Source: Rhizobium leguminosarum
Lineage (GTDB): Bacteria > Pseudomonadota > Alphaproteobacteria > Rhizobiales > Rhizobiaceae
Length of the DNA stretch: 64,000 nucleotides
NCBI RefSeq assembly: GCF_001679785.1
Contig: NZ_CP016286.1
Location: 930,001-994,000 of the forward strand
Direction of reading: 5' to 3'
Both the position numbers and the translations under genes were made by a program. The stretch's first letter is position 1. Every line of letters begins with the position of its first letter. Below are positions 1 to 64,000 of the stretch, piece by piece. Below the pieces are notes generated by a model, which saw only the letters and a list, made by a program, of their open reading frames with translations, did not search any database and was not told the DNA's origin.

Positions 1-71
1 TTGTTGCAGCACCGGCAAGCCAGCTTGCCCGCGTGTTTGCGGCCTATGCCAAGAAGGACGAAGCCGCGTAA
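1..71 (+). CDS. rplJ: 50S ribosomal protein L10, C-terminal fragment
   Basis: Only the last 22 codons are inside the window, ending at a TAA at 69-71. The readable tail contains QLARVFAAYAKKDEAA, which looks like the C-terminal helix of ribosomal protein L10, the stalk-base protein that anchors L7/L12 dimers. Its place 58 bp upstream of rplL matches the near-universal rplJ-rplL order. The start lies outside the window. Identification rests on the short tail plus context. Confidence 0.85.
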   Translation, partial: VAAPASQLARVFAAYAKKDEAA

Positions 72-129
72 GGCGGTTTTTCGCTGTTTATAATCAACCG
101 GTTCGAACCGAACAAAAGGAACTAGTAAA

Positions 130-507
130 ATGGCTGATCTCGCAAAGATCGTTGACGACCTCTCCTCGCTGACCGTTCTGGAAGCTGCAGAACTGTCGAA
201 GCTTCTCGAAGAAAAGTGGGGCGTTTCCGCTGCTGCTCCGGTAGCTGTTGCTGCCGCTGCCGGCGGTGCTGCTGCTGCTGTCGTTGAAGAAGAAAAGACC
301 GAGTTCGACGTCATCCTCACGGATGTCGGCGCCAACAAGATCAACGTCATCAAGGAAGTCCGCGCCATCACTGGTCTCGGCCTCAAGGAAGCCAAGGATC
401 TCGTTGAAGCCGCTCCGAAGGCTGTCAAGGAAGGCGTCAACAAGGCTGAAGCCGCTGACATCAAGAAGAAGCTTGAAGACGCTGGCGCCAAGGCCGACGT
501 CAAGTAA
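130..507 (+). CDS. rplL: 50S ribosomal protein L7/L12
   Basis: The 125-residue product has the usual length for bacterial L7/L12, the multi-copy stalk protein that recruits and stimulates translational GTPases. Residues 1-33 form the dimerising N-terminal helices. An Ala/Val-rich flexible hinge spans about 35-52. The C-terminal globular domain from about 56 contains KINVIKEVR and the [12 protein letters not shown] helix that contacts factors. The ATG is preceded by AAAAGGAACTAG. It follows rplJ by 58 bp and precedes rpoB by 263 bp that contain two perfect hairpins, so stalk-protein and polymerase expression are probably uncoupled there. Confidence 0.98.
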
Positions 508-522
508 TCTTGAACTGCTTTT

Positions 523-548
523 GGGAGGCAGTATCTCTACTGCCTCCC
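523..548 (+). terminator. perfect 11-bp stem-loop after rplL
   Basis: GGGAGGCAGTA (523-533) pairs perfectly with TACTGCCTCCC (538-548) around a TCTC loop, 15 bases after the rplL stop. No immediate U-run follows; five T begin about ten bases on. It could be a partial terminator or an mRNA 3'-end stabiliser between rplL and rpoB. Confidence 0.6.
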
Positions 549-570
549 ATTTGCCGTTTTTCTGAACGAA

Positions 571-606
571 TTACCCAAAAGCCGCGTCGAAACGGCTTTT
601 GGGTAA
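571..606 (+). promoter_or_regulatory. perfect 14-bp palindromic stem-loop in the rplL-rpoB gap
   Basis: TTACCCAAAAGCCG (571-584) is the exact reverse complement of CGGCTTTTGGGTAA (593-606), with an 8-base loop CGTCGAAA. The stem lies 164 bases before the rpoB start and has no U-tract. Enterobacteria have an attenuator and RNase III processing signals in this gap, so a processing or attenuation role is plausible here, but this is inference. Confidence 0.55.
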
Positions 607-770
607 TGGGTTCTTCAAAAGGATGGTCTCGCACCGAGGGCAGCACAGCAATCCGAGCTGAGCGTTTTCTGGGGTCGGACGAGATTGAACTACTCATTGA
701 TTGACGGGATCGACTGGCCATCGGTTCCCGTCCGTTGCAGGCCCGGGTGCAAGATTTTGAAGGAGCGACG

Positions 771-4910
<4,140 letters not shown>

Positions 4911-4921
4911 GCACTTGATAG

Positions 4922-4949
4922 GGCGTGCGCTGCCAATGCGGCGCACGCC
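4922..4949 (+). promoter_or_regulatory. stem-loop in the rpoB-rpoC gap
   Basis: GGCGTGCGC (4922-4930) pairs with GCGCACGCC (4941-4949), leaving a 10-base loop, 11 bases after the rpoB stop. No U-run follows, so it looks more like an mRNA processing or stability element than a terminator. The rest of the 190-bp gap shows only the rpoC ribosome-binding site. Confidence 0.5.
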
Positions 4950-5100
4950 GGTCCCGCCGGGCGCCGTATCCGTGTCGGCCCGGAAGGGAAGTTTCGCCGC
5001 ATCCAGCGGTTATTCTCGTTTAAGCGAGGGAGGCGGCTCCCGGGAATTTGCCGCCGACCATCGCATTTTGAGGGCGCTTTAGCCCATGAAGGAGACAGGC

Positions 5101-9309
<4,209 letters not shown>

Positions 9310-9333
9310 TCCGCGGTTGAAGTCGACGAATTG

Positions 9334-9373
9334 AAAAACCGCCCGGAGCGATCCGGGCGGTTTTTCGTTTTTA
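9334..9373 (+). terminator. strong intrinsic terminator after rpoC
   Basis: AAAAACCGCCCGGA (9334-9347) pairs perfectly with TCCGGGCGGTTTTT (9352-9365) around a GCGA tetraloop, followed by CGTTTTTA. This GC-rich stem with U-tract sits 24 bases after the rpoC stop. The A-rich left arm means it could also act on transcripts coming from the right. Confidence 0.9.
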
Positions 9374-9462
9374 GTCTGTTCTGATTGGTCTGGCGGGGAG
9401 GGAGGGCGCTGCTTTCCGCTTATGCTGCCTGTGGCGACCGGCAGCGTCAGCGGCGGCTCCCT

Positions 9463-9756
9463 TCAGTTGAAGCGGATGATCGCGACTTCACCTTCGACGG
9501 CGCCCTGGTAGGCAGATGCGTGTGGCTCTTCGGCCGGGACCTCGGTCAGCATGCCGATCTGGTCGAGATCGGCCTCAATGAAGCCTTCCTCGGCAAGGGC
9601 GTTCAAGGCCTCGCGTACGGCAGTGTCGTCGTCAGGCGCCTTCAGCATGATGTGCAGGTCGATGCCTTCGCTGGCGTCGGACTCGTAGCCCTTGCCGATG
9701 ATGATGAAGATCATCGGGCCGTCGAAATTATTGTCGTTATCAGGTGTCGTGATCAT
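9463..9756 (-). CDS. conserved small hypothetical protein
   Basis: The 97-residue acidic protein begins MITTPDNDNNFDGPMIF. The ATG at 9756 follows GAAGGAC on the minus strand, which is why I prefer it to upstream in-frame starts. After a short Asn/Asp-rich tail it alternates beta-like (MIFIIIGKGY, IDLHIMLKAP) and helical stretches and ends in VEGEVAIIRFN. There is no signal peptide, membrane segment or cysteine. It is transcribed against rpoC and away from rpsL. I do not recognise the family; composition suggests a small soluble alpha/beta cytoplasmic protein. Confidence 0.75.
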   Translation of the reverse strand: MITTPDNDNNFDGPMIFIIIGKGYESDASEGIDLHIMLKAPDDDTAVREALNALAEEGFIEADLDQIGMLTEVPAEEPHASAYQGAVEGEVAIIRFN

Positions 9757-9961
9757 CGCCTGTCCTTCGGCTCTTTGACGATTCGGTCGCTCGAATCCTG
9801 CTGTGAGGGCCGAACGCCGCAATTGCTGATTCCTTAACTGCTTTTGCCGCAATGCCCAAGTTTTTATCTTGGTGCACGCCCGTCAATTCGTCTAGAAGGA
9901 TGAAACAGGGCGTTGGGCCGGCATATCAAGGCGATACGGTGAGTTTATTTCTTAACCGGCC

Positions 9962-9990
9962 TTGACGAGGCGGGTGGAAACCAGTAGTAC
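9962..9990 (+). promoter_or_regulatory. candidate promoter of the str operon
   Basis: TTGACG (9962-9967), preceded by C as in the alphaproteobacterial CTTGAC consensus, is followed after 17 bases by TAGTAC (9985-9990). The -35 is good and the -10 is weak. It would give a leader of roughly 255 bases before rpsL. I see no coding sequence in 9757-10253; the stretch holds this candidate, a hairpin at 10099-10117, and the upstream region of the minus-strand gene ending at 9463. Confidence 0.35.
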
Positions 9991-10098
9991 CCCGGCCATC
10001 AGATCCCATGTGAGGCTTGGCTGTTCGGGGCGACTCGCCCTGAAGTTCACCTCAAACAAGGTTCTAAACGCACGTTGAAGTCATGATGCTGCACGCAC

Positions 10099-10117
10099 GA
10101 CGCATGTCCTATGCGTC
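10099..10117 (+). promoter_or_regulatory. hairpin in the rpsL leader
   Basis: GACGCAT (10099-10105) pairs perfectly with ATGCGTC (10111-10117) around GTCCT. It lies 137 bases upstream of rpsL, inside the probable 5' leader. No U-run follows. A role in translational feedback of the str operon is only a possibility. Confidence 0.35.
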
Positions 10118-10253
10118 CTCTGCTCCTTGTGGTCCATCTGCGGAAGCGGATCGGGCCATATTTTGCGCATTGACGGAAAGCGCGCGTCACTGCCGGAGAC
10201 GGCGCGAGTTCAAGCCCGCAAGGGTACTGAGATAAAACGTAAGGGATGGTTGA

Positions 10254-10625
10254 ATGCCTACCGTAAACCAGCTGATCCGCAAGCCTCGCCAGGCGAACGT
10301 AAAGCGTAACAAGGTTCCCGCACTCCAGGAGAACCCGCAGAAGCGCGGCGTTTGCACGCGCGTCTACACGACGACGCCGAAGAAGCCGAACTCGGCTCTG
10401 CGTAAGGTCGCAAAGATCCGCCTGACCAACGGCTTCGAAGTCATTGGTTACATCCCCGGCGAAGGTCACAACCTTCAGGAACACTCTGTCGTCATGATCC
10501 GTGGCGGCCGCGTCAAGGACCTTCCGGGTGTCCGTTATCACATCATCCGCGGCGTTCTCGATACTCAGGGTGTCAAGAACCGCAAGCAGCGCCGCTCCAA
10601 GTACGGCGCGAAGCGTCCGAAGTAA
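10254..10625 (+). CDS. rpsL: 30S ribosomal protein S12
   Basis: The 123-residue S12 sits in the decoding centre and controls tRNA selection accuracy. Diagnostic segments are [12 protein letters not shown] at the N terminus, [12 protein letters not shown] (streptomycin-site lysine near 43 intact) and [13 protein letters not shown] (lysine near 88 intact), so the sequence looks streptomycin sensitive. A lysine-rich tail ends in KYGAKRPK. The ATG follows AAGGGATGGTTGA. It is the first gene of the str set, 76 bp ahead of rpsG, after a long structured leader. Confidence 0.99.
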
Positions 10626-10683
10626 TTCGGTTTTTGAATAATCCGGCGCTGCGCGAGGTCCTCCGCGTCATGAAGCGCCTTAA

Positions 10684-11172
<489 letters not shown>

Positions 11173-11201
11173 TTCCGAACGGTATCGAAAGGCAGTCCAC
11201 A

Positions 11202-13301
<2,100 letters not shown>

Positions 13302-13369
13302 CCGGAATACCAATTGACCGATAACAAGAATTAGATCCCTTCGGGGACTAGCAAAACGGAGACCCGAAA

Positions 13370-14545
<1,176 letters not shown>

Positions 14546-14671
14546 TTAGCGGCTGGGCCACCTGGCCCAAGGAAAGGATAGGGACGCCGATCTCGGTGTC
14601 CCTCTCGATCTTTGAAACCGGTGGCCCGCTAACGTAACTGAAGGTAAGTCGTGTCCCTAAGCGGTGACACG
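14546..14671 (+). promoter_or_regulatory. structured tuf-rpsJ leader (candidate S10 operon control element)
   Basis: Right after the tuf stop, TTAGC (14546-14550) plus GGGCCACC (14555-14562) pair with GGTGGCCC (14620-14627) plus GCTAA (14628-14632), with a GGCT bulge. They enclose a second stem, GGGAC.CCG (14581-14589) with CGG.GTCCC (14594-14602), with a G-U pair at 14586/14597. A third hairpin, CGTGTC (14650-14655) with GACACG (14666-14671), lies 29 bases before rpsJ. In E. coli the S10 leader is the target of L4 autoregulation; this may be an unrelated rhizobial counterpart. Confidence 0.55.
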
Positions 14672-14699
14672 CGGATAACAGACACAAGGATAAAGTCGA

Positions 14700-15008
14700 A
14701 TGAACGGCCAGAATATCCGCATCCGCCTGAAGGCGTTCGATCACCGGATTCTCGACGCCTCCACGCGTGAGATCGTATCGACGGCTAAGCGCACCGGTGC
14801 AAGCGTCCGGGGCCCCGTTCCGCTTCCGACCCGCATCGAGAAGTTTACGGTCAACCGGTCCCCGCACATCGACAAGAAGAGCCGCGAACAGTTCGAGATG
14901 CGCACGCATAAGCGCCTTCTCGATATCGTTGACCCGACCCCGCAGACGGTAGACGCGCTGATGAAGCTCGATCTCGCCGCCGGTGTCGATGTTGAGATCA
15001 AGCTCTGA
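14700..15008 (+). CDS. rpsJ: 30S ribosomal protein S10 (NusE)
   Basis: The 102-residue S10 works both in the 30S head and as NusE in transcription antitermination with Nus[17 protein letters not shown], the loop [20 protein letters not shown] and RTHKRLLDI are diagnostic. The ATG is preceded by AAGGATAAAGTCGA. It leads the S10 cluster after a strongly folded 154-base leader, and rplC follows 39 bp downstream. Confidence 0.98.
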
Positions 15009-15047
15009 GACCTCGGGTCTTCGGGCTGAGTGAGAAGGATTGAACCG

Positions 15048-15689
15048 ATGCGTTCAGGTGTGATTGCACAGAAGGTGGGAATGACCCGCGTCTATAACGA
15101 CGCCGGCGAGCATGTCCCGGTAACGGTACTGCGTATGGAAGGCTGCCAGGTCGTAGCCACGCGCACTGTCGAAAAGAATGGCTATACCGCAGTTCAGCTC
15201 GGTGCCGGCCAGGCGAAGGTGAAGAACACGTCGAAGGCGATGCGCGGCAACTTTGCCATTGCCAACGTCGAGCCGAAGGCCAAGCTGACGGAATTCCGCG
15301 TGTCGGAAGATCAACTGCTCGAAGTCGGCACTGAGATCAAGGCGGGTCACTTTGCTGCCGGTCAGCTCGTCGACGTGACGGGCACGACGATCGGTAAGGG
15401 TTTTGCCGGCGCCATGAAGCGCCACGGTTTCGGCGGTCTGCGTGCTACGCACGGTGTGTCGGTGTCGCACCGTTCGCACGGTTCGACCGGCTCGCGCCAG
15501 GATCCGGGCAAGGTTTTCAAGAACAAGAAGATGGCTGGTCACATGGGCCAGACGCGCGTCACGACGCAGAACCTGGAAGTAGTTTCGACCGACGAAGATC
15601 GTGGTCTGATCCTGATCAAGGGTGCTGTTCCTGGTTCCAAGGGTGCTTGGATCATCGTGCGCGACGCCGTCAAGTCGGCCGCGAAGTAA
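15048..15689 (+). CDS. rplC: 50S ribosomal protein L3
   Basis: The 213-residue L3 is an early 23S-binding protein whose long loop reaches towards the peptidyl transferase centre. [14 protein letters not shown] at the start and [20 protein letters not shown] around the tip, where a glutamine is commonly methylated, are characteristic. I chose the ATG at 15048 because AAGGA lies 10 bases upstream; an in-frame ATG at 15030 precedes that site. It is 13 bp ahead of rplD in the conserved S10 order. Confidence 0.98.
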
Positions 15690-15702
15690 GGGAGCCAGAT
15701 CA

Positions 15703-16323
15703 ATGGAATTCAACGTCAAGACCCTCGAGGGAAAAGACGCCGGGAAGGTTTCCCTTTCGGACGCGATTTTCGGCCTCGAGCCCCGCGAAGACATTCTCGC
15801 CCGCGTCATCCGCTGGCAGCTTGCCAAGAAGCAGCAGGGCACGCACAAGGCTAAGGGCCGCGCGGAAGTTTCGCGCACCGGCGCCAAGATGTACAAGCAG
15901 AAGGGTACGGGCCGCGCCCGCCACCATTCGGCTCGCGCTCCGCAGTTCCGCGGCGGCGGCAAGGCTCACGGCCCGGTTGTCCGCAGCCACGAGCACGATC
16001 TTCCGAAGAAGGTTCGCGCACTCGGCCTTCGCCACGCACTTTCGGCCAAGATCAAGGCCGATGACGTCATCGTCATCGACAACTTGGTTGCCGCTGAAGC
16101 CAAGACCAAGTCGCTCGCGTCCGTTTTCGAGACGCTCGGCCTGACCAACGCCCTCTTCATCGGCGGCGCAGAGCTTGATGGCAACTTCAAGCTCGCAGCT
16201 CAGAACATCCCGAACATCGATGTTCTGCCGATCCAGGGCATCAACGTTTACGATATCGTGCGCCGCGGCAAGCTCGTGCTTTCCAAGGCTGCGGTTGAAG
16301 CGCTAGAGGAGCGATTCAAGTGA
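15703..16323 (+). CDS. rplD: 50S ribosomal protein L4
   Basis: The 206-residue L4 lines the exit tunnel through its basic extended loop ([21 protein letters not shown]). In enterobacteria it also represses its own operon. The ATG at 15703 gives [11 protein letters not shown] and is preceded by AGGGAGCC. The last four bases overlap the GTG start of rplW, which implies coupled translation. Length and motifs are normal for alphaproteobacteria. Confidence 0.98.
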
Positions 16324-16613
16324 CCGATCTTCGCCACTACGATGTGATCGTCTCTCCGGCGATCACCGAAAAGTCCACGCTGGTATCCGAAAACAACCAG
16401 GTTGTTTTCAATGTCGCCAAGCAGGCGACGAAGCCGGAAATCAAGGCTGCGGTCGAGGCGCTGTTCGGCGTCAAGGTCACGGCTGTCAACACTCTGCTGC
16501 GCAAGGGCAAGACCAAGCGGTTCCGCGGTTTCGTCGGCAAGCAGAAGGACGTGAAGAAGGCTGTTGTGACGCTGGCTGAAGGCCAGACGATCGACGTCTC
16601 CACCGGTCTCTGA
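16320..16613 (+). CDS. rplW: 50S ribosomal protein L23
   Basis: The 97-residue L23 sits at the tunnel exit and docks trigger factor and SRP. The start is a GTG at 16320 within the GTGA overlap with the rplD stop, giving [20 protein letters not shown]. The loop [21 protein letters not shown] is typical. The GAGGAG ribosome site lies inside the rplD coding end. rplB follows 11 bp downstream. Confidence 0.97.
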
Positions 16614-16624
16614 GGTATAAGAAA

Positions 16625-17461
16625 ATGGCATTGAAAACTTTCAATCCGATCACCCCGAGCCAGCGCCAGCTGGTCATCGTCGACCGCTCGGCCCTCTACA
16701 AGGGCAAGCCGGTCAAGGCGCTGACGGAAGGTCTGACCAAGAGCGGCGGTCGTAACAACCTCGGCCGCATCACCGCCCGCTTCATCGGCGGCGGTCACAA
16801 GCGCACCTATCGTCTGATCGACTTCAAGCGTCGTAAGTTCGACGTCGAAGGCACGGTCGAGCGTATCGAATACGATCCGAACCGCACGGCTTTCATCGCG
16901 CTGGTCAACTATGCTGACGGCGAGAAGGCTTATATCCTCGCTCCTCAGCGCCTCGCTGCCGGTGACAAGGTCATCGCTTCCGAGAAGGCTGTCGACGTCA
17001 AGCCCGGCAACACCATGCCGCTGCAGTTCATCCCGGTCGGCTCCATCATCCACAACGTGGAAATGAAGCCGGGCAAGGGTGGTCAGATCGCTCGCTCCGC
17101 CGGTGGCTACGCACAGCTCGTCGGCCGCGACCAGGGCATGGCGATCCTTCGCCTGAACTCCGGTGAACAGCGTCTCGTCCATGGCTCCTGCCTTGCTTCG
17201 ATCGGCGCCGTCTCCAACCCTGATCACGCCAACATCAACGACGGCAAGGCCGGTCGTACCGTTTGGCGCGGCAAGCGTCCGCATAACCGCGGTGTCGTCA
17301 TGAACCCGGTCGACCATCCGCACGGCGGTGGCGAAGGCCGCACCTCCGGTGGTCGCCATCCGGTGACGCCGTGGGGCAAGCCGACCAAGGGCAAGCGCAC
17401 CCGGTCGAACAAGTCGACCGACAAGATGATCATGCGCTCGCGTCATCAGCGTAAGAAGTAA
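16625..17461 (+). CDS. rplB: 50S ribosomal protein L2
   Basis: The 278-residue L2 is needed for subunit association and peptidyl transfer. The C-terminal segment has [17 protein letters not shown] with the conserved histidine near residue 230 and ends [26 protein letters not shown] opens the protein. It sits between rplW and rpsS with 11- and 15-bp spacers, exactly as in the canonical S10 operon. No irregularities were seen. Confidence 0.98.
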
Positions 17462-17476
17462 GAGAGGAAGTCTCCA

Positions 17477-17755
17477 ATGGCTCGTTCAGTATGGAAAGGT
17501 CCGTTCGTTGACGGCTATCTTCTCAAGAAGGCTGAGAAGGTTCGTGAAGGCGGTCGTAGTGAAGTGATCAAGATCTGGAGCCGTCGCTCCACGATCCTGC
17601 CGCAGTTCGTCGGTCTCACCTTCGGCGTCTACAACGGCAGCAAGCATATCCCGGTCAGCGTCAATGAAGACATGGTCGGCCACAAATTCGGTGAATTCTC
17701 TCCGACCCGCACCTACTACGGTCACGGCGCGGACAAGAAGGCGAAGAGGAAGTAA
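17477..17755 (+). CDS. rpsS: 30S ribosomal protein S19
   Basis: The 92-residue S19 has exactly the usual family length. It sits on the 30S head near S13 and intersubunit bridge B1. [19 protein letters not shown] and the C-terminal [20 protein letters not shown] are diagnostic. AGAGAGGAAG precedes the ATG. rplV begins two bases after the stop, so translation is probably coupled. Confidence 0.98.
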
Positions 17756-17757
17756 CA

Positions 17758-18146
17758 ATGGGCAAGGCAAAAGCCGAACGCCGGCTGAAGGACAACGAGG
17801 CGCAAGCAGTCGCCCGCACGCTCCGCGTCAGCCCCCAGAAGCTCAACCTGGTTGCTGCGGCTATTCGTGGCAAGAAGGTCGAGCGCGCACTCGCTGAGCT
17901 GGAGTTCTCCCGCAAGCGCATCGCAGGCGCCGTCAAGAAGACGCTCGAATCTGCGATCGCCAACGCCGAGAACAACCACGATCTCGACGTCGACTCGCTG
18001 GTTGTCGCCGAGGCCTATGTCGGCAAGTCGATCGTCATGAAGCGTTTCCACGCTCGTGGCCGCGGTCGCGCGTCGCGCATCGAAAAGCCCTTCGCGCACC
18101 TGACGATCGTCGTTCGTGAAGTGCAGGCAGCAGAGGAGGCCGCATA

Positions 18147-18147
<1 letters not shown>
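17758..18147 (+). CDS. rplV: 50S ribosomal protein L22
   Basis: The 129-residue L22 has a long beta-hairpin that lines the peptide exit tunnel and carries macrolide-resistance positions. [22 protein letters not shown] and the hairpin region [18 protein letters not shown] are characteristic and unaltered. GAGGAAG precedes the start. Its TAA stop shares one base with the rpsC ATG. Confidence 0.97.
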
Positions 18148-18878
<731 letters not shown>

Positions 18879-18914
18879 TAGCGCGCGTGGCAGAGAAGTT
18901 CGGAGAATAAGAAA

Positions 18915-19328
18915 ATGTTGCAGCCAAAGCGTACCAAGTACCGCAAGCAGTTCAAGGGCCGCATCAAGGGCGTCGCCAAGGGCGGTTCTGACCTGGCATT
19001 CGGCGAATTCGGCCTGAAGGCACAGGAACCCAACCGCGTCAATGCGCGCGAGATCGAAGCGGCCCGCCGCGCGATCACGCGTTATATGAAGCGCGCCGGC
19101 CGTGTATGGATCCGCGTGTTCCCGGACGTTCCGGTAACCAAAAAGCCGACCGAAGTCCGTATGGGTAAGGGTAAGGGCTCCGTTGAATATTGGGCATGCA
19201 AGGTCAAGCCTGGCCGTATGATGTTCGAGATCGACGGTGTCAGCGAAGAAATCGCCCGTGAGGCGCTTCGCCTCGGCTCTGCCAAGCTCTCGGTCAAGAC
19301 GCGCTTCGTTCAGCGCATTGCAGAGTAA
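18915..19328 (+). CDS. rplP: 50S ribosomal protein L16
   Basis: The 137-residue L16 helps position the A-site tRNA acceptor end. [16 protein letters not shown] and [20 protein letters not shown] identify it; the latter contains the arginine that is hydroxylated in some bacteria. The ATG follows GGAGAATAAGAAA. It starts 36 bp after rpsC and lies 12 bp ahead of rpmC. Confidence 0.98.
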
Positions 19329-19340
19329 GGGATTGAGCTC

Positions 19341-19541
19341 ATGAAAGCCTCAGACGTTCGCGCGTTCACCGCCGACCAACTCAAGGACGAGCTTGCCAAG
19401 CTGAAGAAGGAGCAGTTCAACCTGCGCTTCCAGAAGGCGACCGGCCAGCTCGAAAAGTCCTCGCGCATCAACGAAGTCCGCAAGGACATCGCCCGCGTGA
19501 AAACCATTGCCCGCCAGAAGGCGGCAGAAGTTAAGGCCTAA
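19341..19541 (+). CDS. rpmC: 50S ribosomal protein L29
   Basis: The 66-residue two-helix protein begins [19 protein letters not shown] and contains [17 protein letters not shown], the standard L29 signature. It sits next to L23 at the tunnel exit. AAGGGATTGAGCTC precedes the ATG. It is flanked by rplP and rpsQ with 12-bp gaps. Confidence 0.97.
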
Positions 19542-19553
19542 AGGAAGAAAAAT

Positions 19554-19793
19554 ATGCCGAAGCGCATCCTGCAGGGCGTCGTCGTTGGCGACAAGAACGA
19601 GAAGACGGTAGTGGTTCGTGTCGAGCGTCGTTTCGCTCACCCGCTGCTCCAGAAGACCGTTCGTCGTTCCAAGAAGTACAAGGCCCACGACGAGAACAAT
19701 CAGTACAAGATTGGCGATACCGTATCCATCGAGGAATGCGCGCCGATCTCCAAGGACAAGCGCTGGACGGTGATTTCCGCCCAGGGCAAGTAA
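19554..19793 (+). CDS. rpsQ: 30S ribosomal protein S17
   Basis: The 79-residue OB-fold protein begins [20 protein letters not shown] and carries [13 protein letters not shown] and the [13 protein letters not shown] segment typical of S17. It binds 16S rRNA early in 30S assembly. AAGGAAGAAAAAT precedes the ATG. It closes the S10 set. The next gene, rplN, is 259 bp away across a terminator-like hairpin, an unusually large break at this point. Confidence 0.97.
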
Positions 19794-19848
19794 CAGAATT
19801 TTGCGCGAGGCCTTGCGTCTCGCCGAAATATCTGTATGAAGCAGCGTC

Positions 19849-19882
19849 AGAACGCTCGAATGCCGGGCGTTCTTTTGCTTTG
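19849..19882 (+). terminator. terminator-like hairpin between rpsQ and rplN
   Basis: AGAACGC (19849-19855) pairs with GCGTTCT (19867-19873) around an 11-base loop, followed by TTTTGCTTT. It is a modest intrinsic terminator or attenuator in the 259-bp gap between the S10 and spc gene sets. The rest of the gap (19883-20052) shows no gene and no promoter I would defend. Confidence 0.5.
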
Positions 19883-20052
19883 AGCGCACGGAAGGTCCCG
19901 TTCGGGAAACCACCCTGGCACGATCGATCCCGCGCTATTCAGCTATTGCCGCGTCTGTGCTGCCGTCATGGCAACTCGGCCGGCGAAAATTTTCATAAGC
20001 CGGAGTAGGGGGCTAGCCCAACCATTCCGGTAAACCAAGAAGGCGACCTGAT

Positions 20053-20421
20053 ATGATTCAGATGCAAACAAACCTCGACGTCGCGGATAATTCCGGCGCA
20101 CGTCGTGTCATGTGCATCAAGGTGCTGGGCGGCTCGAAGCGCAAGTATGCCTCGATCGGCGACGTCATCGTCGTTTCGATCAAGGAAGCGATCCCGCGCG
20201 GCCGCGTGAAGAAGGGTGACGTGATGAAGGCGGTTGTCGTTCGCACCGCCAAGGACATCCGTCGTGCAGATGGCTCCGTCATCCGCTTCGACACCAACGC
20301 AGCAGTCCTCATCGACAACAAGAAAGAGCCGATCGGCACCCGTATCTTCGGACCGGTTCCGCGCGAACTTCGCGCCAAGAACCACATGAAGATCATCTCG
20401 CTGGCTCCCGAAGTACTGTAA
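20053..20421 (+). CDS. rplN: 50S ribosomal protein L14
   Basis: The 122-residue L14 is highly conserved, with [27 protein letters not shown] at its N terminus and the REL...[11 protein letters not shown] ending. It forms intersubunit bridges B5/B8 and is the docking site of the silencing factor RsfS. It is the first gene of the spc set after a 259-bp gap, so an own promoter or readthrough past the 19849 hairpin must supply it. rplX follows by 11 bp. Confidence 0.98.
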
Positions 20422-20432
20422 GGAGCGAAGCG

Positions 20433-20741
20433 ATGCAGAAGATTCGTAAGGGCGACAAGGTCGTCATGCTCGCTGGCAAGGACAAGGGCCGTACCGGCGA
20501 AGTTGTCCAGGTCATGCCGAAGGAAGATCGTGCCGTTGTTCGTGGCGTCAACGTCGTCAAGCGCCACCAGCGCCAGACGCAGACCCAGGAAGCCGGCATC
20601 ATCAACAAGGAAGCCCCGGTTCACCTGTCCAACGTTGCAATCATCGACAAGGACGGCAAGCCGACCCGCGTCGGTTTCAAGGTTGTTGACGGCAAGAAGG
20701 TCCGTGTGGCCAAGCGTTCTGGAGAAGTGATCGATGGCTGA
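20433..20741 (+). CDS. rplX: 50S ribosomal protein L24
   Basis: The 102-residue KOW-domain protein begins [20 protein letters not shown]; the KOW motif covers roughly residues 5-32. It initiates 50S assembly. AAGGAGCGAAGCG precedes the ATG. Its last eight bases overlap rplE, an arrangement that favours translational coupling. Confidence 0.98.
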
Positions 20742-21291
20742 GGCAAAATATGAGCCGCGGCTCAAGAAGGAATATGTCGAGCGCATCCGCAAGGCGTTGC
20801 AGGAGCAGTTCTCCTACGCCAACGAGATGATGATTCCGAAGCTCGACAAGATCGTGATCAACATGGGTGTCGGCGAAGCGACCGCTGACTCGAAGAAGCC
20901 GACGGTAGCTGCCGCCGACCTCGCAGCGATTGCCGGCCAGAAGCCGGTCATCACCCGCGCACGTAACTCTATCGCGGGCTTCAAGGTCCGCGAACAGATG
21001 CCGATCGGCGCGAAGGTCACCCTGCGCGGCGCCCGCATGTACGAGTTCTTGGACCGTCTCGTGAACATCGCGCTCCCGCGCGTTCGCGACTTCCGCGGCC
21101 TGAACCCGAAAAGCTTTGACGGCCGTGGCAACTTCGCCATGGGCATCAAGGAGCACATTGTGTTCCCTGAGATCAACTACGACAAGGTTGATCAGATGTG
21201 GGGCATGGACATCATCGTTTGCACGACGGCGACGACCGACGACGAAGCACGGGCTCTTCTGAAAGAGTTCAGCTTCCCGTTCCGTCAATAA
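20734..21291 (+). CDS. rplE: 50S ribosomal protein L5
   Basis: The 185-residue L5 binds 5S rRNA and contacts P-site t[36 protein letters not shown] and the closing [23 protein letters not shown] are characteristic. Its ATG lies inside the end of rplX (8-base overlap), with the ribosome site GGAGAA within that coding sequence. rpsN follows after 32 bp. Confidence 0.98.
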
Positions 21292-21323
21292 CCGTAACGA
21301 CGAGCGTAGAAAAGGAACCTGAC

Positions 21324-21629
21324 ATGGCGAAGACAAGCGCAGTTGAAAAGAACAAGCGCCGCCGTACTACGGTCGCTAACCAGGCCGCTAAGCGGGCTGG
21401 GTTGAAGGCGATCATCATGAACCAGGCTCTTCCGATCGAAGAGCGGTTCAAGGCCTCGATCAAGCTGGCATCCCTGCCGCGTGATGGATCGAAGACCCGT
21501 ATTCGCAACCGTTGCGAAGTTTCGGGGCGTCCGCGCGCATATTACCGCAAACTGCGCATGTCGCGTATTGCGCTGCGTGAACTCGGCAATCTCGGCAAGG
21601 TGCCGGGTATCGTCAAGTCGAGCTGGTAA
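21324..21629 (+). CDS. rpsN: 30S ribosomal protein S14, zinc-independent type
   Basis: The 101-residue product is the long, zinc-free S14 form: it lacks CxxC pairs and has the [24 protein letters not shown] block. It sits in the 30S head near S3 and S10. The ATG at 21324 follows AAAAGGAACCTGAC and gives [14 protein letters not shown]; longer in-frame extensions overlap rplE and lack a ribosome site. rpsH starts 12 bp after the stop. Confidence 0.97.
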
Positions 21630-21641
21630 GGAGCAGGTTAC

Positions 21642-22040
21642 ATGACAATGACTGATCCGTTGGGCGACATGCTCACTCGCATCCGTAACGGCGCTTCCCG
21701 CCGCAAGTCGTCGGTCTCGACGCCTGCTTCGAAGCTCCGTGCACGTGTTCTCGATGTTCTGCAGTCCGAAGGCTACATCCGTGGCTATTCCGTTGTCGAT
21801 TTCGGCAATGGCAAGTCGGAACTCAGCATCGAGCTGAAATATTATGAAGGCGCATCGGTGATCCGTGAGATCGGCCGTGTGTCCAAGCCGGGCCGCCGGG
21901 TTTATGTCTCGGTCAAGTCCATTCCGCAGGTCGCGAACGGTCTCGGCATCACCATCCTTTCGACCCCGAAGGGTGTGATGGCCGATCACCAGGCTCGCGA
22001 AGAGAACGTTGGTGGCGAGGTTCTTTGCTCGGTCTTCTAA
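21642..22040 (+). CDS. rpsH: 30S ribosomal protein S8
   Basis: The 132-residue S8 is a primary 16S-binding protein and, in E. coli, the repressor of the spc operon. [17 protein letters not shown] and the C-terminal [28 protein letters not shown] match the family. AAGGAGCAGG precedes the ATG. It lies between rpsN and rplF. No S8-like feedback site was identified near rplE. Confidence 0.98.
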
Positions 22041-22082
22041 GATCGGGCAGGGATCTCCATAGCGAACAGACAGGATTGAAAC

Positions 22083-22616
22083 ATGTCTCGTATCGGTAAG
22101 AAGCCCGTTCAGGTACCTGCTGGGATCACGGCTACGGTCGATGGCCAGAAGGTGACTGCAAAGGGCCCGAAGGGCGAGCTGTTTTTCGTTGCTAACGACG
22201 AAATCAGCCTCAAGCTTGAAAATAACGCCGTCGTCGTGACGCCGGTGAACCAGACCAAGGATGCGCGCGCAAAGTGGGGCATGTCCCGCACGATGATCGA
22301 AGGCATCTTCAAGGGCGTCAAGGACGGTTTCGAGCGCAAGCTTGAAATCAACGGCGTCGGTTACCGCGCCGCCATGCAGGGCAAGAACCTGCAGTTGGCC
22401 CTCGGTTTCAGCCACGACGTGATCTACGAGCCGCCGGTCGGTATCTCGATCGTTGTTCCGAAGCCGACGGAAATCGTCGTCAGCGGCATCAACAAGCAGC
22501 AGGTCGGTCAGGTTGCCGCCGAAATCCGCGAATATCGCGGTCCCGAGCCCTACAAGGGCAAGGGCGTCAAGTACGCTGACGAGCGGATCGTCCGCAAAGA
22601 AGGCAAGAAGAAGTAA
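22083..22616 (+). CDS. rplF: 50S ribosomal protein L6
   Basis: The 177-residue L6 has two related domains near the factor-binding site. [14 protein letters not shown] starts domain 1. Domain 2 contains [23 protein letters not shown] and the RNA-binding [19 protein letters not shown] block. The ATG follows CAGGATTGAAAC after a 42-bp gap. rplR is 12 bp downstream. Confidence 0.98.
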
Positions 22617-22628
22617 GGATCACGCGAA

Positions 22629-22991
22629 ATGGCTAGCAGGAAAGAAGCACTTGCACGTCGTGCCAACCGCGTGCGCCGTCATCTCAAGTCGGTGGCCAAT
22701 GGCCGTCCGCGCCTGTCGGTTCATCGCTCCTCGAAGAACATCTACGCCCAGGTCATCGATGATGTGGCCGGCAAGACGCTTGCGTCTGCCTCCACCCTCG
22801 AGAAGGATCTGCGCGGTTCTCTGAAGACCGGTGCCGATACCGCCGCCGCTACCGTTGTGGGCAAGCTCCTCGCAGAGCGCGCCTCCAAGGCCGGTGTTAC
22901 GGAAGTCGTGTTCGACCGTGGCGCCTTCATCTATCACGGCCGCATCAAGGCTCTCGCCGAAGCGGCCCGCGAAGGCGGTCTCACCTTCTGA
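22629..22991 (+). CDS. rplR: 50S ribosomal protein L18
   Basis: The 120-residue L18 delivers 5S rRNA to the large subunit. [31 protein letters not shown] and the final [26 protein letters not shown] are diagnostic. AAGGATCACGCGAA precedes the ATG. It is followed by a 131-bp gap containing a strong hairpin with a U-run before rpsE. Confidence 0.98.
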
Positions 22992-22997
22992 TCAGTT

Positions 22998-23031
22998 TCC
23001 GGCCGGACGCCTCAAGCGCCGGCCGGATTTT
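22998..23031 (+). terminator. intrinsic-terminator-like hairpin between rplR and rpsE
   Basis: TCCGGCCGG (22998-23006), bulged A, then CGC (23008-23010) pairs with GCG (23016-23018) and CCGGCCGGA (23019-23027) around a CTCAA loop, and TTTT follows immediately. This is a 12-bp GC-rich stem with a short U-tract, six bases after the rplR stop and inside the co-directional spc gene set. It should reduce but not abolish readthrough into rpsE. Confidence 0.7.
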
Positions 23032-23122
23032 CGCCGGACCGCAGGCACTCTCCGAAAGGGGAGGCTGATGCGGTCCACATTTGTTTGCCGATTGCACCCG
23101 GAAAAGAAAAAGGAAGAGGACA

Positions 23123-23692
23123 ATGGCACAGGAAAGAAGGCCGCAGCGGGACGACCGCCAGAGCCGTGAAGAGCGCGATAGCGAATTCGTCGACAAGCTT
23201 GTCGCGATCAACCGCGTCGCCAAGGTCGTCAAGGGCGGCCGTCGTTTCGGTTTCGCAGCCCTCGTCGTCGTCGGCGACCAGAAGGGCCGCGTCGGCTTCG
23301 GCCATGGCAAGGCACGTGAAGTGCCGGAAGCCATCCGCAAGGCAACCGAAGCCGCCAAGCGCGAACTGATCTTCGTACCGCTGCGTGACGGCCGTACGCT
23401 CCATCACGACGTTCATGGCCGCCACGGCGCCGGCAAGGTTCTGCTGCGCTCGGCCAAGGTCGGTACCGGCATCATCGCCGGCGGCCCGATGCGCGCCGTA
23501 TTCGAGACGCTCGGCATGCACGACGTCGTCGCCAAGTCGACCGGTTCGTCGAACCCCTACAACATGGTTCGCGCCACCTTCGACGCTCTGAAGCACCAGG
23601 TTCACCCGAAGGACATCGCAGCTCAGCGCGGCATCAAGTATGCAACGCTGCAGGCTCGTCGTAGCGCCTCCGGCAACGCCTCTGAAGAATAA
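23123..23692 (+). CDS. rpsE: 30S ribosomal protein S5
   Basis: The 189-residue S5 works with S4 in decoding fidelity and helicase activity. The dsRBD-like N-terminal half carries [21 protein letters not shown] and [17 protein letters not shown]. The C-terminal half has [15 protein letters not shown]. The ATG at 23123 follows AGGAAGAGGACA; an in-frame ATG at 23081 would add 14 residues ahead of that site. The Arg/Asp-rich first 20 residues are typical of alphaproteobacteria. Confidence 0.98.
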
Positions 23693-23706
23693 GAGGAGTT
23701 TGACAG

Positions 23707-23916
23707 ATGGCCAAGGCTACCAAGAAGGCTGAAGCGAAGACTGTCACGATCGAACAGATCGGCAGCCCGATTCGCCGTCCGGATGTCCAGCAGCGCACGC
23801 TGATCGGTCTCGGATTGAACAAGATGCACCGTCGCCGCACGCTGGAGGATACCCCTTCCGTTCGTGGCATGATCCGTGCTGTCCAGCATCTCGTTCGCGT
23901 CGTCGACGAGAAGTGA
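23707..23916 (+). CDS. rpmD: 50S ribosomal protein L30
   Basis: The 69-residue L30 includes [27 protein letters not shown] and [23 protein letters not shown], the standard core, plus a short lysine-rich N-terminal extension ([12 protein letters not shown]) seen in rhizobial versions. AGAGGAGTTTGACAG precedes the ATG. rplO follows by 16 bp. Confidence 0.97.
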
Positions 23917-23932
23917 GACGGAGGAAACGCTC

Positions 23933-24409
23933 ATGAAACTCAATGAAATTAAAGACAACGAAGGCTCGACCCACAGCCGCAAGCGCCTCGGCCGCGGTAT
24001 CGGCTCGGGTTCCGGCAAGACTGGTGGCCGCGGCGTGAAGGGTCAGAAGTCCCGTTCGGGCGTCGCCATCAATGGCTTCGAGGGCGGCCAGATGCCGATC
24101 TATCGTCGCCTGCCGAAGCGCGGCTTCAACAACATTTTCGCTTCCGATTTTGTTGTCGTGTCGCTGGCCCGCATCCAGACGGCGATTGACGCCGGCAAGC
24201 TCGATGCCAAGACGACCGTTGACGCAGCTGCCCTCAAGGCTGCTGGTGTCATCCGCCGCGTCAAGGACGGCGTTCGCATTCTCGCCGACGGCGAGATCAA
24301 GGCCAAGATCACCATCGTCGTTGCAGGCGCCTCAAAGCCTGCCGTCGAGAAGATCGAAAAGGCCGGCGGCACCGTGACGCTGCTTTCGGCTCCGGCTGCA
24401 GCCGAATAA
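23933..24409 (+). CDS. rplO: 50S ribosomal protein L15
   Basis: The 158-residue L15 begins [22 protein letters not shown] and contains the glycine-rich [18 protein letters not shown] arm that threads the 50S core. The ATG at 23933 follows GACGGAGGAAACGCTC; longer in-frame starts overlap rpmD. Fourteen bases beyond the stop begins a terminator-like hairpin, so readthrough to secY is probably limited. Confidence 0.98.
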
Positions 24410-24423
24410 TAATCTGATGATAT

Positions 24424-24456
24424 ATCGCCCGGGGTGCTTCACACCGGGCGATTTTG
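24424..24456 (+). terminator. terminator-like hairpin between rplO and secY
   Basis: ATCGCCCGG (24424-24432) pairs with CCGGGCGAT (24444-24452). After one mismatch, GTG/CAC extends the stem to a CTT loop, and a TTTTG tract follows. It separates rplO from secY in a 234-bp gap. The rest of that gap shows no coding sequence and no clear promoter, though one should exist if termination is efficient. Confidence 0.7.
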
Positions 24457-24643
24457 CTCCCATATGTGGGCCTCACAAAAACTTGGCTGGCGCGCCCGCG
24501 TCATGCCGGTAAGACTCGAAAACAAGGGTGAGGCATGGGGTTGCGTTGCAATCCGTCCTAAGCCCGGTTTTGAATAATTTCATACTGATTCCGGGTCCGG
24601 TCTGTCCCCCAGAGACGCCGGAATTGGTAGCGCGGAGAAACGC

Positions 24644-25984
24644 ATGGCTTCTGCAGCGGAACAATTGGCATCCAACCTCAATTTTTCGACCTTCGCCAAA
24701 GCCGAGGATTTGAAGAAGCGCTTGTGGTTCACACTGGCAGCTCTCCTCGTCTACCGACTTGGCACGCATATTCCGCTTCCAGGCCTCAATCCTGAAGCCT
24801 ATGCCCAGGCTTTCCGCGGCCAGGCAGGCGGCATTCTCGGCCTTTTCAACATGTTTTCGGGCGGCGCCGTTGAGCGCATGGCGATCTTCGCGCTCGGCAT
24901 CATGCCCTATATCTCTGCCTCGATCATCGTGCAGCTGATGACTTCGGTCGTGCCGGCGCTCGAAAACCTCAAGAAGGAAGGCGAGCAGGGCCGTAAGATC
25001 ATCAACCAGTATACCCGCTACGGTACCGTTATCCTCGGTGCGCTGCAGGCCTATGGCATTGCCGCCGGCCTTGAAAGCGGCCAAGGCTTGGTCGTCGATC
25101 CGGGCTGGTTCTTCCGCGTCTCCACCGTTCTGACGCTGCTCGGCGGCACGATGTTCCTGATGTGGCTCGGCGAGCAGATCACGTCGCGCGGCATCGGCAA
25201 CGGCATCTCGCTGATCATCTTCGCCGGCATCGCTGCCGGCCTTCCCACAGCTCTTGCCGGCACGCTCGAACTCGGCCGCACCGGCGCGCTATCGACCCCG
25301 CTGATCCTGCTCGTGATCATCGTCGCGATCGCCGTCATTGCCATCATCGTCTTCGTCGAGCGCGCCCAGCGCCGACTGCTGATCCAGTATCCGAAGCGCC
25401 AGGTCGGCAACCGGATGTTCCAGGGCGATACGTCCCACCTGCCGTTGAAACTCAACACATCAGGTGTCATTCCGGCAATCTTCGCATCGTCGCTGCTGCT
25501 TCTGCCGGCAACGATTGCGGGCTTTGCCAGCACCACGGCAATGCCCTCCTGGGCGACATCGATCGTCGCGGCCCTCGGTCATGGCCAGCCACTCTATATG
25601 GTGCTCTATGCGGCGCTGATCGCCTTCTTCGCCTTCTTCTACACGGCCATCGTTTTCAATCCGAAGGATACGGCTGATAATCTGAAGAAGCATGGCGGCT
25701 TCATTCCCGGCATCCGTCCGGGCGACCGCACCGCCGAATATATCGACTACGTGCTGACCCGAATCACGGTGATCGGCGCGCTCTATCTGGTCTTCGTCTG
25801 CATCCTTCCGGAGATATTGGTGTCGCAAACCGGCATCCCATTAGCCCTTGGTGGGACTTCGCTTTTGATCGTGGTTAGCGTAACTCTTGATACGGTTGCA
25901 CAGATCCAGGGTCACTTGATCGCGCAGCAATACGAAGGCCTGATCAAGAAATCGAAGTTGCGTGGAGGAAAGAGGGGGCGATGA
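24644..25984 (+). CDS. secY: preprotein translocase subunit SecY
   Basis: The 446-residue inner-membrane channel has the ten hydrophobic segments expected of SecY. The N-terminal cytoplasmic stretch [19 protein letters not shown] is followed by TM1, then the plug region around [11 protein letters not shown] and [17 protein letters not shown]. The cytosolic loops [14 protein letters not shown] and [23 protein letters not shown] bind SecA and ribosomes. It forms SecYEG with SecE and SecG encoded elsewhere. Its stop overlaps the adk start by four bases. A 234-bp gap with a terminator precedes it. Confidence 0.98.
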
Positions 25985-26631
25985 GACTTATCCTTTTGGG
26001 GCCGCCGGGCGCGGGTAAGGGAACCCAGGCCCAGCGGATCGTGGAAAAGCACGGCATTCCACAGCTTTCCACGGGGGACATGCTGCGTGCAGCGGTTAAC
26101 GCCGGCACCGATGTCGGCAAGCGTGCGAAGGCGGTCATGGACGCCGGCAAGCTCGTCTCGGATGAGATCGTCATTGCCATCGTTTCCGAGCGTATCGATC
26201 AACCCGATTGTGCCAACGGCTTCATCCTCGACGGCTTCCCCAGGACGCTCGTCCAGGCGGACGCCACCGAGGCGATGCTGAAGGCAAAAGGTCTCGGCCT
26301 CTCCGTTGTCATCGAATTCCGTGTCAATGACGACGAGTTGGTTCGTCGCGTTGCCGGTCGCTATTCCTGTGCACAGTGTGGCAGCGTCTATCACGATACC
26401 GATAAGGTTCCGGCTGCCGAAGGCGTCTGCGACAAGTGCGGTTCCACGCACTTCAAGCGCCGTCCTGATGACACTCCGGAGACCATGACGGCTCGTCTGC
26501 AGGTCTACTACAAGGAGACCTCACCGCTGATCGGCTATTACCATGCCAAGGGCAAGCTCAAGTCCGTGGACGGCATGGCAGAGATCGATCAGGTGACCGC
26601 TGAGGTCGAAAGCATTCTTTCCAAGCTTTAA
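25981..26631 (+). CDS. adk: adenylate kinase, zinc-LID type
   Basis: The 216-residue enzyme interconverts ATP + AMP and 2 ADP. The P-loop [10 protein letters not shown] spans 7-16, the AMP-site segment [10 protein letters not shown] follows, and DGFPRT lies near 84-89. The LID domain has C130, C133, C150 and C153, a four-cysteine zinc-binding pattern. It overlaps secY by four bases (ATGA), a coupling conserved in many bacteria. The 221-bp gap to rpsM begins directly after it. Confidence 0.98.
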
Positions 26632-26650
26632 GGCTTTGAAAATAAACTTG

Positions 26651-26682
26651 GCGGAACGGTTGCTTTTCAGCAGTGATTCCGC
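26651..26682 (+). promoter_or_regulatory. hairpin in the adk-rpsM gap
   Basis: GCGGAA (26651-26656) pairs with TTCCGC (26677-26682), and inside it TGCT (26661-26664) pairs with AGCA (26669-26672) around TTTC. It begins 20 bases after the adk stop and has no U-tract. A consensus -35 hexamer TTGACA occurs at 26756-26761, but no convincing -10 follows at 16-18 bases. Confidence 0.4.
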
Positions 26683-26852
26683 TAAACACCGCGCCAACTC
26701 GCGACATTCCATGCGATCGGCGCGGATTTCCCAGGGAAGTCCGGGTGCGGTCGTTTTGACATGTTGCGGACGTAAATCTGAACGGGCGGTTCTTAGAGCC
26801 GCATAACGAAGCCCACTTGCCGGATGGCAACTGGAATGCAAGGAGAACAGGC

Positions 26853-27221
26853 GTGGCACGTATCGCTGGCGTCAACATCCCGACTGCGAAGCGCGTTGTT
26901 ATCGCGCTGACCTACATTCACGGGATCGGTCCGAAATTCGCACAGGAAATCGTCGCAAAGGTCGGTATCCCGGCCGAACGTCGTGTGCATCAGCTGACGG
27001 ACGCAGAAGTCCTTCAGATCCGCGAAGCCATCGACCGTGACTATCAGGTCGAAGGCGATCTTCGTCGCGATACCGCGATGAACATCAAGCGCCTGATGGA
27101 CCTCGGCTGCTACCGCGGCCTGCGTCATCGCCGCGGCCTTCCGGTCCGCGGTCAGCGCACGCATACCAATGCCCGCACCCGCAAGGGCCCGGCAAAGGCA
27201 ATCGCTGGCAAGAAGAAGTAA
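26853..27221 (+). CDS. rpsM: 30S ribosomal protein S13
   Basis: The 122-residue S13 contacts P-site tRNA and forms bridge B1. The start is GTG at 26853, preceded by AAGGAGAACAGGC, giving the conserved (M)ARIAGVNIP; an in-frame ATG at 26817 overlaps nothing useful and lacks a ribosome site. The helix-two-turn-helix segment, [23 protein letters not shown] and the KKK tail are normal. It is first of the alpha set and rpsK is 133 bp downstream. Confidence 0.97.
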
Positions 27222-27242
27222 TTTCCGGGAAACCGGGGTGGG

Positions 27243-27271
27243 GAGGCTGGCGGTCTGCGCCGGCCTCTTTT
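27243..27271 (+). terminator. terminator-like hairpin between rpsM and rpsK
   Basis: GAGGCTGGCG (27243-27252) pairs with CGCCGGCCTC (27258-27267) with one G-U wobble, loop GTCTG, followed at once by TTTT. It is a 10-bp stem plus short U-tract 22 bases after the rpsM stop, within co-directional alpha-operon genes. Confidence 0.6.
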
Positions 27272-27354
27272 GAGTTTGGAGCGGGACCATATAGGCGCCG
27301 TTCCGGTGTAGCCGCTGGCATTACGGCGGTGAAGAGATCAACGAAAGGAATACC

Positions 27355-27744
27355 ATGGCTAAGGAAGCCGTCCGCGTTCGCCGTCGCGAGCGCAAGAACA
27401 TCTCGTCGGGTGTCGCTCACGTCAACTCGACCTTCAACAACACGATGATCACCATCACCGATGCGCAGGGCAATGCGATCGCTTGGTCGTCGGCTGGCGC
27501 CAAGGGCTTCAAGGGCTCGCGCAAGTCGACCCCGTTCGCTGCCCAGATCGCTGCCGAAGACTGCGCCAAGAAGGCCCAGGAGCACGGCATGAAGTCGCTG
27601 GAAGTCGAAGTCTGCGGTCCGGGTTCGGGTCGTGAATCGGCTCTGCGCGCGCTCCAGGCTGCGGGTTTCATGATCACGTCCATCCGCGACGTGACCCCGA
27701 TCCCGCACAATGGCTGCCGTCCGCGCAAGAAGCGCCGCGTCTGA
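27355..27744 (+). CDS. rpsK: 30S ribosomal protein S11
   Basis: The 129-residue S11 lies on the 30S platform at the E site. [42 protein letters not shown] and the C-terminal [18 protein letters not shown] are diagnostic. GAAAGGAATACC precedes the ATG. A terminator-like hairpin lies on each side (27243 and 27758). rpsD is absent between rpsK and rpoA, as is usual in alphaproteobacteria. Confidence 0.98.
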
Positions 27745-27757
27745 TCATCGCTCTCGT

Positions 27758-27792
27758 CACCGGTGAGCGCCTGCGCGCTCCCGGTGGTTTTC
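27758..27792 (+). terminator. terminator-like hairpin between rpsK and rpoA
   Basis: CACCGG (27758-27763), bulged T, GAGCGC (27765-27770) pairs with GCGCTC (27775-27780) and CCGGTG (27781-27786) around a CTGC loop, followed by GTTTTC. The 12-bp stem starts 13 bases after the rpsK stop and 84 bases before rpoA. Confidence 0.6.
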
Positions 27793-27841
27793 AAGCTCGG
27801 TTGCCACGATTGGATGGTGGCAACGAACGGAAGGCAAACTC

Positions 27842-28852
27842 ATGATTCAGAAGAACTGGCAGGAACTGATCAAGCCGAACAAGGTGGAGTTCTCTTCGAG
27901 CTCGCGCACCAGGGCGACGCTTGTTGCCGAACCGCTGGAGCGCGGCTTCGGCCTCACCCTCGGCAACGCGCTTCGCCGCGTTCTGCTCTCCTCGCTGCGC
28001 GGTGCTGCCGTCACGGCGGTGCAGATCGATGGCGTGCTGCATGAATTCTCCTCGATTCCGGGCGTCCGCGAAGACGTCACGGACATCGTGCTCAACATCA
28101 AGGAAATCGCCATCAAGATGGATGGCGATGATGCAAAACGCATGGTCGTGCGTAAGCAGGGCCCGGGTGTTGTCACGGCTGGCGACATTCAGACGGTCGG
28201 CGATATCGAAATCCTCAACCCCGAGCATGTCATCTGCACGCTCGACGAGGGCGCCGAGATCCGCATGGAATTCACCGTCAACAACGGCAAGGGCTACGTT
28301 CCGGCCGAACGCAATCGTGCGGAAGACGCTCCGATCGGTCTCATCCCGGTCGACAGCCTCTATTCGCCGGTCAAGAAGGTGTCCTACAAGGTTGAAAATA
28401 CCCGCGAAGGACAGGTTCTCGACTACGACAAGCTGAACATGACCATCGAAACCGATGGCTCGATCACTGGCGAAGACGCCGTCGCTTTTGCGGCGCGCAT
28501 CCTCCAGGATCAGCTTGGCGTCTTCGTCAACTTCGACGAGCCGCAGAAGGAAACCGAAGAGGAAGCAGTCACCGAACTCGCTTTCAATCCGGCTCTCCTG
28601 AAGAAGGTGGACGAACTCGAACTGTCGGTCCGTTCGGCAAACTGCCTGAAGAACGACAACATCGTCTACATCGGCGACCTCATTCAGAAGACCGAAGCAG
28701 AAATGCTCCGCACACCGAATTTTGGTCGCAAGTCGCTGAACGAAATCAAGGAAGTTCTCGCTTCCATGGGCCTGCACCTCGGCATGGAAGTGCCGGCATG
28801 GCCGCCCGAGAACATCGAAGATCTCGCCAAGCGTTACGAAGACCAGTACTGA
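27842..28852 (+). CDS. rpoA: DNA-directed RNA polymerase subunit alpha
   Basis: The 336-residue alpha subunit dimerises through its N-terminal domain (about 1-235, with [19 protein letters not shown]) to assemble core polymerase. The C-terminal domain (about 250-320) binds UP elements and activators; R264, N267, C268 and K270 in RSANCLK are in place. A proline-rich end ([12 protein letters not shown]) closes the protein. GGAAGGCAAACTC precedes the ATG. rplQ is 177 bp downstream, past a RIME-like palindrome core and another hairpin. Confidence 0.99.
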
Positions 28853-28861
28853 GCGGCGTGA

Positions 28862-28884
28862 GGAAAAGTGTAAAGCGGTTTTCC
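28862..28884. repeat. short palindrome resembling the core of the RIME-like repeats
   Basis: GGAAAA (28862-28867) and TTTTCC (28879-28884) flank GTGTAAAGCGG. The string GAAAAGTGTAAAGCGGTTTTC matches the central part of the elements at 35520-35569 and 36558-36607 except for one extra A and one substitution. Probably a decayed or partial copy in the rpoA-rplQ spacer. Confidence 0.5.
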
Positions 28885-28913
28885 GCTCGCACGCCGATCG
28901 CAAGAACATAACA

Positions 28914-28939
28914 AAAGGCAGGCTCTTTCGGCTGCCTTT
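28914..28939 (+). terminator. hairpin between rpoA and rplQ
   Basis: AAAGGCAG (28914-28921) pairs perfectly with CTGCCTTT (28932-28939) around a 10-base loop. The stem ends in U residues but is followed by CCCC rather than a U-run, so termination would be weak. It lies 90 bases before rplQ. Confidence 0.4.
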
Positions 28940-29029
28940 CCCCGTCAAACAGCAGGCCGATCGCCTGCATGTGCCAGGAAACGGCAGGCCCACTTAGCGT
29001 AAGGGCACCTGCATTAAAGGAGAATAGCA

Positions 29030-29452
29030 ATGCGCCATGGTAAAGCCGGCCGCAAGCTGAATAGAACTGCAAGCCACCGCAAGGCGATGTTCGCCAACAT
29101 GGCGGCTTCGCTGATTACCCACGAGCAGATCGTCACGACCCTGCCGAAGGCCAAGGAAATCCGTCCGATCGTCGAGAAGCTCGTCACGCTCGGCAAGCGC
29201 GGCGACCTGCATGCTCGCCGTCAGGCGATCTCGCAGATCCGCGATGCCGCTGTCGTCTCGAAGCTGTTCGACACGATCGCAACGCGCTACGCCACCCGCA
29301 ACGGCGGCTACCTGCGCATCATGAAGGCCGGCTTCCGTCAGGGCGACAATGCCGCCATGGCCGTGATCGAATTCGTTGATCGCGATGCCTATGCCAAGGG
29401 CGCAGCCGACAAGGCCCGCGTCGCTGCCGAAGAGCAGGCTGTCGCCGCTTAA
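29030..29452 (+). CDS. rplQ: 50S ribosomal protein L17
   Basis: The 140-residue L17 starts [25 protein letters not shown] and includes the [21 protein letters not shown] core. An Ala-rich acidic tail follows residue 115, as in other rhizobia. AAAGGAGAATAGCA precedes the ATG. It is the last gene of the 19-kb ribosomal cluster and is followed by a strong terminator. Confidence 0.98.
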
Positions 29453-29475
29453 ATCCTCCGCTCCGGCGGAAACAG

Positions 29476-29510
29476 AACAGCCGGGCTGCAAAGCCCGGCT
29501 GTTTTTGTTT
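29476..29510 (+). terminator. strong intrinsic terminator after rplQ
   Basis: AACAGCCGGGC (29476-29486) pairs perfectly with GCCCGGCTGTT (29493-29503) around TGCAAA, followed by TTTGTTT. It lies 24 bases after the rplQ stop and closes the ribosomal cluster. Confidence 0.9.
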
Positions 29511-29582
29511 CTGCACGACAGCGCCGCGCTTCTTTTCAGATCAGCCGTTAAACCGGCTGAGGTGCAGATAGGACAGGTTCAT

Positions 29583-30005
29583 TTGCGCGAAGTCTTTGAA
29601 AATCGTCGTCGAGTGCAGTTCCTCCGTCTCATAGCCCTGCTTGCGGTTATTGCGCTCGGGCTGGCGCTCAGACGGTTTGGCTATGCGGCCGATCTGCCCT
29701 TCATTGTCGTCAAATATGGTGGATCGGCACTCTGGGGAGCGATGGTCTATCTGCTCGTGGCGCTCTTTGTCGCAAGGTCACGGCCGGCGGCAATTGCTGT
29801 CACGGCGCTGTTCATAGCGATCTCGGTGGAATTGTTCCGGCTCTATCACACGCCCTGGCTCGACACGTTTCGGCTGACCACGGCAGGCGCCCTGCTGCTT
29901 GGCCGAGTCTTTTCGCTTTGGAACATGCTGGCTTATGCAATCGGCGTTGCTGCGGCCTGCGCCTTCGATCCGGCACGCCGGACTGCGTTGCGTCCTCGCG
30001 GCTAA
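29583..30005 (+). CDS. DUF2809 family membrane protein
   Basis: The 140-residue product has four hydrophobic segments. Its motifs are typical of DUF2809: LALRRFG, IVVKYGGSALWGAMVYLL, SVELFRLYHTPWLDTFR and a final short helix with NMLAYAIGVAAACAF. Function is unknown; an inner-membrane location is predicted from sequence. Start choice is uncertain: TTG at 29583 has GGACAGG five bases upstream, GTG at 29562 is an alternative, and earlier in-frame codons lie within the rplQ terminator. It is convergent with msrQ, with a 10-bp gap. Confidence 0.75.
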   Translation: MREVFENRRRVQFLRLIALLAVIALGLALRRFGYAADLPFIVVKYGGSALWGAMVYLLVALFVARSRPAAIAVTALFIAISVELFRLYHTPWLDTFRLTTAGALLLGRVFSLWNMLAYAIGVAAACAFDPARRTALRPRG

Positions 30006-30015
30006 ACCTGCCGTC

Positions 30016-30672
30016 TCACGAGGCCGACGCCACTGCGCGATTGTGCGTCCGCCCTTTGCCCTTCTGCCTGCTGCGTGCAATCGGCCGATAGGAGCGGTAG
30101 AGGATCAGCGCAATGATCAGCCCGACATAGATATATTGCTCCAGGTCGAGGATCTTGGTCGAGAGTGCGAAGTGCAGCGCCCCGCAGGCGGCGATGATGT
30201 AGACGAGGCGATGCAGCCAGATCCAGTTCTTGCCGAGCCGGCGGATCGAGAAATTGTTGGATGTCAGCGCCAGCGGAATGAGCATCGCAAGGCCTGCCAT
30301 GCCGAACATGATGAAGGGGCGCTTCAGCACGTCGTTGATGACGGCGTGAATATCCATCGCCTGGTCGAGCACCATGTAGACTGTGAAATGCATCAGCGCG
30401 TAGTAGAAGGTCAGCAGGCCGAGCGCACGGCGATAGCGCAGATAGTTCCAGCCGAAGAGCTCGCGGGCCGGGGAGACGGCAAGCGTTGCGATCAGGAAAC
30501 GGATCGTCCAGATGCCGAGGAAGAGCTCGAAAGTCTTGACAGGGTCGGCGCCGAGTTGGTCGGTCGCGCCGAGATAGAAAGTCCAGGCCGCAGGCACGAG
30601 CCCGACGACATAAAGCAGCCAGACGGAGGCAGGCTGCCAGCGCTTCGGGAGGGCGAGCGACAGTTCCGCCAT
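30016..30672 (-). CDS. msrQ: MsrQ, heme-binding membrane partner of methionine sulfoxide reductase
   Basis: The 218-residue inner-membrane protein (formerly YedZ) passes quinone-derived electrons to periplasmic MsrP. About six hydrophobic segments are visible. Histidines at FYYALMHFTVYM, WIWLHRLVYIIAACGALHF and nearby are the expected heme ligands. The ATG overlaps the last base of msrP, so the two are translationally coupled. The C terminus is basic (RSRQKGKGRTHNR) and cytoplasmic. Length fits the family. Confidence 0.95.
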   Translation of the reverse strand: MAELSLALPKRWQPASVWLLYVVGLVPAAWTFYLGATDQLGADPVKTFELFLGIWTIRFLIATLAVSPARELFGWNYLRYRRALGLLTFYYALMHFTVYMVLDQAMDIHAVINDVLKRPFIMFGMAGLAMLIPLALTSNNFSIRRLGKNWIWLHRLVYIIAACGALHFALSTKILDLEQYIYVGLIIALILYRSYRPIARSRQKGKGRTHNRAVASAS

Positions 30673-31619
30673 CAGAAATTCGCCTTCAGGTCCATGCCGG
30701 CATAAAGGCTTGCGACTTCGTCGGCATAGCCGTTGAACGGCAGGGTGGGATGGCGGCTCGCGCCGAAGAAGCCGCTCTCGCCGATGCGCCGTTCGCTGGC
30801 CTGGCTCCAGCGCGGATGGTCGACCTCAGGGTTGACGTTGGCGTAGAAGCCATACTCCTGCGGATTGGTGACCTGCCATGTATTCTTCGGCTGCTGGTCG
30901 GTGAGCGTGATCCTGACGATCGATTTGATGCCCTTGAAGCCATATTTCCACGGCACGACCAGGCGGATCGGCGCGCCGTTCTGGTTCGGCAGGGTTTCGC
31001 CATAGAGCCCGACGGCCAGTAGCGTCAGCGGATGGCGTGCCTCATCCAGGCGCAGACCCTCGACATAGGGCCAGTCGAGCGACTGGAAGAAACCCTTCTG
31101 CCCAGGCATCTCGTCTGGTCGCACCACGGTTTCGAAGGCGACGTATTTGGCGCTACCGAGCGGCTCCACCTTGTCGAGCAGCGACGCCAGCGGAAAGCCG
31201 TCCCAGGGGATGACCATCGACCAAGCCTCGACGCAGCGCATCCGGTAGGTGCGCTCCTCGATCGGGAATTCCTTGATCAGCGCCTCGAGGTCGAAGGTGC
31301 CTGGCTTGTTGACCATGCCGTCGACCTTGATCGTCCAGGGCAGCGGCTTGAAATCGCCGGAAAGAGCTGCGGGATCGCCCTTGTCGAGGCCGAACTCATA
31401 GAAATTATTGTAGGTCGTGACGTCCTTGATCGGGGTCGGTTTCTCGTCGACCTTGTACTTGCTCTCAACGGCGGAGAGGGCCGCAGCGCTCGCCTTGCCG
31501 GCGCTATAGAGCCCCATAGCGCCAAGCGCTGCCGCGCCGAGGAATTCACGGCGGCGCACATAGATCTGGCGCGGCGTGATCTCCGATGACGCGATCTTCG
31601 GTGGGCGATAGGTTGGCAT
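30672..31619 (-). CDS. msrP: MsrP, periplasmic molybdopterin methionine sulfoxide reductase
   Basis: The 315-residue catalytic subunit (formerly YedY) repairs oxidised methionines in periplasmic proteins. The start at 31619 is fixed by a perfect AGGAGG on the minus strand and gives [17 protein letters not shown] twin-arginine signal, RRREFLG at 22-28, is followed by a hydrophobic stretch and AxA-like cleavage near 45, implying folded export by Tat. The molybdenum-ligating cysteine is C129 in RMRCVEAWS. Only 68 bp upstream lies an insertion sequence in the same direction, so native promoter sequences may have been displaced. Confidence 0.96.
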
Positions 31620-31678
31620 GTTGAAACCTCCTCGGCGGATATCCTGAAATATAGCCCTTAAACGAACCGCCGGCATGT

Positions 31679-31687
31679 CTAGATTAG
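31679..31687. repeat. left target-site duplication of the IS element
   Basis: CTAGATTAG here is repeated exactly at 33347-33355, on the other side of the IS element. The true duplication may be 7-9 bp, depending on where the element's ends are drawn. Confidence 0.8.
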
Positions 31688-33346
31688 TTTCCGTCCATAA
31701 ACGCTGGTTTTCTTGAGCTTGCAGCGCACTTGGGTTCCGCTTGGTGGCCGCTTTGAAGCCATGCGGTGTGGCTCATGGGTGCTAATTGCGGCGGCCAGGA
31801 TTTCTGGTGGACATGCGCGCATTGGCAACTGCCGGCGTCACGCCGGTCCGGTTTTGGCTGGCGACATGGGATGTCAGGTCGGCCTGAGGCGGGCGAAGAG
31901 GGCGAGATTGTATGCGACCACCGAGGACCAGACATAAGCCTTGAAGTGGTCGAGCCCACGCCAGGTGCAGCGCCCCAAGCCGTAGGCGCGTTTGAGGCAG
32001 GAGATGCCGGCCTCGATGCCGGCGCGGAAGTTGCGCAGCTTGCGATAGACCCAGCGGCTCTTGACCATGTCTTCGATCCTGAGGCCGCACTTCTTGTGGA
32101 AGGCCATGTCGCAGATGCCCCAGGCTTTGGCTCGGCTCAAATTATCGCGGCTGGCATAGCCGCCGTCGGCCGCCGCCTGACGCGGCGCCTCGCCCCAGAT
32201 GCCGATGTGGCGTTCCAGCATCGGCAGCAAGCGCTCGCTGTCGGCCGGGTTGCCGGTTTCGACGACGAGGTCGAGGATCAGCCCGCTTGTGCCGGTGGTC
32301 AAATTGATCTTATGGCCATACTCGACGTCGCGGCTGCCTTTGACGATGATGTCGGCATGCGGCTCGAACAAACTGACCAGCTTGTCGCCAGCCGGCACCG
32401 CCTCGCCGGCCAGGACCCGCCGCTCGGTCTGGGCGATGATCCGTTCGATCAGCGGCTTATAGTGGCGGAGTTGGGCCTGCCAGAGTTCGACCGCCGGGCC
32501 CGCCGCCAAGGGCAGTTGCGCCGCCGCCTGTTCGAGATAGCTCAAGGTGGTGCGCGTGATCCTGAGCAGCGCGCGATAGTGCTGAACTCGTTTCGGACGA
32601 CCGCGGGTAAATTGGATCGCCCGGGATCGCTTCTTCGCCGCGCGGCAGTGATCGTGCCATGAGATGGCGCTGCCCAAGGAAGCCGCCTGCTGCAACAGCC
32701 GCACCATCACCCGCACGCAGTCCCACAAAAGACTACTGTCGCTCGGTTCGTGCATCAGCGCCGAAGTGACGGTGCTGTCGATGCGCACGACCTTGCCGCG
32801 TTCCACCTTGTCCTGCCGGGCGCTCGTCAACAGCACGCGATTGATCGCTTCAAAGGTCCCGGCCCGGATCGCGCTGATCGTCTTGTGCAAGACCGACTTC
32901 TTCGGGTTCCACCCCCACGGCAGCCGGGCAAAGGCCCGGAACGAGGCGGAATCTTCCAGATGAAAGGCCAACTCCTCATAACTCAACTGACGGTGTTGTT
33001 TGAGCAGGGCGCAACGCAGCACGGCCTCCGCCGGCAGGCCCTCGCGGCCGGTCTCCTTGACGCCGTGGCGGCGCAGGTCCTGCGCTACCAGCCCGAGCAG
33101 ATCACGATGCTCATCCAGCCATTGCGACATGGCTTTCAGCTCGCGGCCGATCTCGTGTTCGGCGAAAAGATCGAATATATTGGCTTGGACGGTGCGTTCT
33201 TGGCGCATTGTCGGCTCCGGCGGTTGCGGGTTTGTCTTTAGAATCAATGGCTTGATCTAAAGTATACCTGAAACCGCCGGGCTTTGCCCGTCGCAATATC
33301 GCTATTCCTCCAATAATTTCAGTGGTTTACCGTTTGTGGACGGGCA
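31688..33346 (-). mobile_element. complete 1.66-kb insertion sequence (ISNCY/IS5-type transposase)
   Basis: Ends: TTTCCGTCCATAAACG (31688-31703) and the reverse complement of 33331-33346, TGCCCGTCCACAAACG, match at 13 of 16 positions. Nine-base direct repeats CTAGATTAG flank the element. It carries one transposase gene on the minus strand, and 186 bp between the transposase stop and the left end hold no credible gene. The element sits between msrP and ilvD. Ends, repeats and an open transposase all being intact suggests a fairly recent insertion. Confidence 0.9.
31874..33208 (-). CDS. DDE transposase of the IS element
   Basis: The 444-residue protein has an N-terminal DUF772-like region (LPAEAVLRCALLKQHRQLSYEEL at about 58-80) and a DDE catalytic core with D144 (RIDSTV), D348 (ADGGYAS) and E399 (EAGISCLKR). 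The start at 33208 has GGAG on the minus strand; an in-frame codon at 33247 would add 13 residues. From memory such proteins are usually labelled ISNCY family; IS5/IS1182-type is the alternative. No frameshift or stop is present, so it is probably active. Confidence 0.92.
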   Translation of the reverse strand: MRQERTVQANIFDLFAEHEIGRELKAMSQWLDEHRDLLGLVAQDLRRHGVKETGREGLPAEAVLRCALLKQHRQLSYEELAFHLEDSASFRAFARLPWGWNPKKSVLHKTISAIRAGTFEAINRVLLTSARQDKVERGKVVRIDSTVTSALMHEPSDSSLLWDCVRVMVRLLQQAASLGSAISWHDHCRAAKKRSRAIQFTRGRPKRVQHYRALLRITRTTLSYLEQAAAQLPLAAGPAVELWQAQLRHYKPLIERIIAQTERRVLAGEAVPAGDKLVSLFEPHADIIVKGSRDVEYGHKINLTTGTSGLILDLVVETGNPADSERLLPMLERHIGIWGEAPRQAAADGGYASRDNLSRAKAWGICDMAFHKKCGLRIEDMVKSRWVYRKLRNFRAGIEAGISCLKRAYGLGRCTWRGLDHFKAYVWSSVVAYNLALFARLRPT

Positions 33347-33355
33347 CTAGATTAG
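33347..33355. repeat. right target-site duplication of the IS element
   Basis: Second copy of CTAGATTAG, matching 31679-31687. The sequence from here to 33622 holds no gene; it should contain the ilvD promoter (a -10-like TATATG lies at 33446-33451) and, before the insertion, was the region upstream of msrP. Confidence 0.8.
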
Positions 33356-33622
33356 TGTCTAAGCCTTGAATATTGCTGACGGGAAGCCAATTTTTTGTGT
33401 TCGGTCGTGATGGAATAGACTGTAACAAAACGTCGCGTCGAACCGTATATGATCGATGGGCCTCATGGCGCTTCTCCCCGGCGTACCGGATTTGGGCTTC
33501 CCGGTAGTGACAGCCCCCGTCGATTGGATTAGGACAATTCCAAAAAGCAGCGTTTGCCCGGCCCGCAGGCTCCATGCCGCCCGGCTTCGCCTGATAATTC
33601 CGACACGTTGAGGAAGACACCG

Positions 33623-35461
33623 ATGCCAGTTTACCGTTCCAGAACCACGACCCATGGCCGCAACATGGCGGGCGCCCGCGGCCTTTGGCGTGCGACGGGC
33701 ATGAAGGATTCGGATTTCGGCAAGCCGATCATCGCTGTGGTGAATTCCTTCACTCAGTTCGTGCCCGGCCATGTGCACCTGAAGGACCTTGGCCAGCTCG
33801 TTGCCCGCGAGATCGAGGCGGCCGGCGGTGTTGCCAAGGAGTTCAACACGATCGCCGTCGATGACGGTATCGCCATGGGCCATGACGGCATGCTTTATTC
33901 GCTGCCCTCGCGTGAGCTCATCGCCGACAGCGTCGAATACATGGTCAATGCCCATTGCGCCGACGCCATGGTCTGCATCTCCAACTGCGACAAGATCACC
34001 CCCGGCATGCTGATGGCTTCGCTGCGCCTCAATATCCCGACGGTCTTCGTCTCGGGCGGTCCGATGGAAGCCGGCAAGGTCGTGATGCACGGCAAGACCC
34101 ATGCACTCGACCTCGTCGACGCCATGGTTGCCGCAGCCGATGACAAGATCAGCGACGAGGACGTCCAGACCATCGAACGCTCGGCCTGTCCGACCTGTGG
34201 TTCCTGCTCCGGCATGTTCACTGCCAATTCGATGAACTGCCTGACGGAAGCCCTCGGCCTGTCACTGCCCGGCAACGGCTCGACGCTTGCCACCCATCTC
34301 GACCGAAAGCGCCTCTTCGTCGAGGCCGGTCATCTGATTGTCGATCTCGCCCGCCGTTATTACGAGCAGGATGACGTCAAGGCACTGCCGCGCACCATTG
34401 CCTCCAAGCAAGCCTTCGAGAACGCCATGACGCTCGACATCGCCATGGGCGGTTCCACCAATACGGTCCTGCACATTCTTGCCGCCGCCCATGAAGGCGA
34501 GATCGATTTCACTATGGCCGATATCGACGCGCTGTCGCGCCGCGTGCCGTGCCTGTCGAAGGTCGCACCCGCCAAGAGCGATGTTCATATGGAAGACGTC
34601 CATCGCGCCGGCGGCATCATGTCGATCCTCGGCGAACTCGACAAGGGCGGTCTCTTGAACCGCGATTGCCCGACGGTCCATGCCGAGACGCTGGGCGATG
34701 CGATCGATCGCTGGGATATCACCCGCACCAACAGCGAAACCGTGCGCAACTTCTATCGTGCCGCACCCGGCGGCATCCCGACCCAGGTCGCCTTCAGCCA
34801 GGAAGCCCGTTGGGACGATCTCGACACCGATCGCGAGAACGGCGTCATCCGCTCGGTCGAGCATCCCTTCTCCAAGGATGGCGGCCTTGCCGTGCTCAAG
34901 GGCAACCTTGCGATCGACGGCTGCATCGTCAAGACCGCCGGCGTCGATGAATCGATCCTGAAGTTCTCCGGCCCCGCCCGCGTTTTCGAAAGCCAGGATT
35001 CGTCGGTCAAGGCGATCCTTGCCAACGAGGTGAAGGCCGGCGACGTCGTTGTCATCCGCTACGAAGGCCCGAAGGGCGGACCAGGCATGCAGGAAATGCT
35101 CTATCCGACGAGCTATCTGAAGTCGAAGGGCCTCGGCAAGGCCTGCGCGCTCATCACCGACGGCCGCTTCTCCGGCGGCACCTCCGGCCTCTCGATCGGC
35201 CACGCTTCGCCGGAAGCGGCAAATGGCGGCACGATCGGTCTGGTGCGCGAAGGTGATATGATCGATATCGACATCCCCAACCGCACGATCAGCCTGCGTG
35301 TCAGCGAGACCGAACTCGCCGCCCGCCGCGCCGAGCAGGACGCCAAGGGCTGGTATCCCACTGAAGTGCGCAAGCGGAACGTCACGACCGCGCTGAAGGC
35401 CTACGCCGCCTTCGCAACGAGCGCCGATCGCGGCGCCGTGCGGGATCTGAACGCGCGGTAG
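33623..35461 (+). CDS. ilvD: dihydroxy-acid dehydratase
   Basis: The 612-residue enzyme dehydrates 2,3-dihydroxy-isovalerate and -methylvalerate in valine, isoleucine and leucine synthesis. The ATG at 33623 follows GAGGAAG and gives [20 protein letters not shown]. Iron-sulfur ligand cysteines occur in [12 protein letters not shown] and in [42 protein letters not shown] near the C terminus is the IlvD/Edd signature. It stands alone downstream of the IS element and upstream of a RIME-like repeat. No attenuator-type leader peptide was found. Confidence 0.98.
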
Positions 35462-35469
35462 GTCGTCGC

Positions 35470-35503
<34 letters not shown>

Positions 35504-35519
35504 TCCAACCGGTCGCTTC

Positions 35520-35569
35520 AGAGCATGATGCCGAAAAGTGTGAGCGGTTTTCGGACAACATCATGCTCT
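35520..35569. repeat. RIME-like palindrome A, copy 1
   Basis: AGAGCATGATG (35520-35530) and CATCATGCTCT (35559-35569) are perfect inverted arms. Nested within, CCGAAAA (35531-35537) pairs with TTTTCGG (35548-35554). The 50-bp unit recurs in inverted orientation at 36558-36607 with only two differences. Size and structure resemble the Rhizobium-specific intergenic mosaic elements known from the literature. Confidence 0.85.
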
Positions 35570-35581
35570 CGCTATATATTG

Positions 35582-35633
35582 TAGAACAGGATTCAGATTT
35601 TAGGCCGACCCGGCCTAAAATCATACTGTTCTA
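35582..35633. repeat. RIME-like palindrome B, copy 1
   Basis: TAGAACAG (35582-35589) pairs with CTGTTCTA (35626-35633), and ATTTTAGGCCG (35597-35607) pairs with CGGCCTAAAAT (35611-35621) around ACC. Together with palindrome A this makes a 114-bp two-palindrome element. The stop codon of the minus-strand gene at 35631 is the last triplet of this repeat. It may also serve as an RNA hairpin for ilvD or for that gene. Confidence 0.85.
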
Positions 35634-35984
35634 GAGCGGCCGGTTGATGTTTTTATAAGACTCGCCGAGCTGCTTCAGCCGCTCGTCATAGGCAGCCTTG
35701 ATGCAAGTTGCATCTGCCCCGCATTCCTGCCGTTTCTTCAGCCAGGCCGTCTGTTCGTCCTGCAATGTTCCGCGCGAACCCATCGCCAGCAGGCCGGAGA
35801 GCAGCTCGAAAGTCGTCACCATCTTCACATCGGCGTCGTTGAGTGCGCGGTTGTCGCAGATCGCTTTTTCATCCGGCTTCAATTCTTTCGCATCGCAATC
35901 GAAGCTTGCTGCCTGTGCCAGGTTCGCTGCGATCAGCAGGATCGCTAAGCCGAGGGCCGCTGTCGTCGTTCTTGTCGTGATCAT
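35631..35984 (-). CDS. small secreted LprI-like protein (DUF1311)
   Basis: The 117-residue protein has a signal peptide (basic start, hydrophobic 9-22, cleavage near AQA-AS at 25). A mature domain follows with DCDAKELKPDEKAICDNRALNDADVKM and WLKKRQECGADATCIKAAYDERLKQL. This four-cysteine pattern with L-x-x-x-E-x-x-IC is typical of DUF1311/LprI-type proteins; some members inhibit lysozyme, but that activity is not assured here. A periplasmic location is predicted. Its TAG stop coincides with the end of a palindromic repeat. Confidence 0.85.
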   Translation of the reverse strand: MITTRTTTAALGLAILLIAANLAQAASFDCDAKELKPDEKAICDNRALNDADVKMVTTFELLSGLLAMGSRGTLQDEQTAWLKKRQECGADATCIKAAYDERLKQLGESYKNINRPL

Positions 35985-36007
35985 TCATATGTTCCTATTG
36001 CTGCCGC

Positions 36008-36388
36008 TCAGGCTAGCTTCCGCAGTGCCAGAGCCAGGAAGATGATGCAGATGAGCCAGACGGCAAGGATGAAGATCAGTCCGACCCGGCTGGAGGGACG
36101 CTCGGTGCGCCTTGTCGCCTCCGTACGAAGCTCGTTGATCACCTCTACTGGCACAAGCCGGATCGCCAGCATGATACCGAGCGGCACGATCAAAAGATCG
36201 TCGAGATAGCCGAGGATGGGGATGAAATCGGGGATGAGATCGATGGGCGACAGCGCGTAGGCGGCAACGGCGCCGGCCACCGCTTTGGCATGCCACGGCA
36301 CGCGGGGATCGCGGGCGGCAAGCCATAGGGCAACGATGTCACGCTTCAGTGACTTCGCCCAGCTTTTGGCTTTTAATATCAGTTGCAT
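36008..36388 (-). CDS. YkvA-family membrane protein (DUF1232)
   Basis: The 126-residue protein contains the DUF1232 signature: HAKAVAGAVAAYALSPIDLIPDFIPILGYLDDLLIVPLGIMLAIRLVP, at about 36-82, where Y-x-SP-x-D-L-I-P-D-x-x-P is the hallmark. A C-terminal hydrophobic anchor is formed by residues about 103-122. The ATG at 36388 has AGGAAG upstream; a TTG two codons earlier is less likely. Function is unknown. It lies 23 bp upstream of the DUF1311 gene on the same strand, and both are enclosed by the inverted RIME-like pair. Confidence 0.85.
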   Translation of the reverse strand: MQLILKAKSWAKSLKRDIVALWLAARDPRVPWHAKAVAGAVAAYALSPIDLIPDFIPILGYLDDLLIVPLGIMLAIRLVPVEVINELRTEATRRTERPSSRVGLIFILAVWLICIIFLALALRKLA

Positions 36389-36496
36389 GGCCAATCTTCC
36401 TGAATCAAATTCACACTGACTTCAACCCGTTTGCAAGACGCCGTCTTGCCTTGTTCTTCCATGCTTCCGCCCTCTTTCCTTTCTAGCGTCGGGCCG

Positions 36497-36540
36497 CAGA
36501 ACAGGATTTTAGGCCGGTTCCGCCTAAAATCTGAATTCTG
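36497..36540. repeat. RIME-like palindrome B, copy 2 (inverted, diverged)
   Basis: ATTTTAGGC (36506-36514) pairs with GCCTAAAAT (36522-36530), and CAGA (36497-36500) pairs with TCTG (36537-36540) on the outside. It corresponds to the element at 35582-35633 but is shorter and less perfect. Confidence 0.75.
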
Positions 36541-36557
36541 TCCGCAATTAGATAGTT

Positions 36558-36607
36558 AGAGGATGATGTCGTCCGAAAACCGCTCACACTTTTCGGCATC
36601 ATGCTCT
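36558..36607. repeat. RIME-like palindrome A, copy 2 (inverted)
   Basis: The reverse complement of this 50-bp stretch matches 35520-35569 at 48 of 50 positions. Arms: AGAGGATGATG (36558-36568) with CATCATGCTCT (36597-36607), one mismatch; inner CCGAAAA (36573-36579) with TTTTCGG (36590-36596). It ends 35 bases before the protease gene and probably lies in that gene's promoter or leader. Confidence 0.85.
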
Positions 36608-36642
36608 AAAACGTTCCTCAAGAGGATTCAAAAGGGATACCC

Positions 36643-38046
36643 ATGCAAGGCCTGTTCAAGCGCGCCTCCGTCTCACTATTCGCTCTCATGCTCGTCCTGC
36701 CGCTTGCTGCCCATGCGCAGACGGCAAAGACCGTACCCGAGAGCCAGATGCAGATGCAGCTCTCCTTTGCGCCGCTCGTCAAACAGACGTCGGGCGCCGT
36801 CGTCAATGTCTATGCGGAAAAGACCATCCGGCGGCAGTCGCCCTTTGCCGGCGACCCTTTCTTCGAGCAATTTTTCGGCCAGCAGATGCCGAACCGTTCG
36901 GAGAAGCAGTCTTCGCTCGGCTCAGGCGTCATCGTCGAGGCGAACGGCACTGTCGTCACCAACAATCACGTCATCGAGGGCGCCGACGATATAAAGGTGG
37001 CCCTCTCGGACGGCCGCGAATTCCCCTGCAAGGTGGTGCTGCGCGACGACCGTGTCGATCTTGCCGTGCTGAAGATCGACACCAAGGAAAGCTTTCCGAC
37101 ATTGCCGATCGGCAATTCCGATACGGTCGAGGTCGGTGATCTCGTGCTGGCGATCGGTAATCCCTTCGGTGTCGGCCAGACGGTGACGAGCGGCATCGTC
37201 TCAGCACTTGCCCGCAACCAGGTGACCAGGAACGAGTTCGGCTTCTTCATCCAGACCGATGCATCGATCAATCCGGGCAATTCCGGCGGCGCCCTGATGA
37301 ACATGAAGGGCGAACTGATCGGCATCAACACGGCGATCTTTTCGCGCGGCGGCGGCTCGAACGGCATCGGTTTCGCCATCCCTGCCAATCTGGTCAAGGT
37401 CTTCCTCGCGTCTGCCGATGCCGGCGTCAAATCCTTCGAGCGGCCCTATGTCGGCGCCAGCTTCGATGCGGTGACCTCGGAGGTGGCGGAGGCGCTCGGG
37501 CTGAACAAGGCCCGCGGCGCGCTCGTCGTCAAGGTTTCGGAAGGCGGGCCGGCGGCTAAGGCCGGGCTGAAGGCCGGCGAGATCGTCACCGCCGTCGACG
37601 GCATTTCCGTCGAGCATCCAGATGCGCTGCTCTACCGGCTGACGACGGCCGGCCTCGGCAATTCAGTCAAGCTCACCGTCATCGAGAACGGCCGCGAGGA
37701 GCAACTGCCGCTGACGCTCGCCCGTGCCCCGGAAACCTCGCCGCGCGACCAGCGCACCATCGGCGGACACACGCCGTTTACCGGTGCCGTCGTCGAGAAC
37801 CTGTCGCCGCGTGTCGCCGACGAGCTGCGCATGCCGCCGGAATCGTCGGGCGTCGTCGTATCCGAGGTGAAGGAGGATTCGCCTGCTGCCCGTCTCGGTT
37901 TCGAACCGAAGGATATCATCGTCTCGATCAACGGCACCGATGTGAAGTCGACCAGCGAATTGTCCGAGATCGCCGATAGCGACCCCGGCTTCTGGCGGGT
38001 CGAGATAGAGCGCGACGGCCAGCGCATCCGGCAATTTTTCCGATGA
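36643..38046 (+). CDS. DegP/DegQ-type periplasmic serine protease
   Basis: The 467-residue envelope quality-control protease has a signal peptide (hydrophobic 9-24, cleavage after AHA-Q). A trypsin-like domain carries H109 (TNNHVIEGA), D139 (DRVDLAVLKI) and S214 (NPGNSGGAL). Two PDZ domains follow, about 270-355 and 375-465. The Q-linker after the mature N terminus is short, closer to DegQ. Rhizobia have several paralogues (DegP1-4), so I give no symbol. The last four bases overlap rarA. The RIME-like element lies directly upstream. Confidence 0.93.
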   Translation: MQGLFKRASVSLFALMLVLPLAAHAQTAKTVPESQMQMQLSFAPLVKQTSGAVVNVYAEKTIRRQSPFAGDPFFEQFFGQQMPNRSEKQSSLGSGVIVEANGTVVTNNHVIEGADDIKVALSDGREFPCKVVLRDDRVDLAVLKIDTKESFPTLPIGNSDTVEVGDLVLAIGNPFGVGQTVTSGIVSALARNQVTRNEFGFFIQTDASINPGNSGGALMNMKGELIGINTAIFSRGGGSNGIGFAIPANLVKVFLASADAGVKSFERPYVGASFDAVTSEVAEALGLNKARGALVVKVSEGGPAAKAGLKAGEIVTAVDGISVEHPDALLYRLTTAGLGNSVKLTVIENGREEQLPLTLARAPETSPRDQRTIGGHTPFTGAVVENLSPRVADELRMPPESSGVVVSEVKEDSPAARLGFEPKDIIVSINGTDVKSTSELSEIADSDPGFWRVEIERDGQRIRQFFR

Positions 38047-39359
38047 GCAACGATCTCTTCGCGCCGCGCGTTCCGGAGGAGGTCGCTGCCAGGCGGCCGC
38101 TTGCCGACCGGCTGCGGCCGAAGACGCTTGCCGATGTCACCGGTCAGGAACACCTGACCGGTGAGGATGGCGTGCTGAAAAGGATGATCGAAAGCGGCTC
38201 GCTTGGCTCGATGATCTTCTGGGGTCCGCCCGGCACCGGCAAGACGACGGTGGCACGGCTGCTCTCGGGCGAGGCGGGACTGGCCTTCGAGCAGATATCG
38301 GCGATCTTCTCCGGCGTCGCCGATCTGAAGAAGGTGTTCGAGACAGCCCGTTTGCGGCGTATGGACGGCCGTCAGACGCTGCTCTTCGTCGATGAGATCC
38401 ATCGTTTCAACCGCGCCCAGCAGGACAGTTTCCTGCCCGTCATGGAGGATGGCACCGTCATCCTCGTCGGCGCCACCACTGAGAACCCATCCTTCGAACT
38501 CAACGCCGCTCTGCTCTCGCGTGCCCGTGTGCTCACCTTCAAGTCGCATGACGAGGAGAGCCTCGAAGAACTGCTGAAGCGTGCCGAGGCGATCGAGCAG
38601 AAGCCGCTGCCGCTGACGGAGGATGCCCGCGCCAGCCTGATCCGCATGGCCGACGGCGATGGCCGCGCGGTGCTGACGCTCGCCGAAGAAGTCTGGCGCG
38701 CGGCGCGCGAAGGCGAAAGCTTCGATACCGAAGGCCTGACGCGCATCGTTCAGCGCCGTGCCCCGGTCTACGACAAGGCACAGGATGGCCACTACAATCT
38801 GATCTCGGCGCTGCATAAATCCGTGCGCGGCTCGGATCCCGATGCCGCGCTCTATTATCTCGCCCGCATGTTCGATGCCGGCGAGGACCCGCTCTATCTC
38901 GGCCGGCGGCTGGTGCGCATGGCGGTGGAGGATATCGGTCTTGCCGATCCGCAGGCGCTGGTGATCTGCAATGCCGCCAAGGATGCCTATGAGTATCTCG
39001 GCTCGCCGGAAGGCGAACTGGCGCTGGCCCAGGCCTGCGTCTATCTCGCCACCGCCCCGAAATCGAATGCCGTCTACACCGCCTTCAAGGCGGCAAGCCA
39101 GGCGGCAAAGCAGAACGGCTCGTTGCTGCCGCCGAAGCATATCCTCAATGCGCCGACCAAGCTGATGAAGGGCGAGGGTTACGGTGAGGGCTATCGCTAC
39201 GACCACGACGAGCCGGATGCCTTTTCCGGCCAGGATTATTTCCCGGAGAAGATGGGGCGCCAGATCTTCTATGATCCGCCGGAACGCGGCTTCGAGCGCG
39301 ATATCCGCAAGCGGCTGGAATGGTGGGCAAAACTTCGCAAGGAGCGCAATCCGCGCTGA
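38043..39359 (+). CDS. rarA: replication-associated recombination protein A (RarA/MgsA)
   Basis: The 438-residue AAA+ ATPase related to clamp loaders and WRNIP1 acts at stalled replication forks. Walker A is GPPGTGKTT (61-69) and Walker [12 protein letters not shown] begins at 113. Sensor 1 [18 protein letters not shown] follows, then a C-terminal tetramerisation domain with [13 protein letters not shown] and [15 protein letters not shown]. It overlaps the upstream protease gene by ATGA and so is likely co-expressed with it, a pairing I have seen in other rhizobia. Confidence 0.96.
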
Positions 39360-39372
39360 AACCGGGCGAACC

Positions 39373-39684
39373 TCAGGAGGCGCGCGGCGTCTTCTGATTT
39401 GCCGGCGTGGCGATCACCTTGACGGAGGATTCCGCAAGCCCGTGATGACCTTCCATATCGACGATGACATGCCAGTGACCGCTTTCCGGAACGGCGATCT
39501 TGATCGGCGATTTGCGTGCCACGCCGCCGATATATTTGAAATCGAGAACCTCGGTGAACCGCTGGAAATTCGGGGCCGTCATCAGGCGGACATTGTTCAC
39601 CGCATTCAACGACACCTCGATGATCGTTCCGGTGCGTTGTTCCCTAAGATCGTAATGGGTGAAGCGGAAATTCGGTTTCGGCAT
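39373..39684 (-). CDS. DUF1883 domain protein
   Basis: The 103-residue single-domain protein begins MPKPNFRFTHYDLREQRTG. It contains NAVNNVRLMTAPNFQRF, YIGGVARKSPIKIAVPESGHWHVIVDMEG and VKVIATP, matching the DUF1883 pattern (His-Tyr-Asp-Leu start, SP-x-x-x-x-VP-x-x-G-HW). It is probably a small beta-rich fold without signal or membrane segment. Its function is not established; in some bacteria DUF1883 is fused to TIR domains, which hints at a sensing role, but none is present here. Convergent with rarA (13-bp gap). Confidence 0.85.
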   Translation of the reverse strand: MPKPNFRFTHYDLREQRTGTIIEVSLNAVNNVRLMTAPNFQRFTEVLDFKYIGGVARKSPIKIAVPESGHWHVIVDMEGHHGLAESSVKVIATPANQKTPRAS

Positions 39685-39876
39685 CGGTCTCGTGGCGTCT
39701 GAAGTCTCTGCGACGATATTTTACCAGGATGCCAGTTAAGGAAAAGTTGGTCCATTCGGACCGCGCACGAAAATATAGGAATGGCATAAAGGCCGATGCG
39801 AGAAATTTCGAAGCGCGGTGTCGGAAAGACATGAGCGCCGCCGTCCTTGCGGTATCGATGCAATCGGAGCAAGGAC

Positions 39877-40824
39877 ATGTCAAAGATGACGCTGATTTCG
39901 ATGATCGCAACGGCCGCCGCATTCCTGGCCGCGCCCGATATATCAGGCGCCGACAGCAGCACGCCTGTTATCGAGGAGAAGAAGGCTGCAGCGCCGATTG
40001 TCAGGAAGGGGAGTCTGCCCGTCAACGGCATCGATTATTATTACGAGATTCGCGGCGAGGGCGAGCCGCTGCTGCTGCTTCACGGCGGCCTCGGGCAGAT
40101 CGAGATGTTCGCTCCGGTCATGCCTGTTTTCACCGACCACCGGCAGGTGATCGCCGTCGATCTGCAGGGCCATGGCCGCACCCCGCTCGGCAAGCGGCCG
40201 ATCGAGCTTCCGGCCATCGGCGCCGATCTCGCAATCCTGGTGAAGCAGCTCGGTTACGACAAGCTCGACGTCTTCGGCTATTCCTTCGGCGGCGGGGTGG
40301 CGTTGAACATGGCGGCAAATGCGCCCGACCAGGTGCGCCGGCTGGTGATACTCTCGGCACCCTATGCGCAGAACGGCTTCTTCCCGGAGATGCTGCCGCA
40401 GCAGGCGGCCGTCGGCGCCGGTATGGCCGACATGATGAAGGACACGCCGATGTTCCTCTCCTACAAGGCGGTGGCGCCTGACGTTTCGGAATTTCCGAAG
40501 CTGCTCGACGCCATGGGCGCGCTGATGCGCGAACCCATCGACTATAGCGATGCCGTCGCCAAGCTCACCATGCCGGTCATGCTGATCTATGGCGATGCCG
40601 ACATGATCCGGCCCGAGCATATGATCGACTTCTACCACAAGCTCGGCGGCGGTCTGCGCGATGCGGGCTGGATGCGGGAAAACATGTCGAAGAACCGGCT
40701 GGCGATCCTGCCCGATCTCACCCACTACGAGACCTTCGCCTCGCCCCTGATGGCGAATATGGCCATGACCTTCCTCGATGGCGGCGGCAAGGCGCCGAAC
40801 TGGGCCGAGCAGGTTGGAAAGTAA
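39877..40824 (+). CDS. alpha/beta hydrolase, probably exported
   Basis: The 315-residue protein has a hydrophobic N terminus (MTLISMIATAAAFLAAP) consistent with a signal peptide. The hydrolase domain shows an HGGLGQ oxyanion motif (69-74), nucleophile S136 in GYSFGG, an acid around D240/D242 (YGDADMI) and H283 (LTHYET), so the triad is complete. The substrate cannot be told. The start at 39877 has GGAG seven bases upstream; ATG 39886 is an alternative. It is monocistronic and convergent with the reductase gene at 40866 across a stem-loop. Confidence 0.88.
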   Translation: MSKMTLISMIATAAAFLAAPDISGADSSTPVIEEKKAAAPIVRKGSLPVNGIDYYYEIRGEGEPLLLLHGGLGQIEMFAPVMPVFTDHRQVIAVDLQGHGRTPLGKRPIELPAIGADLAILVKQLGYDKLDVFGYSFGGGVALNMAANAPDQVRRLVILSAPYAQNGFFPEMLPQQAAVGAGMADMMKDTPMFLSYKAVAPDVSEFPKLLDAMGALMREPIDYSDAVAKLTMPVMLIYGDADMIRPEHMIDFYHKLGGGLRDAGWMRENMSKNRLAILPDLTHYETFASPLMANMAMTFLDGGGKAPNWAEQVGK

Positions 40825-40831
40825 GCGAAGA

Positions 40832-40851
40832 CGGCCGGGTTTTCCCGGCCG
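40832..40851. terminator. stem-loop between convergent genes
   Basis: CGGCCGGG (40832-40839) pairs perfectly with CCCGGCCG (40844-40851) around TTTT. It begins 8 bases after the hydrolase stop and ends 15 bases before the stop of the opposite gene, and could serve both, although U-runs are missing. Confidence 0.5.
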
Positions 40852-40865
40852 CCCTTGCTCCGCAA

Positions 40866-41870
40866 TCAGCCGCCGCGCTGGTTTTCCCGATCCAACTGCG
40901 TCACCAGCGCCAGGATCGTTTCCGAAACCGGCGTCGGCACGGCGCTCAGGCGTCCGAGCGCCACCACCATGCCGACCAGCGGCGTGATTTCGAGCGCCTT
41001 GCCGCCGATCAGATCCTGCAGCATCGATGTGCGCACGCCGCCGATATGGCGCGATTGTTCCAACCGCTGCTCGACGGTCATGCTGAACCGCGCACCCAAG
41101 GCCTCGCCGACGGCGCGGACCTCACTCATCACCTTGCCGACCATAGCCGAAAGGGCGGGATCCGCCATGATGTCGGTCATCAGCGCCCTGGTCAGCGCGC
41201 TGATCGGGTTGAAGGCGGCGTTGCCCATCAGCTTGCTCCAGATCTCGCCGCGGATATCAGCTGTCGTCGTAATGCTGAGACCGGCGCCGGTCAGCACCGC
41301 GGCGATCGCCCCGAGATCGGGCGAGATGTCGCCGGAGGGCTCGCCGAGCACGAAGCGGCCGTTGTGGGAAAGCTGGATCTCGCCAGGATTGATCACTTCA
41401 GCGCCTTGATAAGCGACGCAGCCGATGACGCGTTCCGGCCCGATCAACCGCCACAGCCTGCCGCCGGGATCGAGCTCATCGAACTGCAGCTCGGCATGCC
41501 GGCTCTGGGTATCGCGGTGAAAATACCACCACGGGATGCCGTTGAGGATCATGACGACGCGGGTGCCCTCCTTGAGGAGGCCTGCAATGCCTTCGGCAGC
41601 GGGTGCCAGCTGATGCCCCTTGAGGCCGGTGATGACGAGATCCTGTGGCGGCAATGTCATGGGATCGTCGGTCGCGGTGAGGCGGACATTGAGCGGCCTT
41701 TCCGCATCGGCTTCGCGCAGGCTGAGACCGTTGTCGCGGATGGCGTCGAGATGTGCCCCGCGCGCGACGACGGAGATGGTGGCGTCGTTTCCGGCCTGGC
41801 GTGCAAGCTTGGCGGCGATAGCGCCGCCGAGCGCGCCAGCGCCATAGATGCAGATGGACTTGATGGACAT
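40866..41870 (-). CDS. 2-dehydropantoate 2-reductase-like protein
   Basis: The 334-residue ketopantoate-reductase-family protein is NADP dependent in known members (pantothenate synthesis). The Rossmann motif GAGALGG lies at 10-16. The catalytic-domain segment EIWSKLMGNAAFNPISAL carries the conserved Lys and Asn, and the C-terminal domain has MLQDLIGGKALEIT. The start at 41870 is preceded by GAGGCGAGC. Rhizobia carry several paralogues, many outside pantothenate synthesis, so panE is not assigned. A 12-bp palindrome lies 27 bp upstream. Confidence 0.88.
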   Translation of the reverse strand: MSIKSICIYGAGALGGAIAAKLARQAGNDATISVVARGAHLDAIRDNGLSLREADAERPLNVRLTATDDPMTLPPQDLVITGLKGHQLAPAAEGIAGLLKEGTRVVMILNGIPWWYFHRDTQSRHAELQFDELDPGGRLWRLIGPERVIGCVAYQGAEVINPGEIQLSHNGRFVLGEPSGDISPDLGAIAAVLTGAGLSITTTADIRGEIWSKLMGNAAFNPISALTRALMTDIMADPALSAMVGKVMSEVRAVGEALGARFSMTVEQRLEQSRHIGGVRTSMLQDLIGGKALEITPLVGMVVALGRLSAVPTPVSETILALVTQLDRENQRGG

Positions 41871-41897
41871 GCTCGCCTCTTCATGGTGGTGATCGAA

Positions 41898-41909
41898 CCT
41901 AGATCTAGG
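41898..41909. promoter_or_regulatory. 12-bp palindrome upstream of the reductase gene
   Basis: CCTAGATCTAGG is a perfect palindrome 28-39 bases upstream of the minus-strand start at 41870, a common operator position. The remainder of 41871-42108 shows no gene. Confidence 0.3.
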
Positions 41910-42108
41910 CCATGAAAGGCGTAAGGCGAATGCTAATTTGCCGCAAGCAAGGCGAGCGGGCGCCAGGCGGTGAGCCTTTTCGGCGCTTGCATGCTGCTCT
42001 TCGATTATCGCTCCCGAACGGCCGGTCCTCTTCTCGCTCGCAAACATGCTGGCGGACCAAGCTCTCTGATATCAGCGAGAAGCGTTGACAGGGAAGAAAT
42101 CGGCGCCG

Positions 42109-42699
42109 TCAGCGCGATCCGTCAAGTTGACTGCCATCTGCACGCATGCCGGCGATCGTCTGAAGCGCTTCAAAATAAACCGCCAGGTCGCGGGCAGGAT
42201 CCGCCGGGAGTGCGGCCGCACGAAACACCTTGCCTCCCGTCGCCTCGACCCCTCCGTCGATCATCAGGTTGTCGGCCATCCCGTGATTTTCGATCGCAAT
42301 GCCATCCGGTCCGCGTGGGCGCCCGCTCGTCTCATCGATATCGAGTCCCGCATACCAGATCGAGCGAACACGCAGACCATAGTCGTCGGAGTGATTGGTA
42401 TAGGCAAAGACCGGTTTTCCCAGCGCAATCATGAAGCCGATCTCGTAGACGGTACCCGGATCGGCGCTGACGCCTCGAAAAGGAGTGATGTTGGCAAGGC
42501 AGATCTCGGCTCGACGCATGGCGTCGTCGTTGCGTGCGTAGATCTCTGCGGCCGTCCGCTTCACCGGCGTCTGGTTTTCGTCGCTGCCGGGACCAGTCGG
42601 CTCGAAGCCGAACTGGCGCGCCAATCGGCGTTTCTCGGCCATGATGGGCATGGCATCCGGAAGAAAGACTTCCGGGCCGGCAAGGTAAATGGTGGTCAT
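42109..42699 (-). CDS. nucleoside 2-deoxyribosyltransferase-like protein
   Basis: The 196-residue protein begins MTTIYLAGPEVFLPDA. It has the family layout YLAGPEVF, then YARNDDAMRRAEICLANITPF, and ADPGTVYEIGFMIALGKPVFAYTN, where the Glu of VYEIGF is the expected nucleophile. Members exchange bases on deoxynucleosides or hydrolyse nucleotide N-glycosidic bonds. It is soluble and cytoplasmic. A role in nucleotide salvage or clean-up is likely; exact substrate unknown. No co-transcribed neighbour is evident. Confidence 0.88.
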   Translation of the reverse strand: MTTIYLAGPEVFLPDAMPIMAEKRRLARQFGFEPTGPGSDENQTPVKRTAAEIYARNDDAMRRAEICLANITPFRGVSADPGTVYEIGFMIALGKPVFAYTNHSDDYGLRVRSIWYAGLDIDETSGRPRGPDGIAIENHGMADNLMIDGGVEATGGKVFRAAALPADPARDLAVYFEALQTIAGMRADGSQLDGSR

Positions 42700-43097
42700 C
42701 TGTATCCTTCACTCACAAGCAAGACGAGGCGCCGGGGGTAGGGGACAGCCAGGCACGTCGTCCATTTCCGACAGAAGCGCGGCAAATGGCAAGCCGTGCA
42801 GGCAGCCATTGTTCAATTTTTTAAGAGCAGTCTGACGAATCCACAGGGAACGGGCAGCTGCCGACTTTCATTCCAGGCAGAGCGGAGGGGACGTCCAGAG
42901 GATCCGCCCTATCTCCGTCATCGAGCAGCCGCCTGATGTGGACGGCCCTCAAGGCGGCATCGACCGCACCCAGGCCCGGACGGGTGCGGCAATGTTCGTG
43001 GAATGAAAAAGCTTGGGGTTCGCGCCTGTCACCCTTTTGACTCCGGTGGACGAACCGGCCAAAGATGCCGCATGGCCAGTATCGTCGGGAGCGGTTG
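42700..43097. other. gene-free stretch between divergent genes
   Basis: This 398-bp region separates the minus-strand deoxyribosyltransferase gene and the plus-strand hydrolase at 43098. An opposite-strand open frame overlaps it (42821-43213) but runs into the hydrolase gene and has no recognisable domain. I see no clear promoter, repeat or RNA. Confidence 0.5.
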
Positions 43098-44141
43098 ATG
43101 AACGGTCGGATTTTGCCAGCTGATATTCGAAGAGCCCCAAAGCGGCTCAAATGTCTATTCCCCGCTTTGGCTGCGCTGACGCTGCTGGCCTCGACGGTGG
43201 TCGGGCGGGACATTGGGCCGCAAAGCCCGGCCTCGCGCGAACAGGTCGAAAAACTTGTCGGCCTCTGGAAAGATCACTTTGCCGGCGCCGATAGCCTGCA
43301 GCAGCGGCGAACGGCCTTCAGGACGCTGATGGAGACGACGCCGGGGCCGACGCGCATTCAGGTGCGGCAGGTCGATGCCGACGGCGTCGACGCCGAGCTG
43401 ATGTGGCCTGCCCGCCTTCATCACCCGATCGGCCAAAGGGTGATCCTCTATATTCATGGCGGCGGCTTTTCCAGCGGCTCCATTCGCACACATAGCCTGC
43501 TTGCCGGCTCGCTCGCCAAGGCCGCATCCAGCGACGTTCTTCTCATTGATTATCGGCTGATGCCCGAATATGGCTATCCCGCGCAGATCAACGACGCGCT
43601 GACCGCCTATCGCTGGCTTCTCGATAATGGCTACCGGAGCGAGAATGTCATCGTGGCGGGAGACGGCGCCGGCGGCAATATTGCGATCGAGACGGTGCTG
43701 CGGCAGATGCGGGCGGCGAAACCGCTGCCGGCGGCGGTGATTGCACTCAGTCCCATCACCGATCTTGCCGCGACGGGCGGCTCGATGACATCGAATGCCG
43801 AAAGCGATCCGCTGGTCAGCAAGATGTCAATCGAGGGCTTGCGCAAGACCTATCTCGGCAGCCGATCTCCGGCGGATCCCCAGGCGTCGCCGCTTTATGC
43901 TGATATGGCCGGCTTTCCGCCGCTGCTGCTGCAGGTCGGCTCCGGCGAAGTCCTGCTGGACGACACGCTGCGGCTCGCCGACAAGGCGCGCCAGGCGGGC
44001 GTGGATGTCACCACCGAGGTCTGGCCGGGCATGCCCCATCAATGGCAGCTGTTTCCCTCGCTGCTCGACGATGCCGATCGGTCGAGCCAGAATATCGCCG
44101 AATTTGCGATCCGGCATTTTGCGGACAAACCGCAGGAGTAG
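43098..44141 (+). CDS. HSL-family alpha/beta hydrolase lacking the nucleophile serine
   Basis: The 347-residue protein has a hydrophobic N-terminal stretch (CLFPALAALTLLASTVVG), suggesting export or anchoring. The hormone-sensitive-lipase-type domain has the oxyanion motif HGGGFSSGS and DYRLMPEYGYPAQ. The usual GDSAGG nucleophile elbow reads GDGAGG (Gly codon GGC at 43665-43667), so the catalytic serine is missing. The downstream acid region GSGEVLLDD and histidine PHQWQLF are kept. Hydrolase activity is doubtful. The start has GGGAG upstream; ATG 43065 is the longer alternative. No frameshift is present. Confidence 0.85.
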   Translation: MNGRILPADIRRAPKRLKCLFPALAALTLLASTVVGRDIGPQSPASREQVEKLVGLWKDHFAGADSLQQRRTAFRTLMETTPGPTRIQVRQVDADGVDAELMWPARLHHPIGQRVILYIHGGGFSSGSIRTHSLLAGSLAKAASSDVLLIDYRLMPEYGYPAQINDALTAYRWLLDNGYRSENVIVAGDGAGGNIAIETVLRQMRAAKPLPAAVIALSPITDLAATGGSMTSNAESDPLVSKMSIEGLRKTYLGSRSPADPQASPLYADMAGFPPLLLQVGSGEVLLDDTLRLADKARQAGVDVTTEVWPGMPHQWQLFPSLLDDADRSSQNIAEFAIRHFADKPQE

Positions 44142-44147
44142 GGGCGG

Positions 44148-44164
44148 CAGGACCAGGCGTCCTG
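44148..44164. terminator. small stem-loop between convergent genes
   Basis: CAGGAC (44148-44153) pairs with GTCCTG (44159-44164) around CAGGC, in the 40-bp gap between the hydrolase and the minus-strand gene ending at 44182. No U-run is present. Confidence 0.35.
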
Positions 44165-44181
44165 GCACCTCCGTCATCGCA

Positions 44182-44799
44182 TCATTGCGAGCGAGACGGT
44201 GACGGCGCCAGAGGCCGCTCGACTTCCCGGCCGACGCTGAGCGCCTTTCGCACATTCGGCTCCAGCCGCTCCATATAAGCGTGGTCGGGTACAGCGCCCA
44301 GCGCATCCAGCATTTTCGAGAAGAAACACCGGGCCGCTGCCGCTGCCGTGACGTCGAAGACATCGGCGTCGCTCAGCCCGTGTTTCTTCAGCCCGTCGAT
44401 GTCCTGCTGGGTCACCGACGTCGCATCGCGCGCCACCTTGGCGGCAAAAGCCATGATCGCGCGTTCGCCGGCATCGATCGGCGCCTTCTCCGTCTCGTTG
44501 ACAACAGCCGTCAGCCCGTCGCTGGTGAAACCCTCGCGCAGCAGCACCGAGCCGTGCGCCAGCATGCAATAGGAGGATTTGAGCTCCTTGGCCGCCGCCA
44601 GCGTTACCAGTTCGTAGCGCCGCAAGCTCATATGGCCGCGAATGCTCGAAAGCAGCGCCGCCCAGCTCTCCATCACCTCCGGCCGATGGCCGAAGGCCCG
44701 ATACATGTTCGGCAGATAACCATAATTCGCCTCGGCCGACGCATACATCGACGTCGTCTTCTCGCTGGCGGATGCGTTGGGGGTGTGAATGAAAGCCAT
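44182..44799 (-). CDS. carboxymuconolactone decarboxylase / AhpD-like protein
   Basis: The 205-residue all-helical protein has the CMD-domain core around EVMESWAALLSSIRGHMSLRRYELVTLAAAKELKSSYCMLAHGSVLL. AhpD-type peroxidases use E...CxxCxxxH; here the distal Cys and His are kept (YCMLAH) but the first cysteine position is Ser (KSSYC), so a classical disulfide pair is absent. It resembles uncharacterised peroxidase-related proteins. It is soluble, monocistronic and convergent with the hydrolase gene. A redox or gamma-lactone role is possible but unproven. Confidence 0.85.
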   Translation of the reverse strand: MAFIHTPNASASEKTTSMYASAEANYGYLPNMYRAFGHRPEVMESWAALLSSIRGHMSLRRYELVTLAAAKELKSSYCMLAHGSVLLREGFTSDGLTAVVNETEKAPIDAGERAIMAFAAKVARDATSVTQQDIDGLKKHGLSDADVFDVTAAAAARCFFSKMLDALGAVPDHAYMERLEPNVRKALSVGREVERPLAPSPSRSQ

Positions 44800-44862
44800 G
44801 GCATGATCCTCCTCTATTGTGAGAAGGATAGGGTAGACAAGCAGGACAGCAATCCTGAAACG

Positions 44863-46398
44863 TCAGGCAGCGTCATTGGTCGCGGAAGCGTTACCACTTC
44901 TCTTGATCGGAAGAGTTACGGTGAATGTCGATCCGCATCCTCTTGCGCTTCGAACCTCTATCGAGCCGTTGTGCAGTTCGATGATCTGCTTCACCAGATT
45001 GAGGCCGATACCGGTTCCGGCAATCCCGGTCGAAGTCCGGGCACGAAAATAGCGCTGGAACAGCCGGGGCACGTCTTCGGCATCGATCCCCACACCATCA
45101 TCACTGATCGAAACTTTGACGTTTCCCGTCTCCGCCCATGCGGTGACGCGAATTTCGGAGGTTCCAGGCGCGTATTTGACGGCATTGGAAAGCAGGTTGG
45201 TAAAGACCTGTCCCAAAGTCCGGGGATCGGCATCGATGAACTCCGGCAGGCCGTCGATATCCAACACAAAGCTGTGCGATTTTGCGATCGTCGATTGCCG
45301 CTCGCAACATGTTTTTATCAATGATCTCAATGCGCAGGCGTCGTAGTTGATATCGATCTTGCCGGTATCAAGGCGTCCGGCTGACAGGATGCTCTCCATA
45401 AGATCGACAATCCGGGTCACCGATGCGCGGATTTGATCGACCTTGTCGCTGAGAAATTCGGGCTCGACCGCCCCCCTTTTTCGCAGCAGCCGCTGGGCAG
45501 CAGCGTCGATGATGGCAAGCGGGGTCCTGAATTCATGGGATGCCATCGCCACGAATTGCCGCTGCAATTCGTTGATGTTGCGCTCCTGCGCCAGCATGCG
45601 CTCGAGTTCCCGCGCCTGCCGCTCGACTTCCGCCGTGCGGCTCTTAACCGTCGCTTCGAGCTGATCGTGATGCCGGCGCAGCTCTTCGGCAAGTCGCACG
45701 GTCTTTGTCACGTCCTCATGCGTGGCCACGTATCCACCCGTTTGCATCGGATTGTGGGTGATCTTGATAACGCGTCCATCGGCCAGGACGATGTTCTGGC
45801 TGGCCGGCGCACCGCGTGCTGTCGCTTCGAAGACCACGTCAAAATAGGCGGCGGTATCGGCCGGCCCATTTCCCTCCCGGCTGCGATAGGCCAGGATATC
45901 CACAAGTGGCGTTCCCGGTTGCGTCAGCAGGTCCGGCAGATTGTACATCCGTGCATAGGAGGCGTTGCATAGAATGAGATTCTTTGACGAATCGAACATG
46001 CACAGCCCATGCGGCATGTTGCTGAGGGCTGCGTCGAACCGGCGATGTTGCTCAGTCAGGCTGTCTTCGACGCGAATGAGGGTCGAGATGTCTTCGTAGC
46101 TGAGGATCCAGCCTCCATCCTTCGACGGCGCGCAGGTCAATGAGACCATCCCTCCGTCGGAAAGGGCAAACTGGGATGTGGGCGGTCCACCGGCCATCGT
46201 CCGCCGGGATGCCACTGCACGGCAGTCTGCGGTGCCCGGCAATCCGTCGATATTCATGCCTTTGCGGATAGCGCCGTGCGGAAGACCGAGAATATCAAGC
46301 GTGCGCGAATTGAAAGCCGTCACCGTACCGGCAGGATCAAGCAGAACAATGCCCTGAGGCAGGCTCTCCAGAATGGATTCAAACGAGTGTGACATCAT
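44863..46398 (-). CDS. PAS-domain sensor histidine kinase, orphan
   Basis: The 511-residue kinase has no membrane segment. PAS domain 1 spans about 5-110, a second PAS about 120-235, and a coiled coil about 236-280. The HisKA dimerisation helix has H288 in MASHEFRTPL. The HATPase domain has the N box with N405 (NLLSNAVKYAP), G1 DDGVGI and G2 GTGIGLNLV. Two PAS modules suggest cytosolic ligand, redox or light sensing. No response regulator is adjacent, so the partner lies elsewhere. MM at the start leaves a one-codon ambiguity. Confidence 0.92.
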   Translation of the reverse strand: MMSHSFESILESLPQGIVLLDPAGTVTAFNSRTLDILGLPHGAIRKGMNIDGLPGTADCRAVASRRTMAGGPPTSQFALSDGGMVSLTCAPSKDGGWILSYEDISTLIRVEDSLTEQHRRFDAALSNMPHGLCMFDSSKNLILCNASYARMYNLPDLLTQPGTPLVDILAYRSREGNGPADTAAYFDVVFEATARGAPASQNIVLADGRVIKITHNPMQTGGYVATHEDVTKTVRLAEELRRHHDQLEATVKSRTAEVERQARELERMLAQERNINELQRQFVAMASHEFRTPLAIIDAAAQRLLRKRGAVEPEFLSDKVDQIRASVTRIVDLMESILSAGRLDTGKIDINYDACALRSLIKTCCERQSTIAKSHSFVLDIDGLPEFIDADPRTLGQVFTNLLSNAVKYAPGTSEIRVTAWAETGNVKVSISDDGVGIDAEDVPRLFQRYFRARTSTGIAGTGIGLNLVKQIIELHNGSIEVRSARGCGSTFTVTLPIKRSGNASATNDAA

Positions 46399-46532
46399 CC
46401 GGCCCTGCTTCAGATCTGGCGCCTTGCACGTATCCTTAGCATTCGTCAGAAACGATAAAGTTTCGCTAATGGCTATCGTCGGGAGTTCCTTGAGAGCAAT
46501 TCCAGCAAGAGTGCGCCGAGATTCTGTGTCAT

Positions 46533-46927
46533 TTAGCTGAGTTGGGCGAGCTGCTCGTGCAGAAAATCAAGACTATCCTCGCCCACCTCGTTGGCGTCAC
46601 TCAGCATGGGTTCGCCGGTCTCCTGATAAACAAGCAGGCAACGTACATGACTGCCGTCGTGAGCGCATTCCAGGCGTCTTCGCTGGGCTTTCCGGCCGCC
46701 TCGGAGAACTGGCGAAGCGTCCCGTGCTCCTCGTCGCTATAGACGAGATCGGAGATGTATCGGCCGCTCAGGACTCCACCATCACCCCAGGTGCGGATTG
46801 CCGCCAAGGCGGCTCGGCCTCCGGCGCGTGGGGTTCAGCACGTGATGACCAGAGATGCGGCGACGGCTGCCCAGCGCCGTGCTTGTTGGCGTGGCGGCAG
46901 AGCGATCAGTTCAGCGCGTAGTTTCAT
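46533..46927 (-). pseudogene. broken Imm6-like immunity protein gene
   Basis: The minus strand reads MKLRAELIALPPRQQARRW... for 30 codons to an in-frame TGA (46835-46837). It then continues in the same frame with AALAAIRTWGDGG, LVYSDEEHG and EDAWNALTTAVMYVAC. Near 46640 the sensible reading moves to another frame: YQETGEPMLSDANEVGED and FLHEQLAQLS, then TAA at 46533-46535. Joined, this gives about 130 residues shaped like Imm6 immunity proteins (Trp, acidic DEEHG, AW, Y, late acidic helix). Family is inferred by eye. Start is 48 bp after lepB. Confidence 0.5.
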
Positions 46928-46975
46928 CTGTTCATGCTCTTTACCGGCCTGGTCGCAAAAATTTCTGCCTCAGGG

Positions 46976-47917
46976 CTATTGGATCCACGACATCTGCCGC
47001 GATCCATCCTCGGAATTGAAAAGCACGAGCGCTGCCTTCGCATATATATTGTCATCTGGGATAAACCCCATATCGAAGCGGCTATCCCGGCTGTTGTCAC
47101 GATTGTCGCCCAGCACGAAATAATGCCCCTCGGGGACAACGAATTCCCTGGTATTGTCGCCGCGGCCGTCGTCCATTGATTCAATGATCGTATAGCTGCG
47201 GCCGGACGGCAGCATCTCTTTGAACGCATGCGCTGTTTCTGCTTGATAGGTGAAGTCACCCGCCGGTTCTCGCTCAACTGCGGTACCGTTCAAATAGAGA
47301 ATACCGGATTTCATCTGAATGCGGTCGCCCGGCAGGCCGACGACGCGTTTCACGTAATCGACCCTCGGGTCCATTGGCGTCCGGAATATGACGACGTCTC
47401 CTCGCTCCGGTCCATGTCCGAATATGCGATGATCCGGTCCAAGCCCGTAAGGGAACGAATAGCGGCTATATCCGTAAACATATTTTTGCGCGAACGTGTA
47501 GTCGCCGCTCCGCAAGGTAGGCAGCATGGAGCTCGCCGGTATCGTGAACGGCTCCAAGACCAAACTGCGAAGCAGCATCGCCAAGGCGAGCGGTGCAATC
47601 AAAAAGATCAGGGCAAGGCTATACCACCGTGAGTACCAAGGAAACACGGTGTCTGCTGACATCTTCTTTGCCGTGCGATAGCCATGCAGCAGGCCGAACA
47701 GACGCCAGGCAAAGATCAGCAAATACCCAAAAGCAGCGGTCGAAGGAGCGCCAAACAACCAGAGTTGCGCGATAAAGATGCTGACGCCGCCGATAGAGTA
47801 GGCGATGGCATTCCAGCCGCTCCCGAGATAGGCCATAGCTATATCGGGACCGAATAGAAGTCCCAATGTCGCTGCGCAAATGGGACGACGAGCGCGAAAA
47901 GCTTTAAAAATTTGCAT
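46976..47917 (-). CDS. lepB: signal peptidase I with membrane N-terminal extension (accessory copy)
   Basis: The 313-residue protein has three or four hydrophobic segments in residues 1-118. The S26 peptidase domain carries the nucleophile S130 in PASSMLPT and general base K190 in DYVKRVVGLPGD. LGDNRDNSRDSR near the C terminus is the family box E. The enzyme cleaves leader peptides on the outer face of the inner membrane. Neighbours differ from the usual rhizobial lepB locus (rnc, era, acpS), and the polytopic N terminus is unusual, so I read it as a second, specialised copy. A TATATT lies 24 bp upstream of the ATG. Confidence 0.9.
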   Translation of the reverse strand: MQIFKAFRARRPICAATLGLLFGPDIAMAYLGSGWNAIAYSIGGVSIFIAQLWLFGAPSTAAFGYLLIFAWRLFGLLHGYRTAKKMSADTVFPWYSRWYSLALIFLIAPLALAMLLRSLVLEPFTIPASSMLPTLRSGDYTFAQKYVYGYSRYSFPYGLGPDHRIFGHGPERGDVVIFRTPMDPRVDYVKRVVGLPGDRIQMKSGILYLNGTAVEREPAGDFTYQAETAHAFKEMLPSGRSYTIIESMDDGRGDNTREFVVPEGHYFVLGDNRDNSRDSRFDMGFIPDDNIYAKAALVLFNSEDGSRQMSWIQ

Positions 47918-48101
47918 AAAAAATCTCGGTAGGTTTGACGAATATACTCAGGTCACAATCGCTCTTTGGCAGCGCCTCATTTCGACTTGTAGTCGATGTC
48001 CTGAAAAATGCCAGCCCCCGATTGGCCGCGTGCTATCGCAGAAAAACGTAGCTTTCTCGTACCCGAGAATATCGGCGGACGTTTTCCTGCTTGGCCAAAA
48101 T

Positions 48102-48115
48102 TTAGAACGTTCCAA
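48102..48115. promoter_or_regulatory. distal LacI-family operator
   Basis: TTAGAACGTTCCAA matches the operator at 48209-48222 at 13 of 14 positions and is a near-perfect palindrome. Centre-to-centre distance to the second site is 107 bp, about ten helical turns, which suits repression by DNA looping. It lies between lepB and lacI and could also influence lepB. Confidence 0.75.
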
Positions 48116-48199
48116 TTTTCCCAGTGCTGACCGCCCCGGGCGGCGCCAGAAAAATTTGCCTAAAACGTGAGCGCGAACTGCACCGGCGCGAATTTTCAC

Positions 48200-48229
48200 T
48201 TGACAAAATTGGAACGTTCCAAATATTTA
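48200..48229 (+). promoter_or_regulatory. lacI operon promoter with embedded operator
   Basis: The -35 TTGACA (48200-48205) is followed by a 17-base spacer containing the operator and then ATATTT (48223-48228), or TATTTA one base on, as the -10. The ATG of lacI is about 33 bases further. A regulator bound to the spacer would occlude RNA polymerase directly, so the operon, including lacI itself, should be autorepressed. Confidence 0.75.
48209..48222. promoter_or_regulatory. proximal LacI-family operator
   Basis: TTGGAACGTTCCAA is a perfect 14-bp palindrome with a central CG, the hallmark of LacI/GalR-family operators. It fills the spacer between the -35 and -10 hexamers of the promoter for the downstream LacI gene. 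The paired site at 48102-48115 strengthens the assignment. Confidence 0.85.
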
Positions 48230-48261
48230 TCGATCGTCGACGTTGGCAGTCGGGAGGGGAA

Positions 48262-49311
48262 ATGACAAAGGCGCGGGTAACCGTCATCGATATCGCGAAG
48301 GCCGCCGGCGTCTCGAAATCGACGGTTTCGCTGGTGCTTCAGGGCTCCTCCCTGGTCAATGAGGGGACGCGGTCCAAGGTCAATGCCGTGATGCGCGAAC
48401 TGGGTTACGTCTACAATCGCGGCGCAGCCAATCTTCGACAGGCCGGCGCCAATTCGCGGATCGTCGGGGTCGTCGTCAATGACCTGACAAACAGCTTCTT
48501 TGCGGAACTGGCGGTCGGCGTCGATATGGTCGTTCAGTCGGCCGGTTTCGTGCAATTCCTGTCGAACACCAGCGAGAGCATCGACAGGCAGCGCGAGGTT
48601 GTCGCTTCGATGCGAGAACATGGCATCTCGGGGCTCATCGTGTCGCCGGCGCGCGCCACCGATGCCGCAGACTTCAAGCCGCTTGTCGCCGCGGGGATCC
48701 CTGTCGTGGTGGTCGTGCGAAACCTGCCTGGCGCCAAAGTTTCGTCCGTCGTCTCCGACAACCAGGCGGGAATGATGTCCGCCGTCAAGCACCTGGCGGA
48801 TCTCGGTCACAAGCGCATCGCTTTTCTCGGCGGCTTTCCTGACACCGCTGTCTTCGACGACCGCCTTGCCGGTTACCGAAGCGGCATGGAGGCAGCCGGG
48901 CTCGACTATCACCAAGAACTTGTCATCTCGTCCGCGCCTTCGCGCGCCGGCGGGGTGGAGGCGATCGGAAAGGCAATCGTTCTTGCCGACAAACCCACGG
49001 CAGCCGTCTGCTTCAACGATGCCGTCGCCTTCGGTGTTTGTGACGGATTGCGTGCGCGCCGTCTGGAGCCCGGCTCCGACTTCGCGGTCGTGGGTTTCGA
49101 CGACGTCATCGAGGCTCAGGCGGCGGTTCCTGCGCTTACGACGGTCTCGGTCGATCCGCAGGGCATTGGCCGCCGCGGCGCGCAGCTGCTTCTCAAGCAG
49201 ATTAATGCGGGCAAGGCCGAGGCGGAGACGGTGACAACAGCCGTTCGGCTGGTCGTTCGCGAGAGCTGCGGAGCCCGCAAGAGCGTAAAAATCGAACAGG
49301 ACTCTGAGTAA
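48262..49311 (+). CDS. LacI-family transcriptional regulator
   Basis: The 349-residue repressor has an N-terminal HTH (TVIDIAKAAGVSKSTVSLVLQG, about 7-28). A hinge helix region follows, then the periplasmic-binding-like effector domain with RIVGVVVNDLTNSFFAELAVGVD and VVGFDDV...PALTTVSVDPQGIGRRGAQLLL. The ATG at 48262 is preceded by GGGAGGGGAA. Operators sit just upstream, so it probably represses itself and the catabolic genes that follow. Its TAA overlaps the next ATG (TAATG). The inducer is unknown but should be the imported sugar or an oxidised product. Confidence 0.95.
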   Translation: MTKARVTVIDIAKAAGVSKSTVSLVLQGSSLVNEGTRSKVNAVMRELGYVYNRGAANLRQAGANSRIVGVVVNDLTNSFFAELAVGVDMVVQSAGFVQFLSNTSESIDRQREVVASMREHGISGLIVSPARATDAADFKPLVAAGIPVVVVVRNLPGAKVSSVVSDNQAGMMSAVKHLADLGHKRIAFLGGFPDTAVFDDRLAGYRSGMEAAGLDYHQELVISSAPSRAGGVEAIGKAIVLADKPTAAVCFNDAVAFGVCDGLRARRLEPGSDFAVVGFDDVIEAQAAVPALTTVSVDPQGIGRRGAQLLLKQINAGKAEAETVTTAVRLVVRESCGARKSVKIEQDSE

Positions 49312-50930
49312 TGCCCATGAAGAAGCATCTGACCCCGACTGAAGCAGCCGCGCTGATCCCGGATGGCGCCGTTGTAACGGTGTCTTCCTCGAGCGGTCTC
49401 GGTTGCCCGGACTTCATGCTGAAGGCGATTGGCGAGCGTTTCGATGCGACCGGGCATCCCCGCGATATTACCACCCTTCATCCTATCGCCGCCGGCGACA
49501 TGAGCGGCATCAAGGGCGTCGACCATATCGCCAAGAAGGGGCTGCTCAAGCGCATCATCGGCGGTTCCTATCCGTCCGGTCCATCGTCGTCAGAGCCGCC
49601 GCTGATCTGGCAAATGATCACCAACAACGAAATCCCGGCCTACAACATTCCCTCGGGTATCCTCTTCGATATTCATCGCGAGGCCGCCGCGAAGCGGCCG
49701 GGCGTCCTGACCAAGATCGGTATCGATACATTCGTCGATCCTGAACGGCAGGGTTGCGCGATGAACGGCCTGGCTTCGGAGCATCCGGTGGTCAAGCGCG
49801 TGCGCTTCGAGGGTGACGACTGGTTGTTCTTTCCCTCGATCGTCCCTGAGGTCGCCATCATCCGCGCTACCACCGCCGACGAGCGCGGCAATCTGACATA
49901 CGAACATGAAGGCGCCTATCTCGGCGGCCTCGATCAAGCGCTGGCCGCGCGCAACAACGGCGGCATCGTCATCGCGCAGGTCAAGCGGATCACCAAGGAA
50001 GGCTCGCTGAAGCCCCATGACGTCCGCGTGCCGGGAATGCTGGTCGACTATGTCATCGTCGATCCGGAACAGAAGCAGACGACGCAGACGCAATACGATC
50101 CGGCGATTTCGGGGGAGATCTTCCGCCCGCTCGATAGTTTCAGCGTTCCGGAGTTCAATGTTCAGAAAGTCATCGCGCGTCGTGTCGCGCAGGAACTGCA
50201 AGCGGGAAGCTGCGTCAATCTCGGCTTCGGCATATCGGCCAACGTGCCGCGCATCCTGCTGGAGGAAGGGCTTCACGGCGCAGTCACCTGGGTCATCGAG
50301 CAAGGCGCGGTCGGTGGCGTGCCGCTGCTCGATTTCGCCTTTGGCTGTGCGTCCAACACGGACGCCTATATGCCGTCTCCCTATCAGTTCACCTATTTCC
50401 AGGGTGCAGGCTTCGATGCGTCGCTGCTGTCCTTCCTCGAGATCGGCAAAGACGGTTCGGTCAACGTCTCCAAGCTTTCCTTCCGGCCGCATGTGACGGC
50501 GGGCGCCGGAGGCTTCGTCGACATCACGGCGCGGGCGAGGAAGATCGTCTTCTCAGGCATGTTCAACGCCGGAGCGAAGCTTTCGATCGCCTATGGCGCT
50601 CTTCTCATCGAGAAGGAAGGCAAGCTGAAGAAGCTCGTGAACGAGGTCGAACATGTCACCTTCAGCGGCAGGCGCGCGATCGAGCAGGGGCAGGACATCA
50701 CCTATGTCACCGAGCGGTGCGTGATGAAGCTGACGCCCGACGGCGTCGTCCTCACCGAGATCGCGCCCGGCGTCGATCTCCAGGCCCACATCCTCGATCA
50801 GTCGGAGTTTCCGCTGATCGTGGCGCCCGGCCTGAAGGTCATGGACGCCGCGCTTTTCCGGGAAACAAACATCGGTCTGTCGCTTCCAGAAAAGAAGGCA
50901 CGGACGCTGGAGGGCAGCTTCCATGGCTAG
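49311..50930 (+). CDS. acyl-CoA:acetate/3-ketoacid CoA-transferase
   Basis: The 539-residue protein fuses alpha-like (1 to about 270) and beta-like (about 285-530) halves, as in E. coli YdiF. The catalytic glutamate is E330 in VIEQGAVGG, which forms the glutamyl-CoA intermediate. GLGCPDFMLKAIGERF near the N terminus contributes to the CoA site. It activates a free carboxylic or 3-keto acid at the expense of acetyl- or succinyl-CoA. Start overlaps the lacI stop by one base, with AGGA upstream. The last eight bases overlap the enoyl-CoA hydratase gene. The exact acid is unknown. Confidence 0.92.
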   Translation: MPMKKHLTPTEAAALIPDGAVVTVSSSSGLGCPDFMLKAIGERFDATGHPRDITTLHPIAAGDMSGIKGVDHIAKKGLLKRIIGGSYPSGPSSSEPPLIWQMITNNEIPAYNIPSGILFDIHREAAAKRPGVLTKIGIDTFVDPERQGCAMNGLASEHPVVKRVRFEGDDWLFFPSIVPEVAIIRATTADERGNLTYEHEGAYLGGLDQALAARNNGGIVIAQVKRITKEGSLKPHDVRVPGMLVDYVIVDPEQKQTTQTQYDPAISGEIFRPLDSFSVPEFNVQKVIARRVAQELQAGSCVNLGFGISANVPRILLEEGLHGAVTWVIEQGAVGGVPLLDFAFGCASNTDAYMPSPYQFTYFQGAGFDASLLSFLEIGKDGSVNVSKLSFRPHVTAGAGGFVDITARARKIVFSGMFNAGAKLSIAYGALLIEKEGKLKKLVNEVEHVTFSGRRAIEQGQDITYVTERCVMKLTPDGVVLTEIAPGVDLQAHILDQSEFPLIVAPGLKVMDAALFRETNIGLSLPEKKARTLEGSFHG

Positions 50931-51702
50931 CGGAACCGTTAGAATTGACGTCGATGGACATGTTGCGACGCTGACGATTTCTCGTCCGGAAAAGCTGAAC
51001 GCACTCGATCTCGATATGCTGAAAGCGTTGGCGGACGCGGCCGACGCGGTAGAGGCGAACGCAAATGTGCGCGCTGCCATTCTCACCGGCGAAGGAAAGG
51101 GCTTTTCAGCCGGAGGCGATATCAAGGCCTGGGGCGGAATGTTGCCTCAGGAGTTCGGTCATCTCTGGGTTCGGCATGGCCACCGTATCTTCGAAAGACT
51201 GGCGACGCTCCGGATGCCGCTGATCGCGGCTCTGAACGGCCACGCCCTCGGAGGAGGGCTAGAGCTTGCAGGGGTTGCGGACATTCGCCTTGCAGAGGAA
51301 CAGATCAAGATCGGCCTGCCGGAGACCGGCCTTGGCATGGTACCGGGCTGGTCCGGGACCCAGCGTCTTGTGCGCCGGTTCGGGGCGCAGGCCGTCCGGC
51401 GCATGGCCTTGGGCGGCGAGATATTCACCGCCGAGGAGGCACGCCTGCTCGGGATCGTAGACGCGGTTGTTCCCACAGGAAACGCGCTTGCGGCCGCCCG
51501 GGAATATGCGCAGCGGATCGCCGCAAGGGGGCCGGCTGCGACCGAGATCGCGAAATTGATGATCGCATCGGCAAACGGCGAAGACAATGGAACCGCGGTC
51601 GAAGCCCTGGGCTCGATCCTCGCTGCGAAGACCGGCGATCTGAAGGAGGGCGTCGCATCTTTCAGCGAGAAGCGCCCGGCAACGTTCAAGGGAGAATGGT
51701 AA
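50923..51702 (+). CDS. enoyl-CoA hydratase/isomerase family protein
   Basis: The 259-residue crotonase-fold protein has the oxyanion-hole segments FSAGGDIKAWGG (about 61-72) and NGHALGGGLELAGVADI (about 105-121). A glutamate in LPETGLGMVPGWSGTQRL aligns with a crotonase catalytic Glu; the first crotonase Glu region reads GLELAGVAD. It hydrates or isomerises an enoyl-CoA, or hydrolyses a CoA ester; crotonase members vary. It overlaps the CoA-transferase gene by eight bases and the dehydrogenase start by one, so the three are translated as a unit. Confidence 0.92.
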   Translation: MASGTVRIDVDGHVATLTISRPEKLNALDLDMLKALADAADAVEANANVRAAILTGEGKGFSAGGDIKAWGGMLPQEFGHLWVRHGHRIFERLATLRMPLIAALNGHALGGGLELAGVADIRLAEEQIKIGLPETGLGMVPGWSGTQRLVRRFGAQAVRRMALGGEIFTAEEARLLGIVDAVVPTGNALAAAREYAQRIAARGPAATEIAKLMIASANGEDNGTAVEALGSILAAKTGDLKEGVASFSEKRPATFKGEW

Positions 51703-53222
51703 TGACGGTTCTCGTCAACCCCACCGCGCTCAGCGACCACAAAGCGCGTGATTTCAAGATGCTCATCGACGGCAAATGGGAGGCAGGGAGCTCCGATCCG
51801 ATCGAGCGAGTCGCGCCAAGCCATGGTGTCGTGATCAGCCGGTTTCCGACCGGCAGCAAGAGGGACGCCGAGCGTGCGATTTCCGCGGCACGCAAGGCTT
51901 TCGATCTTGGGCCGTGGCCCCGAATGACCGCTGCCGAACGTTCCGCGATCCTGCTCAAGGCGGCCGATCTGATCGCAGCGCGCGCAGAGGAGCTGGCATT
52001 TCTCGATGCTATCGAGGCAGGAAAGCCGATCACACAGGTGCGGGGAGAAATTGCAGGCTCCGTTGACATATGGCGCTATGCGGCGGCTCTTGCCCGCGAC
52101 CTTCACGGTGAAAGCTACAACACGCTCGGCGACGGCACGCTCGGCGTCGTCTTGCGCGAAGCGATCGGCGTAGTGTCGATCATCACGCCTTGGAACTTTC
52201 CGTTCCTGATCGTCGGCCAGAAGCTGCCATTCGCCTTGGCCGCTGGTTGCACGACCGTCGTCAAGCCCTCCGAACTGACCTCAGGATCGACGCTGGTGCT
52301 GGGAGAGATCCTGCAGGAGGCAGGCATTCCGGATGGCGTCGTCAACATTGTCACCGGTACGGGACCCGAGGTCGGCGCGGTCATGACGTCGCATCCCGGC
52401 GTCGACATGGTGTCCTTCACCGGCTCGACCGGCGTCGGAAAGCTGACCATGTCGAATGCCGCACAGACGCTGAAAAAGGTCTCGCTGGAACTGGGTGGGA
52501 AGAACCCGCAGATCGTGTTCCCGGATGCCGATCTCGATGCATTCATCGATGCCGCGGTCTTCGGCGCATACTTCAACGCCGGCGAGTGCTGCAACGCCGG
52601 CTCGCGGTTGATCCTTCACAAGTCAATCGCTTCCGATGTCGTCAAGCGGATCGCCGAGCTGTCGAAGGCGGTGAAGGTCGGCGACCCGCTCGATCCCTCG
52701 ACGCAGGTCGGCGCCATCATCACGCCTGAGCATCTGGAGAAGATATCGGGATACGTCACCGGCGCGAGGAGCAGCGGTGCCCGGGTCTCACATGGCGGCG
52801 AGACGCTCGATCTCGGCATGGGGCAGTTCATGTCGCCGACGATCCTCGAAGAGGTCACCCCTGATATGGCCGTGGCGCGCGAGGAAGTCTTTGGCCCGGT
52901 GCTTTCGGTGCTGACATTCGAGACGTCAGCCGAAGCGATCAGGATTGCGAATTCCATCGACTACGGCCTGTCAGCCGGTATCTGGAGCCGCGATTTCGAC
53001 ACGTGCCTGACGATCGGCCGGTCGGTGCGGGCGGGGACGGTCTGGATGAACACCTTTATGGATGGTGCTTCGGAACTTCCCTTCGGCGGTTACAAGCAAA
53101 GCGGCCTCGGCCGTGAGCTCGGCCGCCATGCGGTCGAAGACTACACCGAGACCAAGACGCTCAACATGCATATCGGCAAACGCACCAGCTGGTGGATGCC
53201 GCAGACGGAAAAGCCGGCTTAG
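51702..53222 (+). CDS. NAD(P)-dependent aldehyde dehydrogenase
   Basis: The 506-residue enzyme oxidises an aldehyde to the acid. ITPWNFPFL (about 161-169) and FTGSTGVGK bind the cofactor, E263 (LELGGKNPQ) is the general base, and C297 in NAGECC is the likely nucleophile. I chose ATG 51702, which overlaps the hydratase TAA (TAATG) with GGGAGA upstream; ATG 51696 is two codons longer. It is most like betaine- and lactaldehyde-type dehydrogenases, but the substrate should follow from the operon. An 88-bp gap with hairpins separates it from the transporter genes. Confidence 0.93.
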
Positions 53223-53261
53223 CCGGCGGCCGAACTACGCCCGAGGAGGGCGGGTGATTGG

Positions 53262-53280
53262 TGCGGGAATAGGTCCCGCA
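53262..53280 (+). promoter_or_regulatory. hairpin upstream of the binding-protein gene
   Basis: TGCGGGA (53262-53268) pairs with TCCCGCA (53274-53280) around ATAGG, 30 bases before the binding-protein start. It may mark an mRNA processing point that allows higher expression of the binding protein than of the enzymes upstream. Confidence 0.4.
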
Positions 53281-53310
53281 TCCTCCAAGATGGAACTGGG
53301 AGGTTCTTCG

Positions 53311-54573
53311 ATGAATAGGTTTCTGACTACGACTGCAATGATCGCATTGGCTCTGGCCGGCGCCAGCGTGTCCGCCCAAGCCGCTGACGTGAAGGAAGTG
53401 CAGATGCTGCACTGGTGGACGTCAGGCGGCGAGGCAGCGGCACTGAACGTATTGAAGGAGGATCTTTCCAAGGAAGGTTTTGCCTGGAAGGATGTTCCGG
53501 TTGCCGGCGGTGGCGGCGATGCGGCGATGACGGCGCTGAAGGCGATGGTGGCGGCAGGCACCTATCCGACGGCCTCGCAGATGCTCGGCTATACCGTGCT
53601 CGATTATGCTCAGGCCGGCGTCATGGGCGACCTGACGGAGACGGCCAAGAAGGAAGGCTGGGACAAGTCGGTTCCGGCGGCCCTGCAGAAGTTCTCGGTC
53701 TATGACGGCAAGTGGGTTGCAGCCCCGGTCAACGTCCACTCGGTCAACTGGCTGTGGATCAACAAGGCGGTGATGGACAAGATCGGCGGCACTCAGCCGA
53801 AGACCTTCGAGGAGCTGATCGCGCTGCTCGACAAGGCCAAGGCTGCCGGCGTCATCCCGCTGGCACTCGGCGGCCAGAACTGGCAGGAAGCGACGATGTT
53901 CGATTCCATCGTGCTGTCGACCGGCGGGCCGGAGTTCTACAAGAAGGCCTTCAACGACCTCGACGATGAATCGCTGAAGTCCGACACGATGAAGAAGTCC
54001 TTCGATAATCTGGCGACGATCATCAAATATGTCGACCCGAACTTCTCGGGCCGCGACTGGAATCTGGCGACCGCCATGGTCATCAAGGGTGACGCGCTGT
54101 TGCAGGTGATGGGCGACTGGGCCAAGGGGGAATTCGTCGCCGCCAAGAAGACGCCGGACACCGACTTCCTGTGCTACCGCTTCCCGGGCACCGACGGCAG
54201 CGTGGTCTACAACTCCGACATGTTCGGCATGTTCAACGTCCCCGACGACCGCAAGGCGGCCCAGGTGGCGCTGGCAACGGCAACGCTGTCGAAGAGCTTC
54301 CAGTCGGCCTTCAACGTCGTCAAGGGTTCGGTGCCGGCCCGTACCGACGTTCCCGATACCGACTTCGATGCCTGCGGCAAGAAGGGTATCGCCGATCTGA
54401 AGGCAGCCAACGAAGGCGGCACGCTGTTCGGCTCGCTGGCGCAAGGTTACGGCGCACCGCCTGCCATCGCCAATGCCTATAAGGATGTCGTCTCGAAGTT
54501 CGTCCATGGCCAGATCAAGACCTCCGACGAAGCCGTCAAGCAGCTCGTCCAGGCGATCGACGACGCCCGCTGA
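53311..54573 (+). CDS. sugar ABC transporter substrate-binding protein
   Basis: The 420-residue periplasmic protein has a signal peptide (MNRFLTTT, hydrophobic core, cleavage after SAQA near 24). The mature part starts [28 protein letters not shown], the pattern of glucose/mannose-type binding proteins such as Gts[18 protein letters not shown] and [16 protein letters not shown] are ligand-site regions in that family. The ATG follows TGGGAGG. It delivers the substrate to the permeases encoded next. A hairpin on each side suggests elevated, protected mRNA for this gene. Confidence 0.95.
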
Positions 54574-54592
54574 GACCATTTGTGATGACAAT

Positions 54593-54618
54593 GCTTCCCC
54601 GCCTGCTGGCGGGGAAGC
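54593..54618 (+). promoter_or_regulatory. perfect stem-loop after the binding-protein gene
   Basis: GCTTCCCCGCC (54593-54603) pairs perfectly with GGCGGGGAAGC (54608-54618) around TGCT, without a U-tract. Such hairpins after binding-protein genes typically protect the upstream mRNA and reduce permease expression. Confidence 0.65.
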
Positions 54619-54633
54619 TTCAGGCTCCACGCC

Positions 54634-54684
54634 GATCATGCAGGGATGATCATGCGGGGCCGATTGCCCGGACGATCATGCAGG
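54634..54684. repeat. three short direct repeats GATCATGCRGG
   Basis: GATCATGCAGG (54634-54644), GATCATGCGGG (54648-54658) and GATCATGCAGG (54674-54684) lie between the binding-protein hairpin and the first permease start. The last copy adjoins the ribosome-binding site. No known function. Confidence 0.5.
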
Positions 54685-54700
54685 CAGGAGATGACATTCC

Positions 54701-55654
54701 ATGAGCACCGTTGCGACCACCGATCCGGTTCTGACGCCGAGGCAATCGACGGGGGTCTCGTTGAGGGGCCGGCTGCAGGATGCGCTGCCGAAGATCGTGC
54801 TGGCGCCGAGCTTCGTCATCACCATCATCTTCGTCTACGGCTTCATCGTCTGGACGGCCTATCTGTCGTTTACCAATTCCAAGACATTCCCCTCCTATGC
54901 GCTGACCGGGGCACGCGCCTATCAACGGCTGTGGCGCTGGACCTTCGAGAGCGATCCGCCGTCTTCCTGGTACACCTCGATCACCAACATGGCGATCTTC
55001 GGCTTCCTCTATATCGGCATCTGCCTGGCGCTCGGTCTGTTCCTCGCCATCCTGCTCGACCAGAAGATCCGCGGTGAGAGCGTGTTGCGGCCGATCTTCC
55101 TCTATCCGATGGCGCTCTCCTTCATCGTGACAGGCGTTGCCTGGAAATGGTTCCTCGATCCCGGCCTCGGGCTGGAACAGACGCTGCACCATTTTGGCTG
55201 GACGAGCTTCCACTTCGACTGGATCAAGAACAAGGACTTCGTCATCTACACCGTCGTCATCGCCGGTGTCTGGCAGGCATCCGGCTTCGTCATGGCGATG
55301 TTCCTGGCGGGGCTGCGCGGCATCGACGGCGAGATCATGAAGGCGGCCCAGATCGACGGCGCCTCGCCATTCCAGCTCTATCGCCGCATCGTCATCCCGC
55401 TGCTGCGGCCGATCTTTCTCTCCGCCTTCATCGTGCTCGCCCATATGGCGATCAAGTCCTACGACCTGGTGGTGGCGCTGACCTCGGGCGGCCCCGGCGG
55501 CTCGGCCTGGCTGCCGTCGAACTTCATGTATGAATATACCTTCAAGCGCAACGAGATGGCCGTCGGCTCGGCCAGCGCCATCATCATGCTGATGACGATC
55601 TCGGCGATCATCGTCCCCTATCTCTATTCCGAACTGAAGGAGAAGGCGCGATGA
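54701..55654 (+). CDS. sugar ABC transporter permease (inner subunit 1)
   Basis: The 317-residue polytopic protein has about six membrane helices starting with KIVLAPSFVITIIFVYGFIVW. The EAA loop EIMKAAQIDGASPFQLYRRIVIPLL (about 225-249) contacts the ATPase. It is of the MalF/GtsB type without the large periplasmic loop of MalF. AGGAGATGACATTCC precedes the ATG. It overlaps the second permease by four bases (ATGA). Confidence 0.94.
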   Translation: MSTVATTDPVLTPRQSTGVSLRGRLQDALPKIVLAPSFVITIIFVYGFIVWTAYLSFTNSKTFPSYALTGARAYQRLWRWTFESDPPSSWYTSITNMAIFGFLYIGICLALGLFLAILLDQKIRGESVLRPIFLYPMALSFIVTGVAWKWFLDPGLGLEQTLHHFGWTSFHFDWIKNKDFVIYTVVIAGVWQASGFVMAMFLAGLRGIDGEIMKAAQIDGASPFQLYRRIVIPLLRPIFLSAFIVLAHMAIKSYDLVVALTSGGPGGSAWLPSNFMYEYTFKRNEMAVGSASAIIMLMTISAIIVPYLYSELKEKAR

Positions 55655-56619
55655 GCAGCGTGACCTCTCCGATAGCAGCCTCGGCAACGCTGCCGCAGAC
55701 CAGCGACAGCAGGAACAACAACACCCGCTGGATCGGCCGCACCGTCATCTACGGCCTGCTGCTGATCTTTGCCGTCCTCTACCTGATGCCGCTCTTCGTC
55801 ATGCTGACGACCTCGTTCAAGACCATGGACGAGATCCAGGGCGGCAACATGCTGGCGCTGCCGCAATCGCCGACCTTCGATCCCTGGATCAAGGCCTGGG
55901 GCGAGACCTGCGTCGGGCTCACCTGCGCCGGCATCAAGGGCTACTTCTGGAACTCGATCAAGATGGTGGTGCCGGCTGTCGCGATCTCCACCATCATGGG
56001 GGCGCTGAACGGTTATGTGCTGACCAAGTGGCGCTTTCCCGGCCACACGCTGGTGTTCGGGCTGATGCTGTTTGCCTGCTTCATCCCGTTCCAGTCGGTG
56101 CTGTTGCCGATGGCAACGATCCTCGGCTCGCTCGGCCGCTTCGGTATGACGCTGCAGAACGCCATGGGCTGGAACTTCGGCTTCGGCAATCCGACGATCA
56201 ATCTGGTCTTCGTGCATGTCGTCTATGGCCTCGGCTTCACGACGCTGTTCTTCCGCAATTTCTACGAGGCCTTTCCGACCGAGCTGGTCAGGGCCGCCCA
56301 GGTCGATGGCGCCAGCTTCTTCCAGATCTTCCGCCGCATCATGCTGCCGAACTCGCTGCCGATCATCGTCGTCACGGTGATCTACCAGTTCACCAATATC
56401 TGGAACGACTTCCTGTTTGCGTCTGCCTATGCCGGCACCGGCGAATCCATGCCGATGACGGTGGCGCTGAACAATGTCGTCAACACCTCGACGGGCGTCG
56501 TCGAATACAATGTCAACATGGCGGCTGCGATGATCGCCGCCGTGCCGACGCTCATCGTCTATATCCTCGCCGGCCGCTACTTCGTGCGCGGTCTGATGGC
56601 GGGCGCTGTCAAAGGGTAA
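55651..56619 (+). CDS. sugar ABC transporter permease (inner subunit 2)
   Basis: The 322-residue MalG/GtsC-type permease starts with a polar cytoplasmic tail and a helix VIYGLLLIFAVLYLMPLFVML. The EAA loop reads ELVRAAQVDGASFFQIFRRIMLPNS (about 220-244). A segment of about 25 residues with ETCVGLTCAGIKGYFWNSI forms a longer first periplasmic loop, as in GtsC-type transporters. The ATPase gene follows by three bases. Confidence 0.94.
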   Translation: MSSVTSPIAASATLPQTSDSRNNNTRWIGRTVIYGLLLIFAVLYLMPLFVMLTTSFKTMDEIQGGNMLALPQSPTFDPWIKAWGETCVGLTCAGIKGYFWNSIKMVVPAVAISTIMGALNGYVLTKWRFPGHTLVFGLMLFACFIPFQSVLLPMATILGSLGRFGMTLQNAMGWNFGFGNPTINLVFVHVVYGLGFTTLFFRNFYEAFPTELVRAAQVDGASFFQIFRRIMLPNSLPIIVVTVIYQFTNIWNDFLFASAYAGTGESMPMTVALNNVVNTSTGVVEYNVNMAAAMIAAVPTLIVYILAGRYFVRGLMAGAVKG

Positions 56620-56622
56620 TCC

Positions 56623-57738
56623 ATGGCCTTCCTCGAAATCTCCGGTCTCAAAAAGCGCTTCGGCGCCGTCGACATTCTCAAGGGGATCGACCTCGAACTC
56701 GAAAAGGGCGGCTTTCTCGTGCTGGTCGGCCCGTCCGGCTGCGGCAAGTCCACCCTGCTCAACACCATTGCCGGGCTGGAGACGATCACCTCTGGCGATA
56801 TCCGGATCGACGGGCGCGACATCAGCGGCCTGCATCCCTCCAAGCGCGACATCGCCATGGTGTTCCAGTCCTATGCGCTCTATCTGAACATGACGGTGGC
56901 GGGCAACATCGCCTTCGGCATGGAGATCCGCGGCGTGCCGAAGGAGGAGCGTGCCAGGGCGATCGCCCAGGTCTCCGACATGCTGCAGATCGGCCATCTG
57001 CTCGACCGCAAGCCGAGCCAGCTCTCCGGCGGCCAGCGCCAGCGTGTCGCCATGGGCAGGGCCTTGGTGCGCAATCCGCAGGTCTTCCTGTTCGACGAGC
57101 CGCTCTCCAATCTCGATGCCAAGCTGCGGGTCGACATGCGCACCGAGATCAAGCGGCTGCATCAGCGCATGGGCACCACCTTCGTCTATGTCACCCATGA
57201 CCAGATCGAGGCGATGACGCTGGCGACCAAGATCGCCGTGCTGAAGGACGGCGTGCTGCAGCAGTTCGGCACGCCGGCCGAGATCTATAACAGCCCTTCC
57301 AACATCTTCGTCGCCGACTTCATGGGATCGCCGGCGATGAACCTCTTGACCGCCACCGTCGAGAACGGCGCCGGCGGGCTGGAAGTCTCGCTGGAGCGGC
57401 CGAATGCCGCCCCGCTGAGATTGCCGGTCATATCAGGCAATGACGGCCTGACTGCCTATACCGGCAAACAGGTGATCTTCGGCATCCGGCCGGAGGCGCT
57501 AACCGATCCCGATGGCGCCGACCGCAAGGCGCGCTCGCTGACCGAGGGCGACTGCCTGATCGAGGTGGTCGAACCGGCAGGCTCCGACACCTTCGCCGTC
57601 ACCAAGCTCGGCGGCAAATCCGTCGTCGCCCGCCTGCGCGCCGATACCGGCATCGCTCCCGGACAAAACACCCGCCTCGCCTTCAATCTCGATAAGGCCG
57701 TCTTCTTCGATCCGGACACACAGGCGCGGATCGCTTGA
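56623..57738 (+). CDS. sugar ABC transporter ATP-binding protein
   Basis: The 371-residue ATPase is of the MalK/UgpC/MsmK type. Walker A is GPSGCGKST (36-44), Q-loop VFQSYALY, signature LSGGQRQRVAMGRAL, Walker B VFLFDEPLSNLDAKLR, and H-loop VTHDQ. A C-terminal regulatory OB-type domain begins near 235 (NIFVADFMGSPAMNLL) and is of normal length. It energises the importer formed with the two preceding permeases. GMC gene 57754 follows by 15 bp. Confidence 0.96.
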   Translation: MAFLEISGLKKRFGAVDILKGIDLELEKGGFLVLVGPSGCGKSTLLNTIAGLETITSGDIRIDGRDISGLHPSKRDIAMVFQSYALYLNMTVAGNIAFGMEIRGVPKEERARAIAQVSDMLQIGHLLDRKPSQLSGGQRQRVAMGRALVRNPQVFLFDEPLSNLDAKLRVDMRTEIKRLHQRMGTTFVYVTHDQIEAMTLATKIAVLKDGVLQQFGTPAEIYNSPSNIFVADFMGSPAMNLLTATVENGAGGLEVSLERPNAAPLRLPVISGNDGLTAYTGKQVIFGIRPEALTDPDGADRKARSLTEGDCLIEVVEPAGSDTFAVTKLGGKSVVARLRADTGIAPGQNTRLAFNLDKAVFFDPDTQARIA

Positions 57739-57753
57739 GGGCCAGGTGCTAAC

Positions 57754-59298
57754 ATGAGCGGTTCACCTGACATCGTCATCATCGGTTCAGGCGTCGGCGG
57801 CGCCACGGTCGCGGCCGGTCTGGCCGTGACCGGTGCGCAGATATTGATCCTCGAAGCCGGCGACCATATCGCCGACCTTCCTGTTAATCGCGACCAGCGC
57901 GCGATCTTCCAGCGGGGACATTTTCGACCGAAGGAAACCTGGTACGAGGCAAGCGGCAAGGGGTTCAATCCCGGCAACTACTACAATGTCGGCGGGAATT
58001 CGAAGTTCTACGGCGCCGTGTTGTCACGTTATCGCAAGCAAGATTTCGACGTCATCCAGCACCGGGAGGGCGTGTCGCCGGCCTGGCCGTTTCCGTATGA
58101 GGTGCTGGAGCCGTGGTACTGCCAGGCCGAACGCATGTATCAGGTCCGCGGCAGCCTTGGCGAAGACCCCACAGAACCGCACCACTCGGCTTCCTACGAG
58201 TACCCGCCCGTCCCGGACGAGGCGCCGATCGCCGATATCAGGGCGCGCCTCAAGCGGAAAGGCCTGCATCCGTTTTCCCTGCCGCTCGGCCTCGATCTTG
58301 ACGCCTGGCTCTCCAAAGCACGCACACCATGGGATGCGCATCCGAACGCCCGCGACGGCAAGATGGATGCCGAGACCGCAGCCCTTGCAGTGGCGCTGAG
58401 GCACGAGAACGTCCGGCTCGAAACCAATGCGCGGGTGACGGGGCTTGACACGGGAGCGGGGAGCCGGATCGACCGGGTGACCTACATCAAGAACGGGGAG
58501 ACGCTGACTGTTTCGCCTGAGATCGTGATCCTCTCCGCCGGGGCGGTCCAATCATCAGTGCTTTTGCTGCGTTCGAAAAACGACCGCTTCCCAAAGGGTC
58601 TGGCGAATTCTTCCGACCAGGTGGGCCGCAACTTCATGAACCACAATGCCTCCGCGGTCATCGGGGTCTCGCCGCGGTTCAGCAACACCTCCATCTACCA
58701 GAAGACGTTTGCCTTCAACGACTTCTATCTCTCCGACGGGGAGGGAGGGCCGCCCCTCGGCAACGTGCAGCTCCTGGGGCGCATCTCCGAGAGAGTTCTC
58801 AAGGGCTCTCTGCCCCAGGCTCCGGAATGGCTTCTGCGCTTCATCACCGGCCATGCCATCGACTTCTATGCGATGAGCGAGGACGTTCCCAATCCCGAAA
58901 GCCGAGTCATGGTGGATGGAGACCGGATTATTCTCCAATGGCAGCGAACCAATTGGGACGCTCATCTCGCGCTTGTCGCCAGGCTGAAGGCAATACTGAA
59001 GTCGATCGGGTTTCCGATCGTGCTGGCGAGGCCCTTCGACAAGCGCACGCCCTCCCATCAGTGCGGAACGATCCGCATCGGAAACGATCCCGCGGCTGCG
59101 CCGCTCGACGCGTATTGCCGGGCTTATGATCACGACAATCTCTTCGTCGTCGACGCGAGTTTCCTCCCCACATCGGCCGCTGTGAATCCTGCGCTCACTA
59201 TCGCCGGCCAGGCACTGAGAGTGGCAGATCACATCGCGTCGAAGGACTTGCAGGCACGAGACGCGCTGGCAGACCGAACGGACAAAATAGGAAAGTAA
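57754..59298 (+). CDS. GMC-family FAD oxidoreductase 1
   Basis: The 514-residue flavoenzyme has the Rossmann FAD motif GSGVGGATVA (11-20) and LEAGD. The glycine-rich loop YNVGGNSKFYGAVL replaces the usual GGSS-type loop. The C-terminal active site has H in SHQCGT and N in AAVNPALTIAGQALRVADHI. This looks like the sugar-oxidising GMC branch (glucoside dehydrogenase-like) rather than choline dehydrogenase. No signal peptide is present, so it is probably cytoplasmic or needs a partner. It lies between the importer and a second GMC gene, one base before the latter. Confidence 0.9.
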   Translation: MSGSPDIVIIGSGVGGATVAAGLAVTGAQILILEAGDHIADLPVNRDQRAIFQRGHFRPKETWYEASGKGFNPGNYYNVGGNSKFYGAVLSRYRKQDFDVIQHREGVSPAWPFPYEVLEPWYCQAERMYQVRGSLGEDPTEPHHSASYEYPPVPDEAPIADIRARLKRKGLHPFSLPLGLDLDAWLSKARTPWDAHPNARDGKMDAETAALAVALRHENVRLETNARVTGLDTGAGSRIDRVTYIKNGETLTVSPEIVILSAGAVQSSVLLLRSKNDRFPKGLANSSDQVGRNFMNHNASAVIGVSPRFSNTSIYQKTFAFNDFYLSDGEGGPPLGNVQLLGRISERVLKGSLPQAPEWLLRFITGHAIDFYAMSEDVPNPESRVMVDGDRIILQWQRTNWDAHLALVARLKAILKSIGFPIVLARPFDKRTPSHQCGTIRIGNDPAAAPLDAYCRAYDHDNLFVVDASFLPTSAAVNPALTIAGQALRVADHIASKDLQARDALADRTDKIGK

Positions 59299-59299
59299 G

Positions 59300-60955
59300 A
59301 TGGGTTTCGACTATATCATCACCGGCGCCGGCCCTGCAGGATGCGTGCTTGCAAATCGGCTGAGCGAAGATCCAGATGTCAGAGTACTCCTGCTCGAGGC
59401 GGGTGGAGGCGACTGGAATCCGCTTTTTCACATGCCCGCGGGCTTCGCCAAGATGACCAAAGGCGTCGCCAGCTGGGGATGGGAAACCGTTCCCCAGAAG
59501 CACATGAAAGGCCGGGTGCTTCGCTATACGCAGGCGAAAGTCATTGGTGGCGGCTCGTCCATCAACGCACAGCTCTACACGCGTGGAAACGCGGTGGATT
59601 ATGACCTCTGGGCTCGTGAAGACGGCTGCGAGGGCTGGGACTATCGTTCGATCCTTCCTTATTTCAAACGTGCGGAGGACAACCAGCGCTTCGCCGACGA
59701 CTACCACTCCTATGGCGGTCCGCTCGGCGTCTCCATGCCTGCTGCGCCGCTGCCGATCTGCGACGCCTATATCCGTGCAGGGCAGGAGCTCGGCATTCCC
59801 TACAATCACGACTTCAACGGACGCCAGCAGGCAGGCGTGGGATTTTATCAGCTGACGCAGCGCAACCGTCGCCGGTCGTCGGCATCGCTCGCCTATCTCT
59901 CGCCGATCAAGGACCGGAAGAACCTGACGGTCAGGACGGGCACGCGCGTCGCGCGTATTATCGTGGAGGGAGCCCGTGCGACAGGCGTCGAGATCGTGAC
60001 CTCGCACGGCCAGGAGATCGTGCGCGCCGACCGCGAAGTATTGGTTTCCTCCGGCGCCATCGGATCACCGAAGCTGCTTTTGCAGTCCGGCATAGGACCG
60101 GCCGACCATCTCAAGTCGGTGGGCGTCAAGGTGCTCCACGATCTGCCGGGTGTCGGCGGCAACCTCCAGGATCACCTGGATCTTTTCGTCATTGCCGAAT
60201 GCACGGGCGATCACACCTATGATGGCGTCGCAAAATACCACCGGACCGTTTGGGCCGGGATTCAATATGTCCTGTTCCGCACAGGACCGGTTGCCTCGTC
60301 CCTCTTCGAGACCGGCGGCTTCTGGTACGTCGATCCGCAAGCCCGTTCTCCTGATATCCAGTTTCATCTCGGCCTGGGTTCGGGCATCGAAGCGGGTGTC
60401 GAACGGCTCAAGAATGCCGGCGTGACCCTTAACTCCGCCTATCTGCATCCGCGGTCGCGGGGGACGGTGCGTCTGTCAACCTCCGACCCGGCTGCCGCTC
60501 CATTGATCGACCCCAACTACTGGTCCGATCCTCACGACAGGACGATGTCCCTGGAAGGGCTGAAGCTCGCGCGCGAGATCATGCAGCAGGCGGCGCTGAA
60601 GCCCTATGTCATGGCCGAAAGGCTTCCCGGACCGAAGGTGATGACCGACGAGCAGCTTTTCGACTACGGCTGCGCCAACGCAAAGACCGACCATCATCCG
60701 GTGGGAACCTGCAAGATGGGGGTGGGACCCGATGCGGTTGTCGGACTTGATCTCAAGGTCCATGGCCTGGAAGGCCTCAGGGTCTGCGATTCATCCGTCA
60801 TGCCGCGCGTGCCGTCATGCAATACCAACGCTCCGACGATCATGGTCGGCGAAAAAGGCTCGGACCTCATTCGGGGCTTGCCTGCACTTCCATCTGCCAT
60901 CTTCGCCTACGAACGCAACGATACGCGGCCTCGGGCTCGCGCCGAAATCCGGTAG
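59300..60955 (+). CDS. GMC-family FAD oxidoreductase 2 (choline-dehydrogenase-like)
   Basis: The 551-residue protein belongs to the alcohol/choline dehydrogenase branch of GMC enzymes. FAD motif GAGPAGCVLANRL lies at 9-21, followed by LLEAGGGD. VIGGGSSINAQLYTRG is GMC signature 1 and SSGAIGSPKLLLQSGIGP is signature 2. The active-site histidine is in HHPVGTCKMG and the asparagine in SCNTNAPTIMVGEK. It oxidises a primary or secondary alcohol, passing electrons to a membrane acceptor or oxygen. Start is one base after GMC 1 with GGAAAG upstream. Confidence 0.93.
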   Translation: MGFDYIITGAGPAGCVLANRLSEDPDVRVLLLEAGGGDWNPLFHMPAGFAKMTKGVASWGWETVPQKHMKGRVLRYTQAKVIGGGSSINAQLYTRGNAVDYDLWAREDGCEGWDYRSILPYFKRAEDNQRFADDYHSYGGPLGVSMPAAPLPICDAYIRAGQELGIPYNHDFNGRQQAGVGFYQLTQRNRRRSSASLAYLSPIKDRKNLTVRTGTRVARIIVEGARATGVEIVTSHGQEIVRADREVLVSSGAIGSPKLLLQSGIGPADHLKSVGVKVLHDLPGVGGNLQDHLDLFVIAECTGDHTYDGVAKYHRTVWAGIQYVLFRTGPVASSLFETGGFWYVDPQARSPDIQFHLGLGSGIEAGVERLKNAGVTLNSAYLHPRSRGTVRLSTSDPAAAPLIDPNYWSDPHDRTMSLEGLKLAREIMQQAALKPYVMAERLPGPKVMTDEQLFDYGCANAKTDHHPVGTCKMGVGPDAVVGLDLKVHGLEGLRVCDSSVMPRVPSCNTNAPTIMVGEKGSDLIRGLPALPSAIFAYERNDTRPRARAEIR

Positions 60956-60979
60956 GCCATGTCGAGAGGAGAGACGACA

Positions 60980-62149
60980 ATGTCTGAAGTCAGAGTTGCA
61001 GTGATTGGCGCATCGGGCTGGATGGGAAGGGTCCACACGATGGCCTATCAGACCTTTCCGCATTTCTTCGGAGTGTCGGACGGAACGGCACGGATCGTCG
61101 CTCTCGTCGAAGGTCCGTCGAAGACAGCCGGGGACCTTTCTCACAGGGCGCCGGGTGCAAGAATTCTTCAGGATTGGAATCTCGCGGTCGCTGATCCGGA
61201 TGTCGATCTGATCGATATCTGCCTGCCTGACCATCTCCACTACGAGGTGGCCAAGGCGGCCTTGCTGGCCGGCAAACATGTCTATTGCGAGAAGCCGTTG
61301 GCAAACACCGCCGCCGAGGCGCGGGAACTGGCCGACATCGCCAGGGAAAAGGGTGTCATTACCCGCGTTGGACACGCCTTTCCTCGGAATCCCGTCCATG
61401 ATCTGGCGAAAGATATCATTCAATCCGGCGAAATTGGCGAGATCAAGCTATTCCGCGGCTGCCAGCACGTCGACATGTATGGCGATCCGAACGCGCCCTT
61501 CATGTGGCGGGGCGACGGAAAGCTTGCGCCGACCGGGATCGTCGGTGATACCGGTTCGCACATCTTCAGCTTCATGGATTTCCTGGTCGGCCGCGTCAGT
61601 TCCCTGATCGCCGACAATCTCATCGTGACGCCGCGCCGGCCTGTCGTCGAAGGCCTTGCCTATGGCGAGCAGGTGAAGCTGACAGGCAATGAGACCTGGG
61701 CTGATATCACCAATCCCGATGCAACCAATCTGCTGTGCCGGTTCGAGAACGGCGCCGGCGGGATCGTCGATTTCAGCCGTGTCGCGACCGGCCGCAAGTT
61801 CATGCAGACCTATGAAATCTATGGAACGAAAGGCAGCATCGCCTATACCTATGACGAGATAAACCGGCTGCGCTTCTACTCCAACGACGACCTGACGGGA
61901 CGTCGCGGCTTTCGCGAGATCGACGTGGGTCCTGAGAACCCCACTTTCCGGGCTTTCCTTCCTCTGCCGAATTTCGGCCTGGGCTACAATGAAAGCAAGA
62001 TCATCGAGGTGGCCGAGGTGATCCGCTCGATCGTTGCAAACAGGCCGATGTGGCCGACATTCGATACAGGCCATCACATCTGCCAGATTGTCGACGCATG
62101 CATGGAGTCCTCCCGGCAAAGGCGCTGGGTCGACATCCCGCTGGGCTGA
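60980..62149 (+). CDS. Gfo/Idh/MocA-family oxidoreductase
   Basis: The 389-residue NAD(P)-dependent dehydrogenase has the Rossmann start VRVAVIGASGWMGRVH. The CEKPLANT motif near 97-104 supplies the active-site lysine, and GDTGSHIFSFMDFLVG the conserved Asp and His of the catalytic region. The family oxidises inositols, aminosugars and 1,6-anhydro or keto sugars. ATG 60980 has GAGAGGAGAG upstream; ATG 60959 lies ahead of that site. Placement after two flavin oxidases suggests it acts on the same oxidised sugar or cyclitol skeleton. Confidence 0.93.
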   Translation: MSEVRVAVIGASGWMGRVHTMAYQTFPHFFGVSDGTARIVALVEGPSKTAGDLSHRAPGARILQDWNLAVADPDVDLIDICLPDHLHYEVAKAALLAGKHVYCEKPLANTAAEARELADIAREKGVITRVGHAFPRNPVHDLAKDIIQSGEIGEIKLFRGCQHVDMYGDPNAPFMWRGDGKLAPTGIVGDTGSHIFSFMDFLVGRVSSLIADNLIVTPRRPVVEGLAYGEQVKLTGNETWADITNPDATNLLCRFENGAGGIVDFSRVATGRKFMQTYEIYGTKGSIAYTYDEINRLRFYSNDDLTGRRGFREIDVGPENPTFRAFLPLPNFGLGYNESKIIEVAEVIRSIVANRPMWPTFDTGHHICQIVDACMESSRQRRWVDIPLG

Positions 62150-62155
62150 ACGCCG

Positions 62156-64000
62156 ATGACCACAGACGTTCCGCAGGAAATTCTTGACGCACTGACCGAT
62201 GTCGACATGCCGCGGCTCCCAACCGAGCCCGGCCGTTCGGACGTGGTCCGGCTCGCCGGCGTCGAGGCGCCGATCTATCGAGCCGGTTGCGTCGTCGTCG
62301 GATCCGGCGCGGCGGGTCTGCGTGCGGCGGTGGAATTGAAACGGCGCGGCGACGACGTCGTCATTATCAGCCAAAGCGCGTGGGGTGGAACCTCGGCCTG
62401 TTCGGGATCGGACAAGCAGACTCTTCACACGGCAAACACGACCGATCAGGGCGACAATTACAAGGCAATGGCGCGCGCCATCCGCAGCGGCGGTGCGATG
62501 GACGAGGACACGGCCTATGTCGAGGCTGTAGGCTCGTCCCGGATGATGGCATCACTCCAGTTCTTAGGCCTGCCGCTGCCTCAAGATCCGCTTGGCGGGA
62601 CGCTCAGATATCAGACCGACCATGACGAGGTCGGCCGCGCCACCAGTTGCGGCCCGCGCACCTCGCGCCTGATGGTCAAGGTGCTGGCCGAGGAAGCGAT
62701 CCGGCTCGGAGTGCCGTTTTACAACCAGACCACCGCGGTAAAGATCCTTACCGAGGGCGCTGGCGGTGACCGTCACGTCGTCGGGATAGTCGCCATGCGC
62801 GCCAGCGACCGCAGGGAGGAGAACCCGCTGGGCCTTGCGCTGTTCTTCAGCGGCGTGATCGTGCTCGCCGCCGGCGGGCCGGGTGAACTCTATCGCGACA
62901 GCGTTTATCCCAACGGCTGCTTCGGCTCTCTCGGATTGGCGCTGGACGCAGGCGTCGAACTCGTCAACCTGACCGAAAGCCAGTTTGGCATCGGAACACG
63001 TAGGGAGGGATTCCCGTGGAATCTGTCAGGCACCTACGTCCAGGCGATCCCGCATATTTACTCGGTGGACGCCGAAGGCGCCGAGCATCACTTCCTGGCA
63101 GAATACTATCGCAGCACCCAGGAGCTGGCGTCGAACATCTTCCGCAAGGGCTATCAGTGGCCATTTCACGCGACACGCATGCTCGATTTCGGCTCGAGCC
63201 TGGTCGATCTGGCCATCTTCAGGGAGACCGCCGCGGGACGGCGCGTCTTCATGGACTTCAATCGCAATCCGCTGCCGGGGGACCTGTCGTTCAGCTTGGA
63301 AAGACTGGATGAAGACGTCCGTCTCTATCTCGGCAAGGCCGGTGCCGACCAGGACATGCCGATCGATCGGTTGAAGCATATGAACCCGCTCGCGATCGAA
63401 CTCTATCGCCGCTCCAAAATCGACATTGCCGAGGAGCCGCTGGAATTTGCCGTCAACAATCAGCACATGAACGGCGGCATCATGGTCGATACCTGGGGCC
63501 GCAGCAGTCTCGGCGGCTGTTACGCGGTCGGAGAGGCGGCGGGCACACACGGCGTGACGAGGCCGGGTGGAGCGGCGCTCAATGCCGGGCAAGTCTTCGG
63601 TACGCGCGCGGCGGAGCACATCAGCGCGAGTGGCAGGGCAAAGCGGTCGGCGGCAGATGACATCGCCGATATCGCAGAGGCGGGCATCGCCGACCTCCTT
63701 GCGGTCCTTCGGACCGAGAGCCCGCACACCGTCAAATCTATCCGTTCGCAAGTACAGGCGCGAATGAGTGAAAAGGCTGGCATCCTCTGCGATCAGGAAA
63801 GTGTCAGCGGCGCCCTGCTCGAAGCACGCAAGCTGAATGCTGAAATTCGCGATAACGGCGTCGCCTACGGTCGAGCAGCGGAGGCGGTTCGCGGCGTGCA
63901 ATGGTGGCATATGGCGCTTGCTTCGGAAGCCGTGCTCAGCGCGCTTGATTTCTTCATTCGCAACGGCGGCGGCAGCCGCGGGGCGCGGGCGATATGCGAC
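62156..64000 (+). CDS. fumarate-reductase-like FAD-binding protein, 3' truncated by window
   Basis: The ATG at 62156 (6 bp after the previous stop) opens a frame that stays open through 64000, at least 615 residues. It starts MTTDVPQEILDALTDVDMPR. The FAD motif CVVVGSGAAGLRAAVELKRRG lies near 43-63, then SQSAWGGTSACSG. GGVMV-type flavoprotein motifs follow (QHMNGGIMVDTWGRSSLGG, YAVGEAAGTHGVTRPGGAALNAGQVFG), as in succinate dehydrogenase/fumarate reductase and L-aspartate oxidase flavoproteins. It probably performs a dehydrogenation or reduction in the same pathway. The C terminus is outside the window. Confidence 0.88.
   Translation, partial: MTTDVPQEILDALTDVDMPRLPTEPGRSDVVRLAGVEAPIYRAGCVVVGSGAAGLRAAVELKRRGDDVVIISQSAWGGTSACSGSDKQTLHTANTTDQGDNYKAMARAIRSGGAMDEDTAYVEAVGSSRMMASLQFLGLPLPQDPLGGTLRYQTDHDEVGRATSCGPRTSRLMVKVLAEEAIRLGVPFYNQTTAVKILTEGAGGDRHVVGIVAMRASDRREENPLGLALFFSGVIVLAAGGPGELYRDSVYPNGCFGSLGLALDAGVELVNLTESQFGIGTRREGFPWNLSGTYVQAIPHIYSVDAEGAEHHFLAEYYRSTQELASNIFRKGYQWPFHATRMLDFGSSLVDLAIFRETAAGRRVFMDFNRNPLPGDLSFSLERLDEDVRLYLGKAGADQDMPIDRLKHMNPLAIELYRRSKIDIAEEPLEFAVNNQHMNGGIMVDTWGRSSLGGCYAVGEAAGTHGVTRPGGAALNAGQVFGTRAAEHISASGRAKRSAADDIADIAEAGIADLLAVLRTESPHTVKSIRSQVQARMSEKAGILCDQESVSGALLEARKLNAEIRDNGVAYGRAAEAVRGVQWWHMALASEAVLSALDFFIRNGGGSRGARAICD

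Follow-up and report, generated by a model that had tools for sequence, protein, structure and literature searches.

A predicted LacI-controlled rhizobial operon with a sugar importer and CoA-ester enzymes that may serve the catabolism of 1,5-anhydrohexoses

The 64,000-nucleotide stretch of Rhizobium leguminosarum DNA analyzed here (hereafter, the window) closes with an operon of 12 genes, all on the forward strand, with lacI first and a gene for an FrdA-like flavoprotein last (Table 1). Judging from sequence, it is plausibly, with confidence that is moderate at best, a LacI-repressed catabolic unit for 1,5-anhydrohexoses or their close kin (1,5-anhydroglucitol, 1,5-anhydrofructose, 1,5-anhydromannitol). 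This substrate class, for which there is moderate support, is indicated because the same core operon of many other rhizobia also encodes 1,5-anhydro-D-fructose reductase (AFR), from a gene placed between those of LacI and the CoA-transferase. An earlier note on this DNA had left the substrate open between a sugar and a cyclitol; the sugar side stands, narrowed through the relatives to 1,5-anhydrohexoses and kin, and the cyclitol has been set aside. The AFR linkage and the exchange of an SDR and the flavoprotein around the operon are new here.

The gene content listed in the earlier note was found as described, although its “four distinct oxidoreductases” become five when the aldehyde dehydrogenase (ALDH) is counted. 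The packing is nearly continuous, as claimed, with 9/11 gene junctions being overlaps or gaps of at most 15 bases and larger spacers on either side of the binding-protein gene (88 bases ahead of it, 127 bases behind it). Beyond the window, the flavoprotein gene runs on for 234 bases (to G000:C1:994234) and is directly followed by an exonuclease-III-like frame; because that frame is on the other strand, the operon stops at the flavoprotein gene, beside which no gene for an iron-sulphur partner subunit was seen. The window has the core order lacI-CoAT-ECH-ALDH-ABC-GMC1-GMC2, as do the AFR-linked operons of relatives, and because this order recurs in other rhizobia, the gene set is no chance assembly.

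Table 1. Features of the operon and its upstream region (window positions; both permeases and the ATPase were named via matches to annotated relatives, not by profile scan)
Feature	Position	Strand	Basis or remark
Upstream operator copy TTAGAACGTTCCAA	48102..48115	+	1 mismatch to palindrome; 107 bases from second copy
Promoter-like site TTGACA-16-AATATT	48200..48227	+	10/12 match
Perfect palindromic LacI-type operator TTGGAACGTTCCAA	48209..48222	+	within promoter-like site, before lacI
LacI-family regulator	48262..49311	+	ORF; PF00356, PF13377
Fused class-I-type CoA-transferase, FadX-like	49311..50930	+	profile matches; Glu330 kept
Enoyl-CoA hydratase / dehydratase	50923..51702	+	profile matches; nearest solved 5zai; Glu114, Glu134 kept
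Aldehyde dehydrogenase (ALDH)	51696..53222	+	profile matches; Cys299, Glu265 kept
Binding protein, glucose-binding type; Gln at 378	53311..54573	+	profile and solved-structure matches
ABC permease, first	54701..55654	+	ORF; matches to annotated relatives
ABC permease, second	55651..56619	+	ORF; matches to annotated relatives
ABC ATPase	56623..57738	+	ORF; matches to annotated relatives
GMC1, divergent GMC flavoprotein	57754..59298	+	profile matches; His435, Asn478 kept
GMC2, choline-dehydrogenase-like GMC flavoprotein	59300..60955	+	profile matches; His466, Asn510 kept
Gfo/Idh/MocA dehydrogenase, levoglucosan-dehydrogenase-like, under family cut-off	60959..62149	+	Lys112, Asp197, His201 kept
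FrdA/SdhA-fold flavoprotein, runs beyond window	62156..64000	+	profile matches; fold model

That these genes form a single LacI-controlled unit is supported by the conservation of the predicted operator, which is kept before lacI or AFR in 24/24 testable loci (those starting with either of these two genes) and is the same in the AFR-bearing and AFR-less forms of the operon. By chance, 0.09 matches with up to two mismatches are expected per window, and a genome scan recovered no further sites with at most one mismatch elsewhere in the genome. The promoter call rests on its position around the operator, because promoter-like sites in the region are no more numerous than expected (3 found, 3.6 expected). 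The possibility that the importer and the CoA enzymes act on unrelated substrates and merely have a promoter in common draws on two loci, L027 and L141, from which the importer is absent (L027, with no binding-protein match, is counted as type B in one table only), and on the two versions of the binding protein and permeases that are exchanged among the best 80 of at least 582 GMC1 relatives plus four plasmid loci. However, gene order and operator are kept over wide distances, which makes this explanation highly improbable.

The linkage with AFR, whose S. meliloti copy matches the solved enzyme (PDB 4koa) over 333/333 residues, is tight. Among 297 sampled genomes of the family, AFR was detected in 73 (E 1e-90) and GMC1 in 88 (E 1e-130); GMC1 is also present in 70 of the 73 AFR genomes, within 15 kb in 67 and on separate contigs in the other three. 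Loci L004-L087, with flanks reaching 10 kb from GMC1, comprise the best 80 of at least 582 GMC1 relatives plus four plasmid loci and, because they were picked by GMC1 similarity, are closely related; of the 43 with lacI as well as CoA-transferase, 32 have AFR between the two. Genes were labelled at ≥45% identity over 35% of length (42% in one later count), and in the fasttree tree of 98 rows, with its 34 open forks and long branches, eight changes is a rough figure. Two further loci, L146, with AFR-like, IolD-like and histidinol-dehydrogenase genes, and L142, where a GMC1 relative occurs without CoA genes, were judged to be different systems. R. leguminosarum gmcA, as presented in the accessible text of PMC7105596, was not accepted as a member: it is pRL100444, on a plasmid, and L004 is on NC_008380.1.

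AFR is absent from the window operon and its genome (best match 29%), which also has no SDR orthologue, and we count both absences against the anhydrohexose reading. DUF993 is represented in this genome only by a 60% relative elsewhere, which we count against that reading too. Instead of AFR, the window operon has the levoglucosan-dehydrogenase-like Gfo/Idh enzyme and the flavoprotein. These differences belong to a wider swap, of SDR, DUF993 and glycerate kinase versus flavoprotein and levoglucosan-dehydrogenase-like enzyme. In the best 80 of at least 582 relatives plus four plasmid loci, 42 of the 84 have the flavoprotein and 42 the SDR, never both or neither; Gfo/Idh is found in 0/42 SDR-type and glycerate kinase in 0/42 flavoprotein-type loci. 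DUF993 accompanies the SDR form in 23/24 genomes tested, and a glycerate-2-kinase-like gene is frequent in operons of the SDR type. Because SDR, flavoprotein and Gfo/Idh are alternatives between genomes, the single linear chain through all the flavoproteins that the earlier note envisaged is not required. A kinase adjoining some flavoprotein-type operons, which we count for the anhydrohexose reading, fits 2-keto-3-deoxygluconokinase best (249.9 bits vs a cut-off of 400); the genome's own likely KdgK scores similarly (261.2 bits).

The importer appears to be of the sugar type, as proposed earlier, given the kinship of the binding protein to solved glucose-type binders (550 bits to 4r2b, 362 bits to 5dvf), with 4r2b and Pseudomonas glucose-type binders as its nearest matches, and aromatic or fatty acid substrates were set aside for this reason. 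Position 378, which presumably has a role in glucose-type binders, is Gln in 33/33 type A proteins and His in 38/38 of type B; the window protein has Gln and thus not the His of its glucose-type relatives.

The predicted CoA module and the enzymes for several hydroxyl oxidations are likewise present, with catalytic residues intact: Glu330 of the CoA-transferase and both catalytic glutamates of the hydratase in 72/72 sequences each, and Cys299 and Glu265 of ALDH in 70/70. The solved protein nearest to the hydratase is a 3-hydroxypropionyl-CoA dehydratase (5zai), which we count, along with the glucose-type binding protein and the common operator, for the anhydrohexose reading. ALDH is missing in L141 and was not detected in L054, so that ALDH-driven oxidation of C6 would not be obligatory, a point that we count against the anhydrohexose reading. 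It is also conceivable, although very unlikely, that the CoA part resembles deoxyribonate catabolism, in which the CoA ester of a deoxy sugar acid is oxidized and then split to yield glycerate. The Klebsiella deoxyribonate cluster has CoA genes and a glycerate kinase, according to the accessible part of PMC6365646, and SDR, CoA-transferase and hydratase recur together in the distant loci L127, L129 and L131; by contrast, no CoA ligase or thiolase was found among the window operon genes (ORF list and profile scans), and glycerate kinase is lacking from the 42 flavoprotein-type loci of the 80 best and four plasmid loci.

Among the oxidoreductases, GMC1 (His435 and Asn478 in 97/97 sequences; no signal peptide seen at its start) has FAD glucose and fructose dehydrogenases as nearest solved relatives, and pyranose oxidase was rejected at 33.3 bits against a cut-off of 544.9. 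GMC2 keeps His466 and Asn510 in 99/99 sequences. The flavoprotein model is middling (mean pLDDT 61.4), and the fold search suggests an SdhA/FrdA fold only. An operon for a conventional reducing sugar of the keto or aldo kind, for example, an osone (2-keto aldose) or L-sorbose, would make GMC2 and ALDH sorbose and sorbosone dehydrogenases, with AFR reducing the 2-keto aldehyde. The ALDH of ACO-34A is indeed annotated as sorbosone dehydrogenase, the glucose-type binding protein would fit, and AFR, as Kuhn reportedly found in 2006, reduces osones too. Judging from gene order in a table rather than by sequence match, S. meliloti SMc04390-04401 is probably this same cluster. In the available text of PMC12542648, SMc04390 is named L-sorbose dehydrogenase. 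Nevertheless, the CoA-transferase, the hydratase and the tight AFR linkage are left unexplained, and GMC2 is choline-dehydrogenase-like by score, so that such an operon seems unlikely. The accessible part of PMC4960864 reports induction of smc04396 by dextrin, which we count for the anhydrohexose reading, although the effect may be due to another component.

The Gfo/Idh enzyme (catalytic Lys112, Asp197 and His201 in 42/42 sequences) fits levoglucosan dehydrogenase best (NF052479; solved structure 6a3f), at 306.6 bits. Its low score against inositol dehydrogenase (91.4 bits, cut-off 355) led us to set cyclitols aside. The levoglucosan likeness raises the alternative that glycosides or other anhydro sugars, such as levoglucosan, are degraded by way of 3-keto intermediates; GMC1 or Gfo/Idh would oxidize C3 and beta-elimination would open the ring or bond. 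We consider it quite unlikely: the score is below the curated cut-off of 650, neither a glycoside hydrolase nor a known keto-sugar lyase showed up among the operon's ORFs and profile matches, and none of the 42 SDR-type loci among the best 80 and four plasmid ones has Gfo/Idh. That GMC1 and Gfo/Idh resemble enzymes for other sugars, far under family cut-offs, we count against the anhydrohexose reading as well.

Under the preferred 1,5-anhydrohexose reading, a doubtful but explicit aerobic route can be drawn, with a reaction order that we infer. The binding protein would import a ring-locked sugar; GMC1 would oxidize a ring hydroxyl, for example, C2 of anhydroglucitol to yield anhydrofructose; AFR, where present, would produce the manno alcohol; and GMC2 and ALDH would convert C6 into a carboxylate, from which the CoA-transferase would form a thioester. 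The crotonase-type hydratase would then eliminate the hydroxyl at C4, and the resulting enol ether would add water and open into a 2-keto-3-deoxy acid, CoA being passed to the next acid and thus used catalytically; from anhydromannitol, the acid would be exactly 2-keto-3-deoxy-D-gluconate. Two interchangeable finishing sets would exist, SDR with DUF993 or the partnerless FrdA-type flavoprotein with Gfo/Idh, and in the window, the latter two might perform the adjusting oxidations and reductions carried out elsewhere by AFR and SDR.

The earlier note knew of no pathway that combines these genes, and none turned up in the searchable literature, outside of which most subscription journals lie. A term search of the available text of a LacI regulon survey (PMC4052901) found neither CoA nor oxidoreductase nor fructose reductase mentioned; SMc04401 is merely listed as a regulator (PMC4560400), nothing on the operon was found in PMC5789663, and no paper on DUF993 in the literature searched. 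According to the accessible portion of a 2025 review (PMC12441222), Rhizobiaceae use anhydrofructose through the reductase, with the next enzyme unidentified; anhydromannitol is hydroxylated at C1 to mannose; an oxidative 1,5-anhydroglucitol route had not been described; and an aerobic enzyme would be a useful means to bring down 1,5-anhydroglucitol levels in two inherited neutropenias. The mannose route speaks against the CoA reading because C1 hydroxylation needs no CoA step. If true, the anhydrohexose reading would provide a candidate transporter, regulator and enzymes for an aerobic anhydro-sugar route in well-studied rhizobia, the opening of an ether ring by CoA thioester chemistry in a sugar pathway, and a first context for DUF993.

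Several known systems resemble parts of this operon. The Gfo/Idh enzyme keeps the catalytic Lys, Asp and His of levoglucosan dehydrogenase (NF052479, 6a3f) but stays at 306.6 bits versus 650. Carnitine metabolism by CaiB and CaiD involves a CoA-cycling dehydration, and a CoA-transferase and crotonase without thiolase would similarly permit catalytic use of CoA, although the transferase here is of the fused class-I type, not CaiB-like. The Klebsiella michiganensis deoxyribonate cluster, in the accessible text of PMC6365646, has in common a sugar acid CoA thioester and, with the SDR-type loci, a terminal glycerate kinase, but employs CoA ligase and thiolase, whereas here there are CoA-transferase, hydratase, GMC enzymes and a sugar importer. 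The anhydrofructose use of Sinorhizobium morelense and S. meliloti (AFR; PDB 2glx, 4koa) is linked through the AFR gene in the same core operon of relatives; that system has AFR, unlike the window's genome, and its next step, in the published account available, is mannose rather than a CoA route. Finally, the anaerobic 1,5-anhydroglucitol/anhydromannitol pathway of gut bacteria, as far as the accessible part of PMC12441222 describes it, handles the same substrates as those proposed here, but by PTS phosphorylation and glycyl radical enzymes in place of ABC import, flavoproteins and CoA enzymes.

The gene order proposed in the earlier note for 48102-64000 was borne out, with twelve genes on one strand running as described from lacI, through the CoA-transferase, enoyl-CoA hydratase, aldehyde dehydrogenase (ALDH), importer genes, two different GMC flavoproteins (GMC1 and GMC2) and Gfo/Idh dehydrogenase, to the FrdA/SdhA-fold flavoprotein. 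The close packing it described also holds: 9 of the 11 junctions overlap or span at most 15 bases, and spacers of 88 and 127 bases lie on either side of the binding-protein gene. Reading beyond 64000, one of the checks it had suggested, shows that the last gene extends 234 bases past the window and is followed by an exonuclease-III-like frame on the opposite strand. The observation is confirmed and its interpretation refined: judged from sequence, this is a variant form of a sugar catabolic operon.

The form with which it is compared came to light in relatives. In Sinorhizobium meliloti Ak57, Rhizobium sp. ACO-34A and CCGE531, an extra gene, annotated as 1,5-anhydro-D-fructose reductase (AFR), fructose reductase or Gfo/Idh, lies between lacI and the CoA-transferase gene; the S. 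meliloti protein aligns with the solved AFR 4koa along all 333 residues (725.9 bits) and also matches 2glx. A GMC1 search returned at least 582 relatives, the best 80 of which were retained and, with four plasmid loci, make up 84 loci. Both lacI and the CoA-transferase gene are visible in 43 of these, with AFR in 32, the levoglucosan-dehydrogenase-like gene (the Gfo/Idh gene of the window operon) in 11, both in 2 and neither in 2. Among 297 independently sampled genomes from this family (E cut-offs 1e-90 for AFR and 1e-130 for GMC1), AFR was found in 73, GMC1 in 88 and both in 70, at most 15 kb apart in 67 and on different contigs in 3; 3 carry AFR without GMC1. In the window's genome, a search for AFR found none, the best match being 29%.

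Coordinates of features in the window, its genome and related loci (plain numbers are window positions)
Feature	Position	Strand	Remark
Perfect operator copy TTGGAACGTTCCAA	48209-48222		upstream of lacI
Second operator copy TTAGAACGTTCCAA	48102-48115		upstream of lacI
Signal-peptidase-I-like gene	46976-47917	-	divergent neighbour of lacI; from translation only
Binding-protein gene	53311-54573	+	
Levoglucosan-dehydrogenase-like gene	60959-62149	+	
Window in the 8.57-Mb genome	G000:C1:930001-994000		
Only DUF993 gene of that genome	G000:C1:4134937-4136094		60% to operon-linked form; surroundings perhaps another sugar cluster
Gfo/Idh matches flanking it	C1:4133384 and C1:4136398		
Second annotated LacI regulator, Rhizobium sp. 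ACO-34A	L085:11974-13026	-	between ALDH and binding-protein gene
Different but related cluster	L146:6410-18599		AFR relative (50%) beside acetolactate-synthase/IolD-like TPP enzyme, histidinol-dehydrogenase-like, ABC and DHDPS-family genes
CoA-transferase (63%) and hydratase (39%) relatives	L130, ~6000-13440		beside TRAP-transporter-like genes and an enolase-superfamily-like sugar acid dehydratase; translations read by eye

Two sets of finishing enzymes seem to alternate. Among the 84 loci (the best 80 of at least 582 relatives plus four on plasmids), an SDR lies between GMC1 and GMC2 in 42 and the flavoprotein downstream of GMC2 in the remaining 42, with no locus having both or neither. Of the 42 flavoprotein loci, 36 carry the levoglucosan-dehydrogenase-like gene, 4 a KDG (2-keto-3-deoxy-D-gluconate)-kinase-like gene and none a glycerate-kinase-like gene; of the 42 with an SDR, 25 carry a glycerate-kinase-like gene and none the levoglucosan-dehydrogenase-like gene. 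On a rough GMC1 tree of 98 rows, the SDR state changes at least 8 times; 97 rows have at least one of the SDR, the flavoprotein and the levoglucosan-dehydrogenase-like gene, the last occurring by itself in L144, L151 and L128, and the exception, L142, itself lacks the CoA genes. L141 combines AFR, CoA-transferase, hydratase, GMC1, SDR and GMC2, without ALDH or importer. Across loci, the SDR is thus replaced by the flavoprotein and/or the Gfo/Idh enzyme.

DUF993, annotated as dihydrodipicolinate-synthase-like, follows the same division. In the genomes of 42 loci, 24 SDR-type and 18 flavoprotein-type, a copy of at least 74% identity is present in 23 of the former vs 0 of the latter, the remaining genomes having just a 57-62% relative or none. 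All 23 copies lie at most 2.4 kb outside the upstream edge of the locus (coordinates compared by hand, same contig inferred), and in the distant L126, the operon itself contains DUF993, Dabb and glycerate kinase. In L127 and L129, CoA-transferase, hydratase, SDR and DUF993 again occur together, with a xylose-isomerase-like gene and without GMC1 or AFR.

The perfect operator copy sits between the hexamers of a promoter-like site (TTGACA...AATATT), a kind of site not itself enriched (3 vs 3.6 in shuffles); chance would yield 0.09 operator matches in the window. Scanning the whole genome gave no additional site with at most one mismatch, and nine with two mismatches (21 for the reversed control pattern). 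Among 72 loci surveyed, 36 with fewer than 150 bases upstream were excluded; the operator (at most one mismatch) is found in 28 of the 36 left, comprising 24/24 with lacI or AFR as the first gene in view and 4/12 whose first scored gene is the CoA-transferase, and in 13/720 random pieces from the same loci, the true site possibly among them. The regulator thus looks local, with one operator common to operon forms with different enzymes.

Residues to which we assign catalytic roles from their enzyme families are invariant: CoA-transferase Glu330 and hydratase Glu114 and Glu134 (72/72), ALDH Cys299 and Glu265 (70/70), GMC1 His435 and Asn478 (97/97), GMC2 His466 and Asn510 (99/99), and Gfo/Idh Lys112, Asp197 and His201 (42/42). 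The flavoprotein has an SdhA/FrdA fold in a predicted model of middling quality, and no partner gene was found for it. The binding protein is closest to 4r2b, a glucose-bound structure, and to Pseudomonas glucose-type binders; with the permeases, it occurs in two exchanged versions, residue 378 being Gln in type A, that of the window (33/33), and His in type B (38/38), as in the glucose-type relatives.

It is about an even call that the substrate class is a 1,5-anhydrohexose or close kin. The nearest solved relative of the hydratase is 3-hydroxypropionyl-CoA dehydratase, and a crotonase requires a CoA ester carrying a beta hydroxyl. C6 of a 1,5-anhydrohexitol could be oxidised to the acid by GMC2 and ALDH; this would place the beta hydroxyl at C4, with the ring oxygen attached to the alpha carbon, C5. 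Eliminating the hydroxyl at C4 would give an enol ether, and water added at C5 would open the ring to a 2-keto-3-deoxy acid. Projected by hand, anhydromannitol would yield exactly KDG and anhydroglucitol its C5 epimer, which would explain the use of a manno-selective AFR. The KDG-kinase-like gene of one form, and DUF993 with the glycerate-2-kinase-like gene of the other, would suit such an end product; the former, beside the operon, scores 249.9 bits (cut-off 400), against 261.2 for the likely KdgK of the window's genome. Ring opening through CoA thioesters to KDG is a doubtful proposal.

For comparison with published work, we take SMc04390-SMc04392 and smc04396 to be this cluster and SMc04400 to be AFR, going by the order of the tabulated genes. 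PMC12542648 tabulates SMc04390 as L-sorbose dehydrogenase, SMc04391 as SDR and SMc04392 as dehydrogenase, and PMC4960864, citing others, has dextrin inducing smc04396. According to the review PMC12441222, a Rhizobiaceae reductase converts anhydrofructose to anhydromannitol, an unidentified P450-like enzyme is then said to yield mannose, and an oxidative anhydroglucitol route is undescribed. The literature searched, with subscription journals mostly outside it, yielded no account of this gene set. Sugar acids handled as CoA esters, with glycerate at the end of the route, do have a precedent in PMC6365646.
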